DNA from: Vescimonas fastidiosa
GTDB lineage: Bacteria; Bacillota; Clostridia; Oscillospirales; Oscillospiraceae
Direction of reading: 5' to 3'
NCBI RefSeq assembly: GCF_018326305.1
Contig: NZ_AP023415.1
Span: 1,302,001 to 1,366,000, forward strand
DNA: 64,000 nucleotides
In this document: positions 1 to 64,000 of the stretch, one piece after another
How the letters are laid out: each line of letters begins with the position of its first letter
Numbering within the stretch: the stretch's first letter is position 1
Position numbers and translations under genes: made by a program
The notes under the pieces: model-generated
The model's input: the letters and a program-made list of their open reading frames with translations, nothing else
The model's database searches: none
What the model was told of the DNA's origin: nothing

Positions 1-1361
1 ACGCCGAACTTCTTCACCATCTCCCCGTGGATGTCGTCACTGAGCATCCCGGCGATGTTGTCCCGGTAGGAGCGCTCGATCATCTTCTTCAGGCGCAGGG
101 TCTGCTTGTCGATGTTCTCAATCTGCGTTGCCGGGTCGGCTCCGCCCAGGGAGGCGTTGGCCTGCTCAATGGCGCTCTCCGTGATGGCTCGAATCCCGTC
201 ATCGTCAAAAGACAGTAGTTTGTTGAGGTCACGGCGAACCACTTCCATCAGATCATCGTAGCGAATACGCGCCCCATGCGCGCACCGGTGCTGCGCCCGG
301 GAGGTAAGATTGTTGCACACCAGATACCAGTATTTTTCCCGCTCCCCGTTGTAGACGGACCCGCCGGAGCACATGGCCGCGCCGCAGCAGGCGCAGTAGG
401 CAATGCCGCCGAAGATGCTGTGGCGGAAGGCCGGGTTTGCGCCGTTGGCCTTGGTGTTCTCCCCCATGAAATGGGCCGCCAGATCAAACTGCTCCTGGGA
501 CACCAGCGCCTGATGGGTGTCCTTGGTGAACACCCATTCGTCCTCCGGCACAAGGATTTTCTTCTTGGACTTCACGCTGACCTTGCGGCTTTTGCCCAGC
601 AGAGTGTGGCCCAGGTAGACCCGGTTGCGTAAAATGCGCTTGACCGTGGTGTAGTTCCACTCGTCGGAGGCCCGACGGGCACCCCGCTCGGTGAAGTTAT
701 CCCGACACTCCACCCGGTACTTCAGCGGCGGCATAACGCACGATTCGTTGAGCCGGATGGCAATGCTGCGGCAGGACTGGCCCGAGGCCGCCAGGTCGAA
801 GATCATTTTCACCACTGGGGCGGTGTTCTCGTCCGGCACAAGCTGGTCCGTGGTGCGCTCCGCCTTGCGGTAGCCGTAGGGCGGACAGGCCACATATTTG
901 CCGTTATTGCGCTTGGTGTTCAGCGTCTGCTTGACCTTGCGGGAGGTGTCCCGCAGGTAGACATCGTTCATGGCAAACTGAAACGGCGCCATGAGGTTGT
1001 CTTCCTCGGAGTCAAAGTTGCTGCCCGGTGCCAAATAGCGGATGCCGTGCTCGGGGAAATAGCGCTCCGCATAATGGCTGGATTCCGTCATGTCACGGCC
1101 CAGGCGGGACAGGTCCTTGGTGATGACCATGTTGGCCTTGCCGGTTTTGAGGTGCTCCAGCATGGTCTGGAAGCCGGGCCGCTCAAAGTTGCCGCCGGAA
1201 AATCCGTCGTCTACGAACTCCTCCACCAGGATGATGCCATGCTTTTCGCAGTACTCCCGGACGATGGTACGCTGGTTGGTAATACTGGCCGACTCGCCGT
1301 ACTTCCGCTCTTCGTCGGAAAGGCGATAGTAGGCGTCTGCTAATTGAATGTGGTTCCTCAT
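1..1361 (-). CDS. Large serine recombinase (TndX/TnpX-like), C-terminus off the window
   Basis: Site-specific recombinase that would integrate and excise the conjugative element. The reading frame is open from an ATG at 1361, with an AGGAGG-type ribosome site just upstream, to the left edge, so about 453 codons are visible and the C-terminus is missing. The N-terminal resolvase domain has the catalytic serine in YYRLSDEE and the downstream LSRLGRD motif. The recombinase domain follows, then a Cys-rich zinc-ribbon (YCACCGAAMC) and the start of a C-terminal coiled region. It follows the small TnpW-like gene by 38 bp. Family assignment is firm; the exact element family is inferred. A decayed copy of the same gene lies at 31177-31463. 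Confidence 0.92.
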   Translation of the reverse strand, partial: MRNHIQLADAYYRLSDEERKYGESASITNQRTIVREYCEKHGIILVEEFVDDGFSGGNFERPGFQTMLEHLKTGKANMVITKDLSRLGRDMTESSHYAERYFPEHGIRYLAPGSNFDSEEDNLMAPFQFAMNDVYLRDTSRKVKQTLNTKRNNGKYVACPPYGYRKAERTTDQLVPDENTAPVVKMIFDLAASGQSCRSIAIRLNESCVMPPLKYRVECRDNFTERGARRASDEWNYTTVKRILRNRVYLGHTLLGKSRKVSVKSKKKILVPEDEWVFTKDTHQALVSQEQFDLAAHFMGENTKANGANPAFRHSIFGGIAYCACCGAAMCSGGSVYNGEREKYWYLVCNNLTSRAQHRCAHGARIRYDDLMEVVRRDLNKLLSFDDDGIRAITESAIEQANASLGGADPATQIENIDKQTLRLKKMIERSYRDNIAGMLSDDIHGEMVKKFG

Positions 1362-1398
1362 GTTTCCTCCTTCCCGGAACCACTCATTTACGGCTCCA

Positions 1399-1557
1399 TT
1401 ATACCATATCCGGGGCCTGTCCGTCAAAATTTGCGGCCTGCTTCCCGGTGAAAATGATTTCCTCCGTTACCACTTCCTGGATGGTTTTTGTGCCCGTGAA
1501 TACCCGCTCCACCACATAGGTAGCCGCGCCGATCTGTTGCTCATTTTTGTTATCCAA
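1399..1557 (-). CDS. Small recombinase-linked protein, TnpW-like
   Basis: A 52-residue protein starting at TTG (1557), preceded by a GGAGGT ribosome site about 8 bp upstream; no in-frame ATG is available. It carries an IGAATYVVERVFTG segment that resembles the IG-x-T-T-Y-x-V core of TnpW-type proteins found beside serine recombinases. It is followed 38 bp later by the recombinase start, so the two are probably co-transcribed. A second copy of its first 21 codons, with one change, is preserved at 31463 fused to recombinase sequence, which supports this start. The function of the family is not established, and the TnpW name is tentative. Confidence 0.6.
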   Translation of the reverse strand: MDNKNEQQIGAATYVVERVFTGTKTIQEVVTEEIIFTGKQAANFDGQAPDMV

Positions 1558-1835
1558 GTTCTTCCACCTCCGCTATCATTATGAACGCTTCTTTTCCGCT
1601 TTAACCAAAAAGCCGCCGAGCATACAGGCAAAACATTTTGTCCGCAAGCTCCACGGCTCTGCATTTTGACTTGTTTTATCACGAGCAGAACAGGCGGCTG
1701 GTGGCTGCCAGCCTCACGGGAATCTCACCCCGGCCCATGCTGATGGGTGCGCCGCACGATGCTTTGAGGGCGTCCAATGCGGGAGTATCTTTAAGGGCGC
1801 CGGTGGTCGTGGCCCACAGAGTACCGCTCTGTTTT
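1499..1835. repeat. Recombinase leader repeat, copy A (partner 31405-31742)
   Basis: About 335 bp covering the 5' part of the TnpW-like gene and its upstream region. It is nearly identical to 31405-31742 in the same orientation. On the minus strand one frame reads through to GAPISMGRGEIPVRLAATSR before a stop. This could be the tail of a lost gene, but I do not recognise it. The 1836-2061 stretch beside it shows no convincing gene. Confidence 0.85.
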
Positions 1836-2061
1836 TGAAAAACGCCTGTGTCGCTCCCTCCTGCCCGGAGATCATGGCGGGTGTCCTTCCTCGGCTCGCA
1901 CCGGCACGAATGTACCTGTCTGCTCTATGCAGCGCCGCCGCAGCAGCGCCCTTTTCAAGGTGCAGTCTCGGCTCTTTATCAGCCTGCACCGGCCACCAAC
2001 CCCTTGATGGCCGATGCACGCGCATAAAGAAACCCTTGGCCGTTCGCCGTAAATTTGGCCC

Positions 2062-2134
2062 GTCTTTCTGTAATAATTTTACACGATTTTTGCCCATTTG
2101 TGCCCCCCGTTCGTTCTACAATGGCCGACGCAAA
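2062..2134 (-). repeat. Leader repeat shared with 3829-3901
   Basis: About 73 bp that matches 3829-3901 with few differences. On the minus strand both contain ATTGTAGAACGAAC, then TCGTGTAAAAT, where TAAAAT could serve as a -10 box, though no good -35 is seen. At 3829-3901 it lies upstream of the Spo0A_C-domain gene. Here the gene behind it is missing, so this looks like a leftover leader. Confidence 0.6.
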
Positions 2135-2210
2135 CAGGGCAGGTGTTGTATAGTCTCGTCGATTTTTTAGGCCATACCCGCTTTTCAAACACGCCCTTAT
2201 GGCAGTAAAC

Positions 2211-2250
2211 GCCCCCTCGCCCTGCACTGATCAGAACGAGGGGAGCTTTT
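2211..2250 (+). terminator. Hairpin plus T-run at left end of Fic module
   Basis: CCCCTCG and CGAGGGG arms around a GC-poor loop are followed by AGCTTTT. Together with the palindrome at 2265 it forms a unit that is repeated at 3207-3278 on the other side of the fic genes. Confidence 0.5.
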
Positions 2251-2264
2251 GTACTTTATAATCC

Positions 2265-2279
2265 GTCTCAAATTGAGGC
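2265..2279. repeat. Dispersed palindrome copy 1 (imperfect)
   Basis: GTCTCAAATTGAGGC, one base off the GTCTCAAATTGAGAC unit found at 3263, 16721, 22550, 25862 and 28933. This copy lies upstream of the Fic antitoxin promoter. Confidence 0.75.
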
Positions 2280-2356
2280 AAAATTTTAGTCGGCATAGAA
2301 ACGCACTGCTTCCTCTTATTTCAAAGCCATAGACTGTTCCTCGCAAGGACAAACTG

Positions 2357-2385
2357 TTGCAGATAACTGTTGTCTGTGCTATAAT
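2357..2385 (+). promoter_or_regulatory. Sigma-A promoter for the fic operon
   Basis: TTGCAG at 2357-2362 and TATAAT at 2380-2385 with a 17-bp spacer, about 28 bp upstream of the antitoxin ATG. Confidence 0.75.
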
Positions 2386-2413
2386 ATAACTACTTTTAAG
2401 TTGAGGTGTTTTT

Positions 2414-2572
2414 ATGAGTGAGATGGAATACTCTGCTTTACAGGACGCATTAGCCTCGGCAAGCATGGAAGGCTACCCGGTCACAAAACAAACGGAGCTA
2501 GACTGCGTCCGGCTGCTAAACGGCAGCACCAGTGTGGCTGCACTTGTTCAAGAAATTATAGCACGGGGGTAA
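2414..2572 (+). CDS. Fic antitoxin, VbhA-like
   Basis: A 52-residue protein starting at ATG 2414 behind a GAGGTG ribosome site, ending 5 bp before the fic ATG. It has the inhibitory-helix pattern (S/T)xxxE(G/N) of class I Fic antitoxins in SASMEG. The surrounding ALASASMEGYPVT segment resembles the VbhA antitoxin domain. It would block the Fic ATP site by placing the glutamate near the Fic arginine. The small size, order and spacing are those of a toxin-antitoxin pair. Motif and context are visible; the inhibition itself is inferred from the family. Confidence 0.8.
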   Translation: MSEMEYSALQDALASASMEGYPVTKQTELDCVRLLNGSTSVAALVQEIIARG

Positions 2573-2577
2573 ATACG

Positions 2578-3201
2578 ATGGCATACAGTATAGACCCGAT
2601 AGAAAACAACTGCTACCCCGGCACTTCCGTGTTAGTGAACAAATTTGATATTCACGATGAAGCGAAATTGAACGAGGTAGAAACCGTACTGGTCTCTGCT
2701 CGCAGTGCAGAATGGACAGCCGAACCGATGGTGAAATCTTTTGACTTTGCCCACTATAAGGCTGTCCATCGTTTTTTGTTCGCTGATTTATACGATTGGG
2801 CTGGGCAGGTACGCACCGTCAATATCAGCAAGAAGGGAACAGATTTTTGTCCAGCAAAAGATGTTGAAAAACAAGCCGATTTGATTTTCAAACGGCTGCA
2901 AGATTGGAAGTATCTCAGAGGGTTATCCCATGATACATTTGTAGAAGAGATCACTGATTTTTACTGCTCCACTAATTATCTGCATCCTTTTCGTGAAGGA
3001 AATGGCCGCACACAGCGAACATTTCTAACGCAACTCATACGCAACGCTGGTTACGAACTTAATTGGTCGGAGGTAGATGGCGATTTACTGATGATTGCCA
3101 CCATACAATCTGCACAAGGTGTAATGGATCTGCTACAGCAACTGCTTAACGAGGCAATAACCGAGCGTCGTCTTTCATCCCATAGCTCACCCCAAAATTG
3201 A
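2578..3201 (+). CDS. fic: Fic-domain protein (AMP transferase-type toxin)
   Basis: A 207-residue protein with the complete Fic active-site motif HPFREGNGRTQR at about residues 137-148, so the catalytic His, acidic residue and Arg are all present. Fic proteins transfer AMP, or another nucleotide part, to hydroxyl groups of target proteins; the target cannot be predicted. The antitoxin gene lies 5 bp upstream, so the pair is class I. No extra N- or C-terminal domain is visible beyond a short tail. It is the only plus-strand operon on the left side of the element and is bracketed by direct repeats, so it looks like a cassette. Confidence 0.92.
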   Translation: MAYSIDPIENNCYPGTSVLVNKFDIHDEAKLNEVETVLVSARSAEWTAEPMVKSFDFAHYKAVHRFLFADLYDWAGQVRTVNISKKGTDFCPAKDVEKQADLIFKRLQDWKYLRGLSHDTFVEEITDFYCSTNYLHPFREGNGRTQRTFLTQLIRNAGYELNWSEVDGDLLMIATIQSAQGVMDLLQQLLNEAITERRLSSHSSPQN

Positions 3202-3206
3202 TCGCA

Positions 3207-3248
3207 CAAAAAGCTCCCCTCGTCCTGCACAGGACGAGGGGAGCTTTT
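3207..3248 (+). terminator. Terminator after fic
   Basis: A strong inverted repeat with AAGCTCCCCTCGTCCTG and its complement around a short loop ends in TTTT, immediately after the fic stop codon. Confidence 0.8.
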
Positions 3249-3278
3249 GCACATTGTAATCCGTCTCAAATTGAGACA
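3234..3278. repeat. Direct repeat flanking the Fic module (partner 2236-2279)
   Basis: About 45 bp beginning ACGAGGGGAGCTTTTG and ending in the GTCTCAAATTGAGAC palindrome. It matches 2236-2279 in the same orientation. The antitoxin, toxin and promoter lie between the two copies. Confidence 0.75.
3263..3277. repeat. Dispersed palindrome copy 2
   Basis: GTCTCAAATTGAGAC, a perfect copy of the element-wide unit, just beyond the fic terminator. No gene start on either strand lies within 100 bp of it. Confidence 0.85.
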
Positions 3279-3372
3279 CATTACAGAATGGCGCTGTCAC
3301 GCGCATAAAAACTGCGGCGGCGATGCGGAAAGGAAAAAAGTACATCACCGCTGCCGAAACAGGGGAAGCGTT

Positions 3373-3741
3373 TTAGGCACTGCTGCGGAGGTAGGCTGCC
3401 AGCATATCAATGAACTGCGTATTTGTCGGCGGCTGTGACAGCGGATGCCCCGCAATGCGTTCCAGCAAGCCGTGGTCTGGCTGCCGCCAGCAAGCCTGCA
3501 CCAGGGTGCGCAGATTCCGCTCCACGCAGTCGCTTGAGGTGTGGAAGTGCTGCGCTGTCTGACGATACAGACGCTTTGTGATCAGCAAAATACACTCCGG
3601 CTTTTCCCGAACCTGCTCCAGCATGTATACTGCATAGTAAAACCCCGACAGTTTCCCGGATAAACCCAAAAGACGCAGCAATCGTTCAGCGTCCAAAGTT
3701 CCATTCTTTTCGAGGTCCGAAACATAATAAACTAACGGCAC
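3373..3741 (-). CDS. Spo0A C-terminal-domain-like DNA-binding protein
   Basis: A 122-residue protein resembling the DNA-binding domain of Spo0A. It has a helical segment with LSGKLSGFYYAVYMLEQV, then ITKRLYRQTAQHF, a recognition-helix region CVERNLRTLVQACW and the closing PPTNTQFIDMLAAYL. There is no receiver domain. I chose GTG at 3741 because a GGAGGAG ribosome site lies 7 bp upstream. The frame is also open back to an ATG at 3864 inside the leader repeat. Spo0A binds 0A boxes; whether this protein binds the same sites is unknown. As an element gene it could link transfer to sporulation state, which is inference. Confidence 0.75.
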   Translation of the reverse strand: MPLVYYVSDLEKNGTLDAERLLRLLGLSGKLSGFYYAVYMLEQVREKPECILLITKRLYRQTAQHFHTSSDCVERNLRTLVQACWRQPDHGLLERIAGHPLSQPPTNTQFIDMLAAYLRSSA

Positions 3742-3828
3742 TGATACTCCTCCTGTCCTTGTGTATTTTGGCATCCAAAGAACTGTCCGCCACGGCGGCC
3801 CCCTTGCAGTCCGGCGCAGAGTTGCTTG

Positions 3829-3901
3829 GTCTTTCTGTAATGATTTTACACGATTTTTGGCCATTTGTGTCCTATGTTCGTTCTACAATGGCCGACGCAA
3901 A
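3829..3901 (-). repeat. Leader repeat upstream of the Spo0A_C-like gene (partner 2062-2134)
   Basis: About 73 bp matching 2062-2134. It lies about 90 bp upstream of the likely GTG start at 3741 and may hold that gene's promoter, with TAAAAT as a possible -10. Confidence 0.6.
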
Positions 3902-3980
3902 TATGACGGGATTCGTATGAAATTGTCGATTTTCAGTTTAAGCAATATCGTCTCCTTTGCAAATGCGTCTTTATGCGGTC

Positions 3981-4025
3981 AAAAAAACTCCGACCCTTGG
4001 TTCCCCAAAGGGTCGGAGTTTTTTT
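3981..4025 (-). terminator. Terminator of the surface-protein gene
   Basis: AACTCCGACCCTT and its complement form a strong stem flanked by A and T runs, so it could work in both directions. It lies about 46 bp past the stop codon at 4071. Confidence 0.85.
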
Positions 4026-4070
4026 CTATTGTTTTTTCAGCGGATGTTTCCGCCCTCTTTTACAGGGAGC

Positions 4071-7000
4071 TTACGCCTCCCGCTCCTTACGCTTGAGGAC
4101 GAAGGCTGCGGCGAGGGCCGCCACAGGCAGGGCGATGACCCAAACCAGCACGCCGGTATCGCCGGTGGCGGGGGTGCCGTTGCCGCCGGTCTGAACGGTC
4201 ACATCGCTCATGTCATAGAGCCGGGTCTGGGCGTTTACGAAGCGGTAGTAGGCCGCCAGGGCGTAGTAGCCCTGCTCGGTGGCCATGCCGTCCAGCTCGC
4301 CGTTAGCGGTGTGGCGGAAGCCGCCGCCGGTGACATAGAACCCGGCCAGGGCATCCAGGACGGTGAGATCGTTCTTCACAAAACGGCTGTCGGCGGTGGG
4401 GTCGATGCCCAGAGCGGTCAGCGCCACGATGACCTGAGCGCAGCTTTCGCTATTGACGCTGCCCCAGCTGGCGAAGCCGCCGTCAGGCCGCTGCATGGCG
4501 GAAAGGGCCTCCAGGGCCTTATCCACAGCGGCCTTGACCGTCTCGTTGGTCTTATAGTAGGGGGCCAAAGCCTGGATGGCCATAGCCGTCATATCCGGGT
4601 CGGCCTTGTCCGCGCTGAGGTCCCAGCCGCCGTCAGTGAGCTGGGCGGCCAGGATGACCTTAATCAGCTTCTCCCGGGTCACATCGCCCATGGTGGGATA
4701 GTTGTGGCTATCCAGGGCAATGAGCGTCCAAATGGGGCCGTTGATGCCCTGGGTCTGCACATAATCCATGTTATCCAGGCCCTTCAGCAGGTTATGGCCG
4801 CCCACATTGGTGACATCCTTGCCGATGGCGGTGAGGGCCAGGATCACCCGGGCGTTGTCCGTGACTTTTGCCCGGTGCAGGCGCTCATTGGCGTCAGCCT
4901 TTTCCTTTACATACTTGACCACATTGTCATAGTACCCAGCGGGCACAGTCCGCCCCGAACGGGCCAGGCCGATGGTCATCCACTCGCCGCCCACGGAGCC
5001 GAAACCGGGGGTGCCGAGCTTGCTCATATAGTCGCCGGTGGTCTTGTAGATTTCCTCCAGCTTCTTGCCCATCTCGGCCACCAGCTTAGCGTAGGCGGCC
5101 TCGGCGGCGGTGAGCTTGTCGTAGTTGGTGACCTGCTTCTTCTCCGCGTCGGTGAGCGCGTCGTAAGCGGTGCGGGCCTCGGAAATGGCGGTGCCCTTGC
5201 TCAGGCTCACGGCTCCGATGGCGTCAATCATCGCCACCACCTCAGCGGGGCTCTTGCGCCCGCCGTCCATGCCGCTCTCCCGGGTGTAGTCGTCGGTGTA
5301 GTGGAACACGATCACATCGCCGCCGTTCAGATACTGCTGCGCCACGCCCAGGTTGGGGTGTACGCCGTTGAGGGTATACATCCAGCCGGAGAGATTGCCG
5401 TTGGTAAACTCGCCCAGCTCCTTGCCGTCCTTGGGGGTGATGGACTGGATATAGTTCCCGCTCTCGTTCAAGATGGTGTACTTATCGCCCAAAGCGGCCT
5501 TCACAACATCCAGCACGGTGGCGTTGTTGCTGACGGTCACGCTCACGCTGTCGATCCACTTCTCCAGGTTGTCGTCCGCCAGGGTGTGGGGTCCGCTCTT
5601 GTCGTCATGCACGCTGTCGCCCAGCAGGGAGAAGGTCACGGTGATGTCCGCGCCCACGGGCAGCAGCACGGTGACGGTGATGGTGGTCTTGGCCGCGCCG
5701 TAGGTCAGCGTCAGCGTCTGCTGGCCCCGGGTGTTGGTGTCGAAGCCCGTAATAGTAATGTCCTTGACATCTACAATGGTATCTGCCTTGCCCATCGTCC
5801 AGTGTGCGATGATAACTGCGCCGCTAAGGTCAAGACTTTCGCCCACCGTGTAAGCGGTCTTGTAGTCGCCGGAGATGTCCAGCTTGTAGCACACAGGCGT
5901 AGAAGCATCCTTTACCGCCTTGGTCAGCTTGTCAGCATCCGCGCCCAGAGGATCATCGGTGCGGTTGTGGTTGGTTTTAGTCACACCATAAACATCGGGC
6001 AGGCTCTTAGAAGTGTCAAAATAAACCGTACCGCTTTTCGTTTCGTGGCTCTCACAACTGGTGTCCACATATTCCACAGCGCCGATGCCCTGCTTGGCAC
6101 CGCAATCGGTCTGGTAGAAGTTTCCGGCGATATTATCGCACATATTCAGGCTTCGATAGTAACCGATAATGCCGCCCACATTCTTTGTGCCGCTGACTTT
6201 TCCTGTAAAGGTGTTACCTACGAGGGAGTAGTTGTTCCACGCCTGGTTCACCTTCATGTCGCCGCCGGTGATGCCGCCCACATTTTCATTGCCCTTGACA
6301 GTGCCGGACGCTGCACAGGCTTCAATGGTCGTTTTGATGCCGTTGGGTGCCGCCGCGCCGGTATACATCGTGCCTGCAATACCGCCAGCAAATTTGCCGG
6401 TGGCGATTACTGTGCCATCAAAGCTGCACTTGCTGACCGTGCATTGGCCCATAGCGTTGTCCCGGGAGCCAATGATACCGCCAACATAATCCACACCCTT
6501 GACGGTGGCGTGGCTGACGCAGTTTTCAATGATACCCTGGAATCGTCCGGCAAATGCGCCGATCTCGCTCTGAGTGCCGTCATAACCAATAACAACATTC
6601 TTTTCAATGGTGCAGTTGCGAATGGTCGTGATAAAGGCGGCGCTGGCTCCGGCAAAGCCGTTTACATCCATATCCACCTCTGCCCCGATCAAGCCGGATT
6701 TGAGGGTTTTGGTGCCGGATTTCAGTGCCACATTTTCAATGATGATAGCGAAAGTGTCCTCACTTGTAAAGCCAACGCCGTGGAGCCCATCCACCAGGCC
6801 GTAGCCGTTGATCTCCTCGCCGTAGATGTTCAGGTCTTTGACCGTGGCGTTCTTAACATAGGCCAACAGCGGCTTTCCACCCTTGGGAATGGTCAGCAGC
6901 TTGTTGTTGCCCAGGATGGTGCCGGAAAAAGCACGGAGGTTATCTTTTTCATTGGGATTCCGGGGGTCAAATTTATTGGTCCCATCCACCGTACAGCCGA

Positions 7001-8552
7001 TAGGCGTCCAACCGTTCGGCAAGGTGATGTCGGAAACAAACTTGAAAAATACTCCCTCAAAAGAAAGGCCGGAATTTACAGAATCCCGCAGGTGCTCAAG
7101 ATCTGCAACGGTAGCAATCTCGTAGGGGTTTGCAGCGGTTCCATCACCTTTCATGTCGGTTTTCCAAGGATTCGTAGTGACCTGCACACACTCTGTTGCT
7201 GTGGTCGGGCTTGTCTTGCCATCAAAAGCCTTGTAAACGACGCAATAATACCACATGGTGCCGACTGCATTTGTAGGCACTACAAAGCTATTCTTCGTCT
7301 CACCCTCAAGCAGTTTGCCGTTACTATTGTCGTTGACTGTATTGCTATACCACTGGTAATGGAACTTCACGCCTAATGCAGCATCTTTCAGTTCCACTTT
7401 CACAGGGCTTGCCTCTTTGCCGAAATCGCAGGTGATAGTCTGTGGCGTTATGCTAACCTTAGGCGCACTCAAAGTCTCTGCACTTATTTTGATATTGTAT
7501 CTGTAAGATACCGAGTAGGAAAGGCCGTCTACAATATTGGTGACCTTGCAAGTATACAGAACCGCCCCGGCCACATTGTCGGTATTGACCGGGCAGGTCG
7601 CTTTCGTGCTTACTACGGCTTTTGTAGTTAGGAGAGTCCATTCATATTCCGTGTTCTCATTGATGCTCTCCGCATCAATGTATTCGCTTGAATCCAAATA
7701 AAAGTCTTTTGCACCCTGTGCCACCGTAAGTTTGATACCGGCAGCCGAAGGCTTTGTGCCGCCTATAAAGGTCGGGAAATGGTCTTTTTCTATGCACTTC
7801 ACATTGAGAGTGTACTCCCTCGCTTCCACTCCCTCGGCCTTGCTGCTCACCTTGATACTAACGGATTTATCTCCGCTAAATGTTTTGGTAGCAGATGCAC
7901 CTGCCCCATCTATTGCAGTTGTATCTACATTTTTGATTCCGCCGCCCGCCGTGATTTTCACGGAACTTTTTGCCACAACAGTCGTAGTGTATGTTCCGTC
8001 CTCCAACAGTTGCATAGGACGGGTATTTTTCGCGCCAGTCGTTTCCACAACGGTCAGCGTTGTTAAATCGCAAAACGGAACTACATCATACTCGACCGCC
8101 TCTCCATCGCAGGATAGCGTAATGGTTTTTGTCCATTTGAATTTATCTGCCGAAATATATCTAAAAAAGCTGTATTGCTCCGCATAGCTTCCTTTAATCG
8201 CCACGCTTCCATTTTCAGCTTCTTTGGATGTACGGTTTTCTTTTTCTTTTGCGTCTATGTCAAACTCACTGTACTCCGCTGAAAACTGCTTGCCATCATT
8301 TGACTTAATAATAAAATCAAGAACCGCAGTTTTGTTCATCAGAGATACTGGTATATAAACTGTGTTTTTACTGCCTACCTTTTTTGTTGTTAGGCTCACA
8401 GTTTGCTTTCCGCTCACAATGGAGAACGAAAACCCCGTAGGCGCATCGTCCTTCCCCCCGCTTCCCGCAGGGTCCGCCGCCAGCACGCTCATGGGCAGCA
8501 GCGAAACCGCCATGATAAGCGCCAGCAGCAATGAAATGATCTTTCTTTTCAT
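4071..8552 (-). CDS. Cell-wall-anchored protein with intrinsic-factor/transcobalamin-type domains
   Basis: A 1493-residue secreted protein starting at ATG 8552 behind an AAAGGAA ribosome site. In order it shows a signal peptide (about 1-26), beta-rich Ig-like segments to about 470, a repetitive GLUG-type beta-helix region with many VGGI repeats to about 890, and a bacterial Ig-like domain. A DUF4430 (transcobalamin C-terminal-like) domain follows with WMYTLNG and a closing VIVFHYTDDY. After a short helical linker comes an alpha/alpha-toroid of the terpenoid-cyclase/transcobalamin type with QRPDGGFASWG and GGGFRHTANGELDGMATEQG. The end has a TPATGD sorting motif, a membrane helix and KRKEREA. 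The last two enzyme-like domains are those of vitamin B12 carriers, and a cobalamin riboswitch lies upstream. A corrinoid-capture role is therefore likely but inferred. Confidence 0.85.
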   Translation of the reverse strand: MKRKIISLLLALIMAVSLLPMSVLAADPAGSGGKDDAPTGFSFSIVSGKQTVSLTTKKVGSKNTVYIPVSLMNKTAVLDFIIKSNDGKQFSAEYSEFDIDAKEKENRTSKEAENGSVAIKGSYAEQYSFFRYISADKFKWTKTITLSCDGEAVEYDVVPFCDLTTLTVVETTGAKNTRPMQLLEDGTYTTTVVAKSSVKITAGGGIKNVDTTAIDGAGASATKTFSGDKSVSIKVSSKAEGVEAREYTLNVKCIEKDHFPTFIGGTKPSAAGIKLTVAQGAKDFYLDSSEYIDAESINENTEYEWTLLTTKAVVSTKATCPVNTDNVAGAVLYTCKVTNIVDGLSYSVSYRYNIKISAETLSAPKVSITPQTITCDFGKEASPVKVELKDAALGVKFHYQWYSNTVNDNSNGKLLEGETKNSFVVPTNAVGTMWYYCVVYKAFDGKTSPTTATECVQVTTNPWKTDMKGDGTAANPYEIATVADLEHLRDSVNSGLSFEGVFFKFVSDITLPNGWTPIGCTVDGTNKFDPRNPNEKDNLRAFSGTILGNNKLLTIPKGGKPLLAYVKNATVKDLNIYGEEINGYGLVDGLHGVGFTSEDTFAIIIENVALKSGTKTLKSGLIGAEVDMDVNGFAGASAAFITTIRNCTIEKNVVIGYDGTQSEIGAFAGRFQGIIENCVSHATVKGVDYVGGIIGSRDNAMGQCTVSKCSFDGTVIATGKFAGGIAGTMYTGAAAPNGIKTTIEACAASGTVKGNENVGGITGGDMKVNQAWNNYSLVGNTFTGKVSGTKNVGGIIGYYRSLNMCDNIAGNFYQTDCGAKQGIGAVEYVDTSCESHETKSGTVYFDTSKSLPDVYGVTKTNHNRTDDPLGADADKLTKAVKDASTPVCYKLDISGDYKTAYTVGESLDLSGAVIIAHWTMGKADTIVDVKDITITGFDTNTRGQQTLTLTYGAAKTTITVTVLLPVGADITVTFSLLGDSVHDDKSGPHTLADDNLEKWIDSVSVTVSNNATVLDVVKAALGDKYTILNESGNYIQSITPKDGKELGEFTNGNLSGWMYTLNGVHPNLGVAQQYLNGGDVIVFHYTDDYTRESGMDGGRKSPAEVVAMIDAIGAVSLSKGTAISEARTAYDALTDAEKKQVTNYDKLTAAEAAYAKLVAEMGKKLEEIYKTTGDYMSKLGTPGFGSVGGEWMTIGLARSGRTVPAGYYDNVVKYVKEKADANERLHRAKVTDNARVILALTAIGKDVTNVGGHNLLKGLDNMDYVQTQGINGPIWTLIALDSHNYPTMGDVTREKLIKVILAAQLTDGGWDLSADKADPDMTAMAIQALAPYYKTNETVKAAVDKALEALSAMQRPDGGFASWGSVNSESCAQVIVALTALGIDPTADSRFVKNDLTVLDALAGFYVTGGGFRHTANGELDGMATEQGYYALAAYYRFVNAQTRLYDMSDVTVQTGGNGTPATGDTGVLVWVIALPVAALAAAFVLKRKEREA

Positions 8553-8599
8553 TGTGTTTTCCTTTCTTTCTTTTTATTTATGTAAACGCCATAGCGATC

Positions 8600-8790
8600 A
8601 CACACCATTCAAAGCCTCCCCTGCGCAAGGGGAGGTGGCGCGAAGCGCCGGAAGGGTCGCCCACCGCACTTCTTGCAACCTGTCATTGCGAGCCAGTGAC
8701 CGATGTCACTGGTGTGGCAATCCGTTCTCCCCCCGTAGGGGCAACCCTCGCGGTCGCCCGCCCCACGCGACCCTATCTTTCCTCTTTCCA
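8600..8790. repeat. Two intergenic palindromic repeat elements
   Basis: The segment holds a GC-rich hairpin unit (CCTCCCCTGCGCAAGGGGAGG, split here as CCTCCCCTGC and GCAAGGGGAGG). It is followed by a unit with TCATTGCGAGCCAGTGACC and GTCACTGGTGTGGCAAT arms. Both look like the dispersed intergenic repeats common in Oscillospiraceae-type genomes. Their copy number outside this window cannot be seen. They lie between the riboswitch and the surface-protein start; 8800-8955 adds only another GC-rich hairpin. Confidence 0.6.
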
Positions 8791-8958
8791 CTTTCAACTT
8801 TCCTCTCTATGGTTTCCCTCCCCCGGGCCGTGTCCTTCACAGCACGGCCCAGGGCCCGGGAACAAGAAAGGATCGAAAAAGAGCAAAAATAATCCTGGAA
8901 AGCAGGGCGGGAAAGGTCTGCTGTCCTCCCCCGCCCCGTCGGCTTGAAAGTTTATCGG

Positions 8959-8994
8959 CAAAAAATCACCCGGCCGCCATAGGCAGCCGGGTGA
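8959..8994 (-). terminator. Riboswitch expression-platform terminator
   Basis: TCACCCGGCTGCC and its imperfect complement are followed by TTTTTT on the minus strand, directly after the cobalamin aptamer. This fits transcription termination when ligand is bound. Confidence 0.8.
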
Positions 8995-9160
8995 AGCGTT
9001 CGCATAACAGCTTTGGCCCCGGTACTGGCAGCGACCCGGGAGCAGCGTATTGCGTTCCTGACTTAGCCGAATAAACCGGCATCACAGTGACCGTCTCGCG
9101 GGGCCTCTCACCCCATTCCGCCGCCGGGATAAACCCGGCTCACGCTGTCCCGTTATTTGG
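8995..9160 (-). ncRNA. Cobalamin riboswitch
   Basis: On the minus strand the leader has the core blocks of the cobalamin aptamer in order. These are GGAATGGGGTGAGAGGCCCC (matching GGGAAxxxGGTGxxAxxCC), then a GCGAGACGGTCACTGTGA block, then AAGTCAGGAACGC. A later hairpin could supply the kissing loop. The P6 side looks short, as in class II forms. A perfect promoter lies just upstream and a terminator just downstream. The next gene on this strand is the intrinsic-factor-like surface protein at 8552, about 400 bp on. A covariance-model search would confirm the class. Confidence 0.85.
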
Positions 9161-9168
9161 TTTTCTTT

Positions 9169-9197
9169 ATTATACTACGCAATGCACAATATTTCAA
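9169..9197 (-). promoter_or_regulatory. Sigma-A promoter for the riboswitch transcript
   Basis: TTGAAA (9197-9192) and TATAAT (9174-9169) on the minus strand with a 17-bp spacer, placing the transcription start near 9162 at the edge of the aptamer. Confidence 0.85.
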
Positions 9198-9209
9198 CAG
9201 GAAAAAACA

Positions 9210-10223
9210 TCATTCCTCCCCATACCACCCCGGCCTGGCCGCCTGCGTGAAACCGTTGCTGCAAGAGAGCGTCACCCAGCCCACACCGGCGGCGCAATGC
9301 ACCACCAGCAGCCGCCCCTGCCCGTCACGCCCTGCGGCAATGCCCACATGGTCATCCTCCGGGTAAAACACCAGGTCCCCCGGCTGCACTTCCTCCCACG
9401 GGATGTCCGCGCACTGGCCGTGCTGTGCCGCCGCACCGCCGCCCTGGCCGGGGATATAGCTGCCCCCGCTGGCATTGTAAAACGCCCAGTCCACGAAACC
9501 GGAGCAGTCCAGCCCGTAAGGCCGCTCCGTGCCGGTGGTGTCGTCGCCCTCCGCCGTGACCTCCATCATCTCGCCCCAGCGGTCGTCCCAGCCCAGCACC
9601 AGCGACTTGCCGCCCCAAAAGTAGTCCACCTTGTCCACCAGCGCCAGCGCGTATGTCACCACCATGCGCCGCTCCACGGAAAGGTCCTCGGGCAGCCGCT
9701 CCCACGCCTCCAAAGCCGCCCCGGTAGGCTCCACCGTGCGCCCGTCCGCCACGATCCCCGCCGGGGACAGGCTCACCACCGCAGCCAACAGTGGCAAAGC
9801 CAGCAGCAAAACCAGCACCACGCCGCCCCCTGCGGCGGCTATGCCCCCAAAACCTGAACGAACGGTTCTGCCCACCGCCTGGGCCACCCGCTCCAGCTCC
9901 TGCCCCGCCTTATGGGCAACGCTTTTCGTCCGCTGAAGCATCCGTCTTTGCGCCATGCGCTGTGTACGCCGCTTCGCGCCCCGCTGAGGTCCGGTCGAAG
10001 TGGTGGGCGGCATTTTCTGCGGTGCCCTATGAACGGAAACTGCCATCTGCGCCGCATCCGCCGCCCCCTGCTGCACCTGCTCTGTGGCGTACTCCTCCGG
10101 CTTCCGTTCCCGCTTCTCTTGGGCATAACGCCGCTGCAATATCCGCACCGCCGCCCGGGGCATGGCGTTTTGCTGCCGCGTTTTCGGCTGCTCCATGGCG
10201 GCACGGGTCTTGACATCACGCAT
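9210..10223 (-). CDS. NlpC/P60 cell-wall hydrolase of the conjugation apparatus
   Basis: A 337-residue protein starting at ATG 10223, overlapping the end of the VirB4 gene by 8 bp. It has a long basic N-terminal cytoplasmic part, one membrane helix (about 128-150), then an NlpC/P60 domain. The catalytic Cys is in YGLDCSGFVDWAF, and the His is in the DDHVGIAAG segment after PGDLVFYP. Such enzymes cut peptide bonds in peptidoglycan to open a path for the transfer channel. No lysozyme domain is seen, so this is a single-enzyme version of the usual bifunctional hydrolase. The downstream riboswitch has its own promoter, so this gene probably ends the transfer operon. Confidence 0.88.
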   Translation of the reverse strand: MRDVKTRAAMEQPKTRQQNAMPRAAVRILQRRYAQEKRERKPEEYATEQVQQGAADAAQMAVSVHRAPQKMPPTTSTGPQRGAKRRTQRMAQRRMLQRTKSVAHKAGQELERVAQAVGRTVRSGFGGIAAAGGGVVLVLLLALPLLAAVVSLSPAGIVADGRTVEPTGAALEAWERLPEDLSVERRMVVTYALALVDKVDYFWGGKSLVLGWDDRWGEMMEVTAEGDDTTGTERPYGLDCSGFVDWAFYNASGGSYIPGQGGGAAAQHGQCADIPWEEVQPGDLVFYPEDDHVGIAAGRDGQGRLLVVHCAAGVGWVTLSCSNGFTQAARPGWYGEE

Positions 10224-12570
10224 TTTGCTCCCCCGGCTTCGTGGTCATAAGGCGGTATAGCTCCGTGTCCCTGGGCAGTTCATTGATGAAAGGCACCAGG
10301 CAGGAGCCCACCTTAATAAGCCCGTGTCCGGCTGGGGCGTCGCTGACATAGTCCATCTGCGCGTCACTGGCCCCCAGCAGCTTGGCCAGCTCCGCCCGGT
10401 CCGTGGGCGCCTGGTTCAGCAGCACCAAAAACTCGCTGTTGGCGAACATCAGCCGCGCCGTATCGGACAATAGACACTCCTCCACATTCTGCGTAATGCC
10501 CGTGAGGGTGGCGTAATACTTGCGGAACCGCTTCCAGCACTTATACAAAAACTCGCTGGAATAGTTGTTGATGCCGCTCCTGTTCGTGCCGGGGCTGGCA
10601 AAGAACAGGTAAATTTCGTCGATGTAAACATGGGTGTACCGTCCCCGCTGCCGGTTGCGGATGACGCGATTCAAGATACTGTCCAGCATCACCAGCAGAC
10701 CGATGGGCTTCAGATTCTCGCCCAGGTCCTGGATGTCGTAGCAGGTAATGCGGCTGCCGGTGTCGATATTGGTCTGGTGGGCGAATATGTTGAGACTCCC
10801 GGTGGTGAACAGCTCCAGCGCCAGGGCGATCTCATGGGCGACAGGCTCCTTCTGCCGCATGAGGTCGTCGTAGAGGTCTTTCAGCGTGGGCGGGTCTCCC
10901 TCGTATTTGTGGATGTACTTGCGGTAGATGTTGGCAGTGCAGCGATCGATGATGGACTTCTCCTTTGCGCCCACCTCCTCCGCACCCATGAGCTGCTGAC
11001 ACAGGCTCATAATGAACTCGCTTTTCAGCACCAGCGGGTCCCGCCCGTCGCCGTACTCTGCGGAGATGTCCAGGGCATTGACATAGCTGCCATTGGAGGC
11101 AGAGATAGTGATGATCTCACCGCCCAGGGCTCGGATCAGCGGGCCATACTCCCGCTCAGGGTCTACCACAATAATATCGTGGTCGGTGTTCAGTGCCACA
11201 AAGCCGATCTCCTGCTTGGCCATCATGGACTTGCCGCTGCCGGACACGCCTAAATACAGACCGTGACCGTTCAGCAGGGCGTCCCGGTTACAGATAATAA
11301 GGTTCCGGGACACGGCGTTGACGCCGTAGTACAGGCCGCCGGTGTCCATGATCTCCTGGGTCTTAAAGGGCAGCAGCACAGCGGTACTCTCCGTGGTCAG
11401 CGTCCGCATAGCGTCGATACGCCGCAGGCCGTAGGGTAGCACCGTGTTCAGCGCGTCCTCCTGCTGGTGCTTCATAGTAGCAAACTGGCAGCCGTGGGAA
11501 CGCCCGATGGCGGACAGCGCCTCCGTGTCCTGCTCCAACTGCTCCTCGCTGTCGGCAAGGTGAGTCAGCGTCACCAGCGCGTACATCATCCGTTGGTCGC
11601 GGGCGGTGAGGTCGTCTAAGAACTCCCGCGTCTCCTTCCGCATTTGCTCCAGATCATAGGGGATATTGGCGGAGAAATTGTTGTGGTGGTTCTGCCGCTG
11701 CTGCCAGCGGGTGATGTCGCTCTCCACCGCCATGATGCGCCGGTGCATCTCCGACACAGCCTCGTCTGTGGCCACCGGCACAATGTCGATGGACAGCATC
11801 ATGTTCCGGGGATAGTCCATCAGCTCGGTGATCATGGTGTCCTTGATGAAGCTGGCATACTCCCGCAGGAACAGGGTGCGGCCCACACGCTCGTCCACGG
11901 CGTAGTGGTCATGGAAGAATTGCAGCGTCTCCGGTGCGATGGCGTCGCGGAAGTCGTGGCCGCGCCGCTGGGCGGTTTGCAGGTCGAAGGCGAAGGCCGA
12001 TTCCTGCCCTACGCGGAAGAAATCGTGGAACAGCCGCAGGCGCTCATTGAGGGTGATTTCCCGTATACCGGAATCCATGCGACCGAGGCCAGCGGTCAGG
12101 TCAGTTCCCACGCGGGCGAAGAAGGTGCGGGCCTCCTCGATGCTGCGCTTGGCCACGGACACAGTGATGTACTTCTCCTGCACCAGATTGTTGCTGCCGC
12201 TGGCCTTGTCCAGCAGAATGCCGTTGTACTCGCGGCGCATATAGTCGCGGCTATCCTGCCGGTAGGCCATGAGCAGGTTCCGGCTGAACTCCTGCCGGTT
12301 CAGTTGCCGGTTTACCAGCGTCAGCTTAATACCCGCGTCGATGGGCAGGCTGTTGAGAACGCCGCAGTAGCTCAAAAACAGCTCCATTTGCTTTTCCGGC
12401 GAGGCCACGGCATAATTGACATCAAAAAAGCGCCAGGTCTTGGAAAACCTGCCGCTTACACGAAAGATACCGTCCTTATAAACGCGCTTGATGGGGATGG
12501 ACTGCTGCACACTGCGGGGAATACGAAAGGCATCCCGTTCCGTGCTGCGGCCCTTGAATAGTTTTCTCAC
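10216..12570 (-). CDS. virB4: VirB4-family conjugation ATPase
   Basis: A 784-residue cytoplasmic ATPase that powers the type IV secretion channel. The start is GTG 12570, because GAAGGAGG lies 6-8 bp upstream and the GTG overlaps the stop of the PrgI gene. The frame extends further upstream, but that part is PrgI read in another frame. Walker A is GVSGSGKSMMAKQ at about residue 440 and Walker B is HVYIDEIYLFF near 650. The N-terminal half matches the VirB4/TraE domain. It sits between PrgI and the NlpC/P60 gene, the usual order in Tn1549-type elements. Confidence 0.93.
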   Translation of the reverse strand: MRKLFKGRSTERDAFRIPRSVQQSIPIKRVYKDGIFRVSGRFSKTWRFFDVNYAVASPEKQMELFLSYCGVLNSLPIDAGIKLTLVNRQLNRQEFSRNLLMAYRQDSRDYMRREYNGILLDKASGSNNLVQEKYITVSVAKRSIEEARTFFARVGTDLTAGLGRMDSGIREITLNERLRLFHDFFRVGQESAFAFDLQTAQRRGHDFRDAIAPETLQFFHDHYAVDERVGRTLFLREYASFIKDTMITELMDYPRNMMLSIDIVPVATDEAVSEMHRRIMAVESDITRWQQRQNHHNNFSANIPYDLEQMRKETREFLDDLTARDQRMMYALVTLTHLADSEEQLEQDTEALSAIGRSHGCQFATMKHQQEDALNTVLPYGLRRIDAMRTLTTESTAVLLPFKTQEIMDTGGLYYGVNAVSRNLIICNRDALLNGHGLYLGVSGSGKSMMAKQEIGFVALNTDHDIIVVDPEREYGPLIRALGGEIITISASNGSYVNALDISAEYGDGRDPLVLKSEFIMSLCQQLMGAEEVGAKEKSIIDRCTANIYRKYIHKYEGDPPTLKDLYDDLMRQKEPVAHEIALALELFTTGSLNIFAHQTNIDTGSRITCYDIQDLGENLKPIGLLVMLDSILNRVIRNRQRGRYTHVYIDEIYLFFASPGTNRSGINNYSSEFLYKCWKRFRKYYATLTGITQNVEECLLSDTARLMFANSEFLVLLNQAPTDRAELAKLLGASDAQMDYVSDAPAGHGLIKVGSCLVPFINELPRDTELYRLMTTKPGEQNA

Positions 12571-12902
12571 TTCTTGTCCTCCTTCTCCCAAAGGTCGTAT
12601 AGGTAATTCTCGCTGTGCCACAGCCGTCGACCGGCCAGCAGGAAATTGGTCTTGCACCATGCCCACAGGAATTGCTCCAGCGTCAGGCCGTTGTAGTGGA
12701 AGAAGCCTGCTGCCGCCATGGGCGCAGCGCCCACGATGCACAGCCAGCCCAGCGTCTCGCGCCCCAGCACGCCCCGCAGGGCAAAGTACAGCCCCACCGC
12801 CGTACCCACCGCCAGCAGCGAACAAATAAGCTGCCGCGCTGTCAGGCCGAAGTAGACGGTTTCCTTATAGTTGCGTATCTCTTTGTTGATTTTGATTTCC
12901 AT
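12567..12902 (-). CDS. prgI: PrgI-family membrane protein
   Basis: A 111-residue protein starting at ATG 12902 behind AAAGGAG. MEIKINKEIRNYKETVYFG and the following TARQL are typical of PrgI. Two membrane helices (about 24-45 and 50-70) come before a cytoplasmic tail with YLYDLWEKEDKK. PrgI proteins partner with VirB4 in Gram-positive conjugation channels, and here the VirB4 start overlaps the stop codon. The upstream terminator at 12922-12957 and inserted gene at 13030 separate it from the VirB6-like gene. Confidence 0.88.
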   Translation of the reverse strand: MEIKINKEIRNYKETVYFGLTARQLICSLLAVGTAVGLYFALRGVLGRETLGWLCIVGAAPMAAAGFFHYNGLTLEQFLWAWCKTNFLLAGRRLWHSENYLYDLWEKEDKK

Positions 12903-12921
12903 GTGTTTTCTCCTTTTGGGC

Positions 12922-12957
12922 AAAAGAAAAGCACCGGAAACCGGTGCTTTTCTTTTA
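12922..12957 (-). terminator. Bidirectional terminator between 13030 gene and PrgI
   Basis: AAAAGAAAAGCACCGG and its exact complement flank a 3-base loop, giving U-runs in both directions. It lies about 20 bp upstream of the PrgI start, so it may insulate prgI-virB4 from the inserted gene. Confidence 0.8.
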
Positions 12958-13029
12958 TGCGAAGGGATATTACCGAATAATTAGTCCTGAAATTCTTTGG
13001 TGGAAGGATATTTTTACACCTTGTCCTTA

Positions 13030-13725
13030 TCAGGATGACAGCTTTCCATCAGCCATAAGTCTTTCCTTTATTTGGTCAATAAATGGTCTCATCCGGCGAT
13101 ATGCCTTTTTACTTAAATCCAATTCATAGGTAATTCCCTTTCTTTGCTCCGCAAGAATATGAATACCATTTCGATAAGAATAGATCTCTATTATTTCTGC
13201 GGGCAAATCGATTTCTTCCCCACTTTCATTCGCATATTTATGAATCAGTCCCAACTTTTCTGCCGTTCTACATTTTTCATCAAATCGGACTTTTGCTTTC
13301 TCTCTTTTCTTTTTTGCAATATAGTATGGGACAATCGTCTTGCCATCATGTGATAACGCCGATTGTAGTTCGCATTGTTTGTGTTCGGGGATATCTATCC
13401 TTATTGGCATCTCGTGATACATTAGCGATTCAAATTCCGGAGTATCTGAATAATATGTATCAATTACATTTTCTATCACAACTTCATAGATTGACGCATA
13501 TGCAAGTATTTGATTGCGAACCTCAAACATCAAGTTTTCGCCTTCTGCCCCAATTCCCTCATAGAGTTTATATGCAAATCTAATAGACTTGAATTCTGCA
13601 ATAATTCTCTTTTTCAAATTTGCATCTTGAATGACCGAAAACTCATTTTCATACCATAAATCTGGAGCCAAATGATTGTTACAATACTTTTCTATTTCAC
13701 TCTTAAATTCTCTTGGTAACGGCAT
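13030..13725 (-). CDS. Unknown protein, HEPN-like C-terminal motif; probable cargo
   Basis: A 231-residue soluble protein starting at ATG 13725 behind AAAGGAGG. I do not recognise the family with certainty. It is largely helical, with no membrane segment or signal. Near the C-terminus AEIIEIYSYRNGIHILAE contains an R-N-x-x-H pattern like the RNxxH motif of HEPN ribonuclease domains. That assignment is weak. The gene is much more AT-rich than the transfer genes on either side and is inserted between PrgI and the VirB6-like gene with its own terminator. This fits a cargo gene acquired after the element formed. A defence or toxin role is possible but unproven. Confidence 0.6.
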   Translation of the reverse strand: MPLPREFKSEIEKYCNNHLAPDLWYENEFSVIQDANLKKRIIAEFKSIRFAYKLYEGIGAEGENLMFEVRNQILAYASIYEVVIENVIDTYYSDTPEFESLMYHEMPIRIDIPEHKQCELQSALSHDGKTIVPYYIAKKKREKAKVRFDEKCRTAEKLGLIHKYANESGEEIDLPAEIIEIYSYRNGIHILAEQRKGITYELDLSKKAYRRMRPFIDQIKERLMADGKLSS

Positions 13726-13817
13726 TTGATGATTTCCTCCTTTTAGTCGTTAATGCGCGCAATCTATGATGTAATGTTTTTATTTTTGCATACTCGGCGT
13801 TTGATGTCAACACCGTT

Positions 13818-14654
13818 TTACATCCCAACCATCTCTCTCACTACCCGGTCGGCTCCCTTCACCAGCCCCACCAGCACCAGCATATTGAAGATGACCTCCC
13901 CCAGGTAGCCCCATACCTGCGTGACTACCGAGCCGCCGCCCAGGGCCGTGGTGCCGCTGGAGGCAAAGGCCGAGAACACGATACAGGCCAGCACGATCAC
14001 CGCGCCCTCCAGGCACACGCCCACATAGCTTTTGAGAAAGGCACGGCCCATCTGCGAGGTTCCCTCACCCGCAAAGGACGCCAGGGCCACCGGCGACAGC
14101 GCGGCGTATAAGTAGAGCTTGAAAAACCGTGCGTACACCGTGAGGATCATCAAAAAGGCCAGCACCGTGATCAGCAGACACCCCAGCAGCGTCACCAGCC
14201 AAAGGGGGATGCTGGCAAGAAAGCCCACCCCCTCAATGGCCGTGACGATCTCCCCAGGCAGCGCCACCGCCGCGCCCTCTATGCCGCCCACGCTCCCAGC
14301 CGCCGCCGAGATGATCCCGGCGCAGACGGCAAAAATGTCCATCATCAGGTCGATGCCGTAGGTCACAGCCAGCTTCGCCATGACAAAATACAGAAAGTGC
14401 CGCAGCACATATTCAGGCCGTCGAAAGTCCTGAAAGCCCACGCCGCTGCGGAATATGCCAATGGCCAAAAACAGCACCAGCAGTCCGTAGCCAACGCCCT
14501 GCATAGCCCCGTTTACGGTCTGGATGGTCTGCCATATTGTCCCGCCCTTAAATGACTGGGGCGACTGGGTCAGCAGCGACCACATCTCCGTCAGCTTGTC
14601 GTTCCACAGGGTAAAGGCATAGTTGAGGTTGTCAATGATCCAGTTGTTGTCCAT
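13818..14654 (-). CDS. VirB6/TrbL-like conjugation membrane protein
   Basis: A 278-residue multi-pass membrane protein starting at ATG 14654, four bases after the Maff2 stop. About six hydrophobic helices are visible, with glycine-rich stretches and the LYLYAALSPVALASFAGEGT segment typical of the VirB6-like proteins in Tn1549-type elements. It would form the inner-membrane platform of the channel. A long non-membrane N-terminus (about 45 residues) is present. It follows VirD4 and Maff2 in the transfer operon. Family recognition is by pattern and position. Confidence 0.82.
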   Translation of the reverse strand: MDNNWIIDNLNYAFTLWNDKLTEMWSLLTQSPQSFKGGTIWQTIQTVNGAMQGVGYGLLVLFLAIGIFRSGVGFQDFRRPEYVLRHFLYFVMAKLAVTYGIDLMMDIFAVCAGIISAAAGSVGGIEGAAVALPGEIVTAIEGVGFLASIPLWLVTLLGCLLITVLAFLMILTVYARFFKLYLYAALSPVALASFAGEGTSQMGRAFLKSYVGVCLEGAVIVLACIVFSAFASSGTTALGGGSVVTQVWGYLGEVIFNMLVLVGLVKGADRVVREMVGM

Positions 14655-14657
14655 GGC

Positions 14658-14966
14658 TTACACCGCTCCGATCAGCGTCAGAATTTCCTTGGCAAAGGCA
14701 ATGAGCAGCCCGCCGAACAGGCACAGCAGGCCCTGGGTCCGCTGGCTGGCGTCGTGGCTCTGTATGCTCATGCCCACCTGCACAACGCCCCAGCCCAGGA
14801 TGATGATGCCCACAGCCTTGATGATGGAAAAGATGAAGTCCGACAGGTTGTTGACGATAGCCAGCGGGTCGTCCCCGGCGGCGTAGGCGGTGGCCGCCGT
14901 CAGTGTGCCGACACACAGGCTCAAAAGAAAAACGCGGCCTACCCGCCGCACCATAGATTTTTTCAT
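14658..14966 (-). CDS. Maff2-family (VirB2-like) small membrane protein
   Basis: A 102-residue protein starting at ATG 14966, overlapping the VirD4 stop by 4 bp. It has a cleavable signal (AYAAGDDP near residue 31) and two hydrophobic helices (about 42-62 and 80-100) separated by a short polar turn containing SHDASQRTQG. This is the layout of Maff2 and VirB2-type pilin-like proteins of Gram-positive conjugation systems. It lies between VirD4 and the VirB6-like gene, as expected. Confidence 0.82.
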   Translation of the reverse strand: MKKSMVRRVGRVFLLSLCVGTLTAATAYAAGDDPLAIVNNLSDFIFSIIKAVGIIILGWGVVQVGMSIQSHDASQRTQGLLCLFGGLLIAFAKEILTLIGAV

Positions 14967-16702
14967 TCTGTAAATCCCTCCAATAAGATCAGTTCCTCCA
15001 GCGAGACGAACGCCCCACGCATATCCCCGCAGGCGTAGTCCGCCGCCTTATGCACATAGGGCGCGGCCCCGCCGTCCGCCGTGCGCCTCAGATTCGGATG
15101 CCGCAGCAAGTCGTATTTTTCGTCCATTACCGGCTTTTCTCCCCGGATGAGCAGCAGTGCGCAGCGGTTATCCATACTCCTTACCTCGTCCGGTGTCATC
15201 AGCTCCCGGGCCAACTGCTGGCGGCTGACGGAGTCGGACCCGTTTCGCCCACGGGTGGTGCTCCTGTGCCGCACATCCAAGGTCTCCTTGCCCAGCATCT
15301 CCGAGATGTATTTGTGGGTAGACTGCTCGTTGCCGCCCAAATACAGCAGCGTGTCCGCGTTTCCCAGCAATCCCTCCCAATCGTCCTTAAACAGCGCCTT
15401 TAGCCCTGAAATATTTTGCAGCACAATGGTGGACATGATGTTCCGGGAGCGCATGGTGCTCTGTATCTTCCCAAAGTCGCTGGGCAAAGCCACATTGCAA
15501 AACTCGTCCATCATCAGCCGCACCGGCACAGGCAGCGGTCCTTGATGAACCCTGTCCGCCTGGTAGTAAAGGGACTGAAACGCGCAGGTGTAGAGCATCC
15601 CCACCAAATAATTAAAGGTGCTGTCGCTGTCGGGGATCACGGCAAACACCGCCTGCTTCCGCTCTCCCATCCGGGAAAGTTCCATTTCGTCATGGGATGT
15701 AATGCTTCTGATTTCCGGAATGATAAAGGCCGACAGCCGTACTGCCGCGGTAATGAGGATGGACCGGGCCGTTTTGCCCGCTGCCTGCTGAAAAATATGG
15801 TATTCCCGCACGGCGATGTGGTCCGGCTCCTCGTCCTCCAGCGCCTCAAACAGCAGGTCCAGCGGGGAACGGTACGCCTCGTCCTCCTCGCTGGCCCCGC
15901 CGTTCTCCAGCATATACAGCACCGTTTCAAGATTCTGCTCCTCCGGGGGCGCTTCGTACAGCAGATACAGCATCAGCGCCGTGTCCAGGGCCACCTCTGC
16001 CCGCTCCCAAAACGGATCACTCTGCTGGGCGTTCTTTGGCGTGGTGTTTTGAATAAGGTTATTCACCAGCTTCATCACATCCTTGGCATCCCGGATATAA
16101 GCAAAGGGGTTAAAAGCGTCCGAGTGTCGGGGGTCAATGAGGTCAAACACCCGCAGCACATACCCCTCCTCCAGCAGCAGCGGCGCCAGGTCCCGAAGCA
16201 TTTCGCCTTTTGGGTCCGTCACCAGGAAGCTGCCGTTTACCTGCATGATATTGGGCTTGCAGAAATACCTCGTCTTACCGGCACCGCTGCCGCCCACGAT
16301 GATTTGCAGCAAATTCCGCCCGTGTTGCCGCCCGTTGAGACTCATAGCCACATGGCGGGTCAGCAGGGTGTTATTGGCCGGGTCTTTATCCGCGTATTTC
16401 CCATTGAGCTGCCGCGCACTGCCCCACCGGGCGGAGCCGTATTCCTCCCCCGGCCTGCGGTTTTCCCTGCCGGAGTAATACAAGACCACCACGCCCCCAT
16501 AGAGCATAAGAAACACCAATACAAAGCGCGGTGTATACGCTGTCCAGCGAACCGAAAACAGATGCGCCGCCGCAGAAAGCCGTTCCAGCAGCTGGAATAG
16601 ATTCATCCCGCTTTCATACACCCCCGCCGCCAAAACCGCCGTCCACAGCACCGGGACCGCCAGCGCCGCCCAAACCACTGGCGGCACAGATTTACTCCGC
16701 AT
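14963..16702 (-). CDS. virD4: VirD4/TraG coupling ATPase
   Basis: A 579-residue protein that brings the relaxase-DNA complex to the transfer channel. I chose ATG 16702 because GGAGG lies 7 bp upstream; the ATG at 16708 is too close to that site. Two membrane helices are in the first 90 residues. Walker A is VGGSGAGKTRYFCKPN, followed by SFLVTDPKGEMLRD, and a conserved LMMDEFCNVA Walker B region lies further on. The preceding gene ends 11 bp upstream, and its last codons contain the element palindrome. It opens the channel part of the operon. Confidence 0.93.
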   Translation of the reverse strand: MRSKSVPPVVWAALAVPVLWTAVLAAGVYESGMNLFQLLERLSAAAHLFSVRWTAYTPRFVLVFLMLYGGVVVLYYSGRENRRPGEEYGSARWGSARQLNGKYADKDPANNTLLTRHVAMSLNGRQHGRNLLQIIVGGSGAGKTRYFCKPNIMQVNGSFLVTDPKGEMLRDLAPLLLEEGYVLRVFDLIDPRHSDAFNPFAYIRDAKDVMKLVNNLIQNTTPKNAQQSDPFWERAEVALDTALMLYLLYEAPPEEQNLETVLYMLENGGASEEDEAYRSPLDLLFEALEDEEPDHIAVREYHIFQQAAGKTARSILITAAVRLSAFIIPEIRSITSHDEMELSRMGERKQAVFAVIPDSDSTFNYLVGMLYTCAFQSLYYQADRVHQGPLPVPVRLMMDEFCNVALPSDFGKIQSTMRSRNIMSTIVLQNISGLKALFKDDWEGLLGNADTLLYLGGNEQSTHKYISEMLGKETLDVRHRSTTRGRNGSDSVSRQQLARELMTPDEVRSMDNRCALLLIRGEKPVMDEKYDLLRHPNLRRTADGGAAPYVHKAADYACGDMRGAFVSLEELILLEGFTE

Positions 16703-16713
16703 AGCCATTCCTC

Positions 16714-17427
16714 CTAATCCGTCTCAAATTGAGACACATTTTGGCACGGCGCCTGCTGCGCCCTTTCGCAATACACCACCAGCCGTTGCCGTCCTCCGCT
16801 GGCATAGGGGTGGCAAGTAACGAGCGTCAGCAGGTCACGCCCCGGCTGGATTTTGATTTTGTCCACCCGGTCCGGCTGGATGATCTTCATATCAACCACG
16901 GCATAGGTGAGTGTTTCCCATAGATTCGTAATCGTTACCATATCGCCCGCCTGCAAGCGGTCTATGTGCCGAAAATAATCCGCGCCATACCATCCTCTAT
17001 GCCCGGCAATAACGCAGTTGGTATTTGCGCCGCCAATGGGCGCCGAAGTGTTCCCCAGCACGGCGGCCCCTGCGGCAAGGTGCGAATCCGACGCGCCCAA
17101 GTATACCGGCATGACCAGCTCCAGCGTGGGTATCTCCAATACACCTATGATCTCGTCCTCCACGCCGCAGTCTCTCAGCAATACAGCAGGCTCCTCACAG
17201 ACCAAAGCGTCGGCCAGTCCCGCCTGCCGCTCTGCATAAATGCGTTCGTTATATTCCTGCAAGTCCGTCAGCGGCTCGGAGTATGGCTGTCTCGCCTCCT
17301 CCAAAAAGCCCTGTGCCGCCGCGCTCATGTCCGCTTGCAGCCTATGCCCGGAAACCACCGGCCACAGCAGAATACAAAGCCCCGCCACAGCCAGCGCCAC
17401 CGCCAACAAAGCAGCTTTTTTACCCAC
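16714..17427 (-). CDS. Class C-type sortase
   Basis: A 237-residue membrane-bound transpeptidase starting at GTG 17427 (GGAGGCGAC upstream), overlapping the preceding sortase gene by 8 bp. The N-terminal membrane helix is VGKKAALLAVALAVAGLCI. The active site is complete, with His in IAGHRGWYG, Cys in TLVTCHPY and Arg in GRQRLVVY. Unlike the neighbouring sortase it has no C-terminal membrane helix. Its last residues NVSQFETD are encoded by the GTCTCAATTTGAGAC palindrome. It probably polymerises or anchors the pilin at 18235-20061. Confidence 0.9.
   Translation of the reverse strand: MGKKAALLAVALAVAGLCILLWPVVSGHRLQADMSAAAQGFLEEARQPYSEPLTDLQEYNERIYAERQAGLADALVCEEPAVLLRDCGVEDEIIGVLEIPTLELVMPVYLGASDSHLAAGAAVLGNTSAPIGGANTNCVIAGHRGWYGADYFRHIDRLQAGDMVTITNLWETLTYAVVDMKIIQPDRVDKIKIQPGRDLLTLVTCHPYASGGRQRLVVYCERAQQAPCQNVSQFETD
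16721..16735. repeat. Dispersed palindrome copy 3
   Basis: GTCTCAAATTGAGAC lies in the last codons of the sortase gene and about 20 bp upstream of the VirD4 start. Confidence 0.85.
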
Positions 17428-18238
17428 GGCGTCGCCTCCTTGCAAAGAGGCAGACCCCGCCGATTGAAGCCAACACACCAAGGCCGATGCCCAAGCCCGT
17501 GAGATAGTGCTGCGTCCACGAAGACGCAGCCTTCGGAGTTTTTCCATTTTCTACCACCAGCTCCGGCACATACGGCACCCGATGTCCCCGCACCAGCAGC
17601 CGGTGGGTGTTCACCGCAAAGGGCATACAAGTGATTAAAGTTACATAGTCCTTGTCCTCCTCGATTTGCAGCAGCGATGTGTCCGAAGGCAGTACCGTGG
17701 CGATCTGGTCCACCTCGTAGGCCAGCACCTCACCCAGCACATGGATATAGAAAACATCGCCTTTCACCAACTGGTCAATGTCTGTAAACAGCTTCGCACT
17801 GGCCATCCCACTGTGAGCCGACAGCACCGCATGGGTGCCTGCCCCGCCTACAGGCAGAGAAGTCCCCACCACATGCCCCACGGCCCGCTCCAGCGTCTCC
17901 ACTCCCGTGCCGTGCCGCACCGGGAGATACACGCCGATCTTCGGGATGTCGATAGTACACATGGCCCCGCCCACGGTGAGTTGCTCTGCATAGTCCACGG
18001 GAGGGACAGAAGCCCCTCCCGTACTGACCGCCGCCTCGCCCCGCAGCAAGGCATTATACGCCTCCGCCGCCCGACGCTGCTCGGCCAGCTCCACATTGTC
18101 AGTGTCCGCAATAGCGGCGGTGTACACCGCCTCCACATCCGAGTGATACTTTTCACTTACCAGTTCACCCATAAGCGGGTAGAGCAGCAATCCCAGCGCC
18201 AGAAGCACACAGGCCACCGCCAGCAGTCGCCACTTCAC
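17420..18238 (-). CDS. Class C sortase with C-terminal membrane anchor
   Basis: A 272-residue sortase starting at ATG 18238, overlapping the pilin stop by 4 bp. It has an N-terminal helix (about 5-25), the catalytic His in LSAHSGMASA, Cys in TLITCMPF, and Arg in HRLLVRGHRV. A C-terminal membrane helix follows (GLGIGLGVLASIGGVCL) and then RRRRRG. Two membrane ends are usual for class C pilin polymerases. It lies directly after the pilin gene and just before the second sortase, forming a pilus-assembly operon. Confidence 0.92.
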   Translation of the reverse strand: MKWRLLAVACVLLALGLLLYPLMGELVSEKYHSDVEAVYTAAIADTDNVELAEQRRAAEAYNALLRGEAAVSTGGASVPPVDYAEQLTVGGAMCTIDIPKIGVYLPVRHGTGVETLERAVGHVVGTSLPVGGAGTHAVLSAHSGMASAKLFTDIDQLVKGDVFYIHVLGEVLAYEVDQIATVLPSDTSLLQIEEDKDYVTLITCMPFAVNTHRLLVRGHRVPYVPELVVENGKTPKAASSWTQHYLTGLGIGLGVLASIGGVCLFARRRRRG

Positions 18239-20061
18239 TGGTCGTTCCTATTGTGCTTCCGCCCCCGGACCACAATAAACGCCGCCACGCCCAGCAGCAT
18301 ACAGCCGCCCACGGTGAACATCCAAGTGCCGTAGCCGCCTGTCTTAGGCAGGTCAAAGCCGGGGTTGTTGATGACCGTCAGCGGCACGATGGCATTGCCG
18401 TCCTCCATGTCCACCGCGTCGCCGTTGACGCTGCCGCTGGCCGTCAGGAGCTTCACGCCGCAGGTCTCGCAGGCGCTCTCGCCCTCCGCAGCGGTAATGA
18501 TAATTTCAATGCCATCCTTCAGCAGCACATACCCCTTGTCTGTGTCTGTCTCCGTCAGCGTGTAAGTGTCATCCTCCAGACCCATGACCCGGATATGCCC
18601 CTCCCCGTTGGGCACGAACACCGTGGCCTTGCTCTCCTTCACCTCATGGCCGGTAACATAGTACACGCCGTCCACCAGCATTGCCGTCACAAAATAGCCG
18701 TCCGTGTCGTTGTGCAGCAGGAAATGAACATTGGCCAGGTCGCCCTTGCCGTCCGAAAACTGTTTCAGCACATCCACGCCGTAGGTGTAAACATGGCAGC
18801 AGTCCTGGAGCGTATCAAAGTAACCGGTATTGGTGCGCTTCCAGGTCAGCACCACCTCGTTGGGGTTGTCGGTATCACCCAGCTGTGCGTCAGCGGTAAG
18901 GGTAGCGGCATAGGTGATCCGCATAGTACAGTCGCTGTAACCACGCTTCACGCTATCGGTGTAGACACTTGCGGATTCATTGATGTCCGCCAGCCCGGTC
19001 TCTGTCATACCAATGGTCATGGTGTTCTGTGCGTCATCATAGCTGACGGCGAACTTGCCGGAATCCTCGTCCCATGCCGTAATCTGATCTGTGCATCCGG
19101 CATCCCGGAAGAACTCAATGACCACATCGCTTCTGTTGTAGCGGATGCCCTCGCTCAGCGTGTCCGCAAAGGTATAAGTAGTCAAACTGGTAGCCTTGGA
19201 GGTAATAGTGGGCAGTGTGCTGATGATCTGATACTCCACCACATCGCCCACGGAAGCGGTGGCGGTATGTGCATAGCCATCCGCAATGTCGGTCAGACTG
19301 CCGGTATTCTTGCCGGTGCTGTTTTTATCCTCCCGAACGGTCTTTTCCAGTGTGGGTTTGCCGGTCTGATTCTTCGGGTACACAGTCACATCGTAGTTCC
19401 AGTTTTTGCCGTCCATGGTGGTCATGGGCAGGGAAACAAAAAACGGGTTGCAGGTGCTGGTGACATTCTCCGGCACACGGGTCTCCACCGCCAGATACAG
19501 CCCCTGCTCCAGACCGCTGACCTTGCTATGTCCGTTTGCATCCGTCTCGGGCATGGCCCCGCCGTTCCGGACGGCAATCTCCAGCGCATTTTTGACGGTG
19601 GTAGCATTGTCGGCCAAAGCGTCCGCCAGGGCTTTGTTCAGCTTGTCGGAGGTAAAGTAGGACACGCCGTTCCCTCTCTTGTAAGCGTCCGCCTTAGTCA
19701 GTCCAATGGCCTGGAGCACTGCGTCGTCCGCAAAGCCATACAGCACACCCACCTTGTACTGACCGCTCTCCCGCTGACTGTAAGTGGAGATGGACGCTAC
19801 CCGCAGATAGCTAAACTCCACGCCCTGAATGGCGTACTTTTCCAGCTTGTCACTAACAGCATCGTCCTGCACACCGGTGCTGACATAGGACGCCGCATCC
19901 CACGCTCCGTCTGCGCTGGCTGCCGTGATGTCGTACTTGTAAAGGGAAAGGGATGCCTTTCGCCCAGAGTCAATGGTCGGCGCCGCGAACGCCGTGGTGA
20001 TAAGCCCCAAGGCCATGACCACAGCCAGGAGCAGCGCCCAAAGTCGTTTCGTTTTCTTCAT
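18235..20061 (-). CDS. LPXTG pilin backbone (isopeptide-forming)
   Basis: A 608-residue secreted protein. A signal peptide ends near AFAAPTID. SpaA/Cna-B-like beta domains follow, with repeated VEYQIISTLP, LEKTVRED and YTLTETDTDKGYVLL segments of the kind that carry Lys-Asn/Asp isopeptide bonds and E-box Glu. The end has LPKTGGYG, a membrane helix and a basic tail. LEKTV near residue 240 may hold the pilin-motif lysine used for polymerisation. It is followed at once by two sortase genes and preceded by the adhesin, so it is most likely the pilus shaft. The bond-forming residues have not been tested. Confidence 0.88.
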   Translation of the reverse strand: MKKTKRLWALLLAVVMALGLITTAFAAPTIDSGRKASLSLYKYDITAASADGAWDAASYVSTGVQDDAVSDKLEKYAIQGVEFSYLRVASISTYSQRESGQYKVGVLYGFADDAVLQAIGLTKADAYKRGNGVSYFTSDKLNKALADALADNATTVKNALEIAVRNGGAMPETDANGHSKVSGLEQGLYLAVETRVPENVTSTCNPFFVSLPMTTMDGKNWNYDVTVYPKNQTGKPTLEKTVREDKNSTGKNTGSLTDIADGYAHTATASVGDVVEYQIISTLPTITSKATSLTTYTFADTLSEGIRYNRSDVVIEFFRDAGCTDQITAWDEDSGKFAVSYDDAQNTMTIGMTETGLADINESASVYTDSVKRGYSDCTMRITYAATLTADAQLGDTDNPNEVVLTWKRTNTGYFDTLQDCCHVYTYGVDVLKQFSDGKGDLANVHFLLHNDTDGYFVTAMLVDGVYYVTGHEVKESKATVFVPNGEGHIRVMGLEDDTYTLTETDTDKGYVLLKDGIEIIITAAEGESACETCGVKLLTASGSVNGDAVDMEDGNAIVPLTVINNPGFDLPKTGGYGTWMFTVGGCMLLGVAAFIVVRGRKHNRNDQ

Positions 20062-20064
20062 GGT

Positions 20065-21504
20065 TCAGTTCTCCTTTTTCATCGTGGTTTTTTTGCAAAA
20101 ATAAACACCCGTGCCGGCACCCATGCCGAGCATGAGTGCCGCAAACAGAATATAAATTGTGAATCCCGCCCCGCCCGTAAAGGGCAGCGCAAAGCCCGCA
20201 TTGTTGCAGGCGGTAATGGTAATGTCCCGGTCGTTTGCGTCCAGCGTCCCCACGAACAGCGGCTCCGCCAGCAGCGTCATTCCCTCCGCCGCCTGCACCT
20301 CCGTCACCCGGTAGTAGGTGCCGCCGTCTGCTGTCAAATCTTCCCAGCAAACCGAGCCGCCCGCACCCGTTTCCGCTGTGCTCACATCCTGCCAGTTCAC
20401 CTGGTCCGCAGAGGATTCCAGCAGAAACCGAATCCCCTGCAAAGGCGCACCCTCGGCGTCCACTTTCTTTACCGTGATCCTGCCGGGGATGGCAGCGGTC
20501 TTGATTTTGAGATAAGCCGTCACCGGGTCCCGAACGCTGGCGGAATAGGTGACCACATCCTGAATACCGGTAGCCGATCCCCACACGCCGTCGCCCCAGA
20601 CTACCACGCCCGCATGGGTAGTGCCATTTTTGCTGCCCACCACGGTGACAGCCTCCGGGACAGGCTTCTCCGTGGAAACCGTCAGCACATTCCCGCTCTT
20701 GCTGAAAGCCAAGTCCGCGTCCTCACAGCTGAAGCTGTACCTTTCCAGCATCCCATTTGCATCCGTGACGCTGCCCACAAACTCGCTTCCGTCCCAACTC
20801 AGCTCCAGCGTCCCCGCATTGGAAGGCAAAGACCCGCAGAAGCTGGGCCGCTTACTGTGGGTCTGCACCGAAGTCACAATGGAGTTGTAGTAACTGAGAA
20901 TTTTGCTCCGCAGGGGATGGGTGGTATCCACCCGTTCCAAGGCTTCGTTATAACCCATAGACTTCACATCCATGTGGCGGAAGCTGCTGTCCCGTTCGCC
21001 TACCACCACCTCCCAAATGAGAATCTGCGTGGCATAGGCCCAGGCCATTTTCTCCGCCGTAGCTTCCACATCCGCCCACCAGCCCCCACCGATAGAGCCG
21101 TGATAGCCGTAGCTCATAACCCGCCCAATCAGCCTCTGCACCTCACGGGGTGTAAGGGGATGCCCGGCAGGCAGGGTCATGCGGTCCCACCAGGTGTCAT
21201 CGTGGTCCGTAAGAGAATCATAGTTTTTTTGCGGCACACCCGGCTCAATGCAGTAGGCCACCTCACCCTGCCAGGAATCCAGGCACCGAAACTGCGTGTA
21301 GTTGTTGGCTGCCACATGATACCCAAACCGCAGGTTTAACGCCCCATGCCCCCACTTGCCGCTGGTTCTCAAGGTGTCATCTGACAGCGGAAAATTCCAA
21401 ATATACACCTGCTTAGATGCCGCAAAAGCTGTGGTAGGCAGCAGGCATAAACACAGCACCAGCGCCAGCAGAAACGCCGCTACGCACTTGATAATTCGTT
21501 TCAA
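20065..21504 (-). CDS. Pilus-tip-type adhesin with thioester domain
   Basis: A 479-residue secreted protein. I chose TTG 21504 because GGGAGG lies 6 bp upstream and the protein then begins with a normal signal peptide (ending near TTAFAASK). The N-terminal half is a thioester domain with Cys in AYCIEPG and Gln in ATQILIWEV, the pair that forms the internal thioester used for covalent attachment to surfaces. A Cna-B-like domain follows, with VKKVDAEGAPLQGIRFLL. Then come LPFTGG, a membrane helix and a KK-rich tail. It ends 3 bp before the pilin start, so the two are one operon. Confidence 0.88.
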   Translation of the reverse strand: MKRIIKCVAAFLLALVLCLCLLPTTAFAASKQVYIWNFPLSDDTLRTSGKWGHGALNLRFGYHVAANNYTQFRCLDSWQGEVAYCIEPGVPQKNYDSLTDHDDTWWDRMTLPAGHPLTPREVQRLIGRVMSYGYHGSIGGGWWADVEATAEKMAWAYATQILIWEVVVGERDSSFRHMDVKSMGYNEALERVDTTHPLRSKILSYYNSIVTSVQTHSKRPSFCGSLPSNAGTLELSWDGSEFVGSVTDANGMLERYSFSCEDADLAFSKSGNVLTVSTEKPVPEAVTVVGSKNGTTHAGVVVWGDGVWGSATGIQDVVTYSASVRDPVTAYLKIKTAAIPGRITVKKVDAEGAPLQGIRFLLESSADQVNWQDVSTAETGAGGSVCWEDLTADGGTYYRVTEVQAAEGMTLLAEPLFVGTLDANDRDITITACNNAGFALPFTGGAGFTIYILFAALMLGMGAGTGVYFCKKTTMKKEN

Positions 21505-21539
21505 AACAAACCTCCCATTCTCAAATTTGAATATAAGAA

Positions 21540-21749
21540 AAAGGCTCTCCACGAGAGCCTTTCAGCGGGTCGAAAAAATCTTTTCGACCCGCTGCCTAAG
21601 TTTTTGAAACTTTTTCAAAGTTTCAAAAACTACTGATTTCAATGGTGAGGGACACCCTTCTTGGGTTTCCCTCACACTCCCTTCCTTACCGTTATCACAA
21701 ATTCCACCACTTTATCTACAGGCCGAAAGGCTCTCCATGAGAGCCTTTC
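21540..21749 (-). terminator. Cluster of hairpins between lipoprotein and adhesin genes
   Basis: AAGGCTCTC/GAGAGCCTT occurs twice (about 21540-21562 and 21726-21749). Between them are AGCGGGTCGAAAA with its complement (21564-21593) and AGTTTTTGAAAC with its complement (about 21599-21631). They probably end or weaken transcription from the lipoprotein gene before the pilus operon. No gene is seen in 21632-21725. Confidence 0.65.
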
Positions 21750-21765
21750 TCCTATAATTTTTGCG

Positions 21766-22455
21766 TTACCCGCGACCGATGAACAGTTCGTACTGCCCAT
21801 CTCCCACCTGTTCCGCCCATATCCACACAGCCGTGCAGCCTTCCTCGTTCTTATAATATGTCAGATCATCCCGGATATAGGCGGCCAGAACATCCTCCGT
21901 CTTACTGCTGCATCGGATGGGCGTGTCCCAGCTATCCGCCGCATTTTCATCCAGCCGCAGACCAATGCCCACGGCGTAGTCCTTGGCATAGCCCAGCCAG
22001 TAGTCCATGTCAAAAACTTTCTCCTCCGGCTGCGGCGCAGGTGTTTCCACCGCATCCGTCCCACTCCCCGCAGGTACGGATGGACTATTCCCCGCAGGCT
22101 TGGAAGAACTACTCCCTGCCGAATCGGATGATTCACCCCCAGCAGGCCCCGCCTTAGACGGCGCACTCGCTCCATTTTCCCGCGCAGGAGTTTTCCCCAC
22201 CGCAGGCTTTTCATCTCCAGCAGAGGAGCCCGTGTCCGCTTTCGCCGCTCCGCCCTGCTGGGTCGGTGTGTCTTTCTCCGCGCCGGAATCTGTCTCCGCC
22301 TCCGAAGCCGTTCCGGGGGCCGCTTCCTCTTTCACATCCGTTGCAGCTTGCGTCTTGCTCTGCGCCCCGCCATCCACCGTTTCCTTTTGTCCGCCACAGC
22401 CCACAAGCAGCGCCGCCAGGCAGACAAGCAGCAAAAATACAGTTACTTTCTTCAT
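21766..22455 (-). CDS. Lipoprotein of unknown function
   Basis: A 229-residue protein starting at ATG 22455 (AAGGGGG upstream). A signal with lipobox LVGC places the lipidated Cys at about residue 20. A long Ala/Gly/Ser/Pro/Glu-rich linker runs to about residue 150. A small C-terminal domain with MDYWLGYAKDYAVGIGL and CTAVWIWAEQVGDGQYELF closes it. I do not recognise the C-terminal domain. The linker length suggests the domain is held away from the membrane across the cell wall. It lies between the mobilisation genes and the pilus genes and has the element palindrome about 100 bp upstream. Confidence 0.75.
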   Translation of the reverse strand: MKKVTVFLLLVCLAALLVGCGGQKETVDGGAQSKTQAATDVKEEAAPGTASEAETDSGAEKDTPTQQGGAAKADTGSSAGDEKPAVGKTPARENGASAPSKAGPAGGESSDSAGSSSSKPAGNSPSVPAGSGTDAVETPAPQPEEKVFDMDYWLGYAKDYAVGIGLRLDENAADSWDTPIRCSSKTEDVLAAYIRDDLTYYKNEEGCTAVWIWAEQVGDGQYELFIGRG

Positions 22456-22543
22456 AAGATCGCCCCCTTGTTTTTGTTCACCTCCATTGTACCGCACCGC
22501 ATTTTTTATGTCAAAAAATCGAAGAAAAAAACTTTTCAGCAAA

Positions 22544-22570
22544 AATTGCGTCTCAATTTGAGACGCAATT
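22544..22570. repeat. Dispersed palindrome copy 4 (extended)
   Basis: A 27-bp perfect inverted repeat whose core is GTCTCAATTTGAGAC (22550-22564), extended on each side by AATTGC and GCAATT. On the minus strand it is followed by ATTTTTGC and lies about 90 bp upstream of the lipoprotein start. Confidence 0.85.
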
Positions 22571-22799
22571 CCCGTTCTGTACGCCGCCCCCGCTGCGCTC
22601 TAATCCATATTGGCTCTATCCGCGCTCTGCGCGGATAGGAATGGTTTCCCCCTTCCCTGCCACAAAAGCCGCTGGGCGGCTCCGGTCAAGGCCCGTCCAG
22701 TGCGCACACTGGGCGGCTCGTAGGCGGCTGACGCAAGGCAGCCGCCCAGCCTTGACGGGTGCAGCGCGGCGGCTTACACTCCCGCAGACAGGGGAAACC
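22571..22799. other. GC-rich intergenic region with hairpin
   Basis: No gene is visible. A perfect hairpin with CTATCCGCGC arms lies at 22616-22638. The GGGCGGCT and AGCCGCCC segments in 22670-22745 can also pair. It separates the ArdC-like gene from the lipoprotein gene. Its role is unknown. Confidence 0.5.
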
Positions 22800-23663
22800 T
22801 TACCGTCCGCTGTGCTGCATCGGGACCCGGCTCCGCTGGGGCGTGATGCTTTTCTCCACAGACGCGCCGATCTGCTTGCTCATTTTTTGTATCTGGTCCA
22901 ATGCCTGCCGCCGCTCCTGGGTGTCCCAGCCCTCATACAGGGCGGGCATCTCCGCCAGGTCCGGCAATTCACGCTTCACCCCAAACCGGCGGCACAGCAG
23001 GTACGACACGCTCTGCGCGTCCAAGTCGCACTCGGCATATTCATACTGCGTGTTGTACCCCTTCCCGTGAAGCCGCGAATGAGCCACCGCTGTGGCGATG
23101 GCAGCGAACATCCCACCGTCCGGGTAGTCCGGGTTGATGGCTACCTCCATCCGCTGAGGATCATAGACGGCGGGAGTGTGCAGTTCCTTGTCAATGACCA
23201 CCTGACAGGCAGCATAGTTCAGCAGCGTCGCCATGGCCGACTCCATCTCCCTGGTGTCATTTTCCAGCTTCACCTCCTTCATAGGCCGCCCCTGGGTCTG
23301 TCGCACATCGTAGGCATCCGCCAGCGTGTAGCCCTTGCCGAAGGTAGACCGGGCGAAGATATGTATGCCATTCCCATTCTCGCTGACCGGCACGAACCGC
23401 CCCAGCATTTTCCATTTCTCCTTGGTGCCGAACACCGTCACATCCCCATCCTGCACCATAGCCAGGGCGATGTTCCCCGCGCTGTACGCCGGGTTGTCCC
23501 CCTGCAAGTCCAGGTAGTGGCTGTACGCCTCCGGACTGCTGGTAATCTCCATGACCGCCGCGTCCTGCAAGGCCATGAGATTTTCCCGGTCCGCCTGCTG
23601 CCGCGCCTTCCACTGGCTGTCGTTCTCCGTTTTCCTTGAAACGATCTCCTCCAAATTTGCCAT
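22800..23663 (-). CDS. ArdC-like protein (ssDNA-binding N-domain, degenerate zincin)
   Basis: A 287-residue cytoplasmic protein starting at ATG 23663 (AGGAGG 9 bp upstream). The first half resembles the ArdC N-terminal domain, with AYSAGNIALAMVQDGDVTVF, WKMLGRFVP and ADAYDVRQTQGRP. The second half resembles the metallopeptidase-like part, but the usual HExxH is replaced by AHSRLHG, so peptidase activity is doubtful. ArdC proteins bind single-stranded DNA and can shield incoming DNA from restriction. It follows PcfB in the mobilisation operon. The ArdC link rests on motif resemblance only. Confidence 0.65.
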   Translation of the reverse strand: MANLEEIVSRKTENDSQWKARQQADRENLMALQDAAVMEITSSPEAYSHYLDLQGDNPAYSAGNIALAMVQDGDVTVFGTKEKWKMLGRFVPVSENGNGIHIFARSTFGKGYTLADAYDVRQTQGRPMKEVKLENDTREMESAMATLLNYAACQVVIDKELHTPAVYDPQRMEVAINPDYPDGGMFAAIATAVAHSRLHGKGYNTQYEYAECDLDAQSVSYLLCRRFGVKRELPDLAEMPALYEGWDTQERRQALDQIQKMSKQIGASVEKSITPQRSRVPMQHSGR

Positions 23664-23676
23664 TTCGCATAACCTC

Positions 23677-24255
23677 CTATTCCCGAATCTTTGACGGCAT
23701 CCGTCCACCCGGCAAATGCGGCTCCGTCTCTCCCGCCGCACGCCGTAGCGCCGCCAGTCGCCCCTTTACCGAGGACTTCCCCTCAGTAGTCATCTCCTCT
23801 TGCGTCAAGCCATTCCCGCGCTGTGGTGAGGAGCTGCCTTGTGCTGCGCGGGCATCTGCTTTTTTTGCTTTGCTGTCCTCCCGCTGGGGTGCGGCATAGC
23901 CGTGGCGCTCCAAAAACAGATTCACCTGTGCCGCAAAGTCCACATTGGTGATCAGATCCACCAGCCCATCCCGAGCGTTCTTGTCCTTGACCACCGCGTA
24001 GAGAACGCCCTTTTTGGCGTAGGCGTGGAACGCCGCCAGGTCGCTCTCCCGTAGCTGAAACACCCGCAGCTCCTTGCCCTCCCGCAGCAGGCGGCCCATG
24101 TTGGTCCTGCCGGACACCCGCTTGTTGTCTTTCGCCAGGGCGTAGATAAATGCCGCTAAATTTTTACTGCCTGCTGCCAGCAGCTTGATGCTTGCCTCTG
24201 TAATTTGCAAGCCCTCCCGCACCATCAGGTCAACGGCTTCGCTGCCTGCATCCAT
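23677..24255 (-). CDS. pcfB: PcfB-family accessory transfer protein (DUF3801)
   Basis: A 192-residue soluble protein starting at ATG 24255 (AGGAGG upstream), overlapping the relaxase end by 26 bp. The first 130 residues match PcfB, with LMVREGLQITEASIKLLAAG, KNLAAFIYALAKD and GVLYAVVKDK. The remainder is a charged, probably disordered tail. In enterococcal pCF10 transfer PcfB works with the coupling protein and relaxase. The same role is expected here from family and position. Confidence 0.88.
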   Translation of the reverse strand: MDAGSEAVDLMVREGLQITEASIKLLAAGSKNLAAFIYALAKDNKRVSGRTNMGRLLREGKELRVFQLRESDLAAFHAYAKKGVLYAVVKDKNARDGLVDLITNVDFAAQVNLFLERHGYAAPQREDSKAKKADARAAQGSSSPQRGNGLTQEEMTTEGKSSVKGRLAALRRAAGETEPHLPGGRMPSKIRE

Positions 24256-25528
24256 GTTCCGGTCCTCCTTGGTCTAAAATTTCCTGTTCCCGCTGTTGTT
24301 TGAATTGCTGCTCGATCCGCCGGGCATCCGCTTCAATGGCGCAGCACTGCCTCCACTCCTTCCGCAGCCGATGCAGCCGCTCCGTGTGCGCCGCGATCTC
24401 CGCGTCCAGCCCCTCCACGCCCCTACGCCGTGCCAAATAAAGCTGTCGCCGCTGCTCTGTGTGCGCATCCATCTCCCCTTGCAGCGCATCCCGCAACATG
24501 GTAAGCTGCTGCCTCGTCTCAATGCGGTTTTCCCGCAGATACCGAAACTGCACCTGGTATCGCTCCAGCTTCAGCATCTCCCGCCGTAGAGCCGGAGAAA
24601 TGTTCCGCGCCCGCCGCGGCCCCCGCAGCAGGTACATATAATATAGGCACAGCCGCTGGAAATAGGGCAGCGGCTTCCTCTGCATTGGCATCCGCCGCAC
24701 GCGATACATCTTGCGCTTAGCGGACTGCAAGGGTCTCTGCCATGCGCCTTTGATACGCGCCCGAATGTCCGCCTCTCCGTAGCCGTCCCCCAGGCTGTCC
24801 AGCCGGATAAACCGCCGCCCGCCCGACGGGCGTACAGCGGTGTGCTTCACATTGTCCCCGCTTTTCACCTGGTAGCCCATACGCCGCAGCTCCCGCAGGA
24901 ACTCTCCATAGCTAAGCGCCCTGCGGATAGCCTCGTCCATGTCCCGGCGCACCACATCCCGCAGCGTAGTCTGACCCCGCTGCTGCGCCCGGTACTGCCC
25001 TTGGGGTGCGGCGTCCTCGCCCGGCTCAATGACGGAGAGCCCCTTCTCCCGGCATAGGGCATCCGACATACCCCGGATGCCCTCATAGTAATCCCGAAAG
25101 CTATCCCGGTACATCTTCCCATCCACAAAGGACACCGCGTTAAACACCACATGGTTGTGCAGATGCGTCCGATCCAAATGGGTGGCAACCACCACCTCAT
25201 ACTGTCCGCCCAAGGCCCTCTGGGCCAGCTCCGCACCTATGGCATGGGCCTGCTCCGGCGTCACCTCCCCGGGTCGGAAGGACTGGATCACATGATACCC
25301 CTTGCGCACACGATTCTGCTTGCCCCAGCGCCGTGCCGTCTGGGCCATGTCCTCATAGGCCGTGTCCCGTCCGCAGTTGATGGCCGTCTCAAAGCACACC
25401 CGCTCCGTCTTGTCCCGGTCCAGTGCGTAGTCCACCGCCGTCTCCAAATAGGTCTTTTCCTCGTTGGCCGCATAGCGCAGGCACTTATCCAGCCGCCCGC
25501 GGATCACAATGATCTTCGTATACGCCAT
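24230..25528 (-). CDS. Relaxase (MobA/MOBP-type)
   Basis: A 432-residue relaxase that nicks DNA at oriT and leads the strand into the recipient. It starts at ATG 25528, overlapping the MobC stop by one base. The likely catalytic Tyr is in LRYAANEEKT near residue 19. The metal-binding histidine motif is HLDRTHLHNH near residue 130. The C-terminal third is Arg/Gln-rich and helical (many coiled-coil heptads), with no further enzyme domain. MobC precedes it and PcfB follows. Confidence 0.93.
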   Translation of the reverse strand: MAYTKIIVIRGRLDKCLRYAANEEKTYLETAVDYALDRDKTERVCFETAINCGRDTAYEDMAQTARRWGKQNRVRKGYHVIQSFRPGEVTPEQAHAIGAELAQRALGGQYEVVVATHLDRTHLHNHVVFNAVSFVDGKMYRDSFRDYYEGIRGMSDALCREKGLSVIEPGEDAAPQGQYRAQQRGQTTLRDVVRRDMDEAIRRALSYGEFLRELRRMGYQVKSGDNVKHTAVRPSGGRRFIRLDSLGDGYGEADIRARIKGAWQRPLQSAKRKMYRVRRMPMQRKPLPYFQRLCLYYMYLLRGPRRARNISPALRREMLKLERYQVQFRYLRENRIETRQQLTMLRDALQGEMDAHTEQRRQLYLARRRGVEGLDAEIAAHTERLHRLRKEWRQCCAIEADARRIEQQFKQQREQEILDQGGPEHGCRQRSR

Positions 25529-25845
25529 TAAAAGCTGTCCTTCACCAGCCGCCACGCCCTTTGCACAAGGGCCACGGCCCGGTCCACCTGGCTGTCCGCC
25601 GCATACTTTTGTGCGTTGACGGTGTGGGCGATCTGATTGATGTTGTTGCCGATGGCCGACAGCTCCCGCAGCAGGGCGGCGTAGGTGTCGGGTGGCCGTG
25701 GCCGCAGCTCTACACCCAGGATGAGGCTGCGCAGAAATGGATCCATGCCCAGCCCCGCAGCCACCGCCTGCCTGCGCAGATGATCCAGCTCCGCGTCGTT
25801 CAGCCACACGCTCACATGCCGGTTTCGTTTTCTCGTGTCTCTCAC
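25528..25845 (-). CDS. mobC: MobC-family relaxosome protein
   Basis: A 105-residue protein starting at GTG 25845 (TAGGAGG upstream). An N-terminal ribbon-helix-helix region (RHVSVWLNDAELDHLRRQA) is followed by the MobC signature GNNINQIAHTVN. MobC binds oriT and aids strand opening by the relaxase. The palindrome copy 5 and a group of hairpins lie just upstream, the expected place for oriT. Confidence 0.92.
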   Translation of the reverse strand: MRDTRKRNRHVSVWLNDAELDHLRRQAVAAGLGMDPFLRSLILGVELRPRPPDTYAALLRELSAIGNNINQIAHTVNAQKYAADSQVDRAVALVQRAWRLVKDSF

Positions 25846-25861
25846 CTCCTACAAAAAATGC

Positions 25862-25876
25862 GTCTCAATTTGAGAC
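25862..25876. repeat. Dispersed palindrome copy 5
   Basis: GTCTCAATTTGAGAC within a 21-bp inverted repeat. On the minus strand it is followed at once by ATTTTTTG and then the MobC ribosome site, so it resembles a leader terminator. Confidence 0.85.
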
Positions 25877-25894
25877 GCAATACGCGCTTTCGGG

Positions 25895-25981
25895 GTCTTA
25901 GGGGCCGCGCCCCTAACAAGCGGCATTTGTGCTACCAAATGCCATGCTTGCGTGGACAGTGCCGACCGGCGCTGTCCATCC
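25895..25981. other. Candidate origin of transfer (oriT)
   Basis: Three inverted repeats lie in 85 bp directly upstream of mobC-relaxase: TTAGGGG/CCCCTAA (25898-25916), GGCATTTG/CAAATGCC (25922-25943) and TGGACAG/CTGTCCA (25953-25978). Clustered hairpins next to MobC and relaxase genes are typical of oriT. The nick site cannot be placed from sequence alone. Confidence 0.55.
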
Positions 25982-26347
25982 CTACCGTGTCGGTGCCGAC
26001 TTTCCATGGCAGCGGGGCTTAATTGGCAGCCCATGCCGCCTGGCAAATTCCGCAATGGTAGGTCTGTCTTTAGAGCACGGCCAGTTGAAGTCGCCCGGTG
26101 CCAGGTCCCGGTATCCGTTTTCCGGCAGGTCTATACGCTGGCCGGTCAGCACGGTCCCGTAGTGCTCCACCGTGATATGGCAGGCCAGTAAACATGGCTG
26201 CGACCAATCCTCCGGGGAGGTCTGCATATCGTAGGCGTAGATGCCATTCGGCAATGCAGACCGGCGCACGCGCTCCACGGTGAAAAGCCCCTGCACACCG
26301 CATATCTCCACCGCCTCAAATCGGGTCTTCTGCATATCCACCGTCAT
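25982..26347 (-). CDS. LPD28-like small element protein
   Basis: A 121-residue protein starting at ATG 26347 (AGAGG 8 bp upstream). It resembles the large-polyvalent-protein-associated domain 28, with LFTVERVRRSALPNGIYAYD, then HYGTVLTGQRIDLPENGY. The tail is rich in basic residues. It follows the DUF3846 gene by 5 bp. Such proteins recur in conjugative elements without known function. Confidence 0.65.
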   Translation of the reverse strand: MTVDMQKTRFEAVEICGVQGLFTVERVRRSALPNGIYAYDMQTSPEDWSQPCLLACHITVEHYGTVLTGQRIDLPENGYRDLAPGDFNWPCSKDRPTIAEFARRHGLPIKPRCHGKSAPTR

Positions 26348-26352
26348 ACCTT

Positions 26353-26751
26353 CTACCTCTCCAAACCATCATCCTTCTTAGGCCCGTCCCGTTTCTTAAA
26401 CGGCTCCACCCGCAGCGTCACCGGCGTATTGTCCATAACGCCCAGCAGCAGCTCTGCCTGGTGAAACTGCTTCTTATAGACCTGCATCTGCTCCGGCGTC
26501 AGCGAAACGAAGTCGTCTGCGCCCAACCCGCACACAAAGAACGGCCCGAACACCCCGCCGTAGCCACCCGGCATACTGCGGTTAAACTCATTGGGCTTCA
26601 GCATCCCTTCGTCGTCGCACACCACGGCCACCTTATCCTCAAAGGGATAGATGGCCTGGATCAGCCCGCCCACAGCCTGCTGCATTTCCTTCAGCCCGTT
26701 CAGCTCCTTTTCGTAAGGCTCCGTGCCCGGCTCTACCATTAACACTTTCAT
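26353..26751 (-). CDS. DUF3846-family protein
   Basis: A 132-residue protein starting at ATG 26751. The DUF3846 pattern is clear: an N-terminal beta strand MKVLMVEPG, then LQAVGGLIQAIYPF-like sequence (here MQQAVGGLIQAIYPFED), VVCDDEGMLKPNEFNR and a closing GPFFVCGLG. Function is unknown. It lies between the 256-residue unknown gene and the LPD28-like gene, with 3-5 bp gaps, so one operon. Confidence 0.85.
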   Translation of the reverse strand: MKVLMVEPGTEPYEKELNGLKEMQQAVGGLIQAIYPFEDKVAVVCDDEGMLKPNEFNRSMPGGYGGVFGPFFVCGLGADDFVSLTPEQMQVYKKQFHQAELLLGVMDNTPVTLRVEPFKKRDGPKKDDGLER

Positions 26752-26754
26752 TGC

Positions 26755-27525
26755 TTACCTCTCCCTATCTCGGTTTCGTTTTTTCGGTTTGGCTTCTTTT
26801 GTGTCCCCGTCCTCCACAAACGCCAAAAGCTCCTGCGGCGTAGGCTGGTGCGGCTGCACCGTGTACCCCGGCAGCAGCTTCCCATTCACCGAGAACAGGT
26901 GCACATGATTTTCCGGCAGCGGCGGCGACAGTTCCCTAAACAAATGCGCATAAGCCGCAATGCGCCCCTGCACATACCGCTCCGCCGCCGACTTATCCGC
27001 ATAGCGTTTGTTGTCCTGCCCGGCCAGCGGGGACGGTCTGCTGTAATAGGGGTCCTTCCTGGGTGGGAGGTTATATTCCACGCTCCAGGACACATACCAC
27101 GCCACCGGGACCTGCTTTTTTAATTTGTGGTCATAGGCGGTGTCCTCCCGGATGCGGTAGGTCATTTGGTAGACCCGGTTGCTGATCCTGCGCCAACCGT
27201 ACTCCGTGTCCTCCCAGCGGTTTCCACTGTTCTTCACCTCCGGGGTCTTCACATATTCCATGGCTTTTTCCAGCACCATGGTCTGGGCCGCCTGCGCCTC
27301 CCAAAGCTGGGCCCGCTCCTGCAATTCGCTAAAAATTTTCCGCTCCTCCGCCACGCTTTTCTCCCGCATGACTTGCAGATTGCCCAGGGTCATCTCCGTC
27401 AGTGAGGACAGATCTGCCCGGTAGGGGTTAAAGCTGATGTGGTGCTCCAGGGTCATCTTCTGTCCCGGCTCCAGCTTGTCGCCGTAGGAATAGGCGTTAT
27501 AAAACAGCTCCTCCCGCTGCGGCAT
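26755..27525 (-). CDS. Conserved element protein of unknown function
   Basis: A 256-residue soluble protein starting at ATG 27525 (GAGGTG upstream), 6 bp after the ParB stop. I do not recognise a catalytic domain. Visible features are an N-terminal segment with EHHISFNPYRADLSSLTEM, a helical region (about 65-105), a central YGWRRISNRVYQMTYRIRED and a Lys/Arg-rich tail. By position it is an accessory gene of the ParB-DUF3846 operon. Confidence 0.6.
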   Translation of the reverse strand: MPQREELFYNAYSYGDKLEPGQKMTLEHHISFNPYRADLSSLTEMTLGNLQVMREKSVAEERKIFSELQERAQLWEAQAAQTMVLEKAMEYVKTPEVKNSGNRWEDTEYGWRRISNRVYQMTYRIREDTAYDHKLKKQVPVAWYVSWSVEYNLPPRKDPYYSRPSPLAGQDNKRYADKSAAERYVQGRIAAYAHLFRELSPPLPENHVHLFSVNGKLLPGYTVQPHQPTPQELLAFVEDGDTKEAKPKKRNRDRER

Positions 27526-27531
27526 GGTCCA

Positions 27532-28896
27532 TCACCTCTCTTTACCCGACGCCGCTTTTTTTGCGGTCTTTTCCTGCTCCGCCTTGGCCTTTTGCCGGTT
27601 CAGCGCCCTTTGCCGCAGGTCCAGCGCCTCAAATACCACCCGCTTAGCATCCGCAATGGTGGTGTCCTTCTTGGGGAAGTAGGGCCGCAGCTCCTCCTCG
27701 GTGAATGTGACCTTCAGCGGCAAAAACATCTCCCGCTTGCTGGGTGCCACGGTCTGCTCGATCTTCTCCGCCGTCAGCTTGCCCGCCTGGCTCTCCTTTT
27801 TCAGCTCGGCGGCCTTGGCCCCGGTGGGGACCTTATCCTCCCGCTTGATGGCATCCGCCAGGGCTTTCTGCTCCTGAGGCTTCAAGTAGGAGATGTCCGC
27901 AGCGGAGTTCACAGGCAATTTCTTCTCCTCCACCATGTCCTGCAATTCCGGCTCCAGCTTGGTCAGCCGGGTCAGCCGCTGGATGGTGGCCCGGCTCTCC
28001 CCGGTCTGCTGGGCCAGCTGCTCGTCTGCCCGCATGGGCTTGTAGCCCGCCTCCGCCTGTGCCTTGGTGGGCCGCCCCGCCTTGCGCTTCATGGCCTCCA
28101 GCTTCATGGTGTAGGCCCGCGCCTTGACCATAGGGGAGATATTTTCCCGCTTGAGGTTGGAATCCACCATGTAAATGATGGCGCTGTCCCGGTCCATATC
28201 CCGGACGATGGCGGGGATCTGCGCCACCCCCGCCAGGGCGCAGCCGTGCTTGCGGCGGTGGCCCGCCACCATCTCGTAGCGCTCCGGGTCCTTACCACTG
28301 CGGATCACCGTCACCGGCTCCAGCACGCCGAACTTCTTGATGCTCTCCACCAGGTCCAGCATATCCTTATCGTCCTGCACCGGGAAGGGATGTCCCTCAA
28401 AGTCGTCGATCTTCTCCACTGGCAGCATGACCACCGATCCCAGCGTACCCTCGCCCACGATGTTCAGCCGAAAGTCCTCCGGGATGCCGTCTGCGTCGGT
28501 CTGATCTTTCTTCTCCGTCTCCTTTTTGGACTCATGCATACCCTCGGCGCCCTTGTCCTCCGCAGGCTTCTTTTCCTCCGCCTTTGCAGACGCAGCGGCT
28601 TTCTTATCCTCCGGCTTTGCAGGTGCGGCGGATGGCTTTTCTTCGGGCTTTTTCTCGTCCCTCTTTTCAGCAGGCGCAGCCACCGGCTTCTCCTCCGCCT
28701 TGCCCGGTTTTACCGCATATGCCGGTGCAGGCTTCTCCGCCTTTTTCTCCACTGGCTTCTCAGCGGGCTTTGCTTTTTCCTTGGACAGCACCACCGCCTT
28801 CTCCGGCTCCGCCGCCTTGCTGCCGGGCGGCTCCTGGTCCTTCGCGGGCGCACTGCGAAACGCCCCGATCAGCGGATTTTTCTTCTCTTCTGCCAT
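27532..28896 (-). CDS. parB: ParB/Spo0J-family partition protein
   Basis: A 454-residue protein starting at ATG 28896 (AAGGAGGAGG upstream). The first 130 residues are a Lys/Ala/Glu/Pro-rich disordered region. Then come the ParB nuclease-like domain with MVAGHRRKHGC and LKRENISPMVKARAY, a helix-turn-helix (EQLAQQTGESRATIQRLTRL) and a helical C-terminal part. No ParA lies beside it in this window. It may aid stable inheritance of the element's circular form or regulate gene expression. Confidence 0.9.
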   Translation of the reverse strand: MAEEKKNPLIGAFRSAPAKDQEPPGSKAAEPEKAVVLSKEKAKPAEKPVEKKAEKPAPAYAVKPGKAEEKPVAAPAEKRDEKKPEEKPSAAPAKPEDKKAAASAKAEEKKPAEDKGAEGMHESKKETEKKDQTDADGIPEDFRLNIVGEGTLGSVVMLPVEKIDDFEGHPFPVQDDKDMLDLVESIKKFGVLEPVTVIRSGKDPERYEMVAGHRRKHGCALAGVAQIPAIVRDMDRDSAIIYMVDSNLKRENISPMVKARAYTMKLEAMKRKAGRPTKAQAEAGYKPMRADEQLAQQTGESRATIQRLTRLTKLEPELQDMVEEKKLPVNSAADISYLKPQEQKALADAIKREDKVPTGAKAAELKKESQAGKLTAEKIEQTVAPSKREMFLPLKVTFTEEELRPYFPKKDTTIADAKRVVFEALDLRQRALNRQKAKAEQEKTAKKAASGKER

Positions 28897-29060
28897 ACTT
28901 TTTTGCCTCCTCCTTGCACTATATCAAAATCCGTCTCAATTTGAGACGGGTTTTGTTTCGGTCCCAGGTGCTCCTTTCTGCACCCTTGTGTGGCTGCCGT
29001 AAGCGTCACCGGCCCCTGCACGGTCACATCTACGGTCAGCAAATAATACTCCGTGTGCAT
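28869..29060 (-). CDS. Possible small protein overlapping the parB start
   Basis: A 63-residue frame starting at ATG 29060 with a perfect AAGGAGG site 5 bp upstream. It ends 28 bp inside parB. The first 30 residues (MHTEYYLLTVDVTVQGPVTL) look protein-like. The tail is encoded by the palindrome (SQIETD) and the parB ribosome site, so the real end may have been lost or this may be a leader peptide. Unrecognised. Confidence 0.4.
   Translation of the reverse strand: MHTEYYLLTVDVTVQGPVTLTAATQGCRKEHLGPKQNPSQIETDFDIVQGGGKKVWQKRRKIR
28933..28947. repeat. Dispersed palindrome copy 6
   Basis: GTCTCAATTTGAGAC, flanked by CC and GG, about 37 bp upstream of the parB start. Confidence 0.85.
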
Positions 29061-29109
29061 AAAATCCTCCTTCTTTTTTGCCAGCACAACGCCCGCCTCC
29101 CTGGGCGGG

Positions 29110-30009
29110 CTACCCACCAGCCAGGTCGTGCTGGACCTCCGCCTGGTAATAGTGATAAATGGTGACCGGCGCGTTATACAGCGTGGTCATTAAGTACGCC
29201 CGCACATTGACCACCTGCGCCGTGGTGCGCTGCAAGCTCTCGATGACATACTCCAGGTGGTCCCGCTCCAGCAGCCGAAACCGCTTCTGCACCTGCCAGG
29301 CAGGCAGCAGCTCGCCGCCCACCCGAAGCGTTGGGCGGGTGCTGCACAGCACATCGGTGATGACGGCCACCAGCTCGTCTATGAGCTCCACCTCATAGCG
29401 CTCACAGAGCCGACTATACTCCACCTGGCTGCGCACTTTCTCTGTCATCCTCTCCCTCTCCCATCGCCCGCCGCCGGGCGGCGAAGAGGAGGATCTGTAA
29501 AGCTGATTCACATCCGTCTGCTTTCTATCTGTATAGTTTCCGTCCCCCTTTGGGAAGTCTGCCCTTCCGCTTTGGGGAACTCTTGACTTCCCGTTTTCGG
29601 AAGTCTTGACTTCCTCCCCGGGGAAGTCAGCCGGAGGCGGCACCGCCCGGGTGGTGTAGCGCTTCACATAAATGCGCGTGGGCTTCCCCTGGCCCTGCTT
29701 TTTCCGCTCAATGAGCCCGATGCCCTTCTCCGTGTCCAGCTCCGCCAGCAGCCGCACAGCCTTTCCATGCCCGCACCGCAGGCTCTCCTGTATCTCCTCC
29801 AGCGTGTAGTAAATGTAGACCCGTCCAGCCCCATCATACCACCCGTTCCGCGCCGAAAGATTCATCCTGTCCAACATCAACCCATACAGCAGCTTGGCGT
29901 CCGTAGACAGCCCCGAAAACCGCGTCCCTAAAATCAGCAGCCGCGGGATTCGATAAAAAGAGCAGCTTTCGCTCTCCTCGCCGTAGTAATAATCAAACTT
30001 CTCAGGCAC
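29110..30009 (-). CDS. Replication initiator protein A (RepA_N / DUF6017)
   Basis: A 299-residue protein starting at GTG 30009 (GAGGAGGGG upstream). The N-terminal RepA_N winged-helix domain is clear in FYRIPRLLILGTRFSGLSTDAKLLYGLMLDRM and WYDGAGRVYIYYTLEEI (quoted in parts: FYRIPRLLI, LSTDAKLLYGLMLDR). A variable linker leads to a C-terminal DUF6017-type helical domain with YEVELIDELVAVITDVL. It probably starts replication of the excised element. It is the first gene of the main minus-strand operon after the relBE terminator. Confidence 0.9.
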   Translation of the reverse strand: MPEKFDYYYGEESESCSFYRIPRLLILGTRFSGLSTDAKLLYGLMLDRMNLSARNGWYDGAGRVYIYYTLEEIQESLRCGHGKAVRLLAELDTEKGIGLIERKKQGQGKPTRIYVKRYTTRAVPPPADFPGEEVKTSENGKSRVPQSGRADFPKGDGNYTDRKQTDVNQLYRSSSSPPGGGRWERERMTEKVRSQVEYSRLCERYEVELIDELVAVITDVLCSTRPTLRVGGELLPAWQVQKRFRLLERDHLEYVIESLQRTTAQVVNVRAYLMTTLYNAPVTIYHYYQAEVQHDLAGG

Positions 30010-30031
30010 GAAAACCCCTCCTCAAATTCCT

Positions 30032-30077
30032 AAAATAAAAGCACCTCCCGCCTTTACAGATGGGAAGTGCTTTATTT
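30032..30077 (-). terminator. Terminator between relBE and repA
   Basis: AAAGCACTTCCC pairs with GGGAGGTGCTTTT and is followed by ATTTT on the minus strand. It directly follows the RelE stop codon. Confidence 0.75.
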
Positions 30078-30084
30078 GCTAAAT

Positions 30085-30408
30085 TCACTTTTCTTCCTCA
30101 GTTCTAAACAAGACCCGCAGATAATCCTGCCGTCCGTCCAAAATGCGGGAAATCTGTATCGTCTCATTCTCAACGCAGTAGAACAGGAAATAGTTTCCGC
30201 TGAGCAGCGCCCGCAGGTTAGTCTCTCTTCCGATTTTGGAAGAAACGGAAAAACCTAAATGCGGATTCTGCTGTAGAAGTCGCAAATCATGTGTGATGTT
30301 CTTCGCAATGCGTCGCGCTGCCTGTGGGTTATGCAGCTGCATCGAAATATACGCACTGATCTCTGCTAAATCACCGGCTGCTGCCGGTGTAATTTTCAGT
30401 TTATACAT
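30085..30408 (-). CDS. relE: RelE/ParE-family toxin
   Basis: A 107-residue protein starting at ATG 30408, overlapping the antitoxin stop by 8 bp. MYKLKITPAAAGDLAEISAY and the following AARRIAKNITHDLRLLQQNP, then LRALLSGNYFLFYCVENETI, match the RelE/ParE fold. The arginines near the C-terminus (SRILDGRQDYLRVLF) fit either an mRNA-cutting RelE or a gyrase-poisoning ParE; sequence does not decide. It forms a toxin-antitoxin pair that would favour retention of the element. Confidence 0.9.
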   Translation of the reverse strand: MYKLKITPAAAGDLAEISAYISMQLHNPQAARRIAKNITHDLRLLQQNPHLGFSVSSKIGRETNLRALLSGNYFLFYCVENETIQISRILDGRQDYLRVLFRTEEEK

Positions 30409-30727
30409 CCGTCAGCCCAAGCTGAGACTCCACTTCCTCCAGCGTGAGCCAGCCCCCTTCTTCCGCAGATTTCCATCCCTTGTCGATTTCCGCCATAAGC
30501 TGAGCCGCAGCCTTTGACTTCATATACTCTGCGTTTTCGGGAGACAGCAGAAACGGAAAGCCGTTACTGTTCAGCGATTGCTGTAAAAAAATATTAAACG
30601 CATCCGTCAAGCTCAGTCCATAGGCAGAAAAAACATCCTCAGCCTCTCGCTTGATCTCCGGGTTAATGCGCATCTGAAACATCGCCGTTTTGGGCGCAGA
30701 AGCTACATTGATACTTGAACCTTGCAT
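30401..30727 (-). CDS. relB: RelB/DinJ-family antitoxin
   Basis: A 108-residue protein starting at ATG 30727 (AGGAGG upstream). The ribbon-helix-helix DNA-binding part is FQMRINPEIKREAEDVFSAY with GLSLTDAFNIFLQQS. The C-terminal half is the toxin-binding tail. It has a consensus promoter just upstream and probably represses it. Confidence 0.9.
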   Translation of the reverse strand: MQGSSINVASAPKTAMFQMRINPEIKREAEDVFSAYGLSLTDAFNIFLQQSLNSNGFPFLLSPENAEYMKSKAAAQLMAEIDKGWKSAEEGGWLTLEEVESQLGLTDV

Positions 30728-30749
30728 AGCTCAGACCTCCTTTTTCTTT

Positions 30750-30778
30750 AGTATACCCACAGTAGTGGAAAATGTCAA
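30750..30778 (-). promoter_or_regulatory. Consensus promoter of relBE
   Basis: TTGACA (30778-30773) and TATACT (30755-30750) on the minus strand with a 17-bp spacer, about 23 bp upstream of the RelB start. A small inverted repeat (CCACAGTAGTGG) in the spacer could be the autoregulatory operator. The 30780-30949 stretch beyond it is AT-rich with no gene; the element's right end probably lies there. Confidence 0.85.
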
Positions 30779-30949
30779 CACATTGTCAGTACAAAACACT
30801 ATATAGAGACATTAACTTTTGATTGTTCTCGATGTAAATGAGTGATTCCGACCAAATATCCGTTTTATCTCGTATTTCGCCTCTTTTTTGCACTTTGCAT
30901 TTTTAAGTAGTGAAAAAATTCGATTCTTTGAGGTGAATACACACCGCAA

Positions 30950-31066
30950 GAGGTTGGCGTCAACCTGAAGGACGGCTACAACGGCGACCTGACCTCTCGT
31001 GAGGCCGGCAGCGTGGGCGGCCAGATGGTCAAGAAGATGATCGAGTCCTACGAGAAGAACCTGTAA
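30950..31066 (+). pseudogene. 3' fragment of an alpha/beta-type small acid-soluble spore protein gene, copy 1
   Basis: The frame reads EVGVNLKDGYNGDLTSREAG and then SVGGQMVKKMIESYEKNL before TAA. It carries the two SASP signatures EVGVNL and TSREAGSVGG. The N-terminal half and start codon are absent; upstream sequence is unrelated. The same fragment recurs at 58889-59002. It was probably cut by insertion of the conjugative element. It also marks the organism as a spore former or a descendant of one. Confidence 0.85.
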
Positions 31067-31176
31067 CGGAAGCTCTCGTAAGAAGACCCAAGAGCGCTTT
31101 GGAGTTTTTCTCCAAAGCGCTCTTCAGCTTGTCAAAGCCCTCCCGGGGCTTGCCGCCTCCGAGGGCGAGTCCCGGG
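30952..31176. repeat. 225-bp direct repeat, left copy
   Basis: Contains the SASP 3' end, its terminator and about 50 bp beyond. It matches 58889-59113 with only a handful of differences in the same orientation. The pair encloses about 27.7 kb. Confidence 0.9.
31090..31124 (+). terminator. Terminator of the SASP fragment, copy 1
   Basis: AAGAGCGCTTTGGAG and its complement around TTTTT. The right-hand copy is at 59026-59060. Confidence 0.8.
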
Positions 31177-31463
31177 AGGTCAGATTGTTGCACACCAGAT
31201 ACCAGTATTTTTCCCGCTCTCCGTTGTAGACGGACCCGCCGGAACACATAGCTGCGCCGCAGCAGGCGCAGTAGGCGATGCCGCCGAAGATGCTGTGGCG
31301 GAAGACCGGGTTTACGCCGTTGGCCTTGGTGTTCTCCCCCCATGAAATGGGCCGCCAGGTCGAACTGCTCCTGGGACACCAGCGCCTGGTGGGTGTCCTT
31401 GGTGAATACCCGCTCCACCACATAGGTGGCCGAGCCGATCTGCTGCTCATTTTTGTTATCCAA
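31177..31463 (-). pseudogene. Decayed TnpW-serine recombinase fusion remnant
   Basis: The first 21 codons match the TnpW-like gene (MDNKNEQQIGSATYVVERVF) and run straight into recombinase codons TKDTHQALVSQEQFDLAAHF, so the TnpW tail and the recombinase N-terminus are deleted. The joint lies where both genes share a GGTGAA-TACCC-like stretch. An extra C in a C-run then shifts the frame, although the older recombinase frame continues to YWYLVCNNLTSR. The remnant stops at the end of the 225-bp repeat. It cannot make a working recombinase. Confidence 0.85.
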
Positions 31464-31742
31464 GTTCTTCCACCTCCGCTATCATTATGAACGCTTCTTT
31501 TCCGCTTTAACCAAAAAGCCGCCGAGCATACAGGCAAAATATTTTGTCTGCAAGCTCCACGGCTCTGCATTTTTGACTTGTTTTATCACGAGCAAAACAG
31601 GCGGCTGGTGGCTGCCAGCCTCACGGGAATCTCACCCCGGCCCATGCTGATGGGTGCGCCGTACGATGCTTTGAGGGCGTCCAATGCGGGAGTATCTTTA
31701 AGGGTGCCAGTGGTCGTGGCCCACAGAGTGCCGCTCTGTTTC
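31405..31742. repeat. Recombinase leader repeat, copy B
   Basis: Near-identical to 1499-1835 (see there). It shows that the left end of region 2 is a remnant of an element related to the intact one. The 31743-31892 gap holds only an AT-rich leader for the next gene. Confidence 0.85.
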
Positions 31743-31892
31743 GGCGCAGCTTCTCCGTAACCGCCAAGCCCACCCGAACATGGGAGCGCATAAGGAAAAG
31801 AAATGTCTGAATGTTCATGAAAATATTTGCTTTTTTCGGATTTTGAGATATACTATTTCTATATAAGCTCCGCAGGGGAAAGGGGATTCATG

Positions 31893-32837
31893 ATGGAGAA
31901 TAAAATGGAAGAAAGAAACTGGAAGTATAAAATCAACGGTGGATGGCCTACGCTCATCATGGCTTCGGTCATGCTGGCAATCTTTGGCGGGATCACGGTT
32001 TGGCTCTACACCACACGGAATGGTGCCTTCATCGGCGGCCTGATTGTGACGGCCTGTATGGCGATTGGCTTCATTTTATCCGTATGCAGCGTTCTATTTT
32101 TTAAGGTGTTCGTGGATAAGGACGGCTTTTTTTGTCAAACCGCACCGGGCAACGGGCGGTACTATCGCTACAGCGAGATCCGCAATATGTGGCTCAGTTC
32201 CGGCAGGGAGACAAACGCACGCCAGCCGACCTACTGCAACTTTGAAACGGTAGAAGGAAAGCGGATGAGATTCCTCGTACTTGGCTCCCAAATCGATGCA
32301 GTTGATTATATGATCGAGCGGGTCGAGTCTATGGGGAACAAAAGCGGGGAAGATGATCTTGACTGGGAGATCGTCATCACCGGCAAGAAGGAGGCTGGAT
32401 TTGTGGTAATTCCCACGATTCTCTCCTTGATTATGCTTGCCGTAATGGTGATGTTGTTTTTGGCGTGGAATCTGCCGCCGATAGTCATTGCAGTTCCCGT
32501 TATTCTTGAGCTGATGTCACTGTCACAGATTCTTTCTCTTGGGTTGTTTTACAAAGTAATCATTCAGAAGGACGGTTTTTATTGCCGCACCAATCCCTTC
32601 GACGGGCGGTACTACCGCTACAGCGACATTCTGGACTGGCGTCTTGTCGAGTCGCAGCGGAAGATCGGCTCCCGGTACAACAGAGGAAGAATCCGCAAAA
32701 TGTACTACTTTTACGACCTGAAATTCATCGACCGTGCGCACCAGACACACCGGCTCCCTTATAACAAATCACTGTACGAGGGAGAGATTGGCGAGTTGGT
32801 CGCCAGAATTGAGAGGACACATGACAATGAAGCATAA
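31893..32837 (+). CDS. Membrane protein with internal duplication, unknown function
   Basis: A 314-residue protein starting at ATG 31893 (AGGGG 7 bp upstream; ATG 31890 is also possible). Two similar halves each have two membrane helices followed by a soluble segment. Compare VDKDGFFCQTAPGNGRYYRY with IQKDGFYCRTNPFDGRYYRY. The soluble part may be a PH-like domain of the type found after paired helices, but I do not recognise the family. The next gene overlaps its end, so the two are an operon. Confidence 0.75.
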   Translation: MENKMEERNWKYKINGGWPTLIMASVMLAIFGGITVWLYTTRNGAFIGGLIVTACMAIGFILSVCSVLFFKVFVDKDGFFCQTAPGNGRYYRYSEIRNMWLSSGRETNARQPTYCNFETVEGKRMRFLVLGSQIDAVDYMIERVESMGNKSGEDDLDWEIVITGKKEAGFVVIPTILSLIMLAVMVMLFLAWNLPPIVIAVPVILELMSLSQILSLGLFYKVIIQKDGFYCRTNPFDGRYYRYSDILDWRLVESQRKIGSRYNRGRIRKMYYFYDLKFIDRAHQTHRLPYNKSLYEGEIGELVARIERTHDNEA

Positions 32838-33390
32838 CTCCCCCCGATTGACAGATGGCATTTCCCGGTTTTTGATAACCGTTATGGGAATTGTCATGAT
32901 GATTGCCGGTATCCGTCTGCTCATTATGGGGGTGGATAACTTTATCCAGCCAATCCGCCATGCCGGCTGGGTAACCACCAGCGCAAATGTTACCGACATA
33001 TCTGAAACGGTCATAAAGAACAATTTTTTTAGAAACAAGCGGACAAGAATCCACTATAAGTGGACTTATGAGTATGTGGTGGACGGTACGCACTATACAG
33101 GCGAGTTTGGCCCCTTGGCGAACTCAGTCACGGTGGGTAAGTCCATCCAGATCAAATTTGACCCGGATGCACCGGAAAACTCGACCGGCTTTATAGAACC
33201 GAGCTTCAGCGACATTGTTCTCGCTGTGATTGGCTTGGTTGTCGCTGTGCTCGGGTTCTTCATATCGGGCATCTGCCCCCTGATCCGCAGGCTGACCGGG
33301 AGGGATCGATTCGATGAGGAGGAAAAACTGCCGCCGGAAGAGAAATACGACCTGTCCGCTGAGGACGCCCCGCATACGAGAGAAAAGTGA
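32821..33390 (+). CDS. DUF3592-like membrane protein
   Basis: A 189-residue protein starting at ATG 32821 (GAGAGG upstream), overlapping the upstream gene by 17 bp. It has an N-terminal helix (about 15-38), an extracellular beta-rich part with YEYVVDGTHYTGEFGPLANS, VGKSIQIKFDPDAPENSTGF, and a second helix (about 130-155). The pattern fits DUF3592. Function is unknown; it probably works with the preceding membrane protein. Confidence 0.75.
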   Translation: MTMKHNSPRLTDGISRFLITVMGIVMMIAGIRLLIMGVDNFIQPIRHAGWVTTSANVTDISETVIKNNFFRNKRTRIHYKWTYEYVVDGTHYTGEFGPLANSVTVGKSIQIKFDPDAPENSTGFIEPSFSDIVLAVIGLVVAVLGFFISGICPLIRRLTGRDRFDEEEKLPPEEKYDLSAEDAPHTREK

Positions 33391-33584
33391 GGGTAGGCAA
33401 TACCCCCCCCCCGAGTTCTTTTCCCGATACTTGCATTTGTGCTTTTCGGGGTGCTCATCATGCTTCTCCAGGGCGGAAGATTCTGATCATAGGAGCTATT
33501 GTTTGTTCTTTCTCTGTCTTAATACCTCCGATAGAGTGAGTCCTTCTGGATGCGCCATGATGACGCTACCCTCGTGACAACTCG

Positions 33585-33619
33585 AGAGCGCACCTTCCCC
33601 TTGGTGGGAGGTGCGCTCT
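33585..33619. terminator. Hairpin between DUF3592-like and HTH genes
   Basis: AGAGCGCACC and its exact complement around a CCTTGGTGGG-type loop. It could serve either strand. The remaining 33391-33584 shows no gene. Confidence 0.6.
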
Positions 33620-33627
33620 GTCTGCGT

Positions 33628-33846
33628 TCATTTGATGCGATACAGGCTGCTGGTCAGGCTGCCATTGGGACGACGGCGGTGGGTGCGCTCTAAGAATCCG
33701 TGTCGCTCCAAGTCCGCCAAGGCCCGCTGCACGGTGCGGCGGGACAGCTTTAAGTCCTCCGCGATCCTGCGGACGCTGGGCCAGCAGGTGCCGTCGGTCT
33801 CCGCCGTGATGGGCTTGACTTCCTTTTCCGTAAGCTCCGCCATCAT
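33628..33846 (-). CDS. Winged-helix DNA-binding protein, probably 5'-truncated
   Basis: 72 residues from ATG 33846, with a helix-turn-helix (SVRRIAEDLKLSRRTVQRAL) and wing (FLERTHRRRPNGSLTSSLY). The frame stays open upstream through ENGYGFNLSREHQLIRK to a stop, without a start codon or ribosome site. That upstream stretch looks coding, so the gene has probably lost its 5' end. It may be a remnant of a replication or regulatory protein. Confidence 0.55.
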   Translation of the reverse strand: MMAELTEKEVKPITAETDGTCWPSVRRIAEDLKLSRRTVQRALADLERHGFLERTHRRRPNGSLTSSLYRIK

Positions 33847-33923
33847 TTTGCGGATCAGCTGATGTTCACGACTGAGATTAAATCCATAGCCGTTTTCCTA
33901 TTTTGTTCCTTAAAAGTGTTCGG

Positions 33924-34361
33924 TCACAGGGGCATCCAGCTGCCGCTGGCGGTGGCCAGCAGCTTGCCGGTGGCGGCGTCGGTCAGCTCCGCTCGCTGGC
34001 GGATGAGGCTGCGGCCCGCCTTGACGATGAACACCTTCAGATAAAGCTCCATGCCGTAGTCCACGCCCCGGAGGAAGGACACCGACATATCCACGGTGGT
34101 AGCCTCGTTTTCCCCGGCGGTAAAGTTGGCTACTACACCGAAGGCCGCGTCAAACATTCCGGCGATGGCGCCGCCATGGATGCCGCCCTTTTCGTTGATC
34201 TGCCAATCTTGGGTGGGGAAGGCATAGGTGACGGTCTGGCCTTCGTAGTCGCAATCCACCAGGTGGGCCCGCATCCGCTCGTCAAAGCCGCCGTCACCCA
34301 GGTTCAGATAATGGGCTGATTTCTCCTGCACCAGCCGGAGCCACGTTTGCTTCTTTTCCAT
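33924..34361 (-). CDS. PaaI-type hotdog thioesterase
   Basis: A 145-residue protein starting at ATG 34361, 4 bp after the 4-hydroxybutyryl-CoA dehydratase stop. The hotdog signature is NEKGGIHGGAIAGMFDAAFG, followed by TVDMSVSFLRGVDYG. Such enzymes hydrolyse acyl-CoA thioesters. As the last gene of the crotonase-dehydratase operon it may release an acid or rescue CoA from a dead-end intermediate. The substrate is unknown. Confidence 0.85.
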   Translation of the reverse strand: MEKKQTWLRLVQEKSAHYLNLGDGGFDERMRAHLVDCDYEGQTVTYAFPTQDWQINEKGGIHGGAIAGMFDAAFGVVANFTAGENEATTVDMSVSFLRGVDYGMELYLKVFIVKAGRSLIRQRAELTDAATGKLLATASGSWMPL

Positions 34362-34365
34362 TCTT

Positions 34366-35841
34366 TTACTCCTTAATCCCGGCGATGTTCTTCGCCAGCT
34401 TCTTCTTGCCCTGAATATTGCCCTGCCGGGCGATCATCACCCGCTGCGCCTGAGGCGAGCCGGCCCCATGCATGGACTCCGTGCGGTAGCCCACGGCGGC
34501 CGCGCCCAGGCACATATTCTCCAGGAACCGCATGATCCGCTGTCGATCCTCGGTGCTGACGCCCTCGTGGGCGCCGAAATACTTGTTGCAGATCTCGCCG
34601 ATGGTCTCGCCCTCGCGGCCCACCACAGTGTCGGACAGGAAATCCTTCTCGCTGGGCATGGTGACCATCAGGCCGCCTGCGATGTCCTCCGCCAGACGCA
34701 CGATCTCATAGGGGAAGCGGGTGACGTTCTGCTTGCAGACGTTGGCCAGCAGCAGGTCGATCTGGTAGTTGCCCGCCTTGGTGGGGCAGCCCTCGCAGGA
34801 GCAGGCGATGCCGCAGGAGTACAGCGTCTCGTTGAGATGGGTCATCTCAATGAGCTTGTCCTTGATGTGGCTGGCCTTCTCCACGCCGTTATACTCGGCG
34901 GCCAGTGCCGCCGCGCCGATGACCACATCGCCTACGCCCACCTTGCAGCCGCCGTAGCTCTGGCGGTGGTAGCCGGCGAAACGCTCCACCATCATGCCGG
35001 CGAACTCATACTCGCCGTTGAGGAAGATATACTCATTGGGGATAAACACGTGGTCGAGGACCACCAGTGCCTCCTGTCCGCCGAATTTGGCGTTGCCCAC
35101 GTCGATGCAGCCGTCCTCCATCTTGCGGGTATCGCAGGACTGGCGGCCGTAGATCATGTACAGTCCATCGGCGTCGGTGGGGCAGGCGAAGGACACGGCA
35201 TAGTCCCTGTCCGCCTCACCCATGGCGATGGTGGGCATGAAGATATGCCAGTGGCTGTTGATGGAGCCGGTCTGGTGGCATTTCGCACCGCAGACCACAA
35301 TGCCGTCATCGCGGCGTTCCACCACGTGGACGTACATATCCGGGTCGGTCTGCTCATGGGGAGCCTTGCTGCGGTCACCCTTGGGGTCGGTCATAGCGCC
35401 GTCCACCGTCAGATCGTTGTCCTGCACGTAGACAAGGAATTTCTTGAAATTCTCGTGATAGCTTGTGCCGCACTTCTCGTCGATCTCGTAGGTGGTGGAG
35501 TACACGGCGTTGAACGCGTCCATGCCCACGCAGCGTTGGAAGCAGCTGGCGGTCTTCTGCCCCAGCAGACGCTGCATTTTCACCTTCTTCACCAGATCGT
35601 CGGCGGACTGGTGGAGGTGGGTGAATCGGTTGATCCTCCGCCCCGTCAGGCTGGAGGTGGCGGTCATGAGATCCTCGTACTGGGGATCCTGGGCCAGAGC
35701 GTAGGTCATCGCCACGCAGTTGATGGAGGGCCGGATCATGGGGTGATCCACCCAGTTGTCAAGCTTCTCGCCGAACATATACACGCGGGTGTTCAGCTTA
35801 CGCAGAGAGTCGATATATTCTTTCGCGGTCATCAGTGCCAT
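34366..35841 (-). CDS. 4-hydroxybutyryl-CoA dehydratase / vinylacetyl-CoA isomerase family
   Basis: A 491-residue [4Fe-4S]-FAD enzyme expected to turn 4-hydroxybutyryl-CoA into crotonyl-CoA. The cluster ligands of the Clostridium aminobutyricum enzyme (C99, C103, H292, C299) are matched by Cys100 and Cys104 in SCFQRCVGMD and His292/Cys299 in YHRQSYGGCK. Lys300 is also kept. This separates it from 4-hydroxyphenylacetate hydroxylases of the same fold, which lack these ligands. It lies between crotonase and the thioesterase with 4-15 bp gaps. No 4-hydroxybutyrate CoA-transferase or succinate-semialdehyde enzymes are in the window, so its substrate may differ. Confidence 0.85.
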   Translation of the reverse strand: MALMTAKEYIDSLRKLNTRVYMFGEKLDNWVDHPMIRPSINCVAMTYALAQDPQYEDLMTATSSLTGRRINRFTHLHQSADDLVKKVKMQRLLGQKTASCFQRCVGMDAFNAVYSTTYEIDEKCGTSYHENFKKFLVYVQDNDLTVDGAMTDPKGDRSKAPHEQTDPDMYVHVVERRDDGIVVCGAKCHQTGSINSHWHIFMPTIAMGEADRDYAVSFACPTDADGLYMIYGRQSCDTRKMEDGCIDVGNAKFGGQEALVVLDHVFIPNEYIFLNGEYEFAGMMVERFAGYHRQSYGGCKVGVGDVVIGAAALAAEYNGVEKASHIKDKLIEMTHLNETLYSCGIACSCEGCPTKAGNYQIDLLLANVCKQNVTRFPYEIVRLAEDIAGGLMVTMPSEKDFLSDTVVGREGETIGEICNKYFGAHEGVSTEDRQRIMRFLENMCLGAAAVGYRTESMHGAGSPQAQRVMIARQGNIQGKKKLAKNIAGIKE

Positions 35842-35856
35842 TGTCGTTTCCTCCTG

Positions 35857-36633
35857 TCAGGTATTTGTAAACTGCGCGGAACGTTTCTCCAGGAATGCGC
35901 CCATTCCCTCCTTCTGGTCGGCGGTGGCGAAGCACATGGCGAACAGCTCGTTTTCGCAGGCGATACCGCTGTCTATGTCCGTCTGCATCCCCCGGTCAAT
36001 GCACGCCTTGGCGTATTTCACGGCGATGGGTGCGTTCTTGGTGAAGGACTTGGCCATCTCCAGCGCACCGTCCAGCAGGGCTTCGGGGGCGTAGACGGCG
36101 TTGACAAGGCCAATCCGCTCTGCCTCGTCGGCCTTGATCATCTTGCCGGAGAAGATCAGCTCCTTGGCCTTGGCCACGCCCACGCGGCGGGGCAGGCGCT
36201 GGGTGCCGGAGAAGCCGGGGGTGATGCCCAGGCCCACCTCGGGCTGGCCGAACTTCGCCTTCTCGGAGGCGAGAATAATGTCGCAGCTCATCGCCAGCTC
36301 ACAGCCGCCGCCCAGGGCGAAGCCGTTCACAGCGGCGATGGTGGGGAACTCCAGCTTTTCGATGCGGCGCATAAGGGCGCTGCCCCGCTGACCCCAGCGG
36401 CGGCCGCCGTCCAGATCCAGCGGGTACTGCTCCCCGATGTCGGCACCCGCCACAAAGGAGCGTCCCTCACCGGTGAGAATCATGCAGCGGACGTCGCGGT
36501 CGTTCTCCAGTGCCGCCACCACCAGCTCCAGCTCCGTGATGACGGTGCCATTCAGGGCGTTCAGAGCCTCGGGCCGGTCAATGGTCACGATGGCGATTTG
36601 ATCTTGCTTTTCATAACGGATAGTCTGATACAT
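35857..36633 (-). CDS. Enoyl-CoA hydratase / crotonase
   Basis: A 258-residue crotonase-family enzyme. Both catalytic glutamates are present, in GFALGGGCELAMSCD and FGQPEVGLGITPG. The oxyanion-hole segment is SFVAGADIGE. It most resembles short-chain 3-hydroxybutyryl-CoA dehydratases of butyrate-forming clostridia. It is 15 bp upstream of the 4-hydroxybutyryl-CoA dehydratase gene, and the shared intermediate would be crotonyl-CoA. Confidence 0.9.
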   Translation of the reverse strand: MYQTIRYEKQDQIAIVTIDRPEALNALNGTVITELELVVAALENDRDVRCMILTGEGRSFVAGADIGEQYPLDLDGGRRWGQRGSALMRRIEKLEFPTIAAVNGFALGGGCELAMSCDIILASEKAKFGQPEVGLGITPGFSGTQRLPRRVGVAKAKELIFSGKMIKADEAERIGLVNAVYAPEALLDGALEMAKSFTKNAPIAVKYAKACIDRGMQTDIDSGIACENELFAMCFATADQKEGMGAFLEKRSAQFTNT

Positions 36634-36670
36634 GAGAGTCGTCTCCTTGCGGCAATTATCAAATGGTTTG

Positions 36671-36707
36671 AAAAAAGGGGGAATCGCTTGGTTGGAGCGA
36701 TTCCCCC
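36671..36707 (-). terminator. Terminator after nifJ
   Basis: GGGGGAATCGCT and its complement followed by TTTTTT on the minus strand, between nifJ and crotonase. The crotonase operon must then rely on read-through or its own promoter. Confidence 0.85.
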
Positions 36708-36738
36708 GCTGTGATCGCTCAGTATACGGAAGCAGGCT

Positions 36739-39700
36739 TCAGTTTTCCTCCGCCATCCTCTTATACTTGGCGTAGCGCGCCTTTACATCGGCGATCTCCT
36801 TGGCGTAGAGCGCGTCCGCCTTCTCCGGGAAGTTGTTCTTCAGGGAGGCGAAGCGGTTCTCGCCCATGAGGAAGTCCATGAGCTTGTCGGTGTCGGGTTC
36901 CTTGGAATCCAGCTGGAAGGGGTTCTTGCCCTCGGCGATGCGGCGGGGATCGTAGCGGTACAGGTGCCAGTAGCCGCACTCCACTGCCTTCTTCATCTCC
37001 TCCTGCGTACAGCCCATGCCCGCCTTGATATGCTGCTCCAGGCACGGGCAGTAGCAGATGACGATGGAGGGGCCGTCATAGGCTTCCGCCTCGCGGAATG
37101 CGCGGAGCGTCTGCGCCTGATCCGCGCCCATGGCCACCTGGGCCACATATACATAGCCGTACTGCATCAGGATGCCGCCCAGATCCTTCTTGGACACCTG
37201 CTTGCCGCCGGCGGCGAATTTCGCCGTGGCACTGGTGGGCGTTGCCTTGGACGCCTGCCCGCCGGTGTTGGAGTACACCTCGGTATCCAGCACCATCAGA
37301 TTCACGTTGCGGTTCTGCGCCATCACGTGGTCGATACCGCCGAAGCCAATGTCATACGCCCAGCCGTCGCCGCCGATCGCCCAGACGGATTTCCGCGCCA
37401 GATACTCGCGGTTTTCCAGAATGTACGCGGTGTCGTCGTTCTGGGGAGCCGCCTCCACGGCGGCGAGCAGCGCATCGGTCACGGCGCGGGACTTGGTGCT
37501 GTCGTTCCAATCCTTCAGATAGGCGGCGATGGCGTCCACCGCCACACCCTGCGATTGCAGCTTCTCCAGATGCACCATCAGCTCCTTGCGGATGATGTCC
37601 TGCGCGTGGAAGAATCCGTAGGCAAACTCAGCGTTGTCTTCAAACAGGGAGTGCTCCCATGCGGGGCCATAGCCGTGGCAGTCCTTGCAGTAGGGCAGGA
37701 TCGGCGCGCCGCCGCTGATGGCGGAGGAGCAGCCGGCGGCGTTGCCGGCGTACATGTGGTCGCCGAACAGCTGGCTCAGGAGCTTGATGTATGTCGTCTC
37801 CGCGCAGCCAGCGCAGGCAGCGGAGAACTGGAAGTAGGGCTTGGCGAACTGGATGCTCTTCACGGACTTGTCGCTGATAACGTCCGGCTTCAGATACTTC
37901 TCGTCCATGGCCACCTGATCGAATAGGGGCTGCTCTGCCTTCATGTCCTCGAAGGGCACCATGGTCAGGGCACCCTCGGCGGGGCACGCCGTCAGGCACA
38001 CGCCGCAGCCCAGACAATCGTAGGGCGATACCTGCATACGGAAGCTGTAAGCGGGTGCGTCCTTCCCCAGGCCCTTGGCGGGGGCGGTGACGAAAGCGGC
38101 GGGCACCTGTGCCTGCTCCTCCCCGGTCAGCAGCACCGGACGGATGGCGGCGTGGGGACAGCTCATGGCGCAGCGGTTGCACTGGATGCAGGCCGTCTCA
38201 TCCCATTTGGGAACGAGGGTAGCCACGCCGCGCTTGGAGAAGGCGGAGGTGCCGTTCTCCCACGTGCCGTCCAGCACGCCGTGCTTTTGGAACACGGACA
38301 CGGGCAGCTTGTCGCCCTGCTGGCGATCCATGGGGAGGACGATGTCCTTGACGAAGGGCGTGGCGTTGATCTCGGCGGCAGGCGCGTCCTGCGCGTAGGC
38401 CCACGCGGCGGGGATCTCCACCTTCACGGCGGCGTGGATACCCACGTCCACCGCCTTGTCGTTCAGATCCACGATCTTCTGTCCCGCCTTCTTAAAGTAG
38501 GTGGCGTAGTTGTTCTTCTTCATATCCGCCACGGCAACGTCCATGGGGATGACCTTGGTCAGGGCAAAGAATGCGCCCTGAAGGATATTATTGGTGTGCT
38601 TACCCAGCCCCACCTCCGCCGCCAGCTTGGCAGCGTCGATGATATAGAACTGCGCGTGCTTCGCGGCCAGATCCCGCTTCATCTTGGCGGGCAGACGTTC
38701 CTCCAGCTCCTCTACCTGCCAGGGGCAGTTCAGCAGAAACGTGCCGCCGTCCTTCAGGTCCTCGGTCAAATCATATTTCTTGACATAGGTAGGTGCGTGG
38801 CAGGCTACGAAATCGGCAGAGGACACCAAATAGGTGCTGCGGATGGGCGCATCGCCGAAGCGCAGATGGCTCTGGGTCAGACCGCCGGATTTCATGGAGT
38901 CATAGGAGAAGTATGCCTGGGCATACTTGTCGGCCACAAGACCGATGGTGGAGATGGCGTTCTTGTTGGCACCCACGGTGCCGTCGCCGCCCAAACCCCA
39001 GATTTTGCAGGAAATTTCGCCGGGATGGGAGAACTCCACATTCTCATAGTCCAGGGAGGTGTGGGTCACATCGTCGCAAATGCCGATGGTAAAGCTGTTC
39101 TTAGGAATCTCTTGGCGCAGGTTATCGTACACAGCGATGAGCTGGCCGGGGGTGGTGTCCTTGCTGCTAAGACCATAGCGGCCACCCACCACGCGGATGT
39201 CGCCCCGGCCCGCCTGGTTCAGCGCCGTGACCACATCCAGGTACACGGGCTCGCCTACGGAGCCGGTCTCCTTGCTGCGGTCCAGCACGGCGATGCGCTT
39301 GCAGGCGGCGGGGATAGCGGCAGAGAAATCCGGCACGGAGAAGGGGCGGTACAGGTGGATCTGCACCATGCCCACCCTGCGGCCCTGCGCGTTGAGATAG
39401 TCCACGGTCTCCCGCAGAGCCTCGGTGACGGAGCACATGGCCACCACCACTTCCTCGGCATCGGGGGCGCCGTAGTAGTTAAAGAGCTTGTAGTCGCGGC
39501 CCGTCAATTTGTTGATCTCGTCCATGTAGTGCTGCACCGTTCCGGGCACGATGGCGGACTTAACGTTGGCACCCTCCTTGCACTGGAAGTACACGTCGGG
39601 GTTGACGTTGTTGCCGCGGTTGGTGGGGTGCTCCGGGTTCAGGGACTGGCGGCGGAAATCCCGCAGTGCGTCCTGATCCAGCAGGGGCCGCAGCTCCTCG

Positions 39701-40266
39701 TAGTCCAGCGCTTCGATACGCTGCATCTCGTGAGAGGTGCGGAAACCGTCGAAGCAGTGCATAAAGGCGTACTTTGCCTTGATAGCGGACAGGTGCGCCA
39801 CCGCCGCCAGATCCATGGCCTCCTGAGGGGAGGAGGACATCAGCATGGCGTAGCCGGTGGTACGGCAGGTCATAAAGTCCGTATGATCGCCGAAAATGGA
39901 GTGGTGGTTAGAGGTCACAACGCGGGAGGCGATGTGCATGACGCTGGGGAGGAACTGACCGCCCATGGCATACATGGCAGGGATCATCAGCATCAGACCC
40001 TGAGAGGAAGTAAAGGTAGTGGTCAGGGCGCCGGCCTGAAGAGAGCCGTGGCAGGTGCCGGCGGCACCCGCCTCGGACTGCATCTGGATCACGTCCACCG
40101 GTGTGCCGAAGAGGTTCTTTTTCCCCTTGGCGGACCACTCGTCCACCTTCTCAGCCATGGGGGACGACGGCGTGATGGGGTAAATGGCCGCCACCTCGGT
40201 AAAGGCATAGGCGGAATGGGCTGCGGCGGTATTGCCGTCCATGACCACATAATTCTTTTTGCTCAT
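36739..40266 (-). CDS. nifJ: Pyruvate:ferredoxin (flavodoxin) oxidoreductase
   Basis: A 1175-residue fused enzyme that splits pyruvate to acetyl-CoA and CO2 with reduction of ferredoxin. I chose ATG 40266; a GTG at 40287 is in frame but overlaps the upstream gene. In order it shows the TPP/pyrimidine domain (YPITPSSPMAEKVDEW), the CoA and gamma domains, two ferredoxin clusters (CIQCNRCAMSCPHAA and CLGCGVCLTACPAEGAL) and CAGCAETTY. The TPP-binding GDGWAYDIGFGGIDHV and EVYSNTGGQ complete it. Length is normal. It follows the aldolase gene directly, so pyruvate from the aldolases is its likely feed. Confidence 0.96.
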   Translation of the reverse strand: MSKKNYVVMDGNTAAAHSAYAFTEVAAIYPITPSSPMAEKVDEWSAKGKKNLFGTPVDVIQMQSEAGAAGTCHGSLQAGALTTTFTSSQGLMLMIPAMYAMGGQFLPSVMHIASRVVTSNHHSIFGDHTDFMTCRTTGYAMLMSSSPQEAMDLAAVAHLSAIKAKYAFMHCFDGFRTSHEMQRIEALDYEELRPLLDQDALRDFRRQSLNPEHPTNRGNNVNPDVYFQCKEGANVKSAIVPGTVQHYMDEINKLTGRDYKLFNYYGAPDAEEVVVAMCSVTEALRETVDYLNAQGRRVGMVQIHLYRPFSVPDFSAAIPAACKRIAVLDRSKETGSVGEPVYLDVVTALNQAGRGDIRVVGGRYGLSSKDTTPGQLIAVYDNLRQEIPKNSFTIGICDDVTHTSLDYENVEFSHPGEISCKIWGLGGDGTVGANKNAISTIGLVADKYAQAYFSYDSMKSGGLTQSHLRFGDAPIRSTYLVSSADFVACHAPTYVKKYDLTEDLKDGGTFLLNCPWQVEELEERLPAKMKRDLAAKHAQFYIIDAAKLAAEVGLGKHTNNILQGAFFALTKVIPMDVAVADMKKNNYATYFKKAGQKIVDLNDKAVDVGIHAAVKVEIPAAWAYAQDAPAAEINATPFVKDIVLPMDRQQGDKLPVSVFQKHGVLDGTWENGTSAFSKRGVATLVPKWDETACIQCNRCAMSCPHAAIRPVLLTGEEQAQVPAAFVTAPAKGLGKDAPAYSFRMQVSPYDCLGCGVCLTACPAEGALTMVPFEDMKAEQPLFDQVAMDEKYLKPDVISDKSVKSIQFAKPYFQFSAACAGCAETTYIKLLSQLFGDHMYAGNAAGCSSAISGGAPILPYCKDCHGYGPAWEHSLFEDNAEFAYGFFHAQDIIRKELMVHLEKLQSQGVAVDAIAAYLKDWNDSTKSRAVTDALLAAVEAAPQNDDTAYILENREYLARKSVWAIGGDGWAYDIGFGGIDHVMAQNRNVNLMVLDTEVYSNTGGQASKATPTSATAKFAAGGKQVSKKDLGGILMQYGYVYVAQVAMGADQAQTLRAFREAEAYDGPSIVICYCPCLEQHIKAGMGCTQEEMKKAVECGYWHLYRYDPRRIAEGKNPFQLDSKEPDTDKLMDFLMGENRFASLKNNFPEKADALYAKEIADVKARYAKYKRMAEEN

Positions 40267-40283
40267 ATTATTTTTCCCAACTT

Positions 40284-41087
40284 TCACTTTTCACCGTGGA
40301 AGGCTGCGATGTCTGCCTTCGCCATGTTCATAAAGATCGCGGTATCGCAGGAATATCCCACAAAGCGGACACCCATTTCCAGCAGCCTTCTGCCGGACTC
40401 CGCAGAATCGGCGAAGCAGCCCACCTGCACGCCCTTTGCCGCCGCCTTGCGGCAGATCTCGCCGATCAGCTCCATGACTTTGGGGTGGTTGATCTGCCCG
40501 ATGATGCCCAGAGAGGCAGACAGATCGTAAGGCCCTACAAACACGATATCCACACCTTCAACGCTGAGGATGTCATCCAGATTGTCAATGGCCTTCTGGC
40601 CCTCTGCCTGAAGGATCACCATGGTGTCCTGTGCCTTGGCAAAGTAATCCGCACCGGGGATCGCACCATAGGCGGCGGAGCGGACAAAGCGGCAGGTCCC
40701 ACGGGTGCCGCGGGGGGAGAACTTTGCCGCGGAGACGGCGATCCTCGCCTGCTCTGCGGTGTCGATCTGGGGGATCATCACCGCACCGGCACCCACGTCC
40801 AGGGCTTGGTCGATCCAAATGTCCGTTCCCCGGGGAACGCGGACTACGGGGCAGACACCGGACACATTGGCAGCGCGGATCAGGTTTTGCAGGTTCTCAA
40901 AGGTGCCGGGACCGTGCTCCATGTCCAGCAGCACGAAATCGTAACCGGCGTAGCCCGCCGCCTCCACGAAGGCGGGGTCGGAGGTGATCATAAAGGGTCC
41001 GAAAGCACCCTGCTCGGAGTGCAGCGCCTTTCGGAAAACTTCAACATCACGCAAGCTCGGAAAGGGATAATTATTCACGATCTTCAC
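40284..41087 (-). CDS. HpcH/HpaI-family aldolase
   Basis: A 267-residue class II pyruvate aldolase starting at GTG 41087, overlapping the upstream dehydratase by 17 bp. Family motifs are FVLLDMEHGPG (metal-binding Glu), RVPRG, AVMIPQIDTAEQA and IVFVGPYDLSASLG. Members cleave 2-keto-3-deoxy or 4-hydroxy-2-oxo acids to pyruvate plus an aldehyde. It sits between a serine-dehydratase-like enzyme and PFOR, so it probably cleaves a 2-oxo acid made by the former. Confidence 0.88.
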   Translation of the reverse strand: MKIVNNYPFPSLRDVEVFRKALHSEQGAFGPFMITSDPAFVEAAGYAGYDFVLLDMEHGPGTFENLQNLIRAANVSGVCPVVRVPRGTDIWIDQALDVGAGAVMIPQIDTAEQARIAVSAAKFSPRGTRGTCRFVRSAAYGAIPGADYFAKAQDTMVILQAEGQKAIDNLDDILSVEGVDIVFVGPYDLSASLGIIGQINHPKVMELIGEICRKAAAKGVQVGCFADSAESGRRLLEMGVRFVGYSCDTAIFMNMAKADIAAFHGEK

Positions 41088-42630
41088 CTACTCTCTCTTT
41101 TGCAGCAATAGCGGCATCACGCTGAACTTTGCAATAGCACACGCCCAAATCATTGATACCGTACTCCTTCAGTTTCAATCCCACTCGCAGCACCGTCTCT
41201 GACATTTTATCCAACCCCAGCAGGGTCTCACAGCCTGCCAAGGCGGCATTTGCACAGATGATCGCAGTGGGTACGGCGGTCATATTGCGAATAAAACAAG
41301 GAACCTGGGAGCAACCGTCTACCGGGTCGCATATTTGTCCCAAAACGCTTTGCGCCCCAAGCACAGCAGCACGCTCGATCACATCAGGGTCATCCGTAAG
41401 CAGAGAAGCTAATGCTCCGGCCGTCATGGAGATGGATACGCCAATCTCAGCCTGGCACCCCCATGCACCGTGGTAATGCGTGGGATAGTAGAAGATACCT
41501 ACAATGCCGGCTACCAAAAGGGCCTTCAGGCAATCCTCTTTGGATTTTTTCAGCGCCTCGGCGGAGTATCGGATGGATGGTACGGGGATGCCAGAAGATC
41601 CGCCGGTAGGCATACAGGCAATTACGCCATGAGCTGCGGCATATTCCATGATGGAAAGCGCATCAGCGGAAGCCTTGTCGGCAACGCCCAAAGAGACAAT
41701 GGGCCCATTTTCATAACGGTTTTTGGTCTGGAGGGCATGAGGACTGGTGTTGCCGTCGAAAGAGGTCACTGCATAGCCCTGCTCGGCAGAATATACAGAC
41801 AAATCCCACAGGCTCTCGGCAATTTTCATCAAGTCCGAATCACTGCAGCCGCTGATAGCACGTTCATAGTCCAAGGCCGCCTGCCACACCGGGATATTCT
41901 TTTCTTTCACATAGTCAAACATTTCTTTCGCCGTGGTAAATGGCATCTGGGGGTTGTCCACGGGGATAATGTCATAAACGGGGTTTATGCATCTGGCATA
42001 GACCACACCCTCTTTATGGCGCAATTCCGCCACAAGTTTAGAATTCAGCGGTTCTCTGCTGCGGGCTGTGATCAAGCTTTCTCCGTTGCCGCCGTCAACC
42101 GTGGTGAACGAGCAAGAGAGCATCGTATGGACTTCGGATACCTTCTCTGTGGCAGCACGCACCAGCAGATAGTAAAATTTCCCGTCAATATAAGTCTCGA
42201 TACCGTCCATCTCGCTGATGATGATCTCTCCGCCGCCCAAAGAAGCTGTCTTGACAAAGATTTTGTCACCGTTATCGGAGCGCAGTGTCAGCCATGCGGA
42301 TTCGGAAGGCTTGACAGGTACACTGTCGGTAAATTCAAAGGTATAGGAAAAATCGTTGGACTCGGCATCCGTATAGATCTGGTCAAAGTCGTAGGTGCGG
42401 ATATCCTTTTTCAAGATACCGGCCAGAAAGGCTTTATCACTATGCATACCATAAAAAGTTGCAAAATATCCCCCTTCCTTAGCCATCTCGATATATAGAT
42501 GGGACGGTTTACCCTCCAAGAGGTCAACAGCCATAGAGCCTAAACGATACGGGCCGGCAGTATTAGAACTGGAAGGACCGGGAGAGACGGGAGAGAGGCA
42601 GTCGTTAAAAATACTGGGATATGTTTTCAT
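41071..42630 (-). CDS. L-serine-dehydratase-like Fe-S enzyme, paralogue 1
   Basis: A 519-residue single-chain enzyme with beta then alpha domains, as in Fe-S L-serine dehydratase (deaminating beta-hydroxy amino acids to 2-oxo acids). The three cluster cysteines are spaced as in the family: Cys of WGCQAEIG, then 42 residues on the two of CDPVDGCSQVPC. The beta-domain loop reads GPSSSNTAGP, with Asn23 where serine dehydratases have His. The chain is also longer than usual (about 450). These changes suggest another substrate. It is followed directly by the HpaI aldolase and preceded by its paralogue. Confidence 0.82.
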   Translation of the reverse strand: MKTYPSIFNDCLSPVSPGPSSSNTAGPYRLGSMAVDLLEGKPSHLYIEMAKEGGYFATFYGMHSDKAFLAGILKKDIRTYDFDQIYTDAESNDFSYTFEFTDSVPVKPSESAWLTLRSDNGDKIFVKTASLGGGEIIISEMDGIETYIDGKFYYLLVRAATEKVSEVHTMLSCSFTTVDGGNGESLITARSREPLNSKLVAELRHKEGVVYARCINPVYDIIPVDNPQMPFTTAKEMFDYVKEKNIPVWQAALDYERAISGCSDSDLMKIAESLWDLSVYSAEQGYAVTSFDGNTSPHALQTKNRYENGPIVSLGVADKASADALSIMEYAAAHGVIACMPTGGSSGIPVPSIRYSAEALKKSKEDCLKALLVAGIVGIFYYPTHYHGAWGCQAEIGVSISMTAGALASLLTDDPDVIERAAVLGAQSVLGQICDPVDGCSQVPCFIRNMTAVPTAIICANAALAGCETLLGLDKMSETVLRVGLKLKEYGINDLGVCYCKVQRDAAIAAKERVGEDRE

Positions 42631-42746
42631 GGGTTTTTCTCCTGTTATTCTCTGTTCATCACCCGCTTCAAAAAGCAGGCAGAAAATTCGTAATCATCTG
42701 TGTGCAAAAGCGCATAGTCTTTGTCTGATAAACGTTCTCTGTTGCA

Positions 42747-44300
42747 TTAATGTCCGCAAGTGCAGGCGCAGTTTGCCTTATTGGTGCATTGCATGTCGTA
42801 ATAGCATACGCCCATGTCGTTAAGTCCCATCGTCTTGAGCTTTATGCCAACTCGCAATAAGGTCTCTGCCATTTCATCCAGACTGGTCAATGTTTCGCAT
42901 CCGCCGAGTGCAGCATTGGCGCAGGCAATGGCAGTCGGAACGGCCGTAATGTTGCGGAGGAAGCAGGGAACTTGGCCTGCGCCCTCGATAGGATCACAAA
43001 TCTGTCCCAGAATGCTCTGCGCGCCTAATACGGCAGCACGTTCGATTACATCTAAGTCGTCAGAAATAAGAGACGCCACCGCTCCGGCAGTCATTGAAAT
43101 GGAAATGCCGACCTCGGCTTGGCATCCCCATGCGCCATGATAGTGAGTGGGATAATAGAAGATACCTATGATCGCTGCTGTCATCAGTGCTTTTATGCCG
43201 TCTTCCTTAGTCATTCCCAGATGCTTTATGGCATGATGAATAGTGGAAACGGGGACACCTGCGGCACCACCGGCCGGCATACCGGCAATAACGCCATGGA
43301 CTGCACCGTATTCCTTAACGGCGAATGCATCAGCTGTGGCCATATCGCCCACGCCCAGAGGAATGGTGCGTCCCTGTTCAATAAGCGCCTTCATTTGAGC
43401 AGAATGGGGCTCAATAATTGCTCCGTCAAATTTCGTGACCTTGTAGCCTTCTTCCGCAGCATGCACGGTCAAGTCCCACAAGTTCTCGGCAAAGCCCATC
43501 AGTTTCTCGTCATCTAAGCCGCTGATAGCCCGTTCATAGTCCAAAGCCGCCTGCCACACCGGGATTTTCTTCTGGGCGGCATAGTCGAACATCTCCTTTG
43601 CCGTAGTAAAGGGCATATCCGGCTCTTCGATCGGAAGAATGTCGTAAACCGGATTGACACAACGCGCGTATACAACGCCCGTTGCTGCGCGCAAATCAGA
43701 CAGCAATTCGCGGCTGTATGCCTCACGACTCCGAACGGTGATCAAACTCATACCTCTGCCATCTTCAGCACAGGTATAGGGCAGATCGATCCTATTTTCT
43801 ATATCAGACGCATTCTTTGTGGAAACTCGTACAAGCAAATAGTAGTACTTTCCATCAATATAAGTCTTAATGCCGTCCAGATTATCAATATAGATTTCTC
43901 CACCGCCGAGTGAAACGGTTTTGACGAACAGCTTGTCCCCTGTATTGGAGGTCAGAGACATCCACGCAGCTTCAGAAGGCATCGCCGGCACATTGTCTGT
44001 AAAATCAAATTCGTAGGTCAGGCCCTCCGATTCAGCATCCGCATAAGCACGTTCATAGTCATATGTGAGCATATCCTTTCTCAGGACACCAACCAGGAAG
44101 CCCTTATCACTATGGAGTCCGTAAAAGGTAGCAAAGTATCCGCCGCTTTTGGACATTTCACAGTACATGTGTGCAGGTTTACCGTCTAGCATATCCGTAG
44201 CCATTATTCCCAATCGATATGGCGCGGCGGTATTAGAGCTGGAGGGGCCTGGATATATGGGAGAAAGGCAATCGTTGAATATACTGGGGTAAAACTTCAT
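42747..44300 (-). CDS. L-serine-dehydratase-like Fe-S enzyme, paralogue 2
   Basis: A 517-residue close paralogue of the next gene, starting at ATG 44300 (AGGAGG upstream). It has the same GPSSSNTAAP loop with Asn23, the WGCQAEVG cysteine and CDPIEGAGQVPC, so the three cluster cysteines are kept. Its C-terminus is Cys-rich (CTNKANCACTCGH), unlike paralogue 1; one of these could be the fourth cluster ligand. The two genes could form a heteromer or act on two related substrates. A 116-bp gap separates them. Confidence 0.82.
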   Translation of the reverse strand: MKFYPSIFNDCLSPIYPGPSSSNTAAPYRLGIMATDMLDGKPAHMYCEMSKSGGYFATFYGLHSDKGFLVGVLRKDMLTYDYERAYADAESEGLTYEFDFTDNVPAMPSEAAWMSLTSNTGDKLFVKTVSLGGGEIYIDNLDGIKTYIDGKYYYLLVRVSTKNASDIENRIDLPYTCAEDGRGMSLITVRSREAYSRELLSDLRAATGVVYARCVNPVYDILPIEEPDMPFTTAKEMFDYAAQKKIPVWQAALDYERAISGLDDEKLMGFAENLWDLTVHAAEEGYKVTKFDGAIIEPHSAQMKALIEQGRTIPLGVGDMATADAFAVKEYGAVHGVIAGMPAGGAAGVPVSTIHHAIKHLGMTKEDGIKALMTAAIIGIFYYPTHYHGAWGCQAEVGISISMTAGAVASLISDDLDVIERAAVLGAQSILGQICDPIEGAGQVPCFLRNITAVPTAIACANAALGGCETLTSLDEMAETLLRVGIKLKTMGLNDMGVCYYDMQCTNKANCACTCGH

Positions 44301-44393
44301 GAAACGTTCCTCCTAATTTAAAATGCGACGATTTCCAGCATTTGAGCATTTGGATGGATTCGTCTGACATGGTATAGCATATTAAATGAGACA

Positions 44394-44411
44394 TACGGCA
44401 GCTATGCCGTA
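44394..44411. promoter_or_regulatory. Operator-like inverted repeat upstream of paralogue 2
   Basis: TACGGC and GCCGTA arms around six bases, about 95 bp upstream of the 44300 start. It shares the TACGG/CCGTA core with the larger repeat at 44447. Confidence 0.45.
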
Positions 44412-44446
44412 AATCTGATTCCAACAAAATAAATAACCATTCAATA

Positions 44447-44491
44447 TTCTTCGTGCCATACGGTCAACTAGTTTCCGTATGGCACGAAGAA
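44447..44491. promoter_or_regulatory. Long perfect inverted repeat in the dpp-dehydratase gap
   Basis: TTCTTCGTGCCATACGG and its exact complement (17-bp arms) around an 11-base loop. It lies between the end of the ABC transporter operon and the dehydratase pair. There is no T-run on the minus strand, so it may be an operator or an RNA hairpin rather than a standard terminator. The rest of 44492-44655 shows nothing else. Confidence 0.55.
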
Positions 44492-44655
44492 ATACTTATC
44501 TGCTAAGAAGCACCGAAACACGAGTGTCTGCATCGCAGCATACACGCACAGGCGCGTCAGAGAAGTCATAAGAGCAGATGCAGAACCAGCATATACCTGC
44601 TGGGATCGGAGCACCCGATAAGATAATCAGCTTATTGTGCGTCTCTTATACAAAA

Positions 44656-45624
44656 TCAGTTTTCACAAAGGTGGCAGGCAACAAAGTGACCGGGTGAAAC
44701 CTCCTTCAGCGTGGGGGCTTCCTGCATGCACCTTTCCTGACAATACTCGCAACGAGCGGCAAAGCGGCAACCGGGCTTGGGGTTCACGGGGCTGACTACT
44801 TCCCCCTTAATAACCTTAATCTCCTTGTTGCGCATGGAGATATCCGGCTCAGGAATGGCGGATAGCAACGCCTTTGTATAAGGGTGGAGAGGGCTTGCAA
44901 ATAACTCATCCGAGGATGCAAACTCCAAACACTGGCCCAGGTACATGACGACAATATTATTGGATATATGCTTCACAACGCTTAAGTCGTGTGTGACAAA
45001 CATATATGTCAATCCCATTTCATCCTGCAAGTCCATAAGCAGATTAAGAATCTGCGCCTGAATGGAAACATCCAGAGCGGAAACAGGTTCATCGCAGACG
45101 ATAAACTTCGGGTTAACAGAAAGAGCGCGGGCAATACCGATACGTTGACGACGACCACCGTCCAACTCATGGGGATATGCCGTAGCATAGCGGCGAGCCA
45201 ACCCAACCACATCCATCAAATGTGCCGCCCGGTTATAAATCTCCCGCTTGGTAGGCAGCGTTTTATTGATGATCATGTATTCGGCAATGATTTCGATGAC
45301 AGACTTGCGCGGATCAAGGCTTGCATACGGATCTTGGAAAATGATCTGCATTTCTTGACGCATCCGCTTCATTTGGCGGGCATTAAGCTTGGTAATGTCC
45401 TCGCCGTTATACAGGATCTGCCCGGAGGTCGGCTCAATCAAGCGCAGGATGGTGCGACCCAAAGTGCTCTTTCCGCAACCTGATTCACCAACCACGCCGA
45501 TAGTCTCCCCAGGATACACTTTCATGTTGATACCATCGACTGCATGAAGATAAGACTTGTCGCCTACCTTAAAATACTTTTTCAAGTCAACAGTTTCGAT
45601 TAGAGGGATTCGCTCTTCTGCCAT
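44656..45624 (-). CDS. Oligopeptide/dipeptide ABC transporter ATPase (DppF/OppF type)
   Basis: A 322-residue ATPase starting at ATG 45624, 3 bp after the DppD-type gene. Walker A GVVGESGCGKSTLGRT, Walker B KFIVCDEPVSALDVS, and an unusual signature ELDGGRRQRIG (LSGGQ replaced by LDGGR). The C-terminal oligopeptide-transporter domain has the Cys cluster CRFAARCEYCQERC, which may bind Fe-S. It is the last gene of a five-gene transporter operon. Confidence 0.92.
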   Translation of the reverse strand: MAEERIPLIETVDLKKYFKVGDKSYLHAVDGINMKVYPGETIGVVGESGCGKSTLGRTILRLIEPTSGQILYNGEDITKLNARQMKRMRQEMQIIFQDPYASLDPRKSVIEIIAEYMIINKTLPTKREIYNRAAHLMDVVGLARRYATAYPHELDGGRRQRIGIARALSVNPKFIVCDEPVSALDVSIQAQILNLLMDLQDEMGLTYMFVTHDLSVVKHISNNIVVMYLGQCLEFASSDELFASPLHPYTKALLSAIPEPDISMRNKEIKVIKGEVVSPVNPKPGCRFAARCEYCQERCMQEAPTLKEVSPGHFVACHLCEN

Positions 45625-45627
45625 GGC

Positions 45628-46617
45628 TTAGTCCTCCTTTTTCTGGCAATAAAGATGGCAGCGGATGGAGTGGGTACCGTCAACATAGACTTCCGGAGGT
45701 ACTTCCTTGCAGATTTCCATACACTTATCGCACCGCGGTGCAAACTTACAGCCCTTGGGCAGATTGGTCGGATCCGGCATTAGCCCTGCAATAGGATGAA
45801 GGCGATCCGTTTTTTCCTTGAGGTTAGGGAGTGATCCGAATAGGCCATCTGTATAGGGGTGATGAATCGGGCAGGTAAAGATATCCTCAGCGGATCCCAT
45901 CTCGATAATCTCACCGGCATACATAACAGCCACGTTATCGCACGTTTGCGCCACAATACCCAAATCATGGGTAATCATAATCATAGAGGTCCCTAACCGG
46001 TCACGCAAATCACGGATCATCATCAGTACCTGCGCCTGAATGGTCACATCCAGAGCGGTAGTAGGCTCATCTGCAATCAGCAGATCAGGTTCGCAGGACA
46101 AGGCAATCGCTATCACAACGCGCTGGCGCATACCGCCAGAGAACTGATGGGGATACTCGTGCTTTCTGGCGGGGGGAATACCCACCAGCGTCAGCGTCTC
46201 ATCAACGCGGGCTTCAATTTCTTCCTTGCTGCGGCCGCTATCGTTGTGAACATAAAGCGCCTCAGCGATCTGTTCCCCCACAGTCAGCACCGGGTTCAAG
46301 GAAGTCATGGGGTCCTGGAAGATCATGGCGATCTTATCGCCACGGATCTTGCGCATATTCGCTTCAGGCAACTCCACGACGTTCTCGCCCTCAAAGGTGA
46401 TGCTGCCGGAGGTAACTTTACCGGTACGCTCAGGCAAAAGGCGCATAAGTGTCAGTGCGAGTGTGGTTTTACCGGCACCAGTCTCGCCTACCAAGCCCAA
46501 GGTAGCGCCCTTTTCCAGAGACAAAGTAACACCGTTAACGGCATACACTGTCTCCAGATCGGTTTCATAAATTACACTCAGGTCCTTAATCTCTAACATT
46601 TTTTCTGTGTTGCTCAT
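45628..46617 (-). CDS. Oligopeptide/dipeptide ABC transporter ATPase (DppD/OppD type)
   Basis: A 329-residue ATPase. Walker [17 protein letters not shown], signature [13 protein letters not shown], Walker [16 protein letters not shown], and the C-terminal Cys-rich [14 protein letters not shown]. It pairs with the DppF-type ATPase that follows it. Confidence 0.93.
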
Positions 46618-46641
46618 GAAGACAATTCCTTTCTCTCGGCA

Positions 46642-47553
46642 TCAACTCTTCAGACGAGGATCCATAGCATCGCGCAGTCCGTCACCCAACAGGTTCACAG
46701 AAAACGCGGTCAGAACAATGGCCAAGGCGGGGAAGAGCACTAGCGTGGGTGCACGTAGCATATCAACACGGGCACTGGACAGCATGGAGCCCCATTCGGG
46801 CGCAGGTGCAGGTAGAGAAAGTCCAATAAAGCTCAGGGTGGACTGATAGATGACCAGGCTGGAAACATTCAAGGTCACGTTAACCAAAATGATGCCCAAG
46901 GTGTTGGGGATGATATGACTGAGAATAATGCGTGCAGGACTGGCTCCACCTGCGCGAGCAGCCTCCACATATTCCTGATCTACTAGATTCAGGACGCCGG
47001 AACGAACAAGACGTACATAGTTCGTAAAGTAAGCCAGCGTCATTGCGATGATCAAAACGGGAATGCTGGAGCCCAATGCGGCCACAACCACCATGGTGAA
47101 CAGAAGATCGGGGATGGACATGAAGATGTCCAGTGAGCGCATAATGATTTGGTCAACCTTGCCGCCGAAGTAGCCGGCAATAGAGCCCAATGTGCAGCCG
47201 ACCAGGCAAGAGGTGATCGAGGCGATAATTGCCACTTTCAGCGAGTTACGGGCACCGTGTACCAGACGCGATAAGACATCGCGGCCATAGCTATCGCAGC
47301 CCAACGGATGTCCCGGGGTCCCTGGACCAGCCAGCTTATTTTCAGCAACCTGAATAACGCCGGCGTCATAGGGGGCAATCACGTCTGCAAAAATGACGAC
47401 CAGAATGATAAGAATAAGCAAAATCAGACCGACCATTGCGCCCTTATTCTTTTTCAGTCGGCGGATAATCTCTTTGGCCTGACTGGGACGCTTAAAATTG
47501 ATGTCACCGCCCTCAAACGCATCGACGCTGGGGCGCGTATTGATCTTAGCCAT
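46642..47553 (-). CDS. ABC transporter permease (DppC/OppC type)
   Basis: A 303-residue permease starting at ATG 47553 (AGGAGG 8 bp upstream). An N-terminal helix (about 38-60) and five more helices are visible. The permease loop is YVEAARAGGASPARIILSHI, and the C-terminal GDGLRDAMDPRLK is typical of DppC. It lies 5 bp after the DppB-type gene. Confidence 0.93.
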   Translation of the reverse strand: MAKINTRPSVDAFEGGDINFKRPSQAKEIIRRLKKNKGAMVGLILLILIILVVIFADVIAPYDAGVIQVAENKLAGPGTPGHPLGCDSYGRDVLSRLVHGARNSLKVAIIASITSCLVGCTLGSIAGYFGGKVDQIIMRSLDIFMSIPDLLFTMVVVAALGSSIPVLIIAMTLAYFTNYVRLVRSGVLNLVDQEYVEAARAGGASPARIILSHIIPNTLGIILVNVTLNVSSLVIYQSTLSFIGLSLPAPAPEWGSMLSSARVDMLRAPTLVLFPALAIVLTAFSVNLLGDGLRDAMDPRLKS

Positions 47554-47558
47554 CAAGA

Positions 47559-48497
47559 TTACCTCCTTTTACTATACTTGGCTCGGATACGCGGATCAAT
47601 GAAAGCATAAATTAAGTCCACGCCAATCATCAGCAAAGTAAAGCAGACAGATACCATTATGGCGCAGCCGATAATCATAGGCTCATCTTTCAAACTAATG
47701 GAATCAACGATTAGAGAACCAACACCCGGGATGGAAAACAATTTTTCTGTGGTAACCATGCCGGCCAGCAGGCAGCCGAAACGCATACCAATCGAAGTAA
47801 CCACGGGCAGCAGCGCATTCTTCAATGCGTGCTTCCAAATAACCGTACGTTCTGCAACGCCTTTAGCGCGGGCAGTACGAACATAGTCCTGGCGAATAGA
47901 CTCCAGCATAGAGGACTTTGTGAAGCGCAGATACGCAGACAATTCGCAAATCGTGGCCGCAATAACGGGCAAAACATAATGCTTCGCCGACGTCAGGCCA
48001 AAGGATGGGAACCAGTTAAGCTTCAGGGCAAATATATACATAAGTACAATGCCGACAACAAAGCTTGGTACGGCTGCTAAGAAGAAAGCTATCATCGTTG
48101 GTATGGTATCCATTAGCGAGTTTTGTTTAACTGCCGACAGGATACCTAATGGAACACCTATGCTGACTGATAACACAAGGACCAAGACAGCAAGACGTAG
48201 CGTAATCATAAAACGAGGCCAAAGCTCATCAAAAACATCGAGTTTTGTTGAATAAGACTGACCAAAGTCACCCTTGGTAAAAACATTTTCCAAATAACGG
48301 GCCCAACGAACGAGGACCGGATCATAAAAGCCCAATTCCTGGTTCACCGCCTCAACCTCCGCCGCGTTTGCGTTGGCGCCTAAGATCATGCGGCCAGGGT
48401 TACCGGGCGTAATGTTCATAACGGCAAAGATAATAAGGGTCACACCAAGCACGGTGGGGATCAGGAACAATAGGCGTTTGAGAATATATCGATACAT
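47559..48497 (-). CDS. ABC transporter permease (DppB/OppB type)
   Basis: A 312-residue permease. The N-terminus MYRYILKRLLFLIPTVLGVT, the ITPGNPGRMILG segment and the loop DYVRTARAKGVAERTVIWKH are characteristic, and the C-terminus is DPRIRAKY. Six membrane helices are visible. It is separated from the binding-protein gene by a perfect hairpin. Confidence 0.93.
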   Translation of the reverse strand: MYRYILKRLLFLIPTVLGVTLIIFAVMNITPGNPGRMILGANANAAEVEAVNQELGFYDPVLVRWARYLENVFTKGDFGQSYSTKLDVFDELWPRFMITLRLAVLVLVLSVSIGVPLGILSAVKQNSLMDTIPTMIAFFLAAVPSFVVGIVLMYIFALKLNWFPSFGLTSAKHYVLPVIAATICELSAYLRFTKSSMLESIRQDYVRTARAKGVAERTVIWKHALKNALLPVVTSIGMRFGCLLAGMVTTEKLFSIPGVGSLIVDSISLKDEPMIIGCAIMVSVCFTLLMIGVDLIYAFIDPRIRAKYSKRR

Positions 48498-48586
48498 ATT
48501 TCCCTACTTTCTTACGGACTGACGGAAAACTTTCGGCAAAATGTGCTTTGTGCACGGAGAGATCATACCCGCGGGGATTGAAATAG

Positions 48587-48630
48587 AAGTTGTGTGCAGG
48601 AAGCCCTTTCCTGCCGCCTGCACACAACTT
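48587..48630 (-). promoter_or_regulatory. Intercistronic hairpin between binding protein and permease genes
   Basis: AAGTTGTGTGCAGG and its exact complement (14-bp arms) enclose 16 bases. There is no T-run. Such hairpins often protect the binding-protein mRNA and lower permease expression; that role is inferred. Confidence 0.6.
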
Positions 48631-48679
48631 TCACAAATAACGGCTAATAACGGCTGTTGTTATGCGTTCAATCCGTTAA

Positions 48680-50242
48680 TTAGCTATTCCAGCTCCAATC
48701 ATAGACACGGTAGTCGGTGGGAACTGCGATGGCGTTCAGATCCTTGCTATAAGCAACGCAGGAAGGCAGATTGATCAGCGGAACCTGAGTGTGCGTGTCA
48801 TAATAGGCATTGTACATCTCAGTATAGATCTCAAGCCGCTTAGCTTCATCAGCAGTGGAGGAACCTTCCTTCAGCCATTCATCGAACTTAGCGGACAGGT
48901 CGTTGAACTTGCCGGAGGGTCCGTTGAACAAAACATTGGTGAGGCCAATAGCAGCGGAAGAAGACTGCTGCTCAAAGTTGTTGAAGTCATAGTTGCCGCA
49001 GTCGTAAGCGATGCAGATATCGTACTCCTGAGCAACATTGCGATCACCGGCAACATTGTAGTCGCTGACAACCAGAGTGGACTTAATGCCGGCAGCCTCG
49101 AGCTGAGCCTGGACAGCGACACCGAAGTTTTCATTACGACCGGCAGCGACATTGAACTCACCGATATCAATGCCATCGGGATAGCCTTCCTGAGCAAGCA
49201 GCTCTTTAGCCTTCTGCAGATTGTAGGGGATGGGGTTCTTCAGAGAATCAGCAGCGGGAGCGGCAGCGGCGTAATTGGGGTTGATGTACATATAGGTAGG
49301 AGTGCCGTAGCCGTCGCAAACCAGCTTGTTGATACCGTCACGATCCAGAGCATACATCATAGCCAGGCGGATATTATCATTGCGAAGGAGCTCGCCGTGC
49401 GTCTTGGATTCAACGTTGATGCAGAAGAGCATTACCTCATTGGACTCTTTCTCCACGCAGTTGAACTTGTTGGAAGCCTTGATATCCTCCCAATAGGAAA
49501 TGGGAACGACCATATAGTCAAGCTCACCGTTCTGCAGGGCAGTGATAGCGGAGGTATCATCCGCGATCACATTCCAGGTGATCTTCTCAATCTTGGCCTT
49601 GCCGCGATAATAGTCTTCAAAAGCGACGGCGGACCAAGAAGACAGGGGGTTATAATTGTTCTCATCCCACATGTAAGGACCGGTACCGACCTTGTTGGGA
49701 ACCTTACCGAAGTCGTTACCCAATTCCTCGACGCCCTTCTTGGACATGATTTTCACCTTGTGCAGCATATGGCCAATAGGAGAGAAGGGCTGGTTCATAA
49801 CGATTTTAACGGTATAATCATCAACCTTCTCAACATGATCCAGAGGACGGCAGTAGGAACCCATGTGCGCATCCTTCTGAGCATGAGCATAGCTGAACAC
49901 AACGTCATCAGCGGTCATAGTCTCACCATTGTGGAACTTGACGCCCTGCTTCAGAGTGACAGTATACTCAGTGGCATCGTCATTGGCCTCGACCTTCTCA
50001 GCCAGACGCAGGTCATAGCCGCCGGTGGCCTCGTTCAAATCATAGAGGCCCTCATAGATGTTCTCGAAGACGGTATAATCGTGGGTGTTGGTAGTAGCGT
50101 GCGGATCGTTGGTGGACAGACCAGCGGTATTGCGAAGAACGAGGGTCCGGGTTCCGTCCCCACCGTCAGACTTCTTGCCGCAGCCAGCCAAGAGGGAGAG
50201 CAGCATCAAAGCGGCTAGAAATAGCGAAATGTACTTTTTCAT
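48680..50242 (-). CDS. ABC transporter substrate-binding lipoprotein (family 5)
   Basis: A 520-residue lipoprotein with lipobox LLAGC (Cys21). The family-5 solute-binding fold is shown by LKQGVKFHNGETMTADDVVF, VPNKVGTGPYMW and MMYALDRDGINKL. It defines what the transporter imports. Family 5 includes peptide, nickel and sugar-acid-oligomer binders, so the substrate is open. Placement between the kdgK-eda genes and the dehydratases suggests it feeds this pathway. Confidence 0.92.
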   Translation of the reverse strand: MKKYISLFLAALMLLSLLAGCGKKSDGGDGTRTLVLRNTAGLSTNDPHATTNTHDYTVFENIYEGLYDLNEATGGYDLRLAEKVEANDDATEYTVTLKQGVKFHNGETMTADDVVFSYAHAQKDAHMGSYCRPLDHVEKVDDYTVKIVMNQPFSPIGHMLHKVKIMSKKGVEELGNDFGKVPNKVGTGPYMWDENNYNPLSSWSAVAFEDYYRGKAKIEKITWNVIADDTSAITALQNGELDYMVVPISYWEDIKASNKFNCVEKESNEVMLFCINVESKTHGELLRNDNIRLAMMYALDRDGINKLVCDGYGTPTYMYINPNYAAAAPAADSLKNPIPYNLQKAKELLAQEGYPDGIDIGEFNVAAGRNENFGVAVQAQLEAAGIKSTLVVSDYNVAGDRNVAQEYDICIAYDCGNYDFNNFEQQSSSAAIGLTNVLFNGPSGKFNDLSAKFDEWLKEGSSTADEAKRLEIYTEMYNAYYDTHTQVPLINLPSCVAYSKDLNAIAVPTDYRVYDWSWNS

Positions 50243-50275
50243 TGTGTCCTCCTATTGATTTTTAATATATTCCGC

Positions 50276-50298
50276 ACGATGTGTGTAAAACACATCGT
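50276..50298 (-). promoter_or_regulatory. Hairpin between kdgK and the binding-protein gene
   Basis: ACGATGTGT and ACACATCGT arms around a short loop, about 35 bp upstream of the binding-protein start; a possible weak terminator or mRNA end. Confidence 0.45.
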
Positions 50299-50397
50299 TA
50301 AGGACGGCCTTGGGTTTTGAATACAGATGTCCTTATGATCTTGGGGCTGTATTCCTCATAATAATGGATAATAGTGGGATGATATTGGATTTCAACA

Positions 50398-51426
50398 TCA
50401 TCTCTGAACACGACCCGTGCTGTTACCGGCGACCAAAGCATTTACTTCCTCCACGGTAACAAGGTTCACATCGTGTTCGATGGTATGCTTCAAGCAAGAA
50501 GCGGCTGTGGCGAAATTGATAGCATCCTGAGGTGCCTTCTCTTCCAGAACACCGTAGATCAGGCCTGCACCGAAGCTATCTCCACCACCCACGCGGTCTA
50601 CAATGTGAATACGATAGGTGGGAGAGAAATACGCCTGACCATCACAATAAAGCATGGCTCCCCAGTTGTTATCGTTGGCCGAAAGGGATTCCCGTAGTGT
50701 AATGGCAACCATCTTTGTGCCGAAACGCGCCTGCAGCTGCTGCGCTACAGAAATGTATCCCTGTCTGTTGAGATTGCCGCCTTCCACATTGTTGTTGGCA
50801 GCCTCGATGTTGAAAACATCTTTTGCATCTTCCTCATTAGAGATGCACACATCCACATAGGGCATCAGCTCTGCCATAACGCGCCCGGCGTCCTCGCGGG
50901 ACCACAGCTTCTTGCGGTAATTCAAATCGCAGGAAACAGTAAGTCCCCTTTTCTTTGCAGCCTTGCAGGCATCCAGACAAATCTTCGGTAAATCACCTCC
51001 CAGCGCAGGGGTAATGCCTGTGAAATGGAACCAGTCCGCATCGCGGAAAATCTCATCCCACTGGAACTCCTCCGGCTTTGCTGTAGTGATGGATGAACCG
51101 GCCCGGTCATAAATGACCTTCGAGGGACGCTGAGAGGCGCCCTTTTCTGCGTAATAGACACCCAACCGGCTTCCACCACGGTACATGTAGGTCGTATCGA
51201 CCCCGTACTGCCGCATGGCATTGACGGCACACTGACCGATCTCATGCTCGGGAACTTTTGTGACAAATGCGGCGCTCATCCCATAATTAGCAAGTGAAAC
51301 AGCAACATTGGCTTCTCCACCGGCATAAGAGGATTCAAATTGGGACGCCTGAACAAACCGGTAATAGCCTACAGGATTCAGGCGAAGCATGATTTCTCCA
51401 AATGTAATTACTCTCTTTTTCATCAT
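50398..51426 (-). CDS. kdgK: PfkB-family sugar kinase, 2-keto-3-deoxygluconate kinase type
   Basis: A 342-residue kinase starting at ATG 51426, overlapping the aldolase stop (TAATG). N-terminal TFGEIMLRLNPVG and YAGGEANVAVSLANYG, and the catalytic Asp in VDRVGGGDSFGAGL, match KdgK-type PfkB kinases. It would phosphorylate 2-keto-3-deoxygluconate to KDPG. Its direct coupling to a KDPG aldolase supports this. Activity on a related 2-keto-3-deoxy acid is possible. Confidence 0.88.
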   Translation of the reverse strand: MMKKRVITFGEIMLRLNPVGYYRFVQASQFESSYAGGEANVAVSLANYGMSAAFVTKVPEHEIGQCAVNAMRQYGVDTTYMYRGGSRLGVYYAEKGASQRPSKVIYDRAGSSITTAKPEEFQWDEIFRDADWFHFTGITPALGGDLPKICLDACKAAKKRGLTVSCDLNYRKKLWSREDAGRVMAELMPYVDVCISNEEDAKDVFNIEAANNNVEGGNLNRQGYISVAQQLQARFGTKMVAITLRESLSANDNNWGAMLYCDGQAYFSPTYRIHIVDRVGGGDSFGAGLIYGVLEEKAPQDAINFATAASCLKHTIEHDVNLVTVEEVNALVAGNSTGRVQR

Positions 51427-52082
51427 TAAATCTCTAAAGCAGCAACAAACTTCTTTGCGGTTGCAGTAATCTCGTCATAGCGTCCTTCAGCGAGGAGCTT
51501 TTTGCTACAAAGATTACCGCCCACACCAACACCTACCATACCCAGCTTCAGGAACATACCGATGTTGTCGAGGTTTACGCCTCCGGTAGCCAGAAGCTTC
51601 ACCTGGTTGATAGGCGCACGAATGGACTTGATGTAATCAAATCCCAGTTGAGCCGAGGGGAACAGTTTTACAAAATCCGCACCCCAACGACTTGCAGCCA
51701 AAATTTCAGTGGGGGTCGCGGCACCGGGGATAGACACCACTCCTCGCTTGATAGTTTCGGCGATTACACTCTCATCGGTATTGGGAGAGATAATAAACTT
51801 TGCACCTGCATCCGCCGCAACATCGACCTGCTGAGCGGAGATCACGGTACCGGCGCCAAACATCATTTTATCACCCAGAGCAGAATTCAGTGCTTGAATT
51901 GTATCTGCCGTTTCTTGAACAGACTGGCTATTGCTCTGATCGTAAGTGATTTCCAGCAGTGAAATGCCGCCATCATACAGGGCCTTCGCAAGATTGATAC
52001 ACTGTTCGCCGTAAATCCCTCTGGCAATTGCAATGATTTTTTCGCTTGAAATCTTGCAAATGACCTGTTCTTTGTTAATCAT
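51426..52082 (-). CDS. eda: KDPG/KHG aldolase
   Basis: A 218-residue class I aldolase starting at ATG 52082 (AAGGAG 8 bp upstream). The Schiff-base Lys is in ADFVKLFPSAQLG, the general base Glu in LLEITY, and the phosphate loop in LATGGV. It splits KDPG to pyruvate and glyceraldehyde 3-phosphate, or cleaves 4-hydroxy-2-oxoglutarate. It is the first gene of the minus arm behind a consensus promoter and operator-like site. Confidence 0.92.
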   Translation of the reverse strand: MINKEQVICKISSEKIIAIARGIYGEQCINLAKALYDGGISLLEITYDQSNSQSVQETADTIQALNSALGDKMMFGAGTVISAQQVDVAADAGAKFIISPNTDESVIAETIKRGVVSIPGAATPTEILAASRWGADFVKLFPSAQLGFDYIKSIRAPINQVKLLATGGVNLDNIGMFLKLGMVGVGVGGNLCSKKLLAEGRYDEITATAKKFVAALEI

Positions 52083-52262
52083 TGCGGTAACTCCTTGTTG
52101 GTAAAAGTGAGGCAACAGAATGTTTAGGCAAACTCGATCCTGCTATTCTAAATGTGTCTAAATGTGATAGATACGAGAGATAAGCTCTCGAAAAACACGT
52201 TGGGATAGGGCATCACCTCAACATTCCGTTAAGTCCATTAACATTAAGACGGAAAACGTACG

Positions 52263-52296
52263 GTTGGACGTATATAAGAACTCGTCCGCAATCTCG
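52263..52296. promoter_or_regulatory. Operator-like site 1 (eda promoter)
   Basis: Begins TTGGACGTATATAAGA and ends GTCCGCAATCTCG. TTGGACG and CGTCC form imperfect inverted arms. It matches 53403-53436 and, in reverse, part of 52440-52467. It lies just downstream of the eda transcription start, a blocking position. Confidence 0.65.
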
Positions 52297-52306
52297 TCTT
52301 GGTGTA

Positions 52307-52335
52307 ACTATAGGGGATTTGTCGGCCTTTGTCAA
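52307..52335 (-). promoter_or_regulatory. Consensus promoter of eda-kdgK
   Basis: TTGACA (52335-52330) and TATAGT (52312-52307) on the minus strand with a 17-bp spacer. Confidence 0.85.
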
Positions 52336-52408
52336 GATATTTTAATTTCAAGATGGGGAAACGAGGCTTTTTTGTTGTGTTGCACAAAATAGTTCGTTCA
52401 TTTTTATC

Positions 52409-52437
52409 TTGAATTCCAAAGCCCAATGTGTTAGTAT
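52409..52437 (+). promoter_or_regulatory. Likely promoter of the IclR gene
   Basis: TTGAAT (52409-52414) and TAGTAT (52432-52437) with a 17-bp spacer. The start would lie inside operator-like site 2. Confidence 0.6.
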
Positions 52438-52439
52438 GC

Positions 52440-52467
52440 ATATGCGAACTGTGTACGTATATGCGAA
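52440..52467. promoter_or_regulatory. Operator-like site 2 (iclR promoter)
   Basis: Contains ATGCGAACTGTGT followed by ACGTATATGCGAA. It aligns with the reverse complement of the eda and ald sites (TTGCGAAC..., then TATATACG), suggesting autoregulation. Confidence 0.55.
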
Positions 52468-52565
52468 AAAGGAAGTTTTGGCGCCTGTTCTGTGTAATTT
52501 CAAGTTACATCCGCGCTTATTCCGGCATAAGGCATAAATATTTTTTATTATTATAAGGAGGCATT

Positions 52566-53315
52566 ATGGCACAGCAGCATCGTTCTACCCAGCGAGCATT
52601 GGATATTCTCTCCCTTCTGGCATTATGTGGTGACACCAAGGGCTACACGTTAACGGAAATTGCAACCGCGTTAGATGTTCCCAAAAGCAGTGTATCTCCT
52701 ATCATTCACACACTGGAAGCAAACCACTACCTGAAGTACTCTTCTCCTGAGGCAAAATACAGCATCGGACGCAAAGCGTTTGAGGTTGGCAGCGCGTACG
52801 TCAAAAACGACATTTTTTATTCACAGGCGATCTCCATCATGCAGAGCATTGTGGATGCATGTTCCGAAACCTGTCACATGGGTGAGCTTCAGGGGATAAA
52901 CGTGCAATACCTGATGAAAGTTGAATCACCGGAACCCATAAGCATGTTCTCTGCGGTAGGCAAGCAGATTCCTGCAAACTGTACAGCTCTGGGAAAGGCT
53001 CTCCTGTGCGAGCATACCTTGGATGAGATAAAGGCCTTGTTCAAGGACGGGCTTCCCAAGATGACAGAATACTCCGTAGCAGATGCAGAGCAGCTATATC
53101 AGCAGACCAAAATGGTCAGGAAAACACAGATTGCACGCGAGAAGGAGGAAAACTATCAGTTTATCCAGTGCCTTGCCACGCCCATCTACAAAAATGAGAA
53201 ACCCATTTTTGCGATGAGTGTTTCTGTACCCACTTTCCGCTACACAGAAGAAAAGGGTCAGCAAATTGAGAAACTTCTATTGGAGGCAAAGAAAAATCTG
53301 GAGCTGATTCTCTGA
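52566..53315 (+). CDS. IclR-family transcriptional regulator
   Basis: A 249-residue regulator starting at ATG 52566 (AAGGAGG upstream). The N-terminal winged helix is RALDILSLLALCG, then YTLTEIATALDVPKSSVSPI. The C-terminal effector domain has GELQGINVQYLMKVES, CTALGKALLC and the final MSVSVPTF. IclR members sense small organic acids or amino-acid-derived ligands. It stands between the two divergent arms of the cluster, with related sites at three promoters, so it is the probable pathway regulator. Confidence 0.92.
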   Translation: MAQQHRSTQRALDILSLLALCGDTKGYTLTEIATALDVPKSSVSPIIHTLEANHYLKYSSPEAKYSIGRKAFEVGSAYVKNDIFYSQAISIMQSIVDACSETCHMGELQGINVQYLMKVESPEPISMFSAVGKQIPANCTALGKALLCEHTLDEIKALFKDGLPKMTEYSVADAEQLYQQTKMVRKTQIAREKEENYQFIQCLATPIYKNEKPIFAMSVSVPTFRYTEEKGQQIEKLLLEAKKNLELIL

Positions 53316-53371
53316 GATTCCTTATGTTTTTTTCGCGGCCAGGATTTCTTAAGTTTTTTTTCGCGGCATAC

Positions 53372-53400
53372 TTGACAAATCATAAGCGGGGCAATATAAT
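53372..53400 (+). promoter_or_regulatory. Consensus promoter of the alanine-dehydrogenase-like gene
   Basis: TTGACA (53372-53377) and TATAAT (53395-53400) with a 17-bp spacer; the start falls at the next operator-like site. Confidence 0.88.
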
Positions 53401-53402
53401 GC

Positions 53403-53436
53403 AATTGGACGTATATAAGACTCTGTTCGCAATCCC
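53403..53436. promoter_or_regulatory. Operator-like site 3 (ald promoter)
   Basis: Starts ATTGGACGTATATAAGA and ends GTTCGCAATCCCG. It matches site 1 over about 34 bp and overlaps the transcription start. Confidence 0.65.
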
Positions 53437-53490
53437 GCACAACAAGAATAGGCTAAGTTTAGCCAAATGTTTTTTTGGGAGGTAACACTT

Positions 53491-54618
53491 ATGATTTTTG
53501 GTATTCCCCGTGAACTCAAGGACCACGAGACTCGTGTGGGGGCTGGTCTGATTCCTCGTAATGTTGCGACTCTGATTGCTCAGGGACATACGGTTTATTT
53601 CCAGAAGGGCGTTATGGAGCCCGCTGGTGTTTCCGATGAGGAATTCCTCAAGGTTGGCGCCAAGTGCGTTGACACCATGGAAGAGATTTATGAGAAGTGC
53701 GACTTCATCGGCAAGTTCAAGGACATGACTGACGGTGACATGAAGATGCCCTTCAAAAAGGGTCAGATCATCATGACTGCTTTCCACATGGCCGAAGGTA
53801 CTGCCAAGCCCGAGCAGGTCAAGATCCTGGCTGACGCTGGCGTGACCTGCATTTCCATCGAAACCTCTCGTTATCCCGACGGTTCCCGCGCAATGACCCG
53901 TCCCATGGGCGAGATTGCTGGCCGTACGGCTCCTCTGCTGGGTGGCCAGTATCTGCAGCGTCAGTACGGCGGCAGCGGTGTCTCCATCGTTCCCGTTACC
54001 GGCGCAAGAAGAGCTCGCGTTTGCATTCTCGGCGGCGGTCATGCCGGTATGTGCGCAGCACAGACTGCTGAGGGCCTCGGTGCCGAAGTGGTCGTCTTCG
54101 ATGTAAACATTCAGCGCCTGGAGTATCTGCGCACAGTGCTGAAGAACACGGATCTCCGCTTTATGAGCAAGACCGCTTTCGCCGAGGAAGTGGCTAAGGC
54201 CGACGTACTGATCAACTGCATCTATGCCTATCCCGGCATGGAAGTTCCCATCGTGACCCGCGATATGGTTCGCAGCATGCGTAAGGGTTCTGTCATCGTT
54301 GACCTGGAGGGTGAAGGCATCATCGAGACCTCCCAGTATACTACCATCAGCAATCCTTACTTCGTCGAAGAAGGCATCGTCCATGTTGGTATTACCAACA
54401 TCCCCGCAATGGTTCCTACGGCCGCCAACGAGAGCTATGGCGCATACGTTTTCCCGCTGGTACAGGATATTGCCAAGTACGGCATCAAAGAGGCCTGCAA
54501 AAAGAACTATGTCCTCAGAAGCTGCGTAGCGATGGTAAATGGCAAGATCACCCAGAAAGAGGTTGCTGATAGCCAGCATTGCGAGTATACTCCCCTGGAT
54601 CCCGATACCATGTTTTAA
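53491..54618 (+). CDS. Alanine-dehydrogenase-family oxidoreductase, altered active site
   Basis: A 375-residue NAD(P)-dependent enzyme starting at ATG 53491 (GGGAGG 8 bp upstream). Compared with alanine dehydrogenase, Arg15 (HETRVGAG), Lys74 (GKFKDM), His95 (TAFHMAEG), the nucleotide loop ILGGGHAGMCAAQ and the substrate-side Asn in ITNIPAMVP are kept. The loop holding catalytic Asp269 (VAIDQGG in Bacillus) is replaced by LEGEG, two residues shorter. Substrate or reaction may therefore differ, for example reduction or oxidation of another amino or imino acid. It opens the plus arm. Confidence 0.85.
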   Translation: MIFGIPRELKDHETRVGAGLIPRNVATLIAQGHTVYFQKGVMEPAGVSDEEFLKVGAKCVDTMEEIYEKCDFIGKFKDMTDGDMKMPFKKGQIIMTAFHMAEGTAKPEQVKILADAGVTCISIETSRYPDGSRAMTRPMGEIAGRTAPLLGGQYLQRQYGGSGVSIVPVTGARRARVCILGGGHAGMCAAQTAEGLGAEVVVFDVNIQRLEYLRTVLKNTDLRFMSKTAFAEEVAKADVLINCIYAYPGMEVPIVTRDMVRSMRKGSVIVDLEGEGIIETSQYTTISNPYFVEEGIVHVGITNIPAMVPTAANESYGAYVFPLVQDIAKYGIKEACKKNYVLRSCVAMVNGKITQKEVADSQHCEYTPLDPDTMF

Positions 54619-54656
54619 CAACTGATAGCTTAACCGGTTATCTGTTAATTCTGTAA

Positions 54657-54696
54657 GTACGAACCGCAACATAGGCTTTCTCTGTTGCGGTTCGTA
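54657..54696 (+). terminator. Hairpin after the alanine-dehydrogenase-like gene
   Basis: TACGAACCGCAACA pairs with TGTTGCGGTTCGTA around a 12-base loop. It lacks a T-run, so it may be an attenuator or operator. It contains GAACCGCAA, close to the operator half-site. Confidence 0.5.
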
Positions 54697-54724
54697 ACTT
54701 ATATAAGAGGGCTATATTGGTTTC

Positions 54725-55636
54725 ATGAATAAGCTTTTTTTCTCTTGGCCACAAAAAAATCGGGCTCTCCCCGTAATCTGCGTCTGTGTGGGGCAGGTTA
54801 TTTGGGGATTCAGCTACCTTTTTACTCGCATTGCGCAGAGCTCGGCAAGCCCGACCGTTGTTCTTTCCATGCGTTTCCTGGCCTCCTGGGTTATCATGAC
54901 CGCGTTGATTTGGAGCGGGAAAAAGTCTTTTTCCCTGAAAGGCAAAAACTTTCGCCCACTTCTGGCACTTGCACTGCTCGAACCGCCGTATTATTTTTTT
55001 GAGAGTTACGGCGTTTATTACAGCAACGCAACCTTCGCTGGCACCGTCATGGCCTTTGCGCCGGTTGTCGGTATTTTGGCAGCAATGCTGTTCTTGGGAG
55101 AAAAGCCTACTCGCAGGCAAAAGATTTTTTCCCTTTTACCCACTGCCGGCGTTATCATCATAACGTCGGTGGGCAGTTCCATGGGAATCGTCAAGCCCTT
55201 GGGTGCCATCTTTTTATTTGCATCCCAAATCGTAGCTGCCGGTATGAAGCTCTACAATAAGAAGTCCAGCGAGGAGTTCTCTTCGTTTGAGCGAACCTAT
55301 GCGATCGTAGTAGCTAACGCCATTATCTTTACTATCAAATCTATGATAGACCTACACGGTGATGTGCGAGCCTATGCGGCGCCGTTAGGAAATCCGGAAT
55401 ACGTGTTTGCGCTGGTGGTACTGTGCCTATTCTGTAGTATTGCAGCCAATCTTCTGGTGAATTATGCCTGCGGTATGATGAGCGTTACCAGAATATCCAC
55501 TTTCAGTACCATTGCCACGATCTGCTCTGCTTTTGGCGGTGTGATCTTTTTGGGTGAGCCCATTACTTGGATGACATTTTTTGGCTCAACGATCATCATC
55601 ATTGGCATATGGCAGGTAACGAGGGATGCCTCATGA
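54725..55636 (+). CDS. EamA/DMT-family transporter
   Basis: A 303-residue protein with ten predicted membrane helices in two EamA repeats. Markers are WGFSYLFTRIA in helix 1 and FLGEKPTRRQKIF and FLGEPITWMTF at the repeat ends. DMT proteins often export amino acids or metabolites. Within this cluster it may move a substrate or waste product. It follows the ald-like gene by about 107 bp with a weak ribosome site. Confidence 0.88.
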   Translation: MNKLFFSWPQKNRALPVICVCVGQVIWGFSYLFTRIAQSSASPTVVLSMRFLASWVIMTALIWSGKKSFSLKGKNFRPLLALALLEPPYYFFESYGVYYSNATFAGTVMAFAPVVGILAAMLFLGEKPTRRQKIFSLLPTAGVIIITSVGSSMGIVKPLGAIFLFASQIVAAGMKLYNKKSSEEFSSFERTYAIVVANAIIFTIKSMIDLHGDVRAYAAPLGNPEYVFALVVLCLFCSIAANLLVNYACGMMSVTRISTFSTIATICSAFGGVIFLGEPITWMTFFGSTIIIIGIWQVTRDAS

Positions 55637-55729
55637 GCAGCCTTCCCACAATTTAATAACAAAAGAACCATTCCGCATTACACATTATTTATAAAGAGTG
55701 AAACAAAATAATTAAAGGAGTTATTTGTT

Positions 55730-56452
55730 ATGGAAAAGATGCCCAAAATCGCCTTGCTGCGCTGGGACGCCGATCAGATAAGCGATGTTCTGATGAAGCT
55801 GGAAACTCTTCCCGGAAACAGCACCAACCCTGAGTCCTATCCCTTTGATGTTGCGCTGGTACACGTTAAGGGTGCAAACATGGACACAGTTGAAGTCAAT
55901 CCTTGCCAGGAGCTGCTGGATGAGTATATCAGAGTATGTAAGGAACTGGCCGCTCAGGGTGTAAAGGCTATCACCACCAGCTGCGGTTTCAATGCATATT
56001 ATCAGGAGGCTTTGGCTGCCGCAGTGCCCGAGGTGGTTTTCACCAGCTCCTTGCTGCAGGTACCGTTCGCTCAGACCATCGTGGGCAAAAACGGTAAGGT
56101 TGCTATTTTGACCGCCAACTCTAACGACTTGACTGAGGAGCACCTTGCCCGTGCCAATATCACTAACCGCGAAAATGTGCTTATTTACAGCATGCACGAG
56201 CAGCCCGAGTGGAGCCGCGTATACAGTGATCCTAACGGCCCCTTTGATTTGGACGCTGTTGCTAGTGAGGTAGTGGACGTCCTGCGCAAAGGTCTGGAGG
56301 AGCATCCCGACATCGGCGCCGTAGTCTTTGAATGCACCGATCTTCCTCCCTTCGCCTCTCGCGTGCGCGAGGAATTGGGTCTGCCTGTGTTTGATTTTAA
56401 CTCTATGGTGGGCCATATCGCCATGGCGCTGAATGTTCACAAGCTGTATTGA
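55730..56452 (+). CDS. Aspartate/glutamate-racemase-family protein
   Basis: A 240-residue protein starting at ATG 55730 (AAAGGAG upstream). Both catalytic cysteines of the cofactor-free racemase fold are present, in TTSCGFNAYYQ and VFECTDLPPF. The family covers Asp, Glu and hydantoin racemases and maleate isomerases. It could change the stereochemistry of the imported amino or hydroxy acid before the dehydratases. No substrate can be named. Confidence 0.82.
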   Translation: MEKMPKIALLRWDADQISDVLMKLETLPGNSTNPESYPFDVALVHVKGANMDTVEVNPCQELLDEYIRVCKELAAQGVKAITTSCGFNAYYQEALAAAVPEVVFTSSLLQVPFAQTIVGKNGKVAILTANSNDLTEEHLARANITNRENVLIYSMHEQPEWSRVYSDPNGPFDLDAVASEVVDVLRKGLEEHPDIGAVVFECTDLPPFASRVREELGLPVFDFNSMVGHIAMALNVHKLY

Positions 56453-56603
56453 TTCTACAAGCAAATCTCCGCAGATTGTAGATTTCCTATCATAATGATA
56501 CCGGTTGCTGTAGATTATTTACGTGGTTTGTGTACGTGCGGTCACTACAACTCACAGATAGATACAGCCTTTGAAAAACAATGGTAAGAGGAGATTGCAT
56601 GAT

Positions 56604-57923
56604 ATGATTCGGTTGACACCCTACGAGCAGGAAATGCTTGATGGTAAATACGGTGCTGCCAAGCAGGTCGCATTGCAGAAGATCATCGACTATGCGCGGA
56701 TTCTGGGCGCGGAGGAGCTGGTACCCATTACCAAGGCTCATCTGTGCTGCGGTTCCACCTGTGAACCGTCCGACTTCCCCGATGGGAATCTGGACCGCCC
56801 CGATATTCTGGCCATGGGCTACCACGACTGGCAGACCAAGCTGAAATGCCCCGGGATGGACCCCACCACCTTTAACAGCTTTAACGAGAGCACCTTCGTC
56901 ATCGATGACGTACACTGCTGTGACACATTTCAGTGGCAGTGGACGCAACAGACCCGCGAGTTTTACGAGAATAACCAGCATATCCTCGCTGATGCGGCGG
57001 CGCACGGCGTGGTAATCGGTTCCACCTGCGCCCCCTATCTGGCCGGATGGCTGCCCGTCATGGGTGAGTATTTCGTTACCACCGAATCCAGCAACGTGCT
57101 GTACTGCAACTCCGTTTTGGGCGCACGGGGCTATGGCGGCGGCGGTAACACCACCTTCTGCGCAGCGATCTGCGGCCGCGCACCCAAGTGGGGCCTGCAC
57201 CTGCCGGAAAACCGCCACGGCACCCATGTGTTCCATCTGGCCTGCGATACCAAGGACAAGACAGACTGGGATCTGCTGGGTGCCGCCGTGGGGCGTCGTC
57301 TGACTCCCAACGCCGTCCCCGTGATCTGCGGCGATTTTGAACGGCCCGATCTCATCAAGCTGAAGTCCTTCTTCACTGCACTGGCGGTGACCAGCGGCTG
57401 TGAGCTGTGCCTGATCGTGGGAGTGTCCCCCGAGGCCCAGACATATGAGATGGCTATGGGAGGCCATGAGCCCGTCGCGGAATTCACCATTACCAATGAG
57501 ATACTACAGTCCTATTGGGATGAGATTTGCTGCAAAGTGTCCGGCCCGGCTGACTATTTGCAGATCGGTTGCCCCAACTGTTCCGCCGAGGAGCTTGTCC
57601 GCATCTGGCGGTACATGAACGGGCGGAAGGTTAAGGAAGGCGTCCGCTTCTGCGTGTTCACCAACATCGCGCAGTATGCCATGGCGGAGCAGTCCCACAT
57701 TATTCAGGATCTGAAGGATTGGGGCGCGGAGGTTCTGACCAGTGGCTGCATCCTGCGTACCATCAACGTAGCCAAGGGTGCCAAGTCCATTGGTCTGTCC
57801 TCCTTCAAGCTGTGCAACGGCAGCAAGGATGAGCGGGACTGTCCCATCTATTACGGCTCCGATGAGCAGGTCATCGATGCTGCCATCAGCGGTTATTGGA
57901 AGGTTAAAAGGAGATATGAGTAA
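56604..57923 (+). CDS. Aconitase X catalytic (large) subunit, divergent
   Basis: A 439-residue protein starting at ATG 56604 (AGAGGAG upstream). AcnX features are an N-terminal LTPYEQEMLDGKYGAAKQVA, then SNVLYCNSVLGARGYGGGGN, CAAICGRAPKWGLHL, QIGCPNCSAEELVRI, and a late LTSGCILRTINVAKG with SSFKLCNG. AcnX enzymes are Fe-S hydro-lyases. Known members are cis-3-hydroxy-L-proline dehydratase in bacteria and mevalonate 5-phosphate dehydratase in archaea. This one is unusually Cys-rich (HLCCGST, HCCDTF), so it may be a separate subgroup. Its stop overlaps the small-subunit start. Confidence 0.85.
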   Translation: MIRLTPYEQEMLDGKYGAAKQVALQKIIDYARILGAEELVPITKAHLCCGSTCEPSDFPDGNLDRPDILAMGYHDWQTKLKCPGMDPTTFNSFNESTFVIDDVHCCDTFQWQWTQQTREFYENNQHILADAAAHGVVIGSTCAPYLAGWLPVMGEYFVTTESSNVLYCNSVLGARGYGGGGNTTFCAAICGRAPKWGLHLPENRHGTHVFHLACDTKDKTDWDLLGAAVGRRLTPNAVPVICGDFERPDLIKLKSFFTALAVTSGCELCLIVGVSPEAQTYEMAMGGHEPVAEFTITNEILQSYWDEICCKVSGPADYLQIGCPNCSAEELVRIWRYMNGRKVKEGVRFCVFTNIAQYAMAEQSHIIQDLKDWGAEVLTSGCILRTINVAKGAKSIGLSSFKLCNGSKDERDCPIYYGSDEQVIDAAISGYWKVKRRYE

Positions 57924-58350
57924 GAATAAGATCATCAAAGGCCGTCCCGCATGGGGGCCCGTGGTCGAGGGTTACGCCTTTGTCTGCCCCAACAGCATCG
58001 TGGGCTGGAATGGTGCGGATGTAAAGACCGGTATTGTGACGGAAAAGGGCAATGTCCATTATGGAGATAGCTTTGCCGGTAAGATCATCGTAATGCCTTG
58101 CAGCCGCGGTTCTTTGGGGTGGTCCGATATGTTCCGTAACAGCGAGTATAATGGTGTTGGGCCCATTGGCTATGTTTTCACCACGATGGACTCCAAGTGC
58201 GGCACCGCGATCTTCAACACCAGACGCCCCTGTGTTGCGGATTTTCCGGCTAACTGCGATCCCTGCAAGGAGATCCATGACGGCGACTACATCAGGCTCG
58301 ACGGCATTAACGGTACGGTGGAAATACTGACTCCCGTCGAAGGTGAATAA
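57916..58350 (+). CDS. Aconitase X small (swivel) subunit
   Basis: A 144-residue protein starting at ATG 57916 (AAAGGAG upstream), overlapping the large subunit by 8 bp. The swivel-domain signature MPCSRGSLGWSDMF contains the active-site Ser region, and VVEGYAFVCPNSIVGWNG matches the AcnX small-subunit start. The two proteins would form one hydro-lyase. Confidence 0.88.
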   Translation: MSKNKIIKGRPAWGPVVEGYAFVCPNSIVGWNGADVKTGIVTEKGNVHYGDSFAGKIIVMPCSRGSLGWSDMFRNSEYNGVGPIGYVFTTMDSKCGTAIFNTRRPCVADFPANCDPCKEIHDGDYIRLDGINGTVEILTPVEGE

Positions 58351-58373
58351 CAAATTTGAAAGGAAATACTGTG

Positions 58374-58760
58374 ATGGAATTCAAGAAAGAAAAAGTTTAT
58401 ACTCCTTTGGTTGCTACCCCTACTCACAACGTCTCCCAAGCTATCAAATATGGTAACCTGGTGTTTATCTCCGGTATGGTTGGCGAGGATGAGAATGAAG
58501 TTCTTATGGATGGTCTGGAAGCGCAATGTGAGCGTGCTTTCCTCAACATGAAGAATGTCCTGGAAGCCGCCGGCTCCAGTCTTGAGAAGGTTCTTTTCTG
58601 CCAAATCTTTATCGGCAAACGTGAAGATCGCACCATTGCCAACAAGGTGTGGGATCGTTATTTCCTGAACATGGATGTAGCCCCTGCCCGTTATACCGTT
58701 GTGGCTCCCACAGTTGCTGAGCCGTATTTGTTTGAGATTACTTGTGTCGCAGGCGTATAA
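58374..58760 (+). CDS. ridA: RidA-family imine/enamine deaminase
   Basis: A 128-residue protein starting at ATG 58374 (GAAAGGAAA upstream). The RidA pattern is clear: FISGMVGED near the N-terminus, VLEAAGSSLEKVLFC, and the closing APARYTVVAP with the catalytic Arg, plus FEIT with the conserved Glu. RidA hydrolyses 2-aminoacrylate-type enamines or imines to 2-oxo acids. Serine-dehydratase-like and AcnX enzymes both yield such intermediates, so its presence fits the pathway. Confidence 0.9.
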   Translation: MEFKKEKVYTPLVATPTHNVSQAIKYGNLVFISGMVGEDENEVLMDGLEAQCERAFLNMKNVLEAAGSSLEKVLFCQIFIGKREDRTIANKVWDRYFLNMDVAPARYTVVAPTVAEPYLFEITCVAGV

Positions 58761-58815
58761 CAAGCGCCTCCTCAACGTAATCGTTTGTAAAAGAGTAACT
58801 GATATCCTATCAGCC

Positions 58816-58864
58816 TAAGAACAAGAGACATCTCCCGTGTTTACACGTTGAGATGTCTCTTGTT
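58816..58864 (+). terminator. Terminator of the plus arm
   Basis: AAGAACAAGAGACATCTC pairs with GAGATGTCTCTTGTTC around an ACACGT-containing loop, about 55 bp after the ridA stop. Confidence 0.7.
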
Positions 58865-58888
58865 CCGTCTATATTATAATAATGAGTG

Positions 58889-59002
58889 GTTGGCGTCAAC
58901 CTGAAGGACGGCTACAACGGCGACCTGACCTCTCGTGAGGCCGGCAGCGTGGGCGGTCAGATGGTCAAGAAGATGATCGAGTCCTACGAGAAGAACCTGT
59001 AA
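58889..59002 (+). pseudogene. 3' fragment of a spore-protein (SASP) gene, copy 2
   Basis: The same C-terminal SASP codons as 30950-31066 (VGVNLKDGYNGDLTSREAG onwards to EKNL). No start codon or N-terminal half is present, and the sequence to its left is the end of the metabolic cluster. Confidence 0.85.
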
Positions 59003-59025
59003 CGGAAGCTCTCGTAAGAAGACCC

Positions 59026-59060
59026 AAGAGCGCTTTGGAGTTTTTCTCCAAAGCGCTCTT
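59026..59060 (+). terminator. Terminator of the SASP fragment, copy 2
   Basis: AAGAGCGCTTTGGAG and its complement around TTTTT, identical to the left copy. Confidence 0.8.
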
Positions 59061-59137
59061 CAGCTTGTCAAAGCCCTCCCGGGGCTTGCCGCCTCCAGGG
59101 GCGAGTCCCGGAAGGCTCCTGGTTTATTTTTTCCGAT

Positions 59138-60007
59138 TTAAGCGTGCCTGCGGTGGCGAAGCGTGTCGGCCACGAAGAGGATCACGGCAAGCCAAACAAA
59201 GGCGAAGGTGACGGCGTTGGCTTTGGTAAAGGCTTCCCCGTAGACAAACACACCCAGTAAGAGCTGGAGCGTGGGATTTACATACATGAGGATGCCTGCG
59301 GCGGTGATGCTGGTCTGCTTGATGCCGCTGGCAAAAAGCATCAGGGGAACGGAGGTCACCGCCCCGCTGAGGACCAAAAAGGCAATTTCCGAGCCGGTCA
59401 GGGAGGAAAAAGTGGTGAGCCCCGAGAACTGTGCGTACAGGATAAAGCCCAGGGCCAAGGGCAGCACCGACAGGGTCTCCATGCAGATGGAGACCTCGCT
59501 CCGGGCCCGGATACCCTTCTTCAGCGCCCCATACAGGGCGAAGCTCAGGGCGATGATAATGGCCAAATACGGCACATTGCCATAGAGCACCACGGAATAC
59601 ATGACCCCAATGAAAGCCAAAGCCGAGGACACCCACTGCACGGCGGTAAGTCGCTCCCGGAAGATCAGTGCGCCGATGAGGATGGAGAACAGGGGATTCA
59701 TGTAATAGGCCAGGCTCGCCTCCAGTATGCGCCCGGTAGTAACCGTGAGGATATAAACGCCCCAGTTTACGGAAATAAGCAGGCCGCAGCACAGGTACAG
59801 CCGGCGCTGCTTTTTATCCCGCAGAATGGCCCGAACGGCGGGGCCGTCCTTTTTTACCCATATAAACGCATAGCAGAACAGGCAGGAGAAAACTACCCGC
59901 TGGGCCAGCACATAAGCTGCGTTGACCCCGGCCAGCAGCTTCCAAAACACCGGCAGCAGGCCCCAGAGAATGTAGCAGCCTAAAACTTGTAAGGTAGAAC
60001 GGTTCAT
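59138..60007 (-). CDS. rarD: RarD-type EamA transporter
   Basis: A 289-residue ten-helix protein starting at ATG 60007. STLQVLGCYILWGLLPVFWK and AQRVVFSCLF at the N-terminus, SVNWGVYILTV, and ASLAYYMNPLFSILIG are typical of RarD. The transported compound is not established. It lies directly right of the 225-bp repeat and looks like the original chromosomal neighbour of the SASP gene. Confidence 0.9.
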   Translation of the reverse strand: MNRSTLQVLGCYILWGLLPVFWKLLAGVNAAYVLAQRVVFSCLFCYAFIWVKKDGPAVRAILRDKKQRRLYLCCGLLISVNWGVYILTVTTGRILEASLAYYMNPLFSILIGALIFRERLTAVQWVSSALAFIGVMYSVVLYGNVPYLAIIIALSFALYGALKKGIRARSEVSICMETLSVLPLALGFILYAQFSGLTTFSSLTGSEIAFLVLSGAVTSVPLMLFASGIKQTSITAAGILMYVNPTLQLLLGVFVYGEAFTKANAVTFAFVWLAVILFVADTLRHRRHA

Positions 60008-60041
60008 GGACAACACTCACTTTTAAAAGAATGGCTCTGCG

Positions 60042-60458
60042 TCACAGGACCATGACCAGGGTGCCTATGGTGATGAGGACACAGCCGACGAGGGATTTTG
60101 GGGTAAATTTTTCATGCAAGAAAACAAAGGCCAGCACCAGGGTGATGACCACGCTCAGCTTGTCGATGGGCACCACCTTGGACGCCTCGCCCATTTGCAA
60201 AGCCTTGTAGTAGCACAGCCAGGAGGCGCCGGTGGCCAGGCCCGAGAGGATAAGGAAAAGCCAGCTCTTCCGGCTGATCCCCGAGATGCCGCCCTGGCCG
60301 CCGGTGAGAAATACCATGCCCCAGGCCATAAGCACAACCACCACAGTGCGGATGGCCGTGGCCAGGTTGGAATTTACACCGTCAATGCCGATCTTCGCCA
60401 AAATAGAGGTGAGTGCCGCGAACACGGCGGACAGCAACGCGAACATAAACCACATCAT
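60042..60458 (-). CDS. Small single-repeat EamA membrane protein
   Basis: A 138-residue protein with four or five helices, one EamA repeat only. I chose ATG 60458, since GAGGGG lies 6 bp upstream. MMWFMFALLSAVFAALTSIL and LHEKFTPKSLVGCVLI mark the repeat. Such proteins usually work as dimers. Function is unknown. It lies upstream of rarD on the same strand. Confidence 0.8.
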   Translation of the reverse strand: MMWFMFALLSAVFAALTSILAKIGIDGVNSNLATAIRTVVVVLMAWGMVFLTGGQGGISGISRKSWLFLILSGLATGASWLCYYKALQMGEASKVVPIDKLSVVITLVLAFVFLHEKFTPKSLVGCVLITIGTLVMVL

Positions 60459-60663
60459 AATCATCCCCTCTTGTATTTTGCGTATTATGAAATAGGAAAT
60501 AGGAGCGGCCCCTGCTGCTTCTCGGGCAGTATAGCACAGCCATTTGACATTTTCCACCCCCGGGGAAAAGTTTCTTCGCAAATTAAAGAGCGGTGTACGG
60601 CCCCGTTTTGCAGAAAAACGCCAAACGCCAAAATAGAGCCACCCGAAATGGGTGGCTCTATTT

Positions 60664-60739
60664 TGGTGCCCCGTCGGGGATTCGAACCCCGGACACCCTG
60701 CTTAAAAGGCAGGTGCTCTACCTACTGAGCTAACGGAGC
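60664..60739 (-). tRNA. tRNA-Lys (TTT)
   Basis: GCTCCGT/ACGGGGC acceptor arms, anticodon TTT in the loop CTTTTAA, TTCGAATC T-loop and encoded CCA. Confidence 0.97.
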
Positions 60740-60775
60740 GAATATTCTCGCGGCGCGGCGCGCCGAGGAAAGGCT

Positions 60776-60850
60776 TGGCAGGGATGGCTGGACTCGAACC
60801 AGCGGATGAGGGAGTCAAAGTCCCTTGCCTTACCACTTGGCTACACCCCT
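60776..60850 (-). tRNA. tRNA-Gln (TTG)
   Basis: AGGGGTG start, anticodon TTG in ACTTTGACT, GGTTCGAGTCC T-arm, encoded CCA. Confidence 0.96.
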
Positions 60851-60901
60851 GTGTGGAAAATCGATCAGGGATTGGGATCGCTCCCAATCCCTGATTATCA
60901 G

Positions 60902-60979
<78 letters not shown>

Positions 60980-61021
60980 ACATATCATGCACACGGGAAC
61001 TGGCGACATACTCCAAAAAAG

Positions 61022-61098
<77 letters not shown>

Positions 61099-61112
61099 AT
61101 AGGAAAAGAAGT

Positions 61113-61187
61113 TGGAGCGGGTGACGGGAATCGAACCCGCATCCCCAGCTTGGAAGGCTGGTGCCCTGGCCATTGTGCTACACCCGC
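61113..61187 (-). tRNA. tRNA-Gly (TCC)
   Basis: GCGGGTG start, anticodon TCC in CCTTCCAAGC, GGTTCGATTCC T-arm, encoded CCA. First gene of the tRNA operon. Confidence 0.96.
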
Positions 61188-61219
61188 GTCTGCCCTCCGA
61201 AGAAATCGTCAGCTTGGTT

Positions 61220-61248
61220 ATCATACCATTTTGGAGAAACTTTGTCAA
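61220..61248 (-). promoter_or_regulatory. Promoter of the tRNA operon
   Basis: TTGACA (61248-61243) and TATGAT (61225-61220) on the minus strand with a 17-bp spacer, about 33 bp upstream of tRNA-Gly. Confidence 0.85.
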
Positions 61249-61367
61249 TATAAATTCTAAAAAAACTGTGATATTTTTGAGGTCCTCGATAAAGCGGTTG
61301 GATTTGCGATAACGGCAAGGAAAGGCGTGTGAGGGAAACCCAAAAAGGATGTCCCGCCCCATTGAAA

Positions 61368-61715
61368 TCACAGAATCACAAAGGTCACACCCCGATTTTC
61401 CCGGTCCAGATCCCGGTCTCCCCGCAGCTGGGCACAGAGGGTGAAGCTGCGGCGGGTCTCCTCGCTGAAAATGGAGAAATCCTCTCCCCGGATCACAAGA
61501 CGCACCCGGCCCGCTTTGGCCTGCTCCCGCAGATATTTGCGGCAGGCGGTGCGTATCTTACCGCCGGTGCCGGAGGAGCCGTACCCGTGGATCAGCTTCA
61601 GTCCGGGGCGGCCCATTTTCCGGGCGGCGTGCAGCTCGGCCTCCAGCCAGCGCAGGGCTGTGTCCACCGGAGGCATCCCCGCTTCCAAATTCAGTTCTTT
61701 CATACCTGCGGCCAT
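61368..61715 (-). CDS. Smr-domain protein
   Basis: A 115-residue protein starting at ATG 61715 (GAGGGG 7 bp upstream). MKELNLEAGMPPVDTALRWL and KLIHGYGSSGTGGKIR carry the Smr (MutS2 C-terminal) nuclease pattern, with an extended GYGSSGTGG loop. Stand-alone Smr proteins may nick nucleic acids; the role here is unknown. It is immediately downstream of the amidotransferase-like gene. Confidence 0.82.
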   Translation of the reverse strand: MAAGMKELNLEAGMPPVDTALRWLEAELHAARKMGRPGLKLIHGYGSSGTGGKIRTACRKYLREQAKAGRVRLVIRGEDFSIFSEETRRSFTLCAQLRGDRDLDRENRGVTFVIL

Positions 61716-61718
61716 AGG

Positions 61719-62309
61719 CTATCCCCTCATTTTTGATAAAAAGAATGTAAAAATAGGCGCAGCGTCCACTGCATCGGAGCGGCGCCGAAGGAAGCTCTGC
61801 CGCTCCGGGTGCCACTGGACACCCCACACAGGAAGCGCCCCGTGAGCCACTGCCTCAATAACGCCATCGGGGGTCACCTGCACCGCTTGCAGGCCTTGGC
61901 CCAAATGGCGAAGGGCCTGGTGATGGTTGCTTGTCACCGCCGGTCGGCGGCCCAGAAGGCGGGCCAGCTGCCCCACGGCCAGGGTCCCGTGAACCAGGTC
62001 GCCCCGGGGCTGTTGGTGGCCCGGGATATGGCTGTACAGGTCGCCGCCGAAGTACACATTCAGCGCCTGCATCCCCCGACAGATGCCCAGGATCGGGCGT
62101 CCGCTCTGTACAAAGGATTGTATCAGCTTTCGCTCGGGTTCGTCAAGTCTTTCCCCGATGTCGCCGCCGCCGGGGAGCAGCAGACCGCCGCACAGAGCGG
62201 AGTCAGCAGCGCTGAGACTGCAAATAGGAACGCCCCCGGCGGAATAAATGGCCTCCCGGTAGCTGCGCAGAGCCTCCTGCCGGCCGGGGATGAAAATGGT
62301 AGGGATCAT
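61719..62309 (-). CDS. Class I glutamine-amidotransferase-like (peptidase C26) protein
   Basis: A 196-residue protein starting at ATG 62309 (GAGGTG upstream). The nucleophile Cys is in LGICRGMQALNVYFGG, and the His/Glu pair in VQWHPE. The NHHQAL segment also fits gamma-glutamyl-gamma-aminobutyrate hydrolases (PuuD type). At 196 residues it is shorter than the usual 230-250. It probably cleaves a gamma-glutamyl amide. Confidence 0.85.
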   Translation of the reverse strand: MIPTIFIPGRQEALRSYREAIYSAGGVPICSLSAADSALCGGLLLPGGGDIGERLDEPERKLIQSFVQSGRPILGICRGMQALNVYFGGDLYSHIPGHQQPRGDLVHGTLAVGQLARLLGRRPAVTSNHHQALRHLGQGLQAVQVTPDGVIEAVAHGALPVWGVQWHPERQSFLRRRSDAVDAAPIFTFFLSKMRG

Positions 62310-62411
62310 GGGCTTCACCTCTTCTTTCACCTTATGCCGCCAATAGGAAAAAAATCCTTACAAATCAGTTGCACCCGGGCGAAAACTGTGGTAGTATAAA
62401 AAAGCACTTGT

Positions 62412-62456
62412 GCAGAGGTATCGAAGTGGTCATAACAGGGCTGACTCGAAATTTTT
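62412..62456 (+). pseudogene. tRNA-Ser 5' half, fragment 1
   Basis: GCAGAGGTATCGAAGTGGTC and onward to ACTCGAAAT match the 5' half of the intact tRNA-Ser at 62984, then stop matching just after the anticodon loop. No 3' half follows. Confidence 0.75.
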
Positions 62457-62592
62457 GGAAGCTCCGGCCGTTTCGTCCGCTGAAAATGTCCGCCGCACAG
62501 GGCTTTGCGCGGGTTCGGATTTCACAATTTCATATCGTTCTTGCGTGTTTTTCTTGCATTCTTCCGGAGCAAGGATTACACTTGAGATATAC

Positions 62593-62632
62593 GGAGAGTT
62601 GTCCGAGAGGTCGAAGGTGCGACACTCGAAAT
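62593..62632 (+). pseudogene. tRNA-Ser 5' half, fragment 2
   Basis: GGAGAGTTGTCCGAGAGGTC followed by a D-arm and CACTCGAAAT, a tRNA-Ser(CGA) 5' half from a different variant. No T-arm or acceptor 3' strand follows. Later sequence (AACCGTGCGGGTTTC, near 62673) resembles the terminator after the intact tRNA. Confidence 0.7.
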
Positions 62633-62784
62633 CTCCCTCGGCAAACGGAAGTAAAACTTCCGAAAAGCCTTTAACCGTGCGGGTTTCGGGCATTCGCCCG
62701 CCGCAGGCACACCGTGAGTTCTAACAGGAATTCTAATACAACCGAATATTTGCGTTAATCTCGGTTTCCCGAGTTAACATACAT

Positions 62785-62830
62785 GGAGAGGTATCGAAGT
62801 GGTCATAACGGGGCTGACTCGAAATTTTTA
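62785..62830 (+). pseudogene. tRNA-Ser 5' half, fragment 3
   Basis: GGAGAGGTATCGAAGTGGTC to ACTCGAAAT, almost the same as fragment 1. Match to the intact gene again ends after the anticodon loop. AATCCAGTAACCATGCGGG, found behind the intact tRNA, recurs behind this fragment near 62860. Confidence 0.75.
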
Positions 62831-62983
62831 AAATCAGTGTCAGTTTTGTCCACTGAAAATCCAGTAACCATGCGGGGTCACGCAGTTCGAAAAACGGAAT
62901 ATTTTGTTGTTCTTTCCGTCAGTTCTTTCCAAAGCCCTTTTTCACCGAAAAAAGGCAGGAAAAAACGGCGGGCTGACATATAC

Positions 62984-63075
62984 GGAGACGTATCGAAGTG
63001 GTCATAACGAGAACGACTCGAAATCGTTTTGGCGTGATGAGCGCCACGTGGGTTCGAATCCCACCGTCTCCGCCA
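62984..63075 (+). tRNA. tRNA-Ser (CGA)
   Basis: GGAGACG/CGTCTCC acceptor arms, anticodon CGA at 63019-63021 in the loop CTCGAAA, a long variable arm (GGCGTGATGAGCGCC region), GGTTCGAATCC T-arm, and encoded CCA. It is the only complete tRNA in a tandem series and borders the integrase-bearing element. Confidence 0.95.
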
Positions 63076-63076
63076 C

Positions 63077-63112
63077 AAAAATCCAGTAACCATGCGGGTT
63101 TCTGGATTTTTT
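63077..63112 (+). terminator. Terminator after tRNA-Ser
   Basis: AAAATCCAG and CTGGATTTTTT arms around a GTAACC-type loop. Confidence 0.8.
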
Positions 63113-63149
63113 CTTTTTTGTGCCCGCTCCAAAAATCACCCGATTTTGG

Positions 63150-63187
63150 GCTGTTCTTTCCATAAATTTGGAAAGAACAGCTTTTTG
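63150..63187 (-). terminator. Terminator of the integrase gene
   Basis: GCTGTTCTTTCC and its complement around a short loop, with AT-rich flanks, directly after the integrase stop codon. Confidence 0.75.
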
Positions 63188-63189
63188 TT

Positions 63190-64000
63190 TTATTCCCCGC
63201 TTTTTTCTGCGTTTTGCTCCCATCTGCTGCCGAAATCGCCCGCTTCGGGAAGCGGCATACCGCACACCATCGCCTGCGCCGAGGAGAGTTTCGAACTGTA
63301 ATCCAGATGGGCGTAGATGTTCGCCGTGGTGGAAAAATCCGAATGCCCCAGCCAATCCTGAATCTGCTTGAGGGGTACGCCGTTGGCAAGCAAGAGAGAT
63401 GCGCAGCTATGCCTGAGATCGTGGAAGCGCATCTTTTTCATGCCGTGCCGCTGAATAAAGGCGGGAAATTGTGAGGTCAGATAATCGGGCCTCATCCGCT
63501 CGCCCAACTCGTCCACGAATACAAATCCGTCGTATTCGTAGTTGTAGCAGTTGCCGCAGACCTGCTTGTTCAGCTCCTGCGCCGCCTTGACCTCTGCAAA
63601 GTATTCCTTGAATCTTCCCACCAGCGGCAAAGTGCGCATACTGGATTTTGTTTTTGCCGACTCCTGCTCGATGATCTGCGTTTTTCCACCCACATTGACG
63701 GAGGTCACCGTCCGTTTGATGGTCAGCGTTCCCCGCTCAAAGTCGATAGCGTCCCACTTGAGCCCCAGCACCTCTCCACGGCGCAGACCGTAAAAGGCGG
63801 CGACCAGCACCGGCAGCTCAAGCTTTGTACCCTTGACCACTTCAAATAAGTGCTGAAGCTCCGCCGCATCCAGAAATACCGGCTGGAAATCATTCTTCTT
63901 TGGGCGGTCTACCTTCATCGCCACGTTCTGCGCTACCAGATCGGTTTTCATGGCGTATTTCAGCGCCTGATGGATCACGGCGTGATAGTGGATGACGGAA
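63190..64000 (-). CDS. Tyrosine recombinase / phage-type integrase, N-terminus off the window
   Basis: The frame is open to the right edge (SVIHYHAVIHQALKYAM just before the edge), so at least 270 residues are seen and the start is missing. The core-binding end and full catalytic domain are present. Catalytic residues are Arg in YGLRRGEVLGL, His/Arg in RFHDLRHSCASLL, His in WLGHSDFSTT and Tyr in NIYAHLDY. It lies 115 bp past the tRNA-Ser 3' end, transcribed toward it. This is the usual attachment-site arrangement of an element that extends to the right. Confidence 0.93.
   Translation of the reverse strand, partial: SVIHYHAVIHQALKYAMKTDLVAQNVAMKVDRPKKNDFQPVFLDAAELQHLFEVVKGTKLELPVLVAAFYGLRRGEVLGLKWDAIDFERGTLTIKRTVTSVNVGGKTQIIEQESAKTKSSMRTLPLVGRFKEYFAEVKAAQELNKQVCGNCYNYEYDGFVFVDELGERMRPDYLTSQFPAFIQRHGMKKMRFHDLRHSCASLLLANGVPLKQIQDWLGHSDFSTTANIYAHLDYSSKLSSAQAMVCGMPLPEAGDFGSRWEQNAEKSGE

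Follow-up and report, generated by a model that had tools for sequence, protein, structure and literature searches.

Gene content of the cluster

Does the divergent gene cluster around an iclR gene of Vescimonas fastidiosa encode a single catabolic system and, if so, on which compound does it act? In the window, by which we mean the whole stretch of 64,000 nucleotides that was analysed, every enzyme named in the original prediction was found in its predicted place, as judged by Pfam and NCBIfam (Opp subunits by Pfam). Read outward from the iclR gene, the minus arm encodes KDPG aldolase, KDG (2-keto-3-deoxygluconate) kinase, a family-5 solute-binding protein (SBP), OppBCDF, the serine-dehydratase-like proteins SDH1 and SDH2, an HpaI aldolase, PFOR, a crotonase, 4-hydroxybutyryl-CoA dehydratase and a 4HBT thioesterase. 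The plus arm encodes IclR, an alanine-dehydrogenase-like (AlaDH-like) protein, an EamA permease, an Asp/Glu-racemase-family protein, the large and small subunits of AcnX (aconitase X) and a Rid-family protein. The EamA permease had not been listed before. Other genes, one with DUF3592 and one with no Pfam match, occupy 31827-33390.

36739..40287, minus strand: pyruvate:ferredoxin oxidoreductase (PFOR; PF01855 and others), adjoining or overlapping HpaI
40284..41087, minus strand: HpaI/GarL/YfaU-type class II aldolase (PF03328)
41071..42630, minus strand: SDH2, paralogue of SDH1 (PF03313/PF03315)
42747..44300, minus strand: SDH1, Fe-S serine-dehydratase-like (PF03313)
44656..48497, minus strand: OppB, OppC, OppD, OppF ABC importer (PF00528, PF12911, PF00005, PF08352), with OppF 44656-45624, OppD 45628-46617, OppC 46642-47556 and OppB 47559-48497
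48680..50242, minus strand: family-5 solute-binding lipoprotein (PF00496), kept in G515 and L008
50398..51426, minus strand: predicted KDG kinase (PF00294, PfkB family)
51426..52115, minus strand: KDPG/KHG aldolase (PF01081; TIGR01182 at 170 bits, above the cut-off of 156)
52566..53315, plus strand: IclR regulator, KdgR-like (PF01614/PF09339)
53467..54618, plus strand: divergent alanine-dehydrogenase/PNT-like oxidoreductase, likely start 53488
54725..55636, plus strand: EamA/DMT permease (PF00892)
55730..56452, plus strand: Asp/Glu-racemase-family protein (NF005679/PRK07475 at 223 bits, cut-off 231)
56604..57923, plus strand: AcnX type II large subunit (PF04412)
57916..58350, plus strand: AcnX swivel (small) subunit (PF01989), RGS motif with presumed base Ser
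58374..58760, plus strand: predicted Rid-family (RidA-like) enamine/imine deaminase (PF01042 at 77 bits, cut-off 27)

The genes are tightly packed: given GTG starts, SDH2 and HpaI overlap by 17 bp and HpaI and PFOR by 4 bp, and the two AcnX genes overlap by 8 bp. Several enzyme names are loose, with scores under the curated NCBIfam cut-offs; this applies to alanine dehydrogenase, L-serine ammonia-lyase, cis-3-hydroxyproline dehydratase, HpaI/GarL and the TIGR00004 Rid type.

The two arms form one predicted regulon

The original prediction had proposed gene co-occurrence across genomes as a check on a single system. Of 32 genomes sampled from the genus, exactly the same three carry two-subunit AcnX, the divergent SDH and the divergent AlaDH-like protein, in agreement with a single system; in two of these carriers the marker genes lie in separate places. 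The chance of an identical 3/32 pattern is 1/C(32,3)=2e-4 per pair, kinship ignored. Both SDH types occur in the window, G515, G518 and L008. The KDPG aldolase and KDG kinase genes bridge the arms: in the window and L008 they are grouped with Opp and SDH1-SDH2-HpaI, and in G515 they lie immediately downstream of AcnXL-AcnXS-Rid, both of which favour a common pathway. Against it, the AcnX-Rid operon of G518 is located apart from this gene pair, with RpiB, transketolase, a DHDPS-family gene and another PfkB gene as neighbours.

An inverted repeat, predicted to be an operator, occurs upstream of both arms:

52264..52293, plus strand: predicted operator 1 (TTGGACGTATATAAGAACTCGTCCGCAATC), between KDPG aldolase and iclR
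53405..53434, plus strand: predicted operator 2, upstream of the AlaDH-like operon

Operator 1 scored 32.8 of 33.6 with a position weight matrix built from four sites, itself among them, and is common to the window at 53405, G515 and L008. The AlaDH-like operon has a TTGACA-17-TATAAT promoter at 53372-53400, and operator 2 begins 4 bp past its -10 element. The two operators share an exact match of 16 bp, while the longest in 60 shuffled pairs was 12 bp. A scan of six genomes at 0-1 mismatches matched the pattern in G000 and G515, at this locus and nowhere else. That no copy was found in G518 (a genome 79% complete) or at the importer and SDH loci of G515 counts against a single IclR-controlled pathway. 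For the iclR region, Rfam returned no riboswitch match up to E=5. The best solved relative of IclR is KdgR (1ysp, 70 bits; next 59), and IclR would bind the predicted operator. Taking together the co-conserved markers, the bridging KDPG aldolase and KDG kinase genes and an operator upstream of each arm, we conclude from sequence that both arms are one jointly controlled regulon. The original prediction of one co-conserved, co-regulated catabolic system therefore stands.

The separate C4-CoA branch that it had included does not. Carrier G515 has no 4-hydroxybutyryl-CoA dehydratase (917 bits to 1u8v for the window's protein), while 9 of the 29 non-carriers do have one, and the C4-CoA genes were therefore placed outside the regulon and removed from the system.

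SDH1 and SDH2 differ from L-serine dehydratases

SDH1 and SDH2 are 65% identical. The fold of SDH1 is nearest to 4rqo, the type 2 Fe-S L-serine dehydratase LpLSD, with which fold and three Fe-S cysteines are shared; these [4Fe-4S] ligands are kept in SDH1 and in all 118 aligned SDHs, including the canonical reference L111. His61 is described as the catalytic base of LpLSD (PMC12647591). The His61 position, placed in the GKGHGTD motif by deduction from chain numbering, is Leu in SDH1 and Met in SDH2. In 117 SDH-like sequences it is Met in 99, Leu in 10 (Met or Leu in 109/117), Ser in 5, His in 1 and a gap in 2, with 5 short sequences of 120 listed SDH proteins left out of the count; in addition, SSSHT is changed to SSSNT in 113/117. 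The same genome also encodes an L-serine dehydratase (L111) that keeps the catalytic His. A role of SDH1 and SDH2 as plain L-serine dehydratases was set aside on these grounds.

AcnX is linked to a Rid gene

PF01989 and PF04412 fall on separate, overlapping genes, which makes the AcnX of this locus type II. The Fe-S cysteines C153, C334 and C393 as well as E172, S173 and K413 (numbered in the 450-aa frame from 56571) are kept here and in 29/29 near relatives; the roles of the cluster Cys and the active-site Glu, Ser and Lys are those given for type II AcnX in PMC8184944. Family, catalytic residues and cluster ligands at type II positions agree with known AcnX enzymes, whereas the positions that in type I bind the hydroxyproline nitrogen are changed. 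The position of AtAcnX Asp203 is Cys in 27 of the 29 near relatives and Thr in 2, and that of Thr72 is Gly/Ala in the small subunits (by eye). The alignment of near relatives took in L038, not L031, which was added for the tree. NF051439 scored 170 bits, where its cut-off is 700. The changed nitrogen-binding residues count against an amino substrate for AcnX, in favour of which the Rid gene and the context speak.

The genomic partners, Rid and KDG enzymes, also set this AcnX apart from known ones. Two separate AcnX groups have a Rid gene adjoining AcnX, in 5/5 loci (window, L075, L108, L031 and L038, the last two found via their SDH gene), in favour of the pathway proposed below. Among the 10 other AcnX pairs read, none has Rid next to AcnX; L084 has a 31% Rid gene ~3 kb off. 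In the AcnX tree, the window group and L031/L038 fall into different supported sets; its 4 label changes say little, as the majority of its rows stand for database proteins without known genomic context. The Rid protein scored 59.5 bits with TIGR00004 (RidA type), below the cut-off of 106, and aligned to solved Rid proteins it keeps the Arg of the PAR motif, a motif which we take to hold Arg-105. An Arg equivalent to RidA Arg-105 is held to predict deaminase activity, according to PMC5619798.

AcnX was found in 1/394 of an order sample at E<=1e-60, in the window's own genome only, and with profile A2 in 9/391 of a class sample at E<=1e-70, the eight others being 25-38% identical to the window's AcnX. 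SDH1 was found in 4/150 of a family sample at E<=1e-40 (three others, 29-41% identical). The protein cluster nearest to the window AcnX (92% identity) has 1533 member sequences.

KDG branch, AlaDH-like and racemase-family proteins

The kinase matches the solved KDG kinase 2afb with 380 bits (next 185), and its close relatives adjoin a UxaC, UxuA or UxuB-like gene in L076, L079 and L080, both in favour of a KDG branch. It scores below the cut-off of the NCBIfam KDG kinase models, including the kinase part of NF041633 (580 bits, where the cut-off of that fusion model is 700). As evidence for the pathway a kinase alone is unspecific, since at E<=1e-60 such a kinase occurs in 23 of 60 relatives. 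Kinase, aldolase and regulator family are alike to the KDG branch of hexuronate users with a KdgR-like regulator; unlike there, no known family of uronate isomerase, reductase or aldonate dehydratase is represented among the scanned cluster genes. The nearest solved structures to the HpaI-type aldolase are YfaU (2vws) and GarL (1dxe).

As predicted, the active site of the AlaDH-like protein is changed: the DQGG segment, whose Asp we take to be catalytic, is shortened, and Glu replaces Asp. The protein scored 262 bits against a curated AlaDH cut-off of 392. Orthologues are 87-88% identical in G515 and 66% in G518, and at 66% or more the protein is specific to the 3 carriers. The racemase-family protein falls just below PF01177 (27.7 of 31) and has both active-site Cys of cofactor-independent amino acid racemases (SCGF, ECTD), as do 7/7 aligned sequences (A4). 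Its model (pLDDT 90) shows the fold of arylmalonate decarboxylase and of aspartate/glutamate/hydantoin/allantoin racemases, with arylmalonate decarboxylase, not a racemase, as top match; a sequence search of the PDB gave no match. We propose that it is a 2-epimerase/racemase. OppBCDF orthologues in G515 and L008 are 86-93% identical.

A proposed pathway and its alternatives

We tentatively put forward, at somewhat less than an even chance, an IclR-controlled pathway for a 2-amino-3-hydroxy acid with further hydroxyls that runs via PLP-free dehydration, Rid and KDG. All substrates and reactions in it, like the roles of the AlaDH-like and racemase-family proteins, are predictions. Once the ABC importer has taken up the acid, its configuration at C2 would be fixed by the racemase-family protein. 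Water would be eliminated across C2-C3, from different isomers and without PLP, by AcnX and the two SDH-like [4Fe-4S] enzymes; hydrolysis of the resulting enamine/imine by Rid would release ammonia and leave KDG or one of its stereoisomers. Phosphorylation of KDG and cleavage by KDPG aldolase would yield pyruvate and glyceraldehyde-3-phosphate; alternatively, the HpaI-type aldolase would split KDG directly. PFOR would convert pyruvate to acetyl-CoA, and the AlaDH-like protein may carry out an ammonia or imine redox step. The earlier outline, in which dehydration gives an enamine/2-oxo acid, aldol cleavage leads on to pyruvate and PFOR follows, remains the most economical reading, with the convergence point revised to a KDG-type sugar acid. 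That revision favours a polyhydroxylated 2-amino acid over 3-hydroxyproline or beta-hydroxyaspartate, which had been candidate substrates; D-glucosaminate or an epimer (2-amino-2-deoxy-aldonic acid) is favoured, though unproven.

Two systems resemble this proposal. A predicted haloarchaeal glucosaminate route clusters with IclR, RutC-family and putative ammonia-lyase genes (PMC12343721), in support of it. The Salmonella dga system converts D-glucosaminate to the 2-keto-3-deoxy-gluconate skeleton, from which an aldolase yields pyruvate and glyceraldehyde-3-phosphate (PMC9529869); the same conversion and cleavage are predicted here from the genes. Salmonella, however, relies on a PTS, a substrate in phosphorylated form and a PLP ammonia-lyase, whereas the prediction here is of ABC import, Fe-S dehydratases with Rid and a separate KDG kinase. 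Rather doubtful is the more specific proposal that AcnX II and Rid constitute a new PLP-free two-step amino-sugar-acid ammonia-lyase, beside a new His-less SDH-like family, that feeds KDG metabolism in Oscillospiraceae-type bacteria.

Two ordinary modules under one regulator, a D/L-serine-alanine (Stickland-type) module of racemase, SDH, AlaDH, Rid and PFOR plus a KDG module, with an unrelated role for AcnX, are unlikely. Loci that look like amino-acid fermentation and have no KDG genes do contain relatives of SDH, AlaDH and racemase at 27-57%, which speaks against the proposed pathway. SDH relatives at about 40% identity adjoin AlaDH- or racemase-family genes (L013, L014, L016, L021, L024), L021 lies beside SelA (PF03841) and L016 beside a gene for glycine/sarcosine/betaine reductase component B (PF09338), and in G125 and G542 the genes of racemase relatives at 54-57% are oriented divergently to those of canonical AlaDH. 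However, SDH1/2 have lost the His that L111 keeps, the divergent AlaDH-like protein is confined to the carriers, KDGK/KDPGA lie inside the AcnX-Rid operon of G515, and the scanned cluster genes include no hexuronate isomerase/reductase.

It is quite improbable that the dehydratases convert ordinary non-amino aldonates directly to KDG with Rid as an accessory. The KDG kinase, KDPG aldolase and KdgR-like regulator would fit, as would the missing nitrogen-binding residues of AcnX and the non-amino hydroxy acid that is the substrate of solved type II AcnX (PMC8184944), but Rid adjoins AcnX in two separate groups, and the SDH, racemase and AlaDH families are all amino-acid-directed. Still less probable is an opine- or Amadori-like sugar-amino acid conjugate, whose secondary amine the AlaDH-like protein would oxidise to free an amino sugar acid or sugar acid. 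Carboxyethyl-ornithine synthase uses the AlaDH fold, and the SBP matches include AgaA (6hlx) and agrocinopine AccA; the SBP similarity is, however, too low for ligand inference. Degradation of cis-3-hydroxy-L-proline, known as the function of type I AcnX in bacteria, is highly improbable: the family is right and the AlaDH-like protein could, speculatively, be a pyrroline-2-carboxylate reductase, but this AcnX is two-subunit type II with Asp203 changed to Cys, the Thr72 region replaced and an NF051439 score far under cut-off, and the KDG genes would be left unexplained.

In the AcnX/DUF521/aconitase X literature searched, which covered few subscription papers, no cluster of this kind is apparent from titles and the openings of abstracts; in the same body of literature, aconitase X is never co-mentioned with RidA or with 'hydroxyproline dehydratase', while AcnX and cis-3-hydroxy-L-proline come up together in three papers. 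Judged from its Oscillospiraceae relatives, we infer that the host dwells in the animal gut. If the proposed amino-sugar-acid pathway is true, aconitase X would gain a third kind of reaction, a family often labelled L-serine ammonia-lyase in databases would have a different job, and a Rid protein would be a dedicated pathway enzyme and not damage control alone. It would also hint at an unrecognised nitrogen-containing nutrient.

Gene content and distribution of the cluster

Every enzyme named in the original prediction is encoded in the window (genome size 2.5 Mb), in two runs, or arms, around iclR.

Minus strand, leading away from iclR: KDPG aldolase (KDPGA), KDG kinase (KDGK), family-5 solute-binding lipoprotein (SBP5), OppBCDF, the paralogous Fe-S serine-dehydratase-like enzymes SDH1 and SDH2, HpaI, PFOR, crotonase, 4-hydroxybutyryl-CoA dehydratase (4HBD), thioesterase
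Plus strand, in order: iclR, AlaDH-like enzyme, EamA permease, racemase-family protein, AcnX large subunit, AcnX small subunit, Rid protein

The genes of the two AcnX subunits overlap, as do SDH2, HpaI and PFOR provided that GTG starts are used. These overlaps suggest that dehydration, aldol cleavage and pyruvate oxidation serve a joint function. Two matches to the Rfam pemK RNA above gathering score lie on the minus strand, at 1714-1794 and 31621-31701.

Among 32 genomes of the genus, including that of the window (14 of them with completeness of 90% or more and contamination of no more than 5%), AcnX of at least 71% identity (E≤1e-30) was found in three: the window's genome, G000, and two further carriers, G515 and G518. 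SDH-type proteins (at least 64%) and the divergent AlaDH-like enzyme (at least 66%) occurred in the same three genomes; SDH relatives of 47–49% identity were present in two more, and the remaining AlaDH-like matches reached at most 34%. A single such coincidence has a chance of 1 in 4960 assuming independent genomes, which genomes are not. Kinship is nevertheless unlikely to be the full explanation, since 4HBD of the non-carriers G531, G514 and G521 is as near to the window's protein (92–93% identity) as that of the carrier G518 (93%). The shared distribution of the three markers is as expected for the one system that had been proposed. The C4-CoA branch, which had been included as part of it, did not follow this pattern: 4HBD occurs in 11 of the 32 genomes, nine of them without AcnX, and was not found in the carrier G515 (95% complete). 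Given this distribution, we count the C4-CoA tail as an adjacent module.

Both SDH types are present in the window, G515, G518 and L008, a contig labelled Bacilli. Within the compared range, KDPGA to HpaI, where the contig ends, L008 has the gene order of the window (KDPGA-KDGK-SBP5-OppBCDF-SDH1-SDH2-HpaI). In G515 the pieces are spread over three places: AcnX large and small subunits, Rid, KDPGA and KDGK divergent from iclR-AlaDH, with the contig ending just past KDGK (L075); SBP5-OppBCDF (L107); and SDH2-SDH1 with three racemase-family genes (L009). Upstream of the latter SDH pair, two 2-hydroxyglutaryl-CoA dehydratase D-like proteins and a BcrA-type ATPase are encoded (L009, 3309-7166). G518 carries the AcnX subunits and Rid, followed 11 kb on by the AlaDH-like gene (L108, L141), KDPGA-KDGK-KDPGA with an IclR gene (L077), and four SDHs.

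A common element in front of both arms

The KDPGA/iclR and iclR/AlaDH-like spacers share an identical stretch of 16 bp, while the longest in 60 shuffled pairs was 12 bp. It is part of a longer inverted-repeat-like element with further copies in L008, upstream of KDPGA, and in G515, between AcnX and iclR. The copy that precedes AlaDH in G515 is by eye a near-ideal palindrome, but its PWM score (13.75) only equals the top value from 20 shuffled stretches of 20 kb. In a search of six genomes with 0–1 mismatches, the operator pattern matched twice in G000 and twice in G515, each time at this locus, and gave no match in G518, G125, G520 and G542; two mismatches added 15 scattered matches. The total was 19, compared to 29 for a reversed-pattern control given without mismatch split. 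As the pattern was derived from the matched sites, the informative part is that there are no other near-perfect ones. Judged by this element, both arms are a single predicted regulon, in agreement with the proposed cluster around IclR, and from its position IclR is the putative operator binder.

AcnX and its Rid partner

The window AcnX is of type II. Its three cluster cysteines and the catalytic Glu, Ser and Lys (roles from excerpts of PMC8184944) are kept in all 29 near relatives and in 100/100 others. In the reference enzyme AtAcnX, the nitrogen of cis-3-hydroxyproline is bound by Asp203 (PMC8184944, in part); this position is Cys in 27 of the 29 near relatives and in L038, and among the 100 others it is Cys in four and Asp in three. 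At the position of Tyr534, whose alanine mutant is described there as nearly or fully inactive, the window AcnX has Gly and 22/29 near relatives have Tyr. This Gly either counts against activity on such substrates or may mark another pocket. From these residues, we read the window AcnX as an active-looking dehydratase with a probably different pocket.

A Rid gene directly follows the small subunit in 5/5 loci of two AcnX groups separated by tree, compared to 0/10 other AcnX pairs; L031 and L038 were found through the SDH-like gene preceding AcnX-Rid and are not an independent draw for the SDH link. Recurrence of Rid beside AcnX in separate groups argues that the AcnX product would be an enamine or imine. 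The window Rid protein keeps the PAR arginine and scores below the TIGR00004 cut-off.

Other AcnX settings were observed as well. In L031 and L038, a single run of genes makes up a second AcnX-Rid-SDH system: a TRAP-like transporter, SDH-like, both AcnX subunits, Rid and a EutH-family permease (PF04346 in L031). Genome G911 (L084, L085) has AcnX pairs close to MttB-like methyltransferases, one of which matches PF06253; by eye, corrinoid-protein-like and BCCT-like genes are there too, and one of the loci has a 30% racemase-family gene. Their setting is of betaine or carnitine type. At L088 and L089, AcnX adjoins several RraA-like aldolases, one of them with PF03737, and genes that by eye resemble LeuB/LeuCD, and L086 has two AcnX pairs in tandem and, by eye, a TRAP-type transporter.

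SDH1 and SDH2

The SDH fold is that of the type 2 L-serine dehydratase LpLSD (4rqo, TM 0.66; model pLDDT 85), and the Fe-S cysteines are kept in 118/118 aligned sequences. The base His61, whose alanine mutant is inactive (PMC12647591, in part), is Met or Leu in 109/117, and the SSSHT motif is SSSNT in 113/117. SDH1 and SDH2 have a His one residue further on, a column with His in 35/117, making a shifted base possible in this subgroup. A separate L-serine dehydratase of G000 (L111) has both motifs intact. From sequence, we take SDH1 and SDH2 to be a distinct dehydratase family, and a role as plain L-serine dehydratases was set aside.

Proposed pathway and substrate

The kinase matches a solved KDG kinase with 380 bits (next best, 185). 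Close relatives of it occur together with UxaC (L076), UxuA (L079) or a mannitol-dehydrogenase-family UxuB-like gene (L080), and such kinases are common (present in 23/60 relatives). The nearest solved relatives of HpaI, YfaU and GarL, are named 2-keto-3-deoxy sugar (acid) aldolases; among solved proteins, the regulator matches KdgR best, with a modest score of 70 bits. Of the metabolic inferences, the best supported is that the pathway converges on a 2-keto-3-deoxy sugar acid.

Dehydratases, Rid protein and aldolases would all be suited to a 2-amino-3-hydroxy acid that bears another hydroxyl at C4, with dehydration, hydrolysis and cleavage to pyruvate as putative steps. If of six carbons, such an acid would be a 2-amino-2-deoxyaldonate yielding KDG or its epimer, and the racemase-family protein might let L-type dehydratases use D-glucosaminate via its C2 epimer. 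Salmonella uses a PLP lyase in its D-glucosaminate route, which leads to KDPG (excerpts of PMC9529869). A predicted, unproven haloarchaeal route is drawn through glucosaminate-6-phosphate, and the clusters concerned contain genes for IclR and a RutC-family protein (excerpts of PMC12343721); the authors term RutC a repressor, and the Rid-family proteins matched by the window protein include RutC. PRK07475 racemase-family genes (L135, L136, L137; L013, L016, L024) are either in divergent orientation to canonical AlaDH or close to SDH-like genes, with selenium or glycine-reductase genes beside some of them; they encode candidate small-amino-acid racemases.

Taken together, we regard the catabolic system as real, with its genes conserved and regulated jointly; a description of its unusual combination of enzymes was not found in the literature searched. 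The individual parts are of known kinds; new to us are their combination and the two Fe-S dehydratase families, apparently re-purposed.
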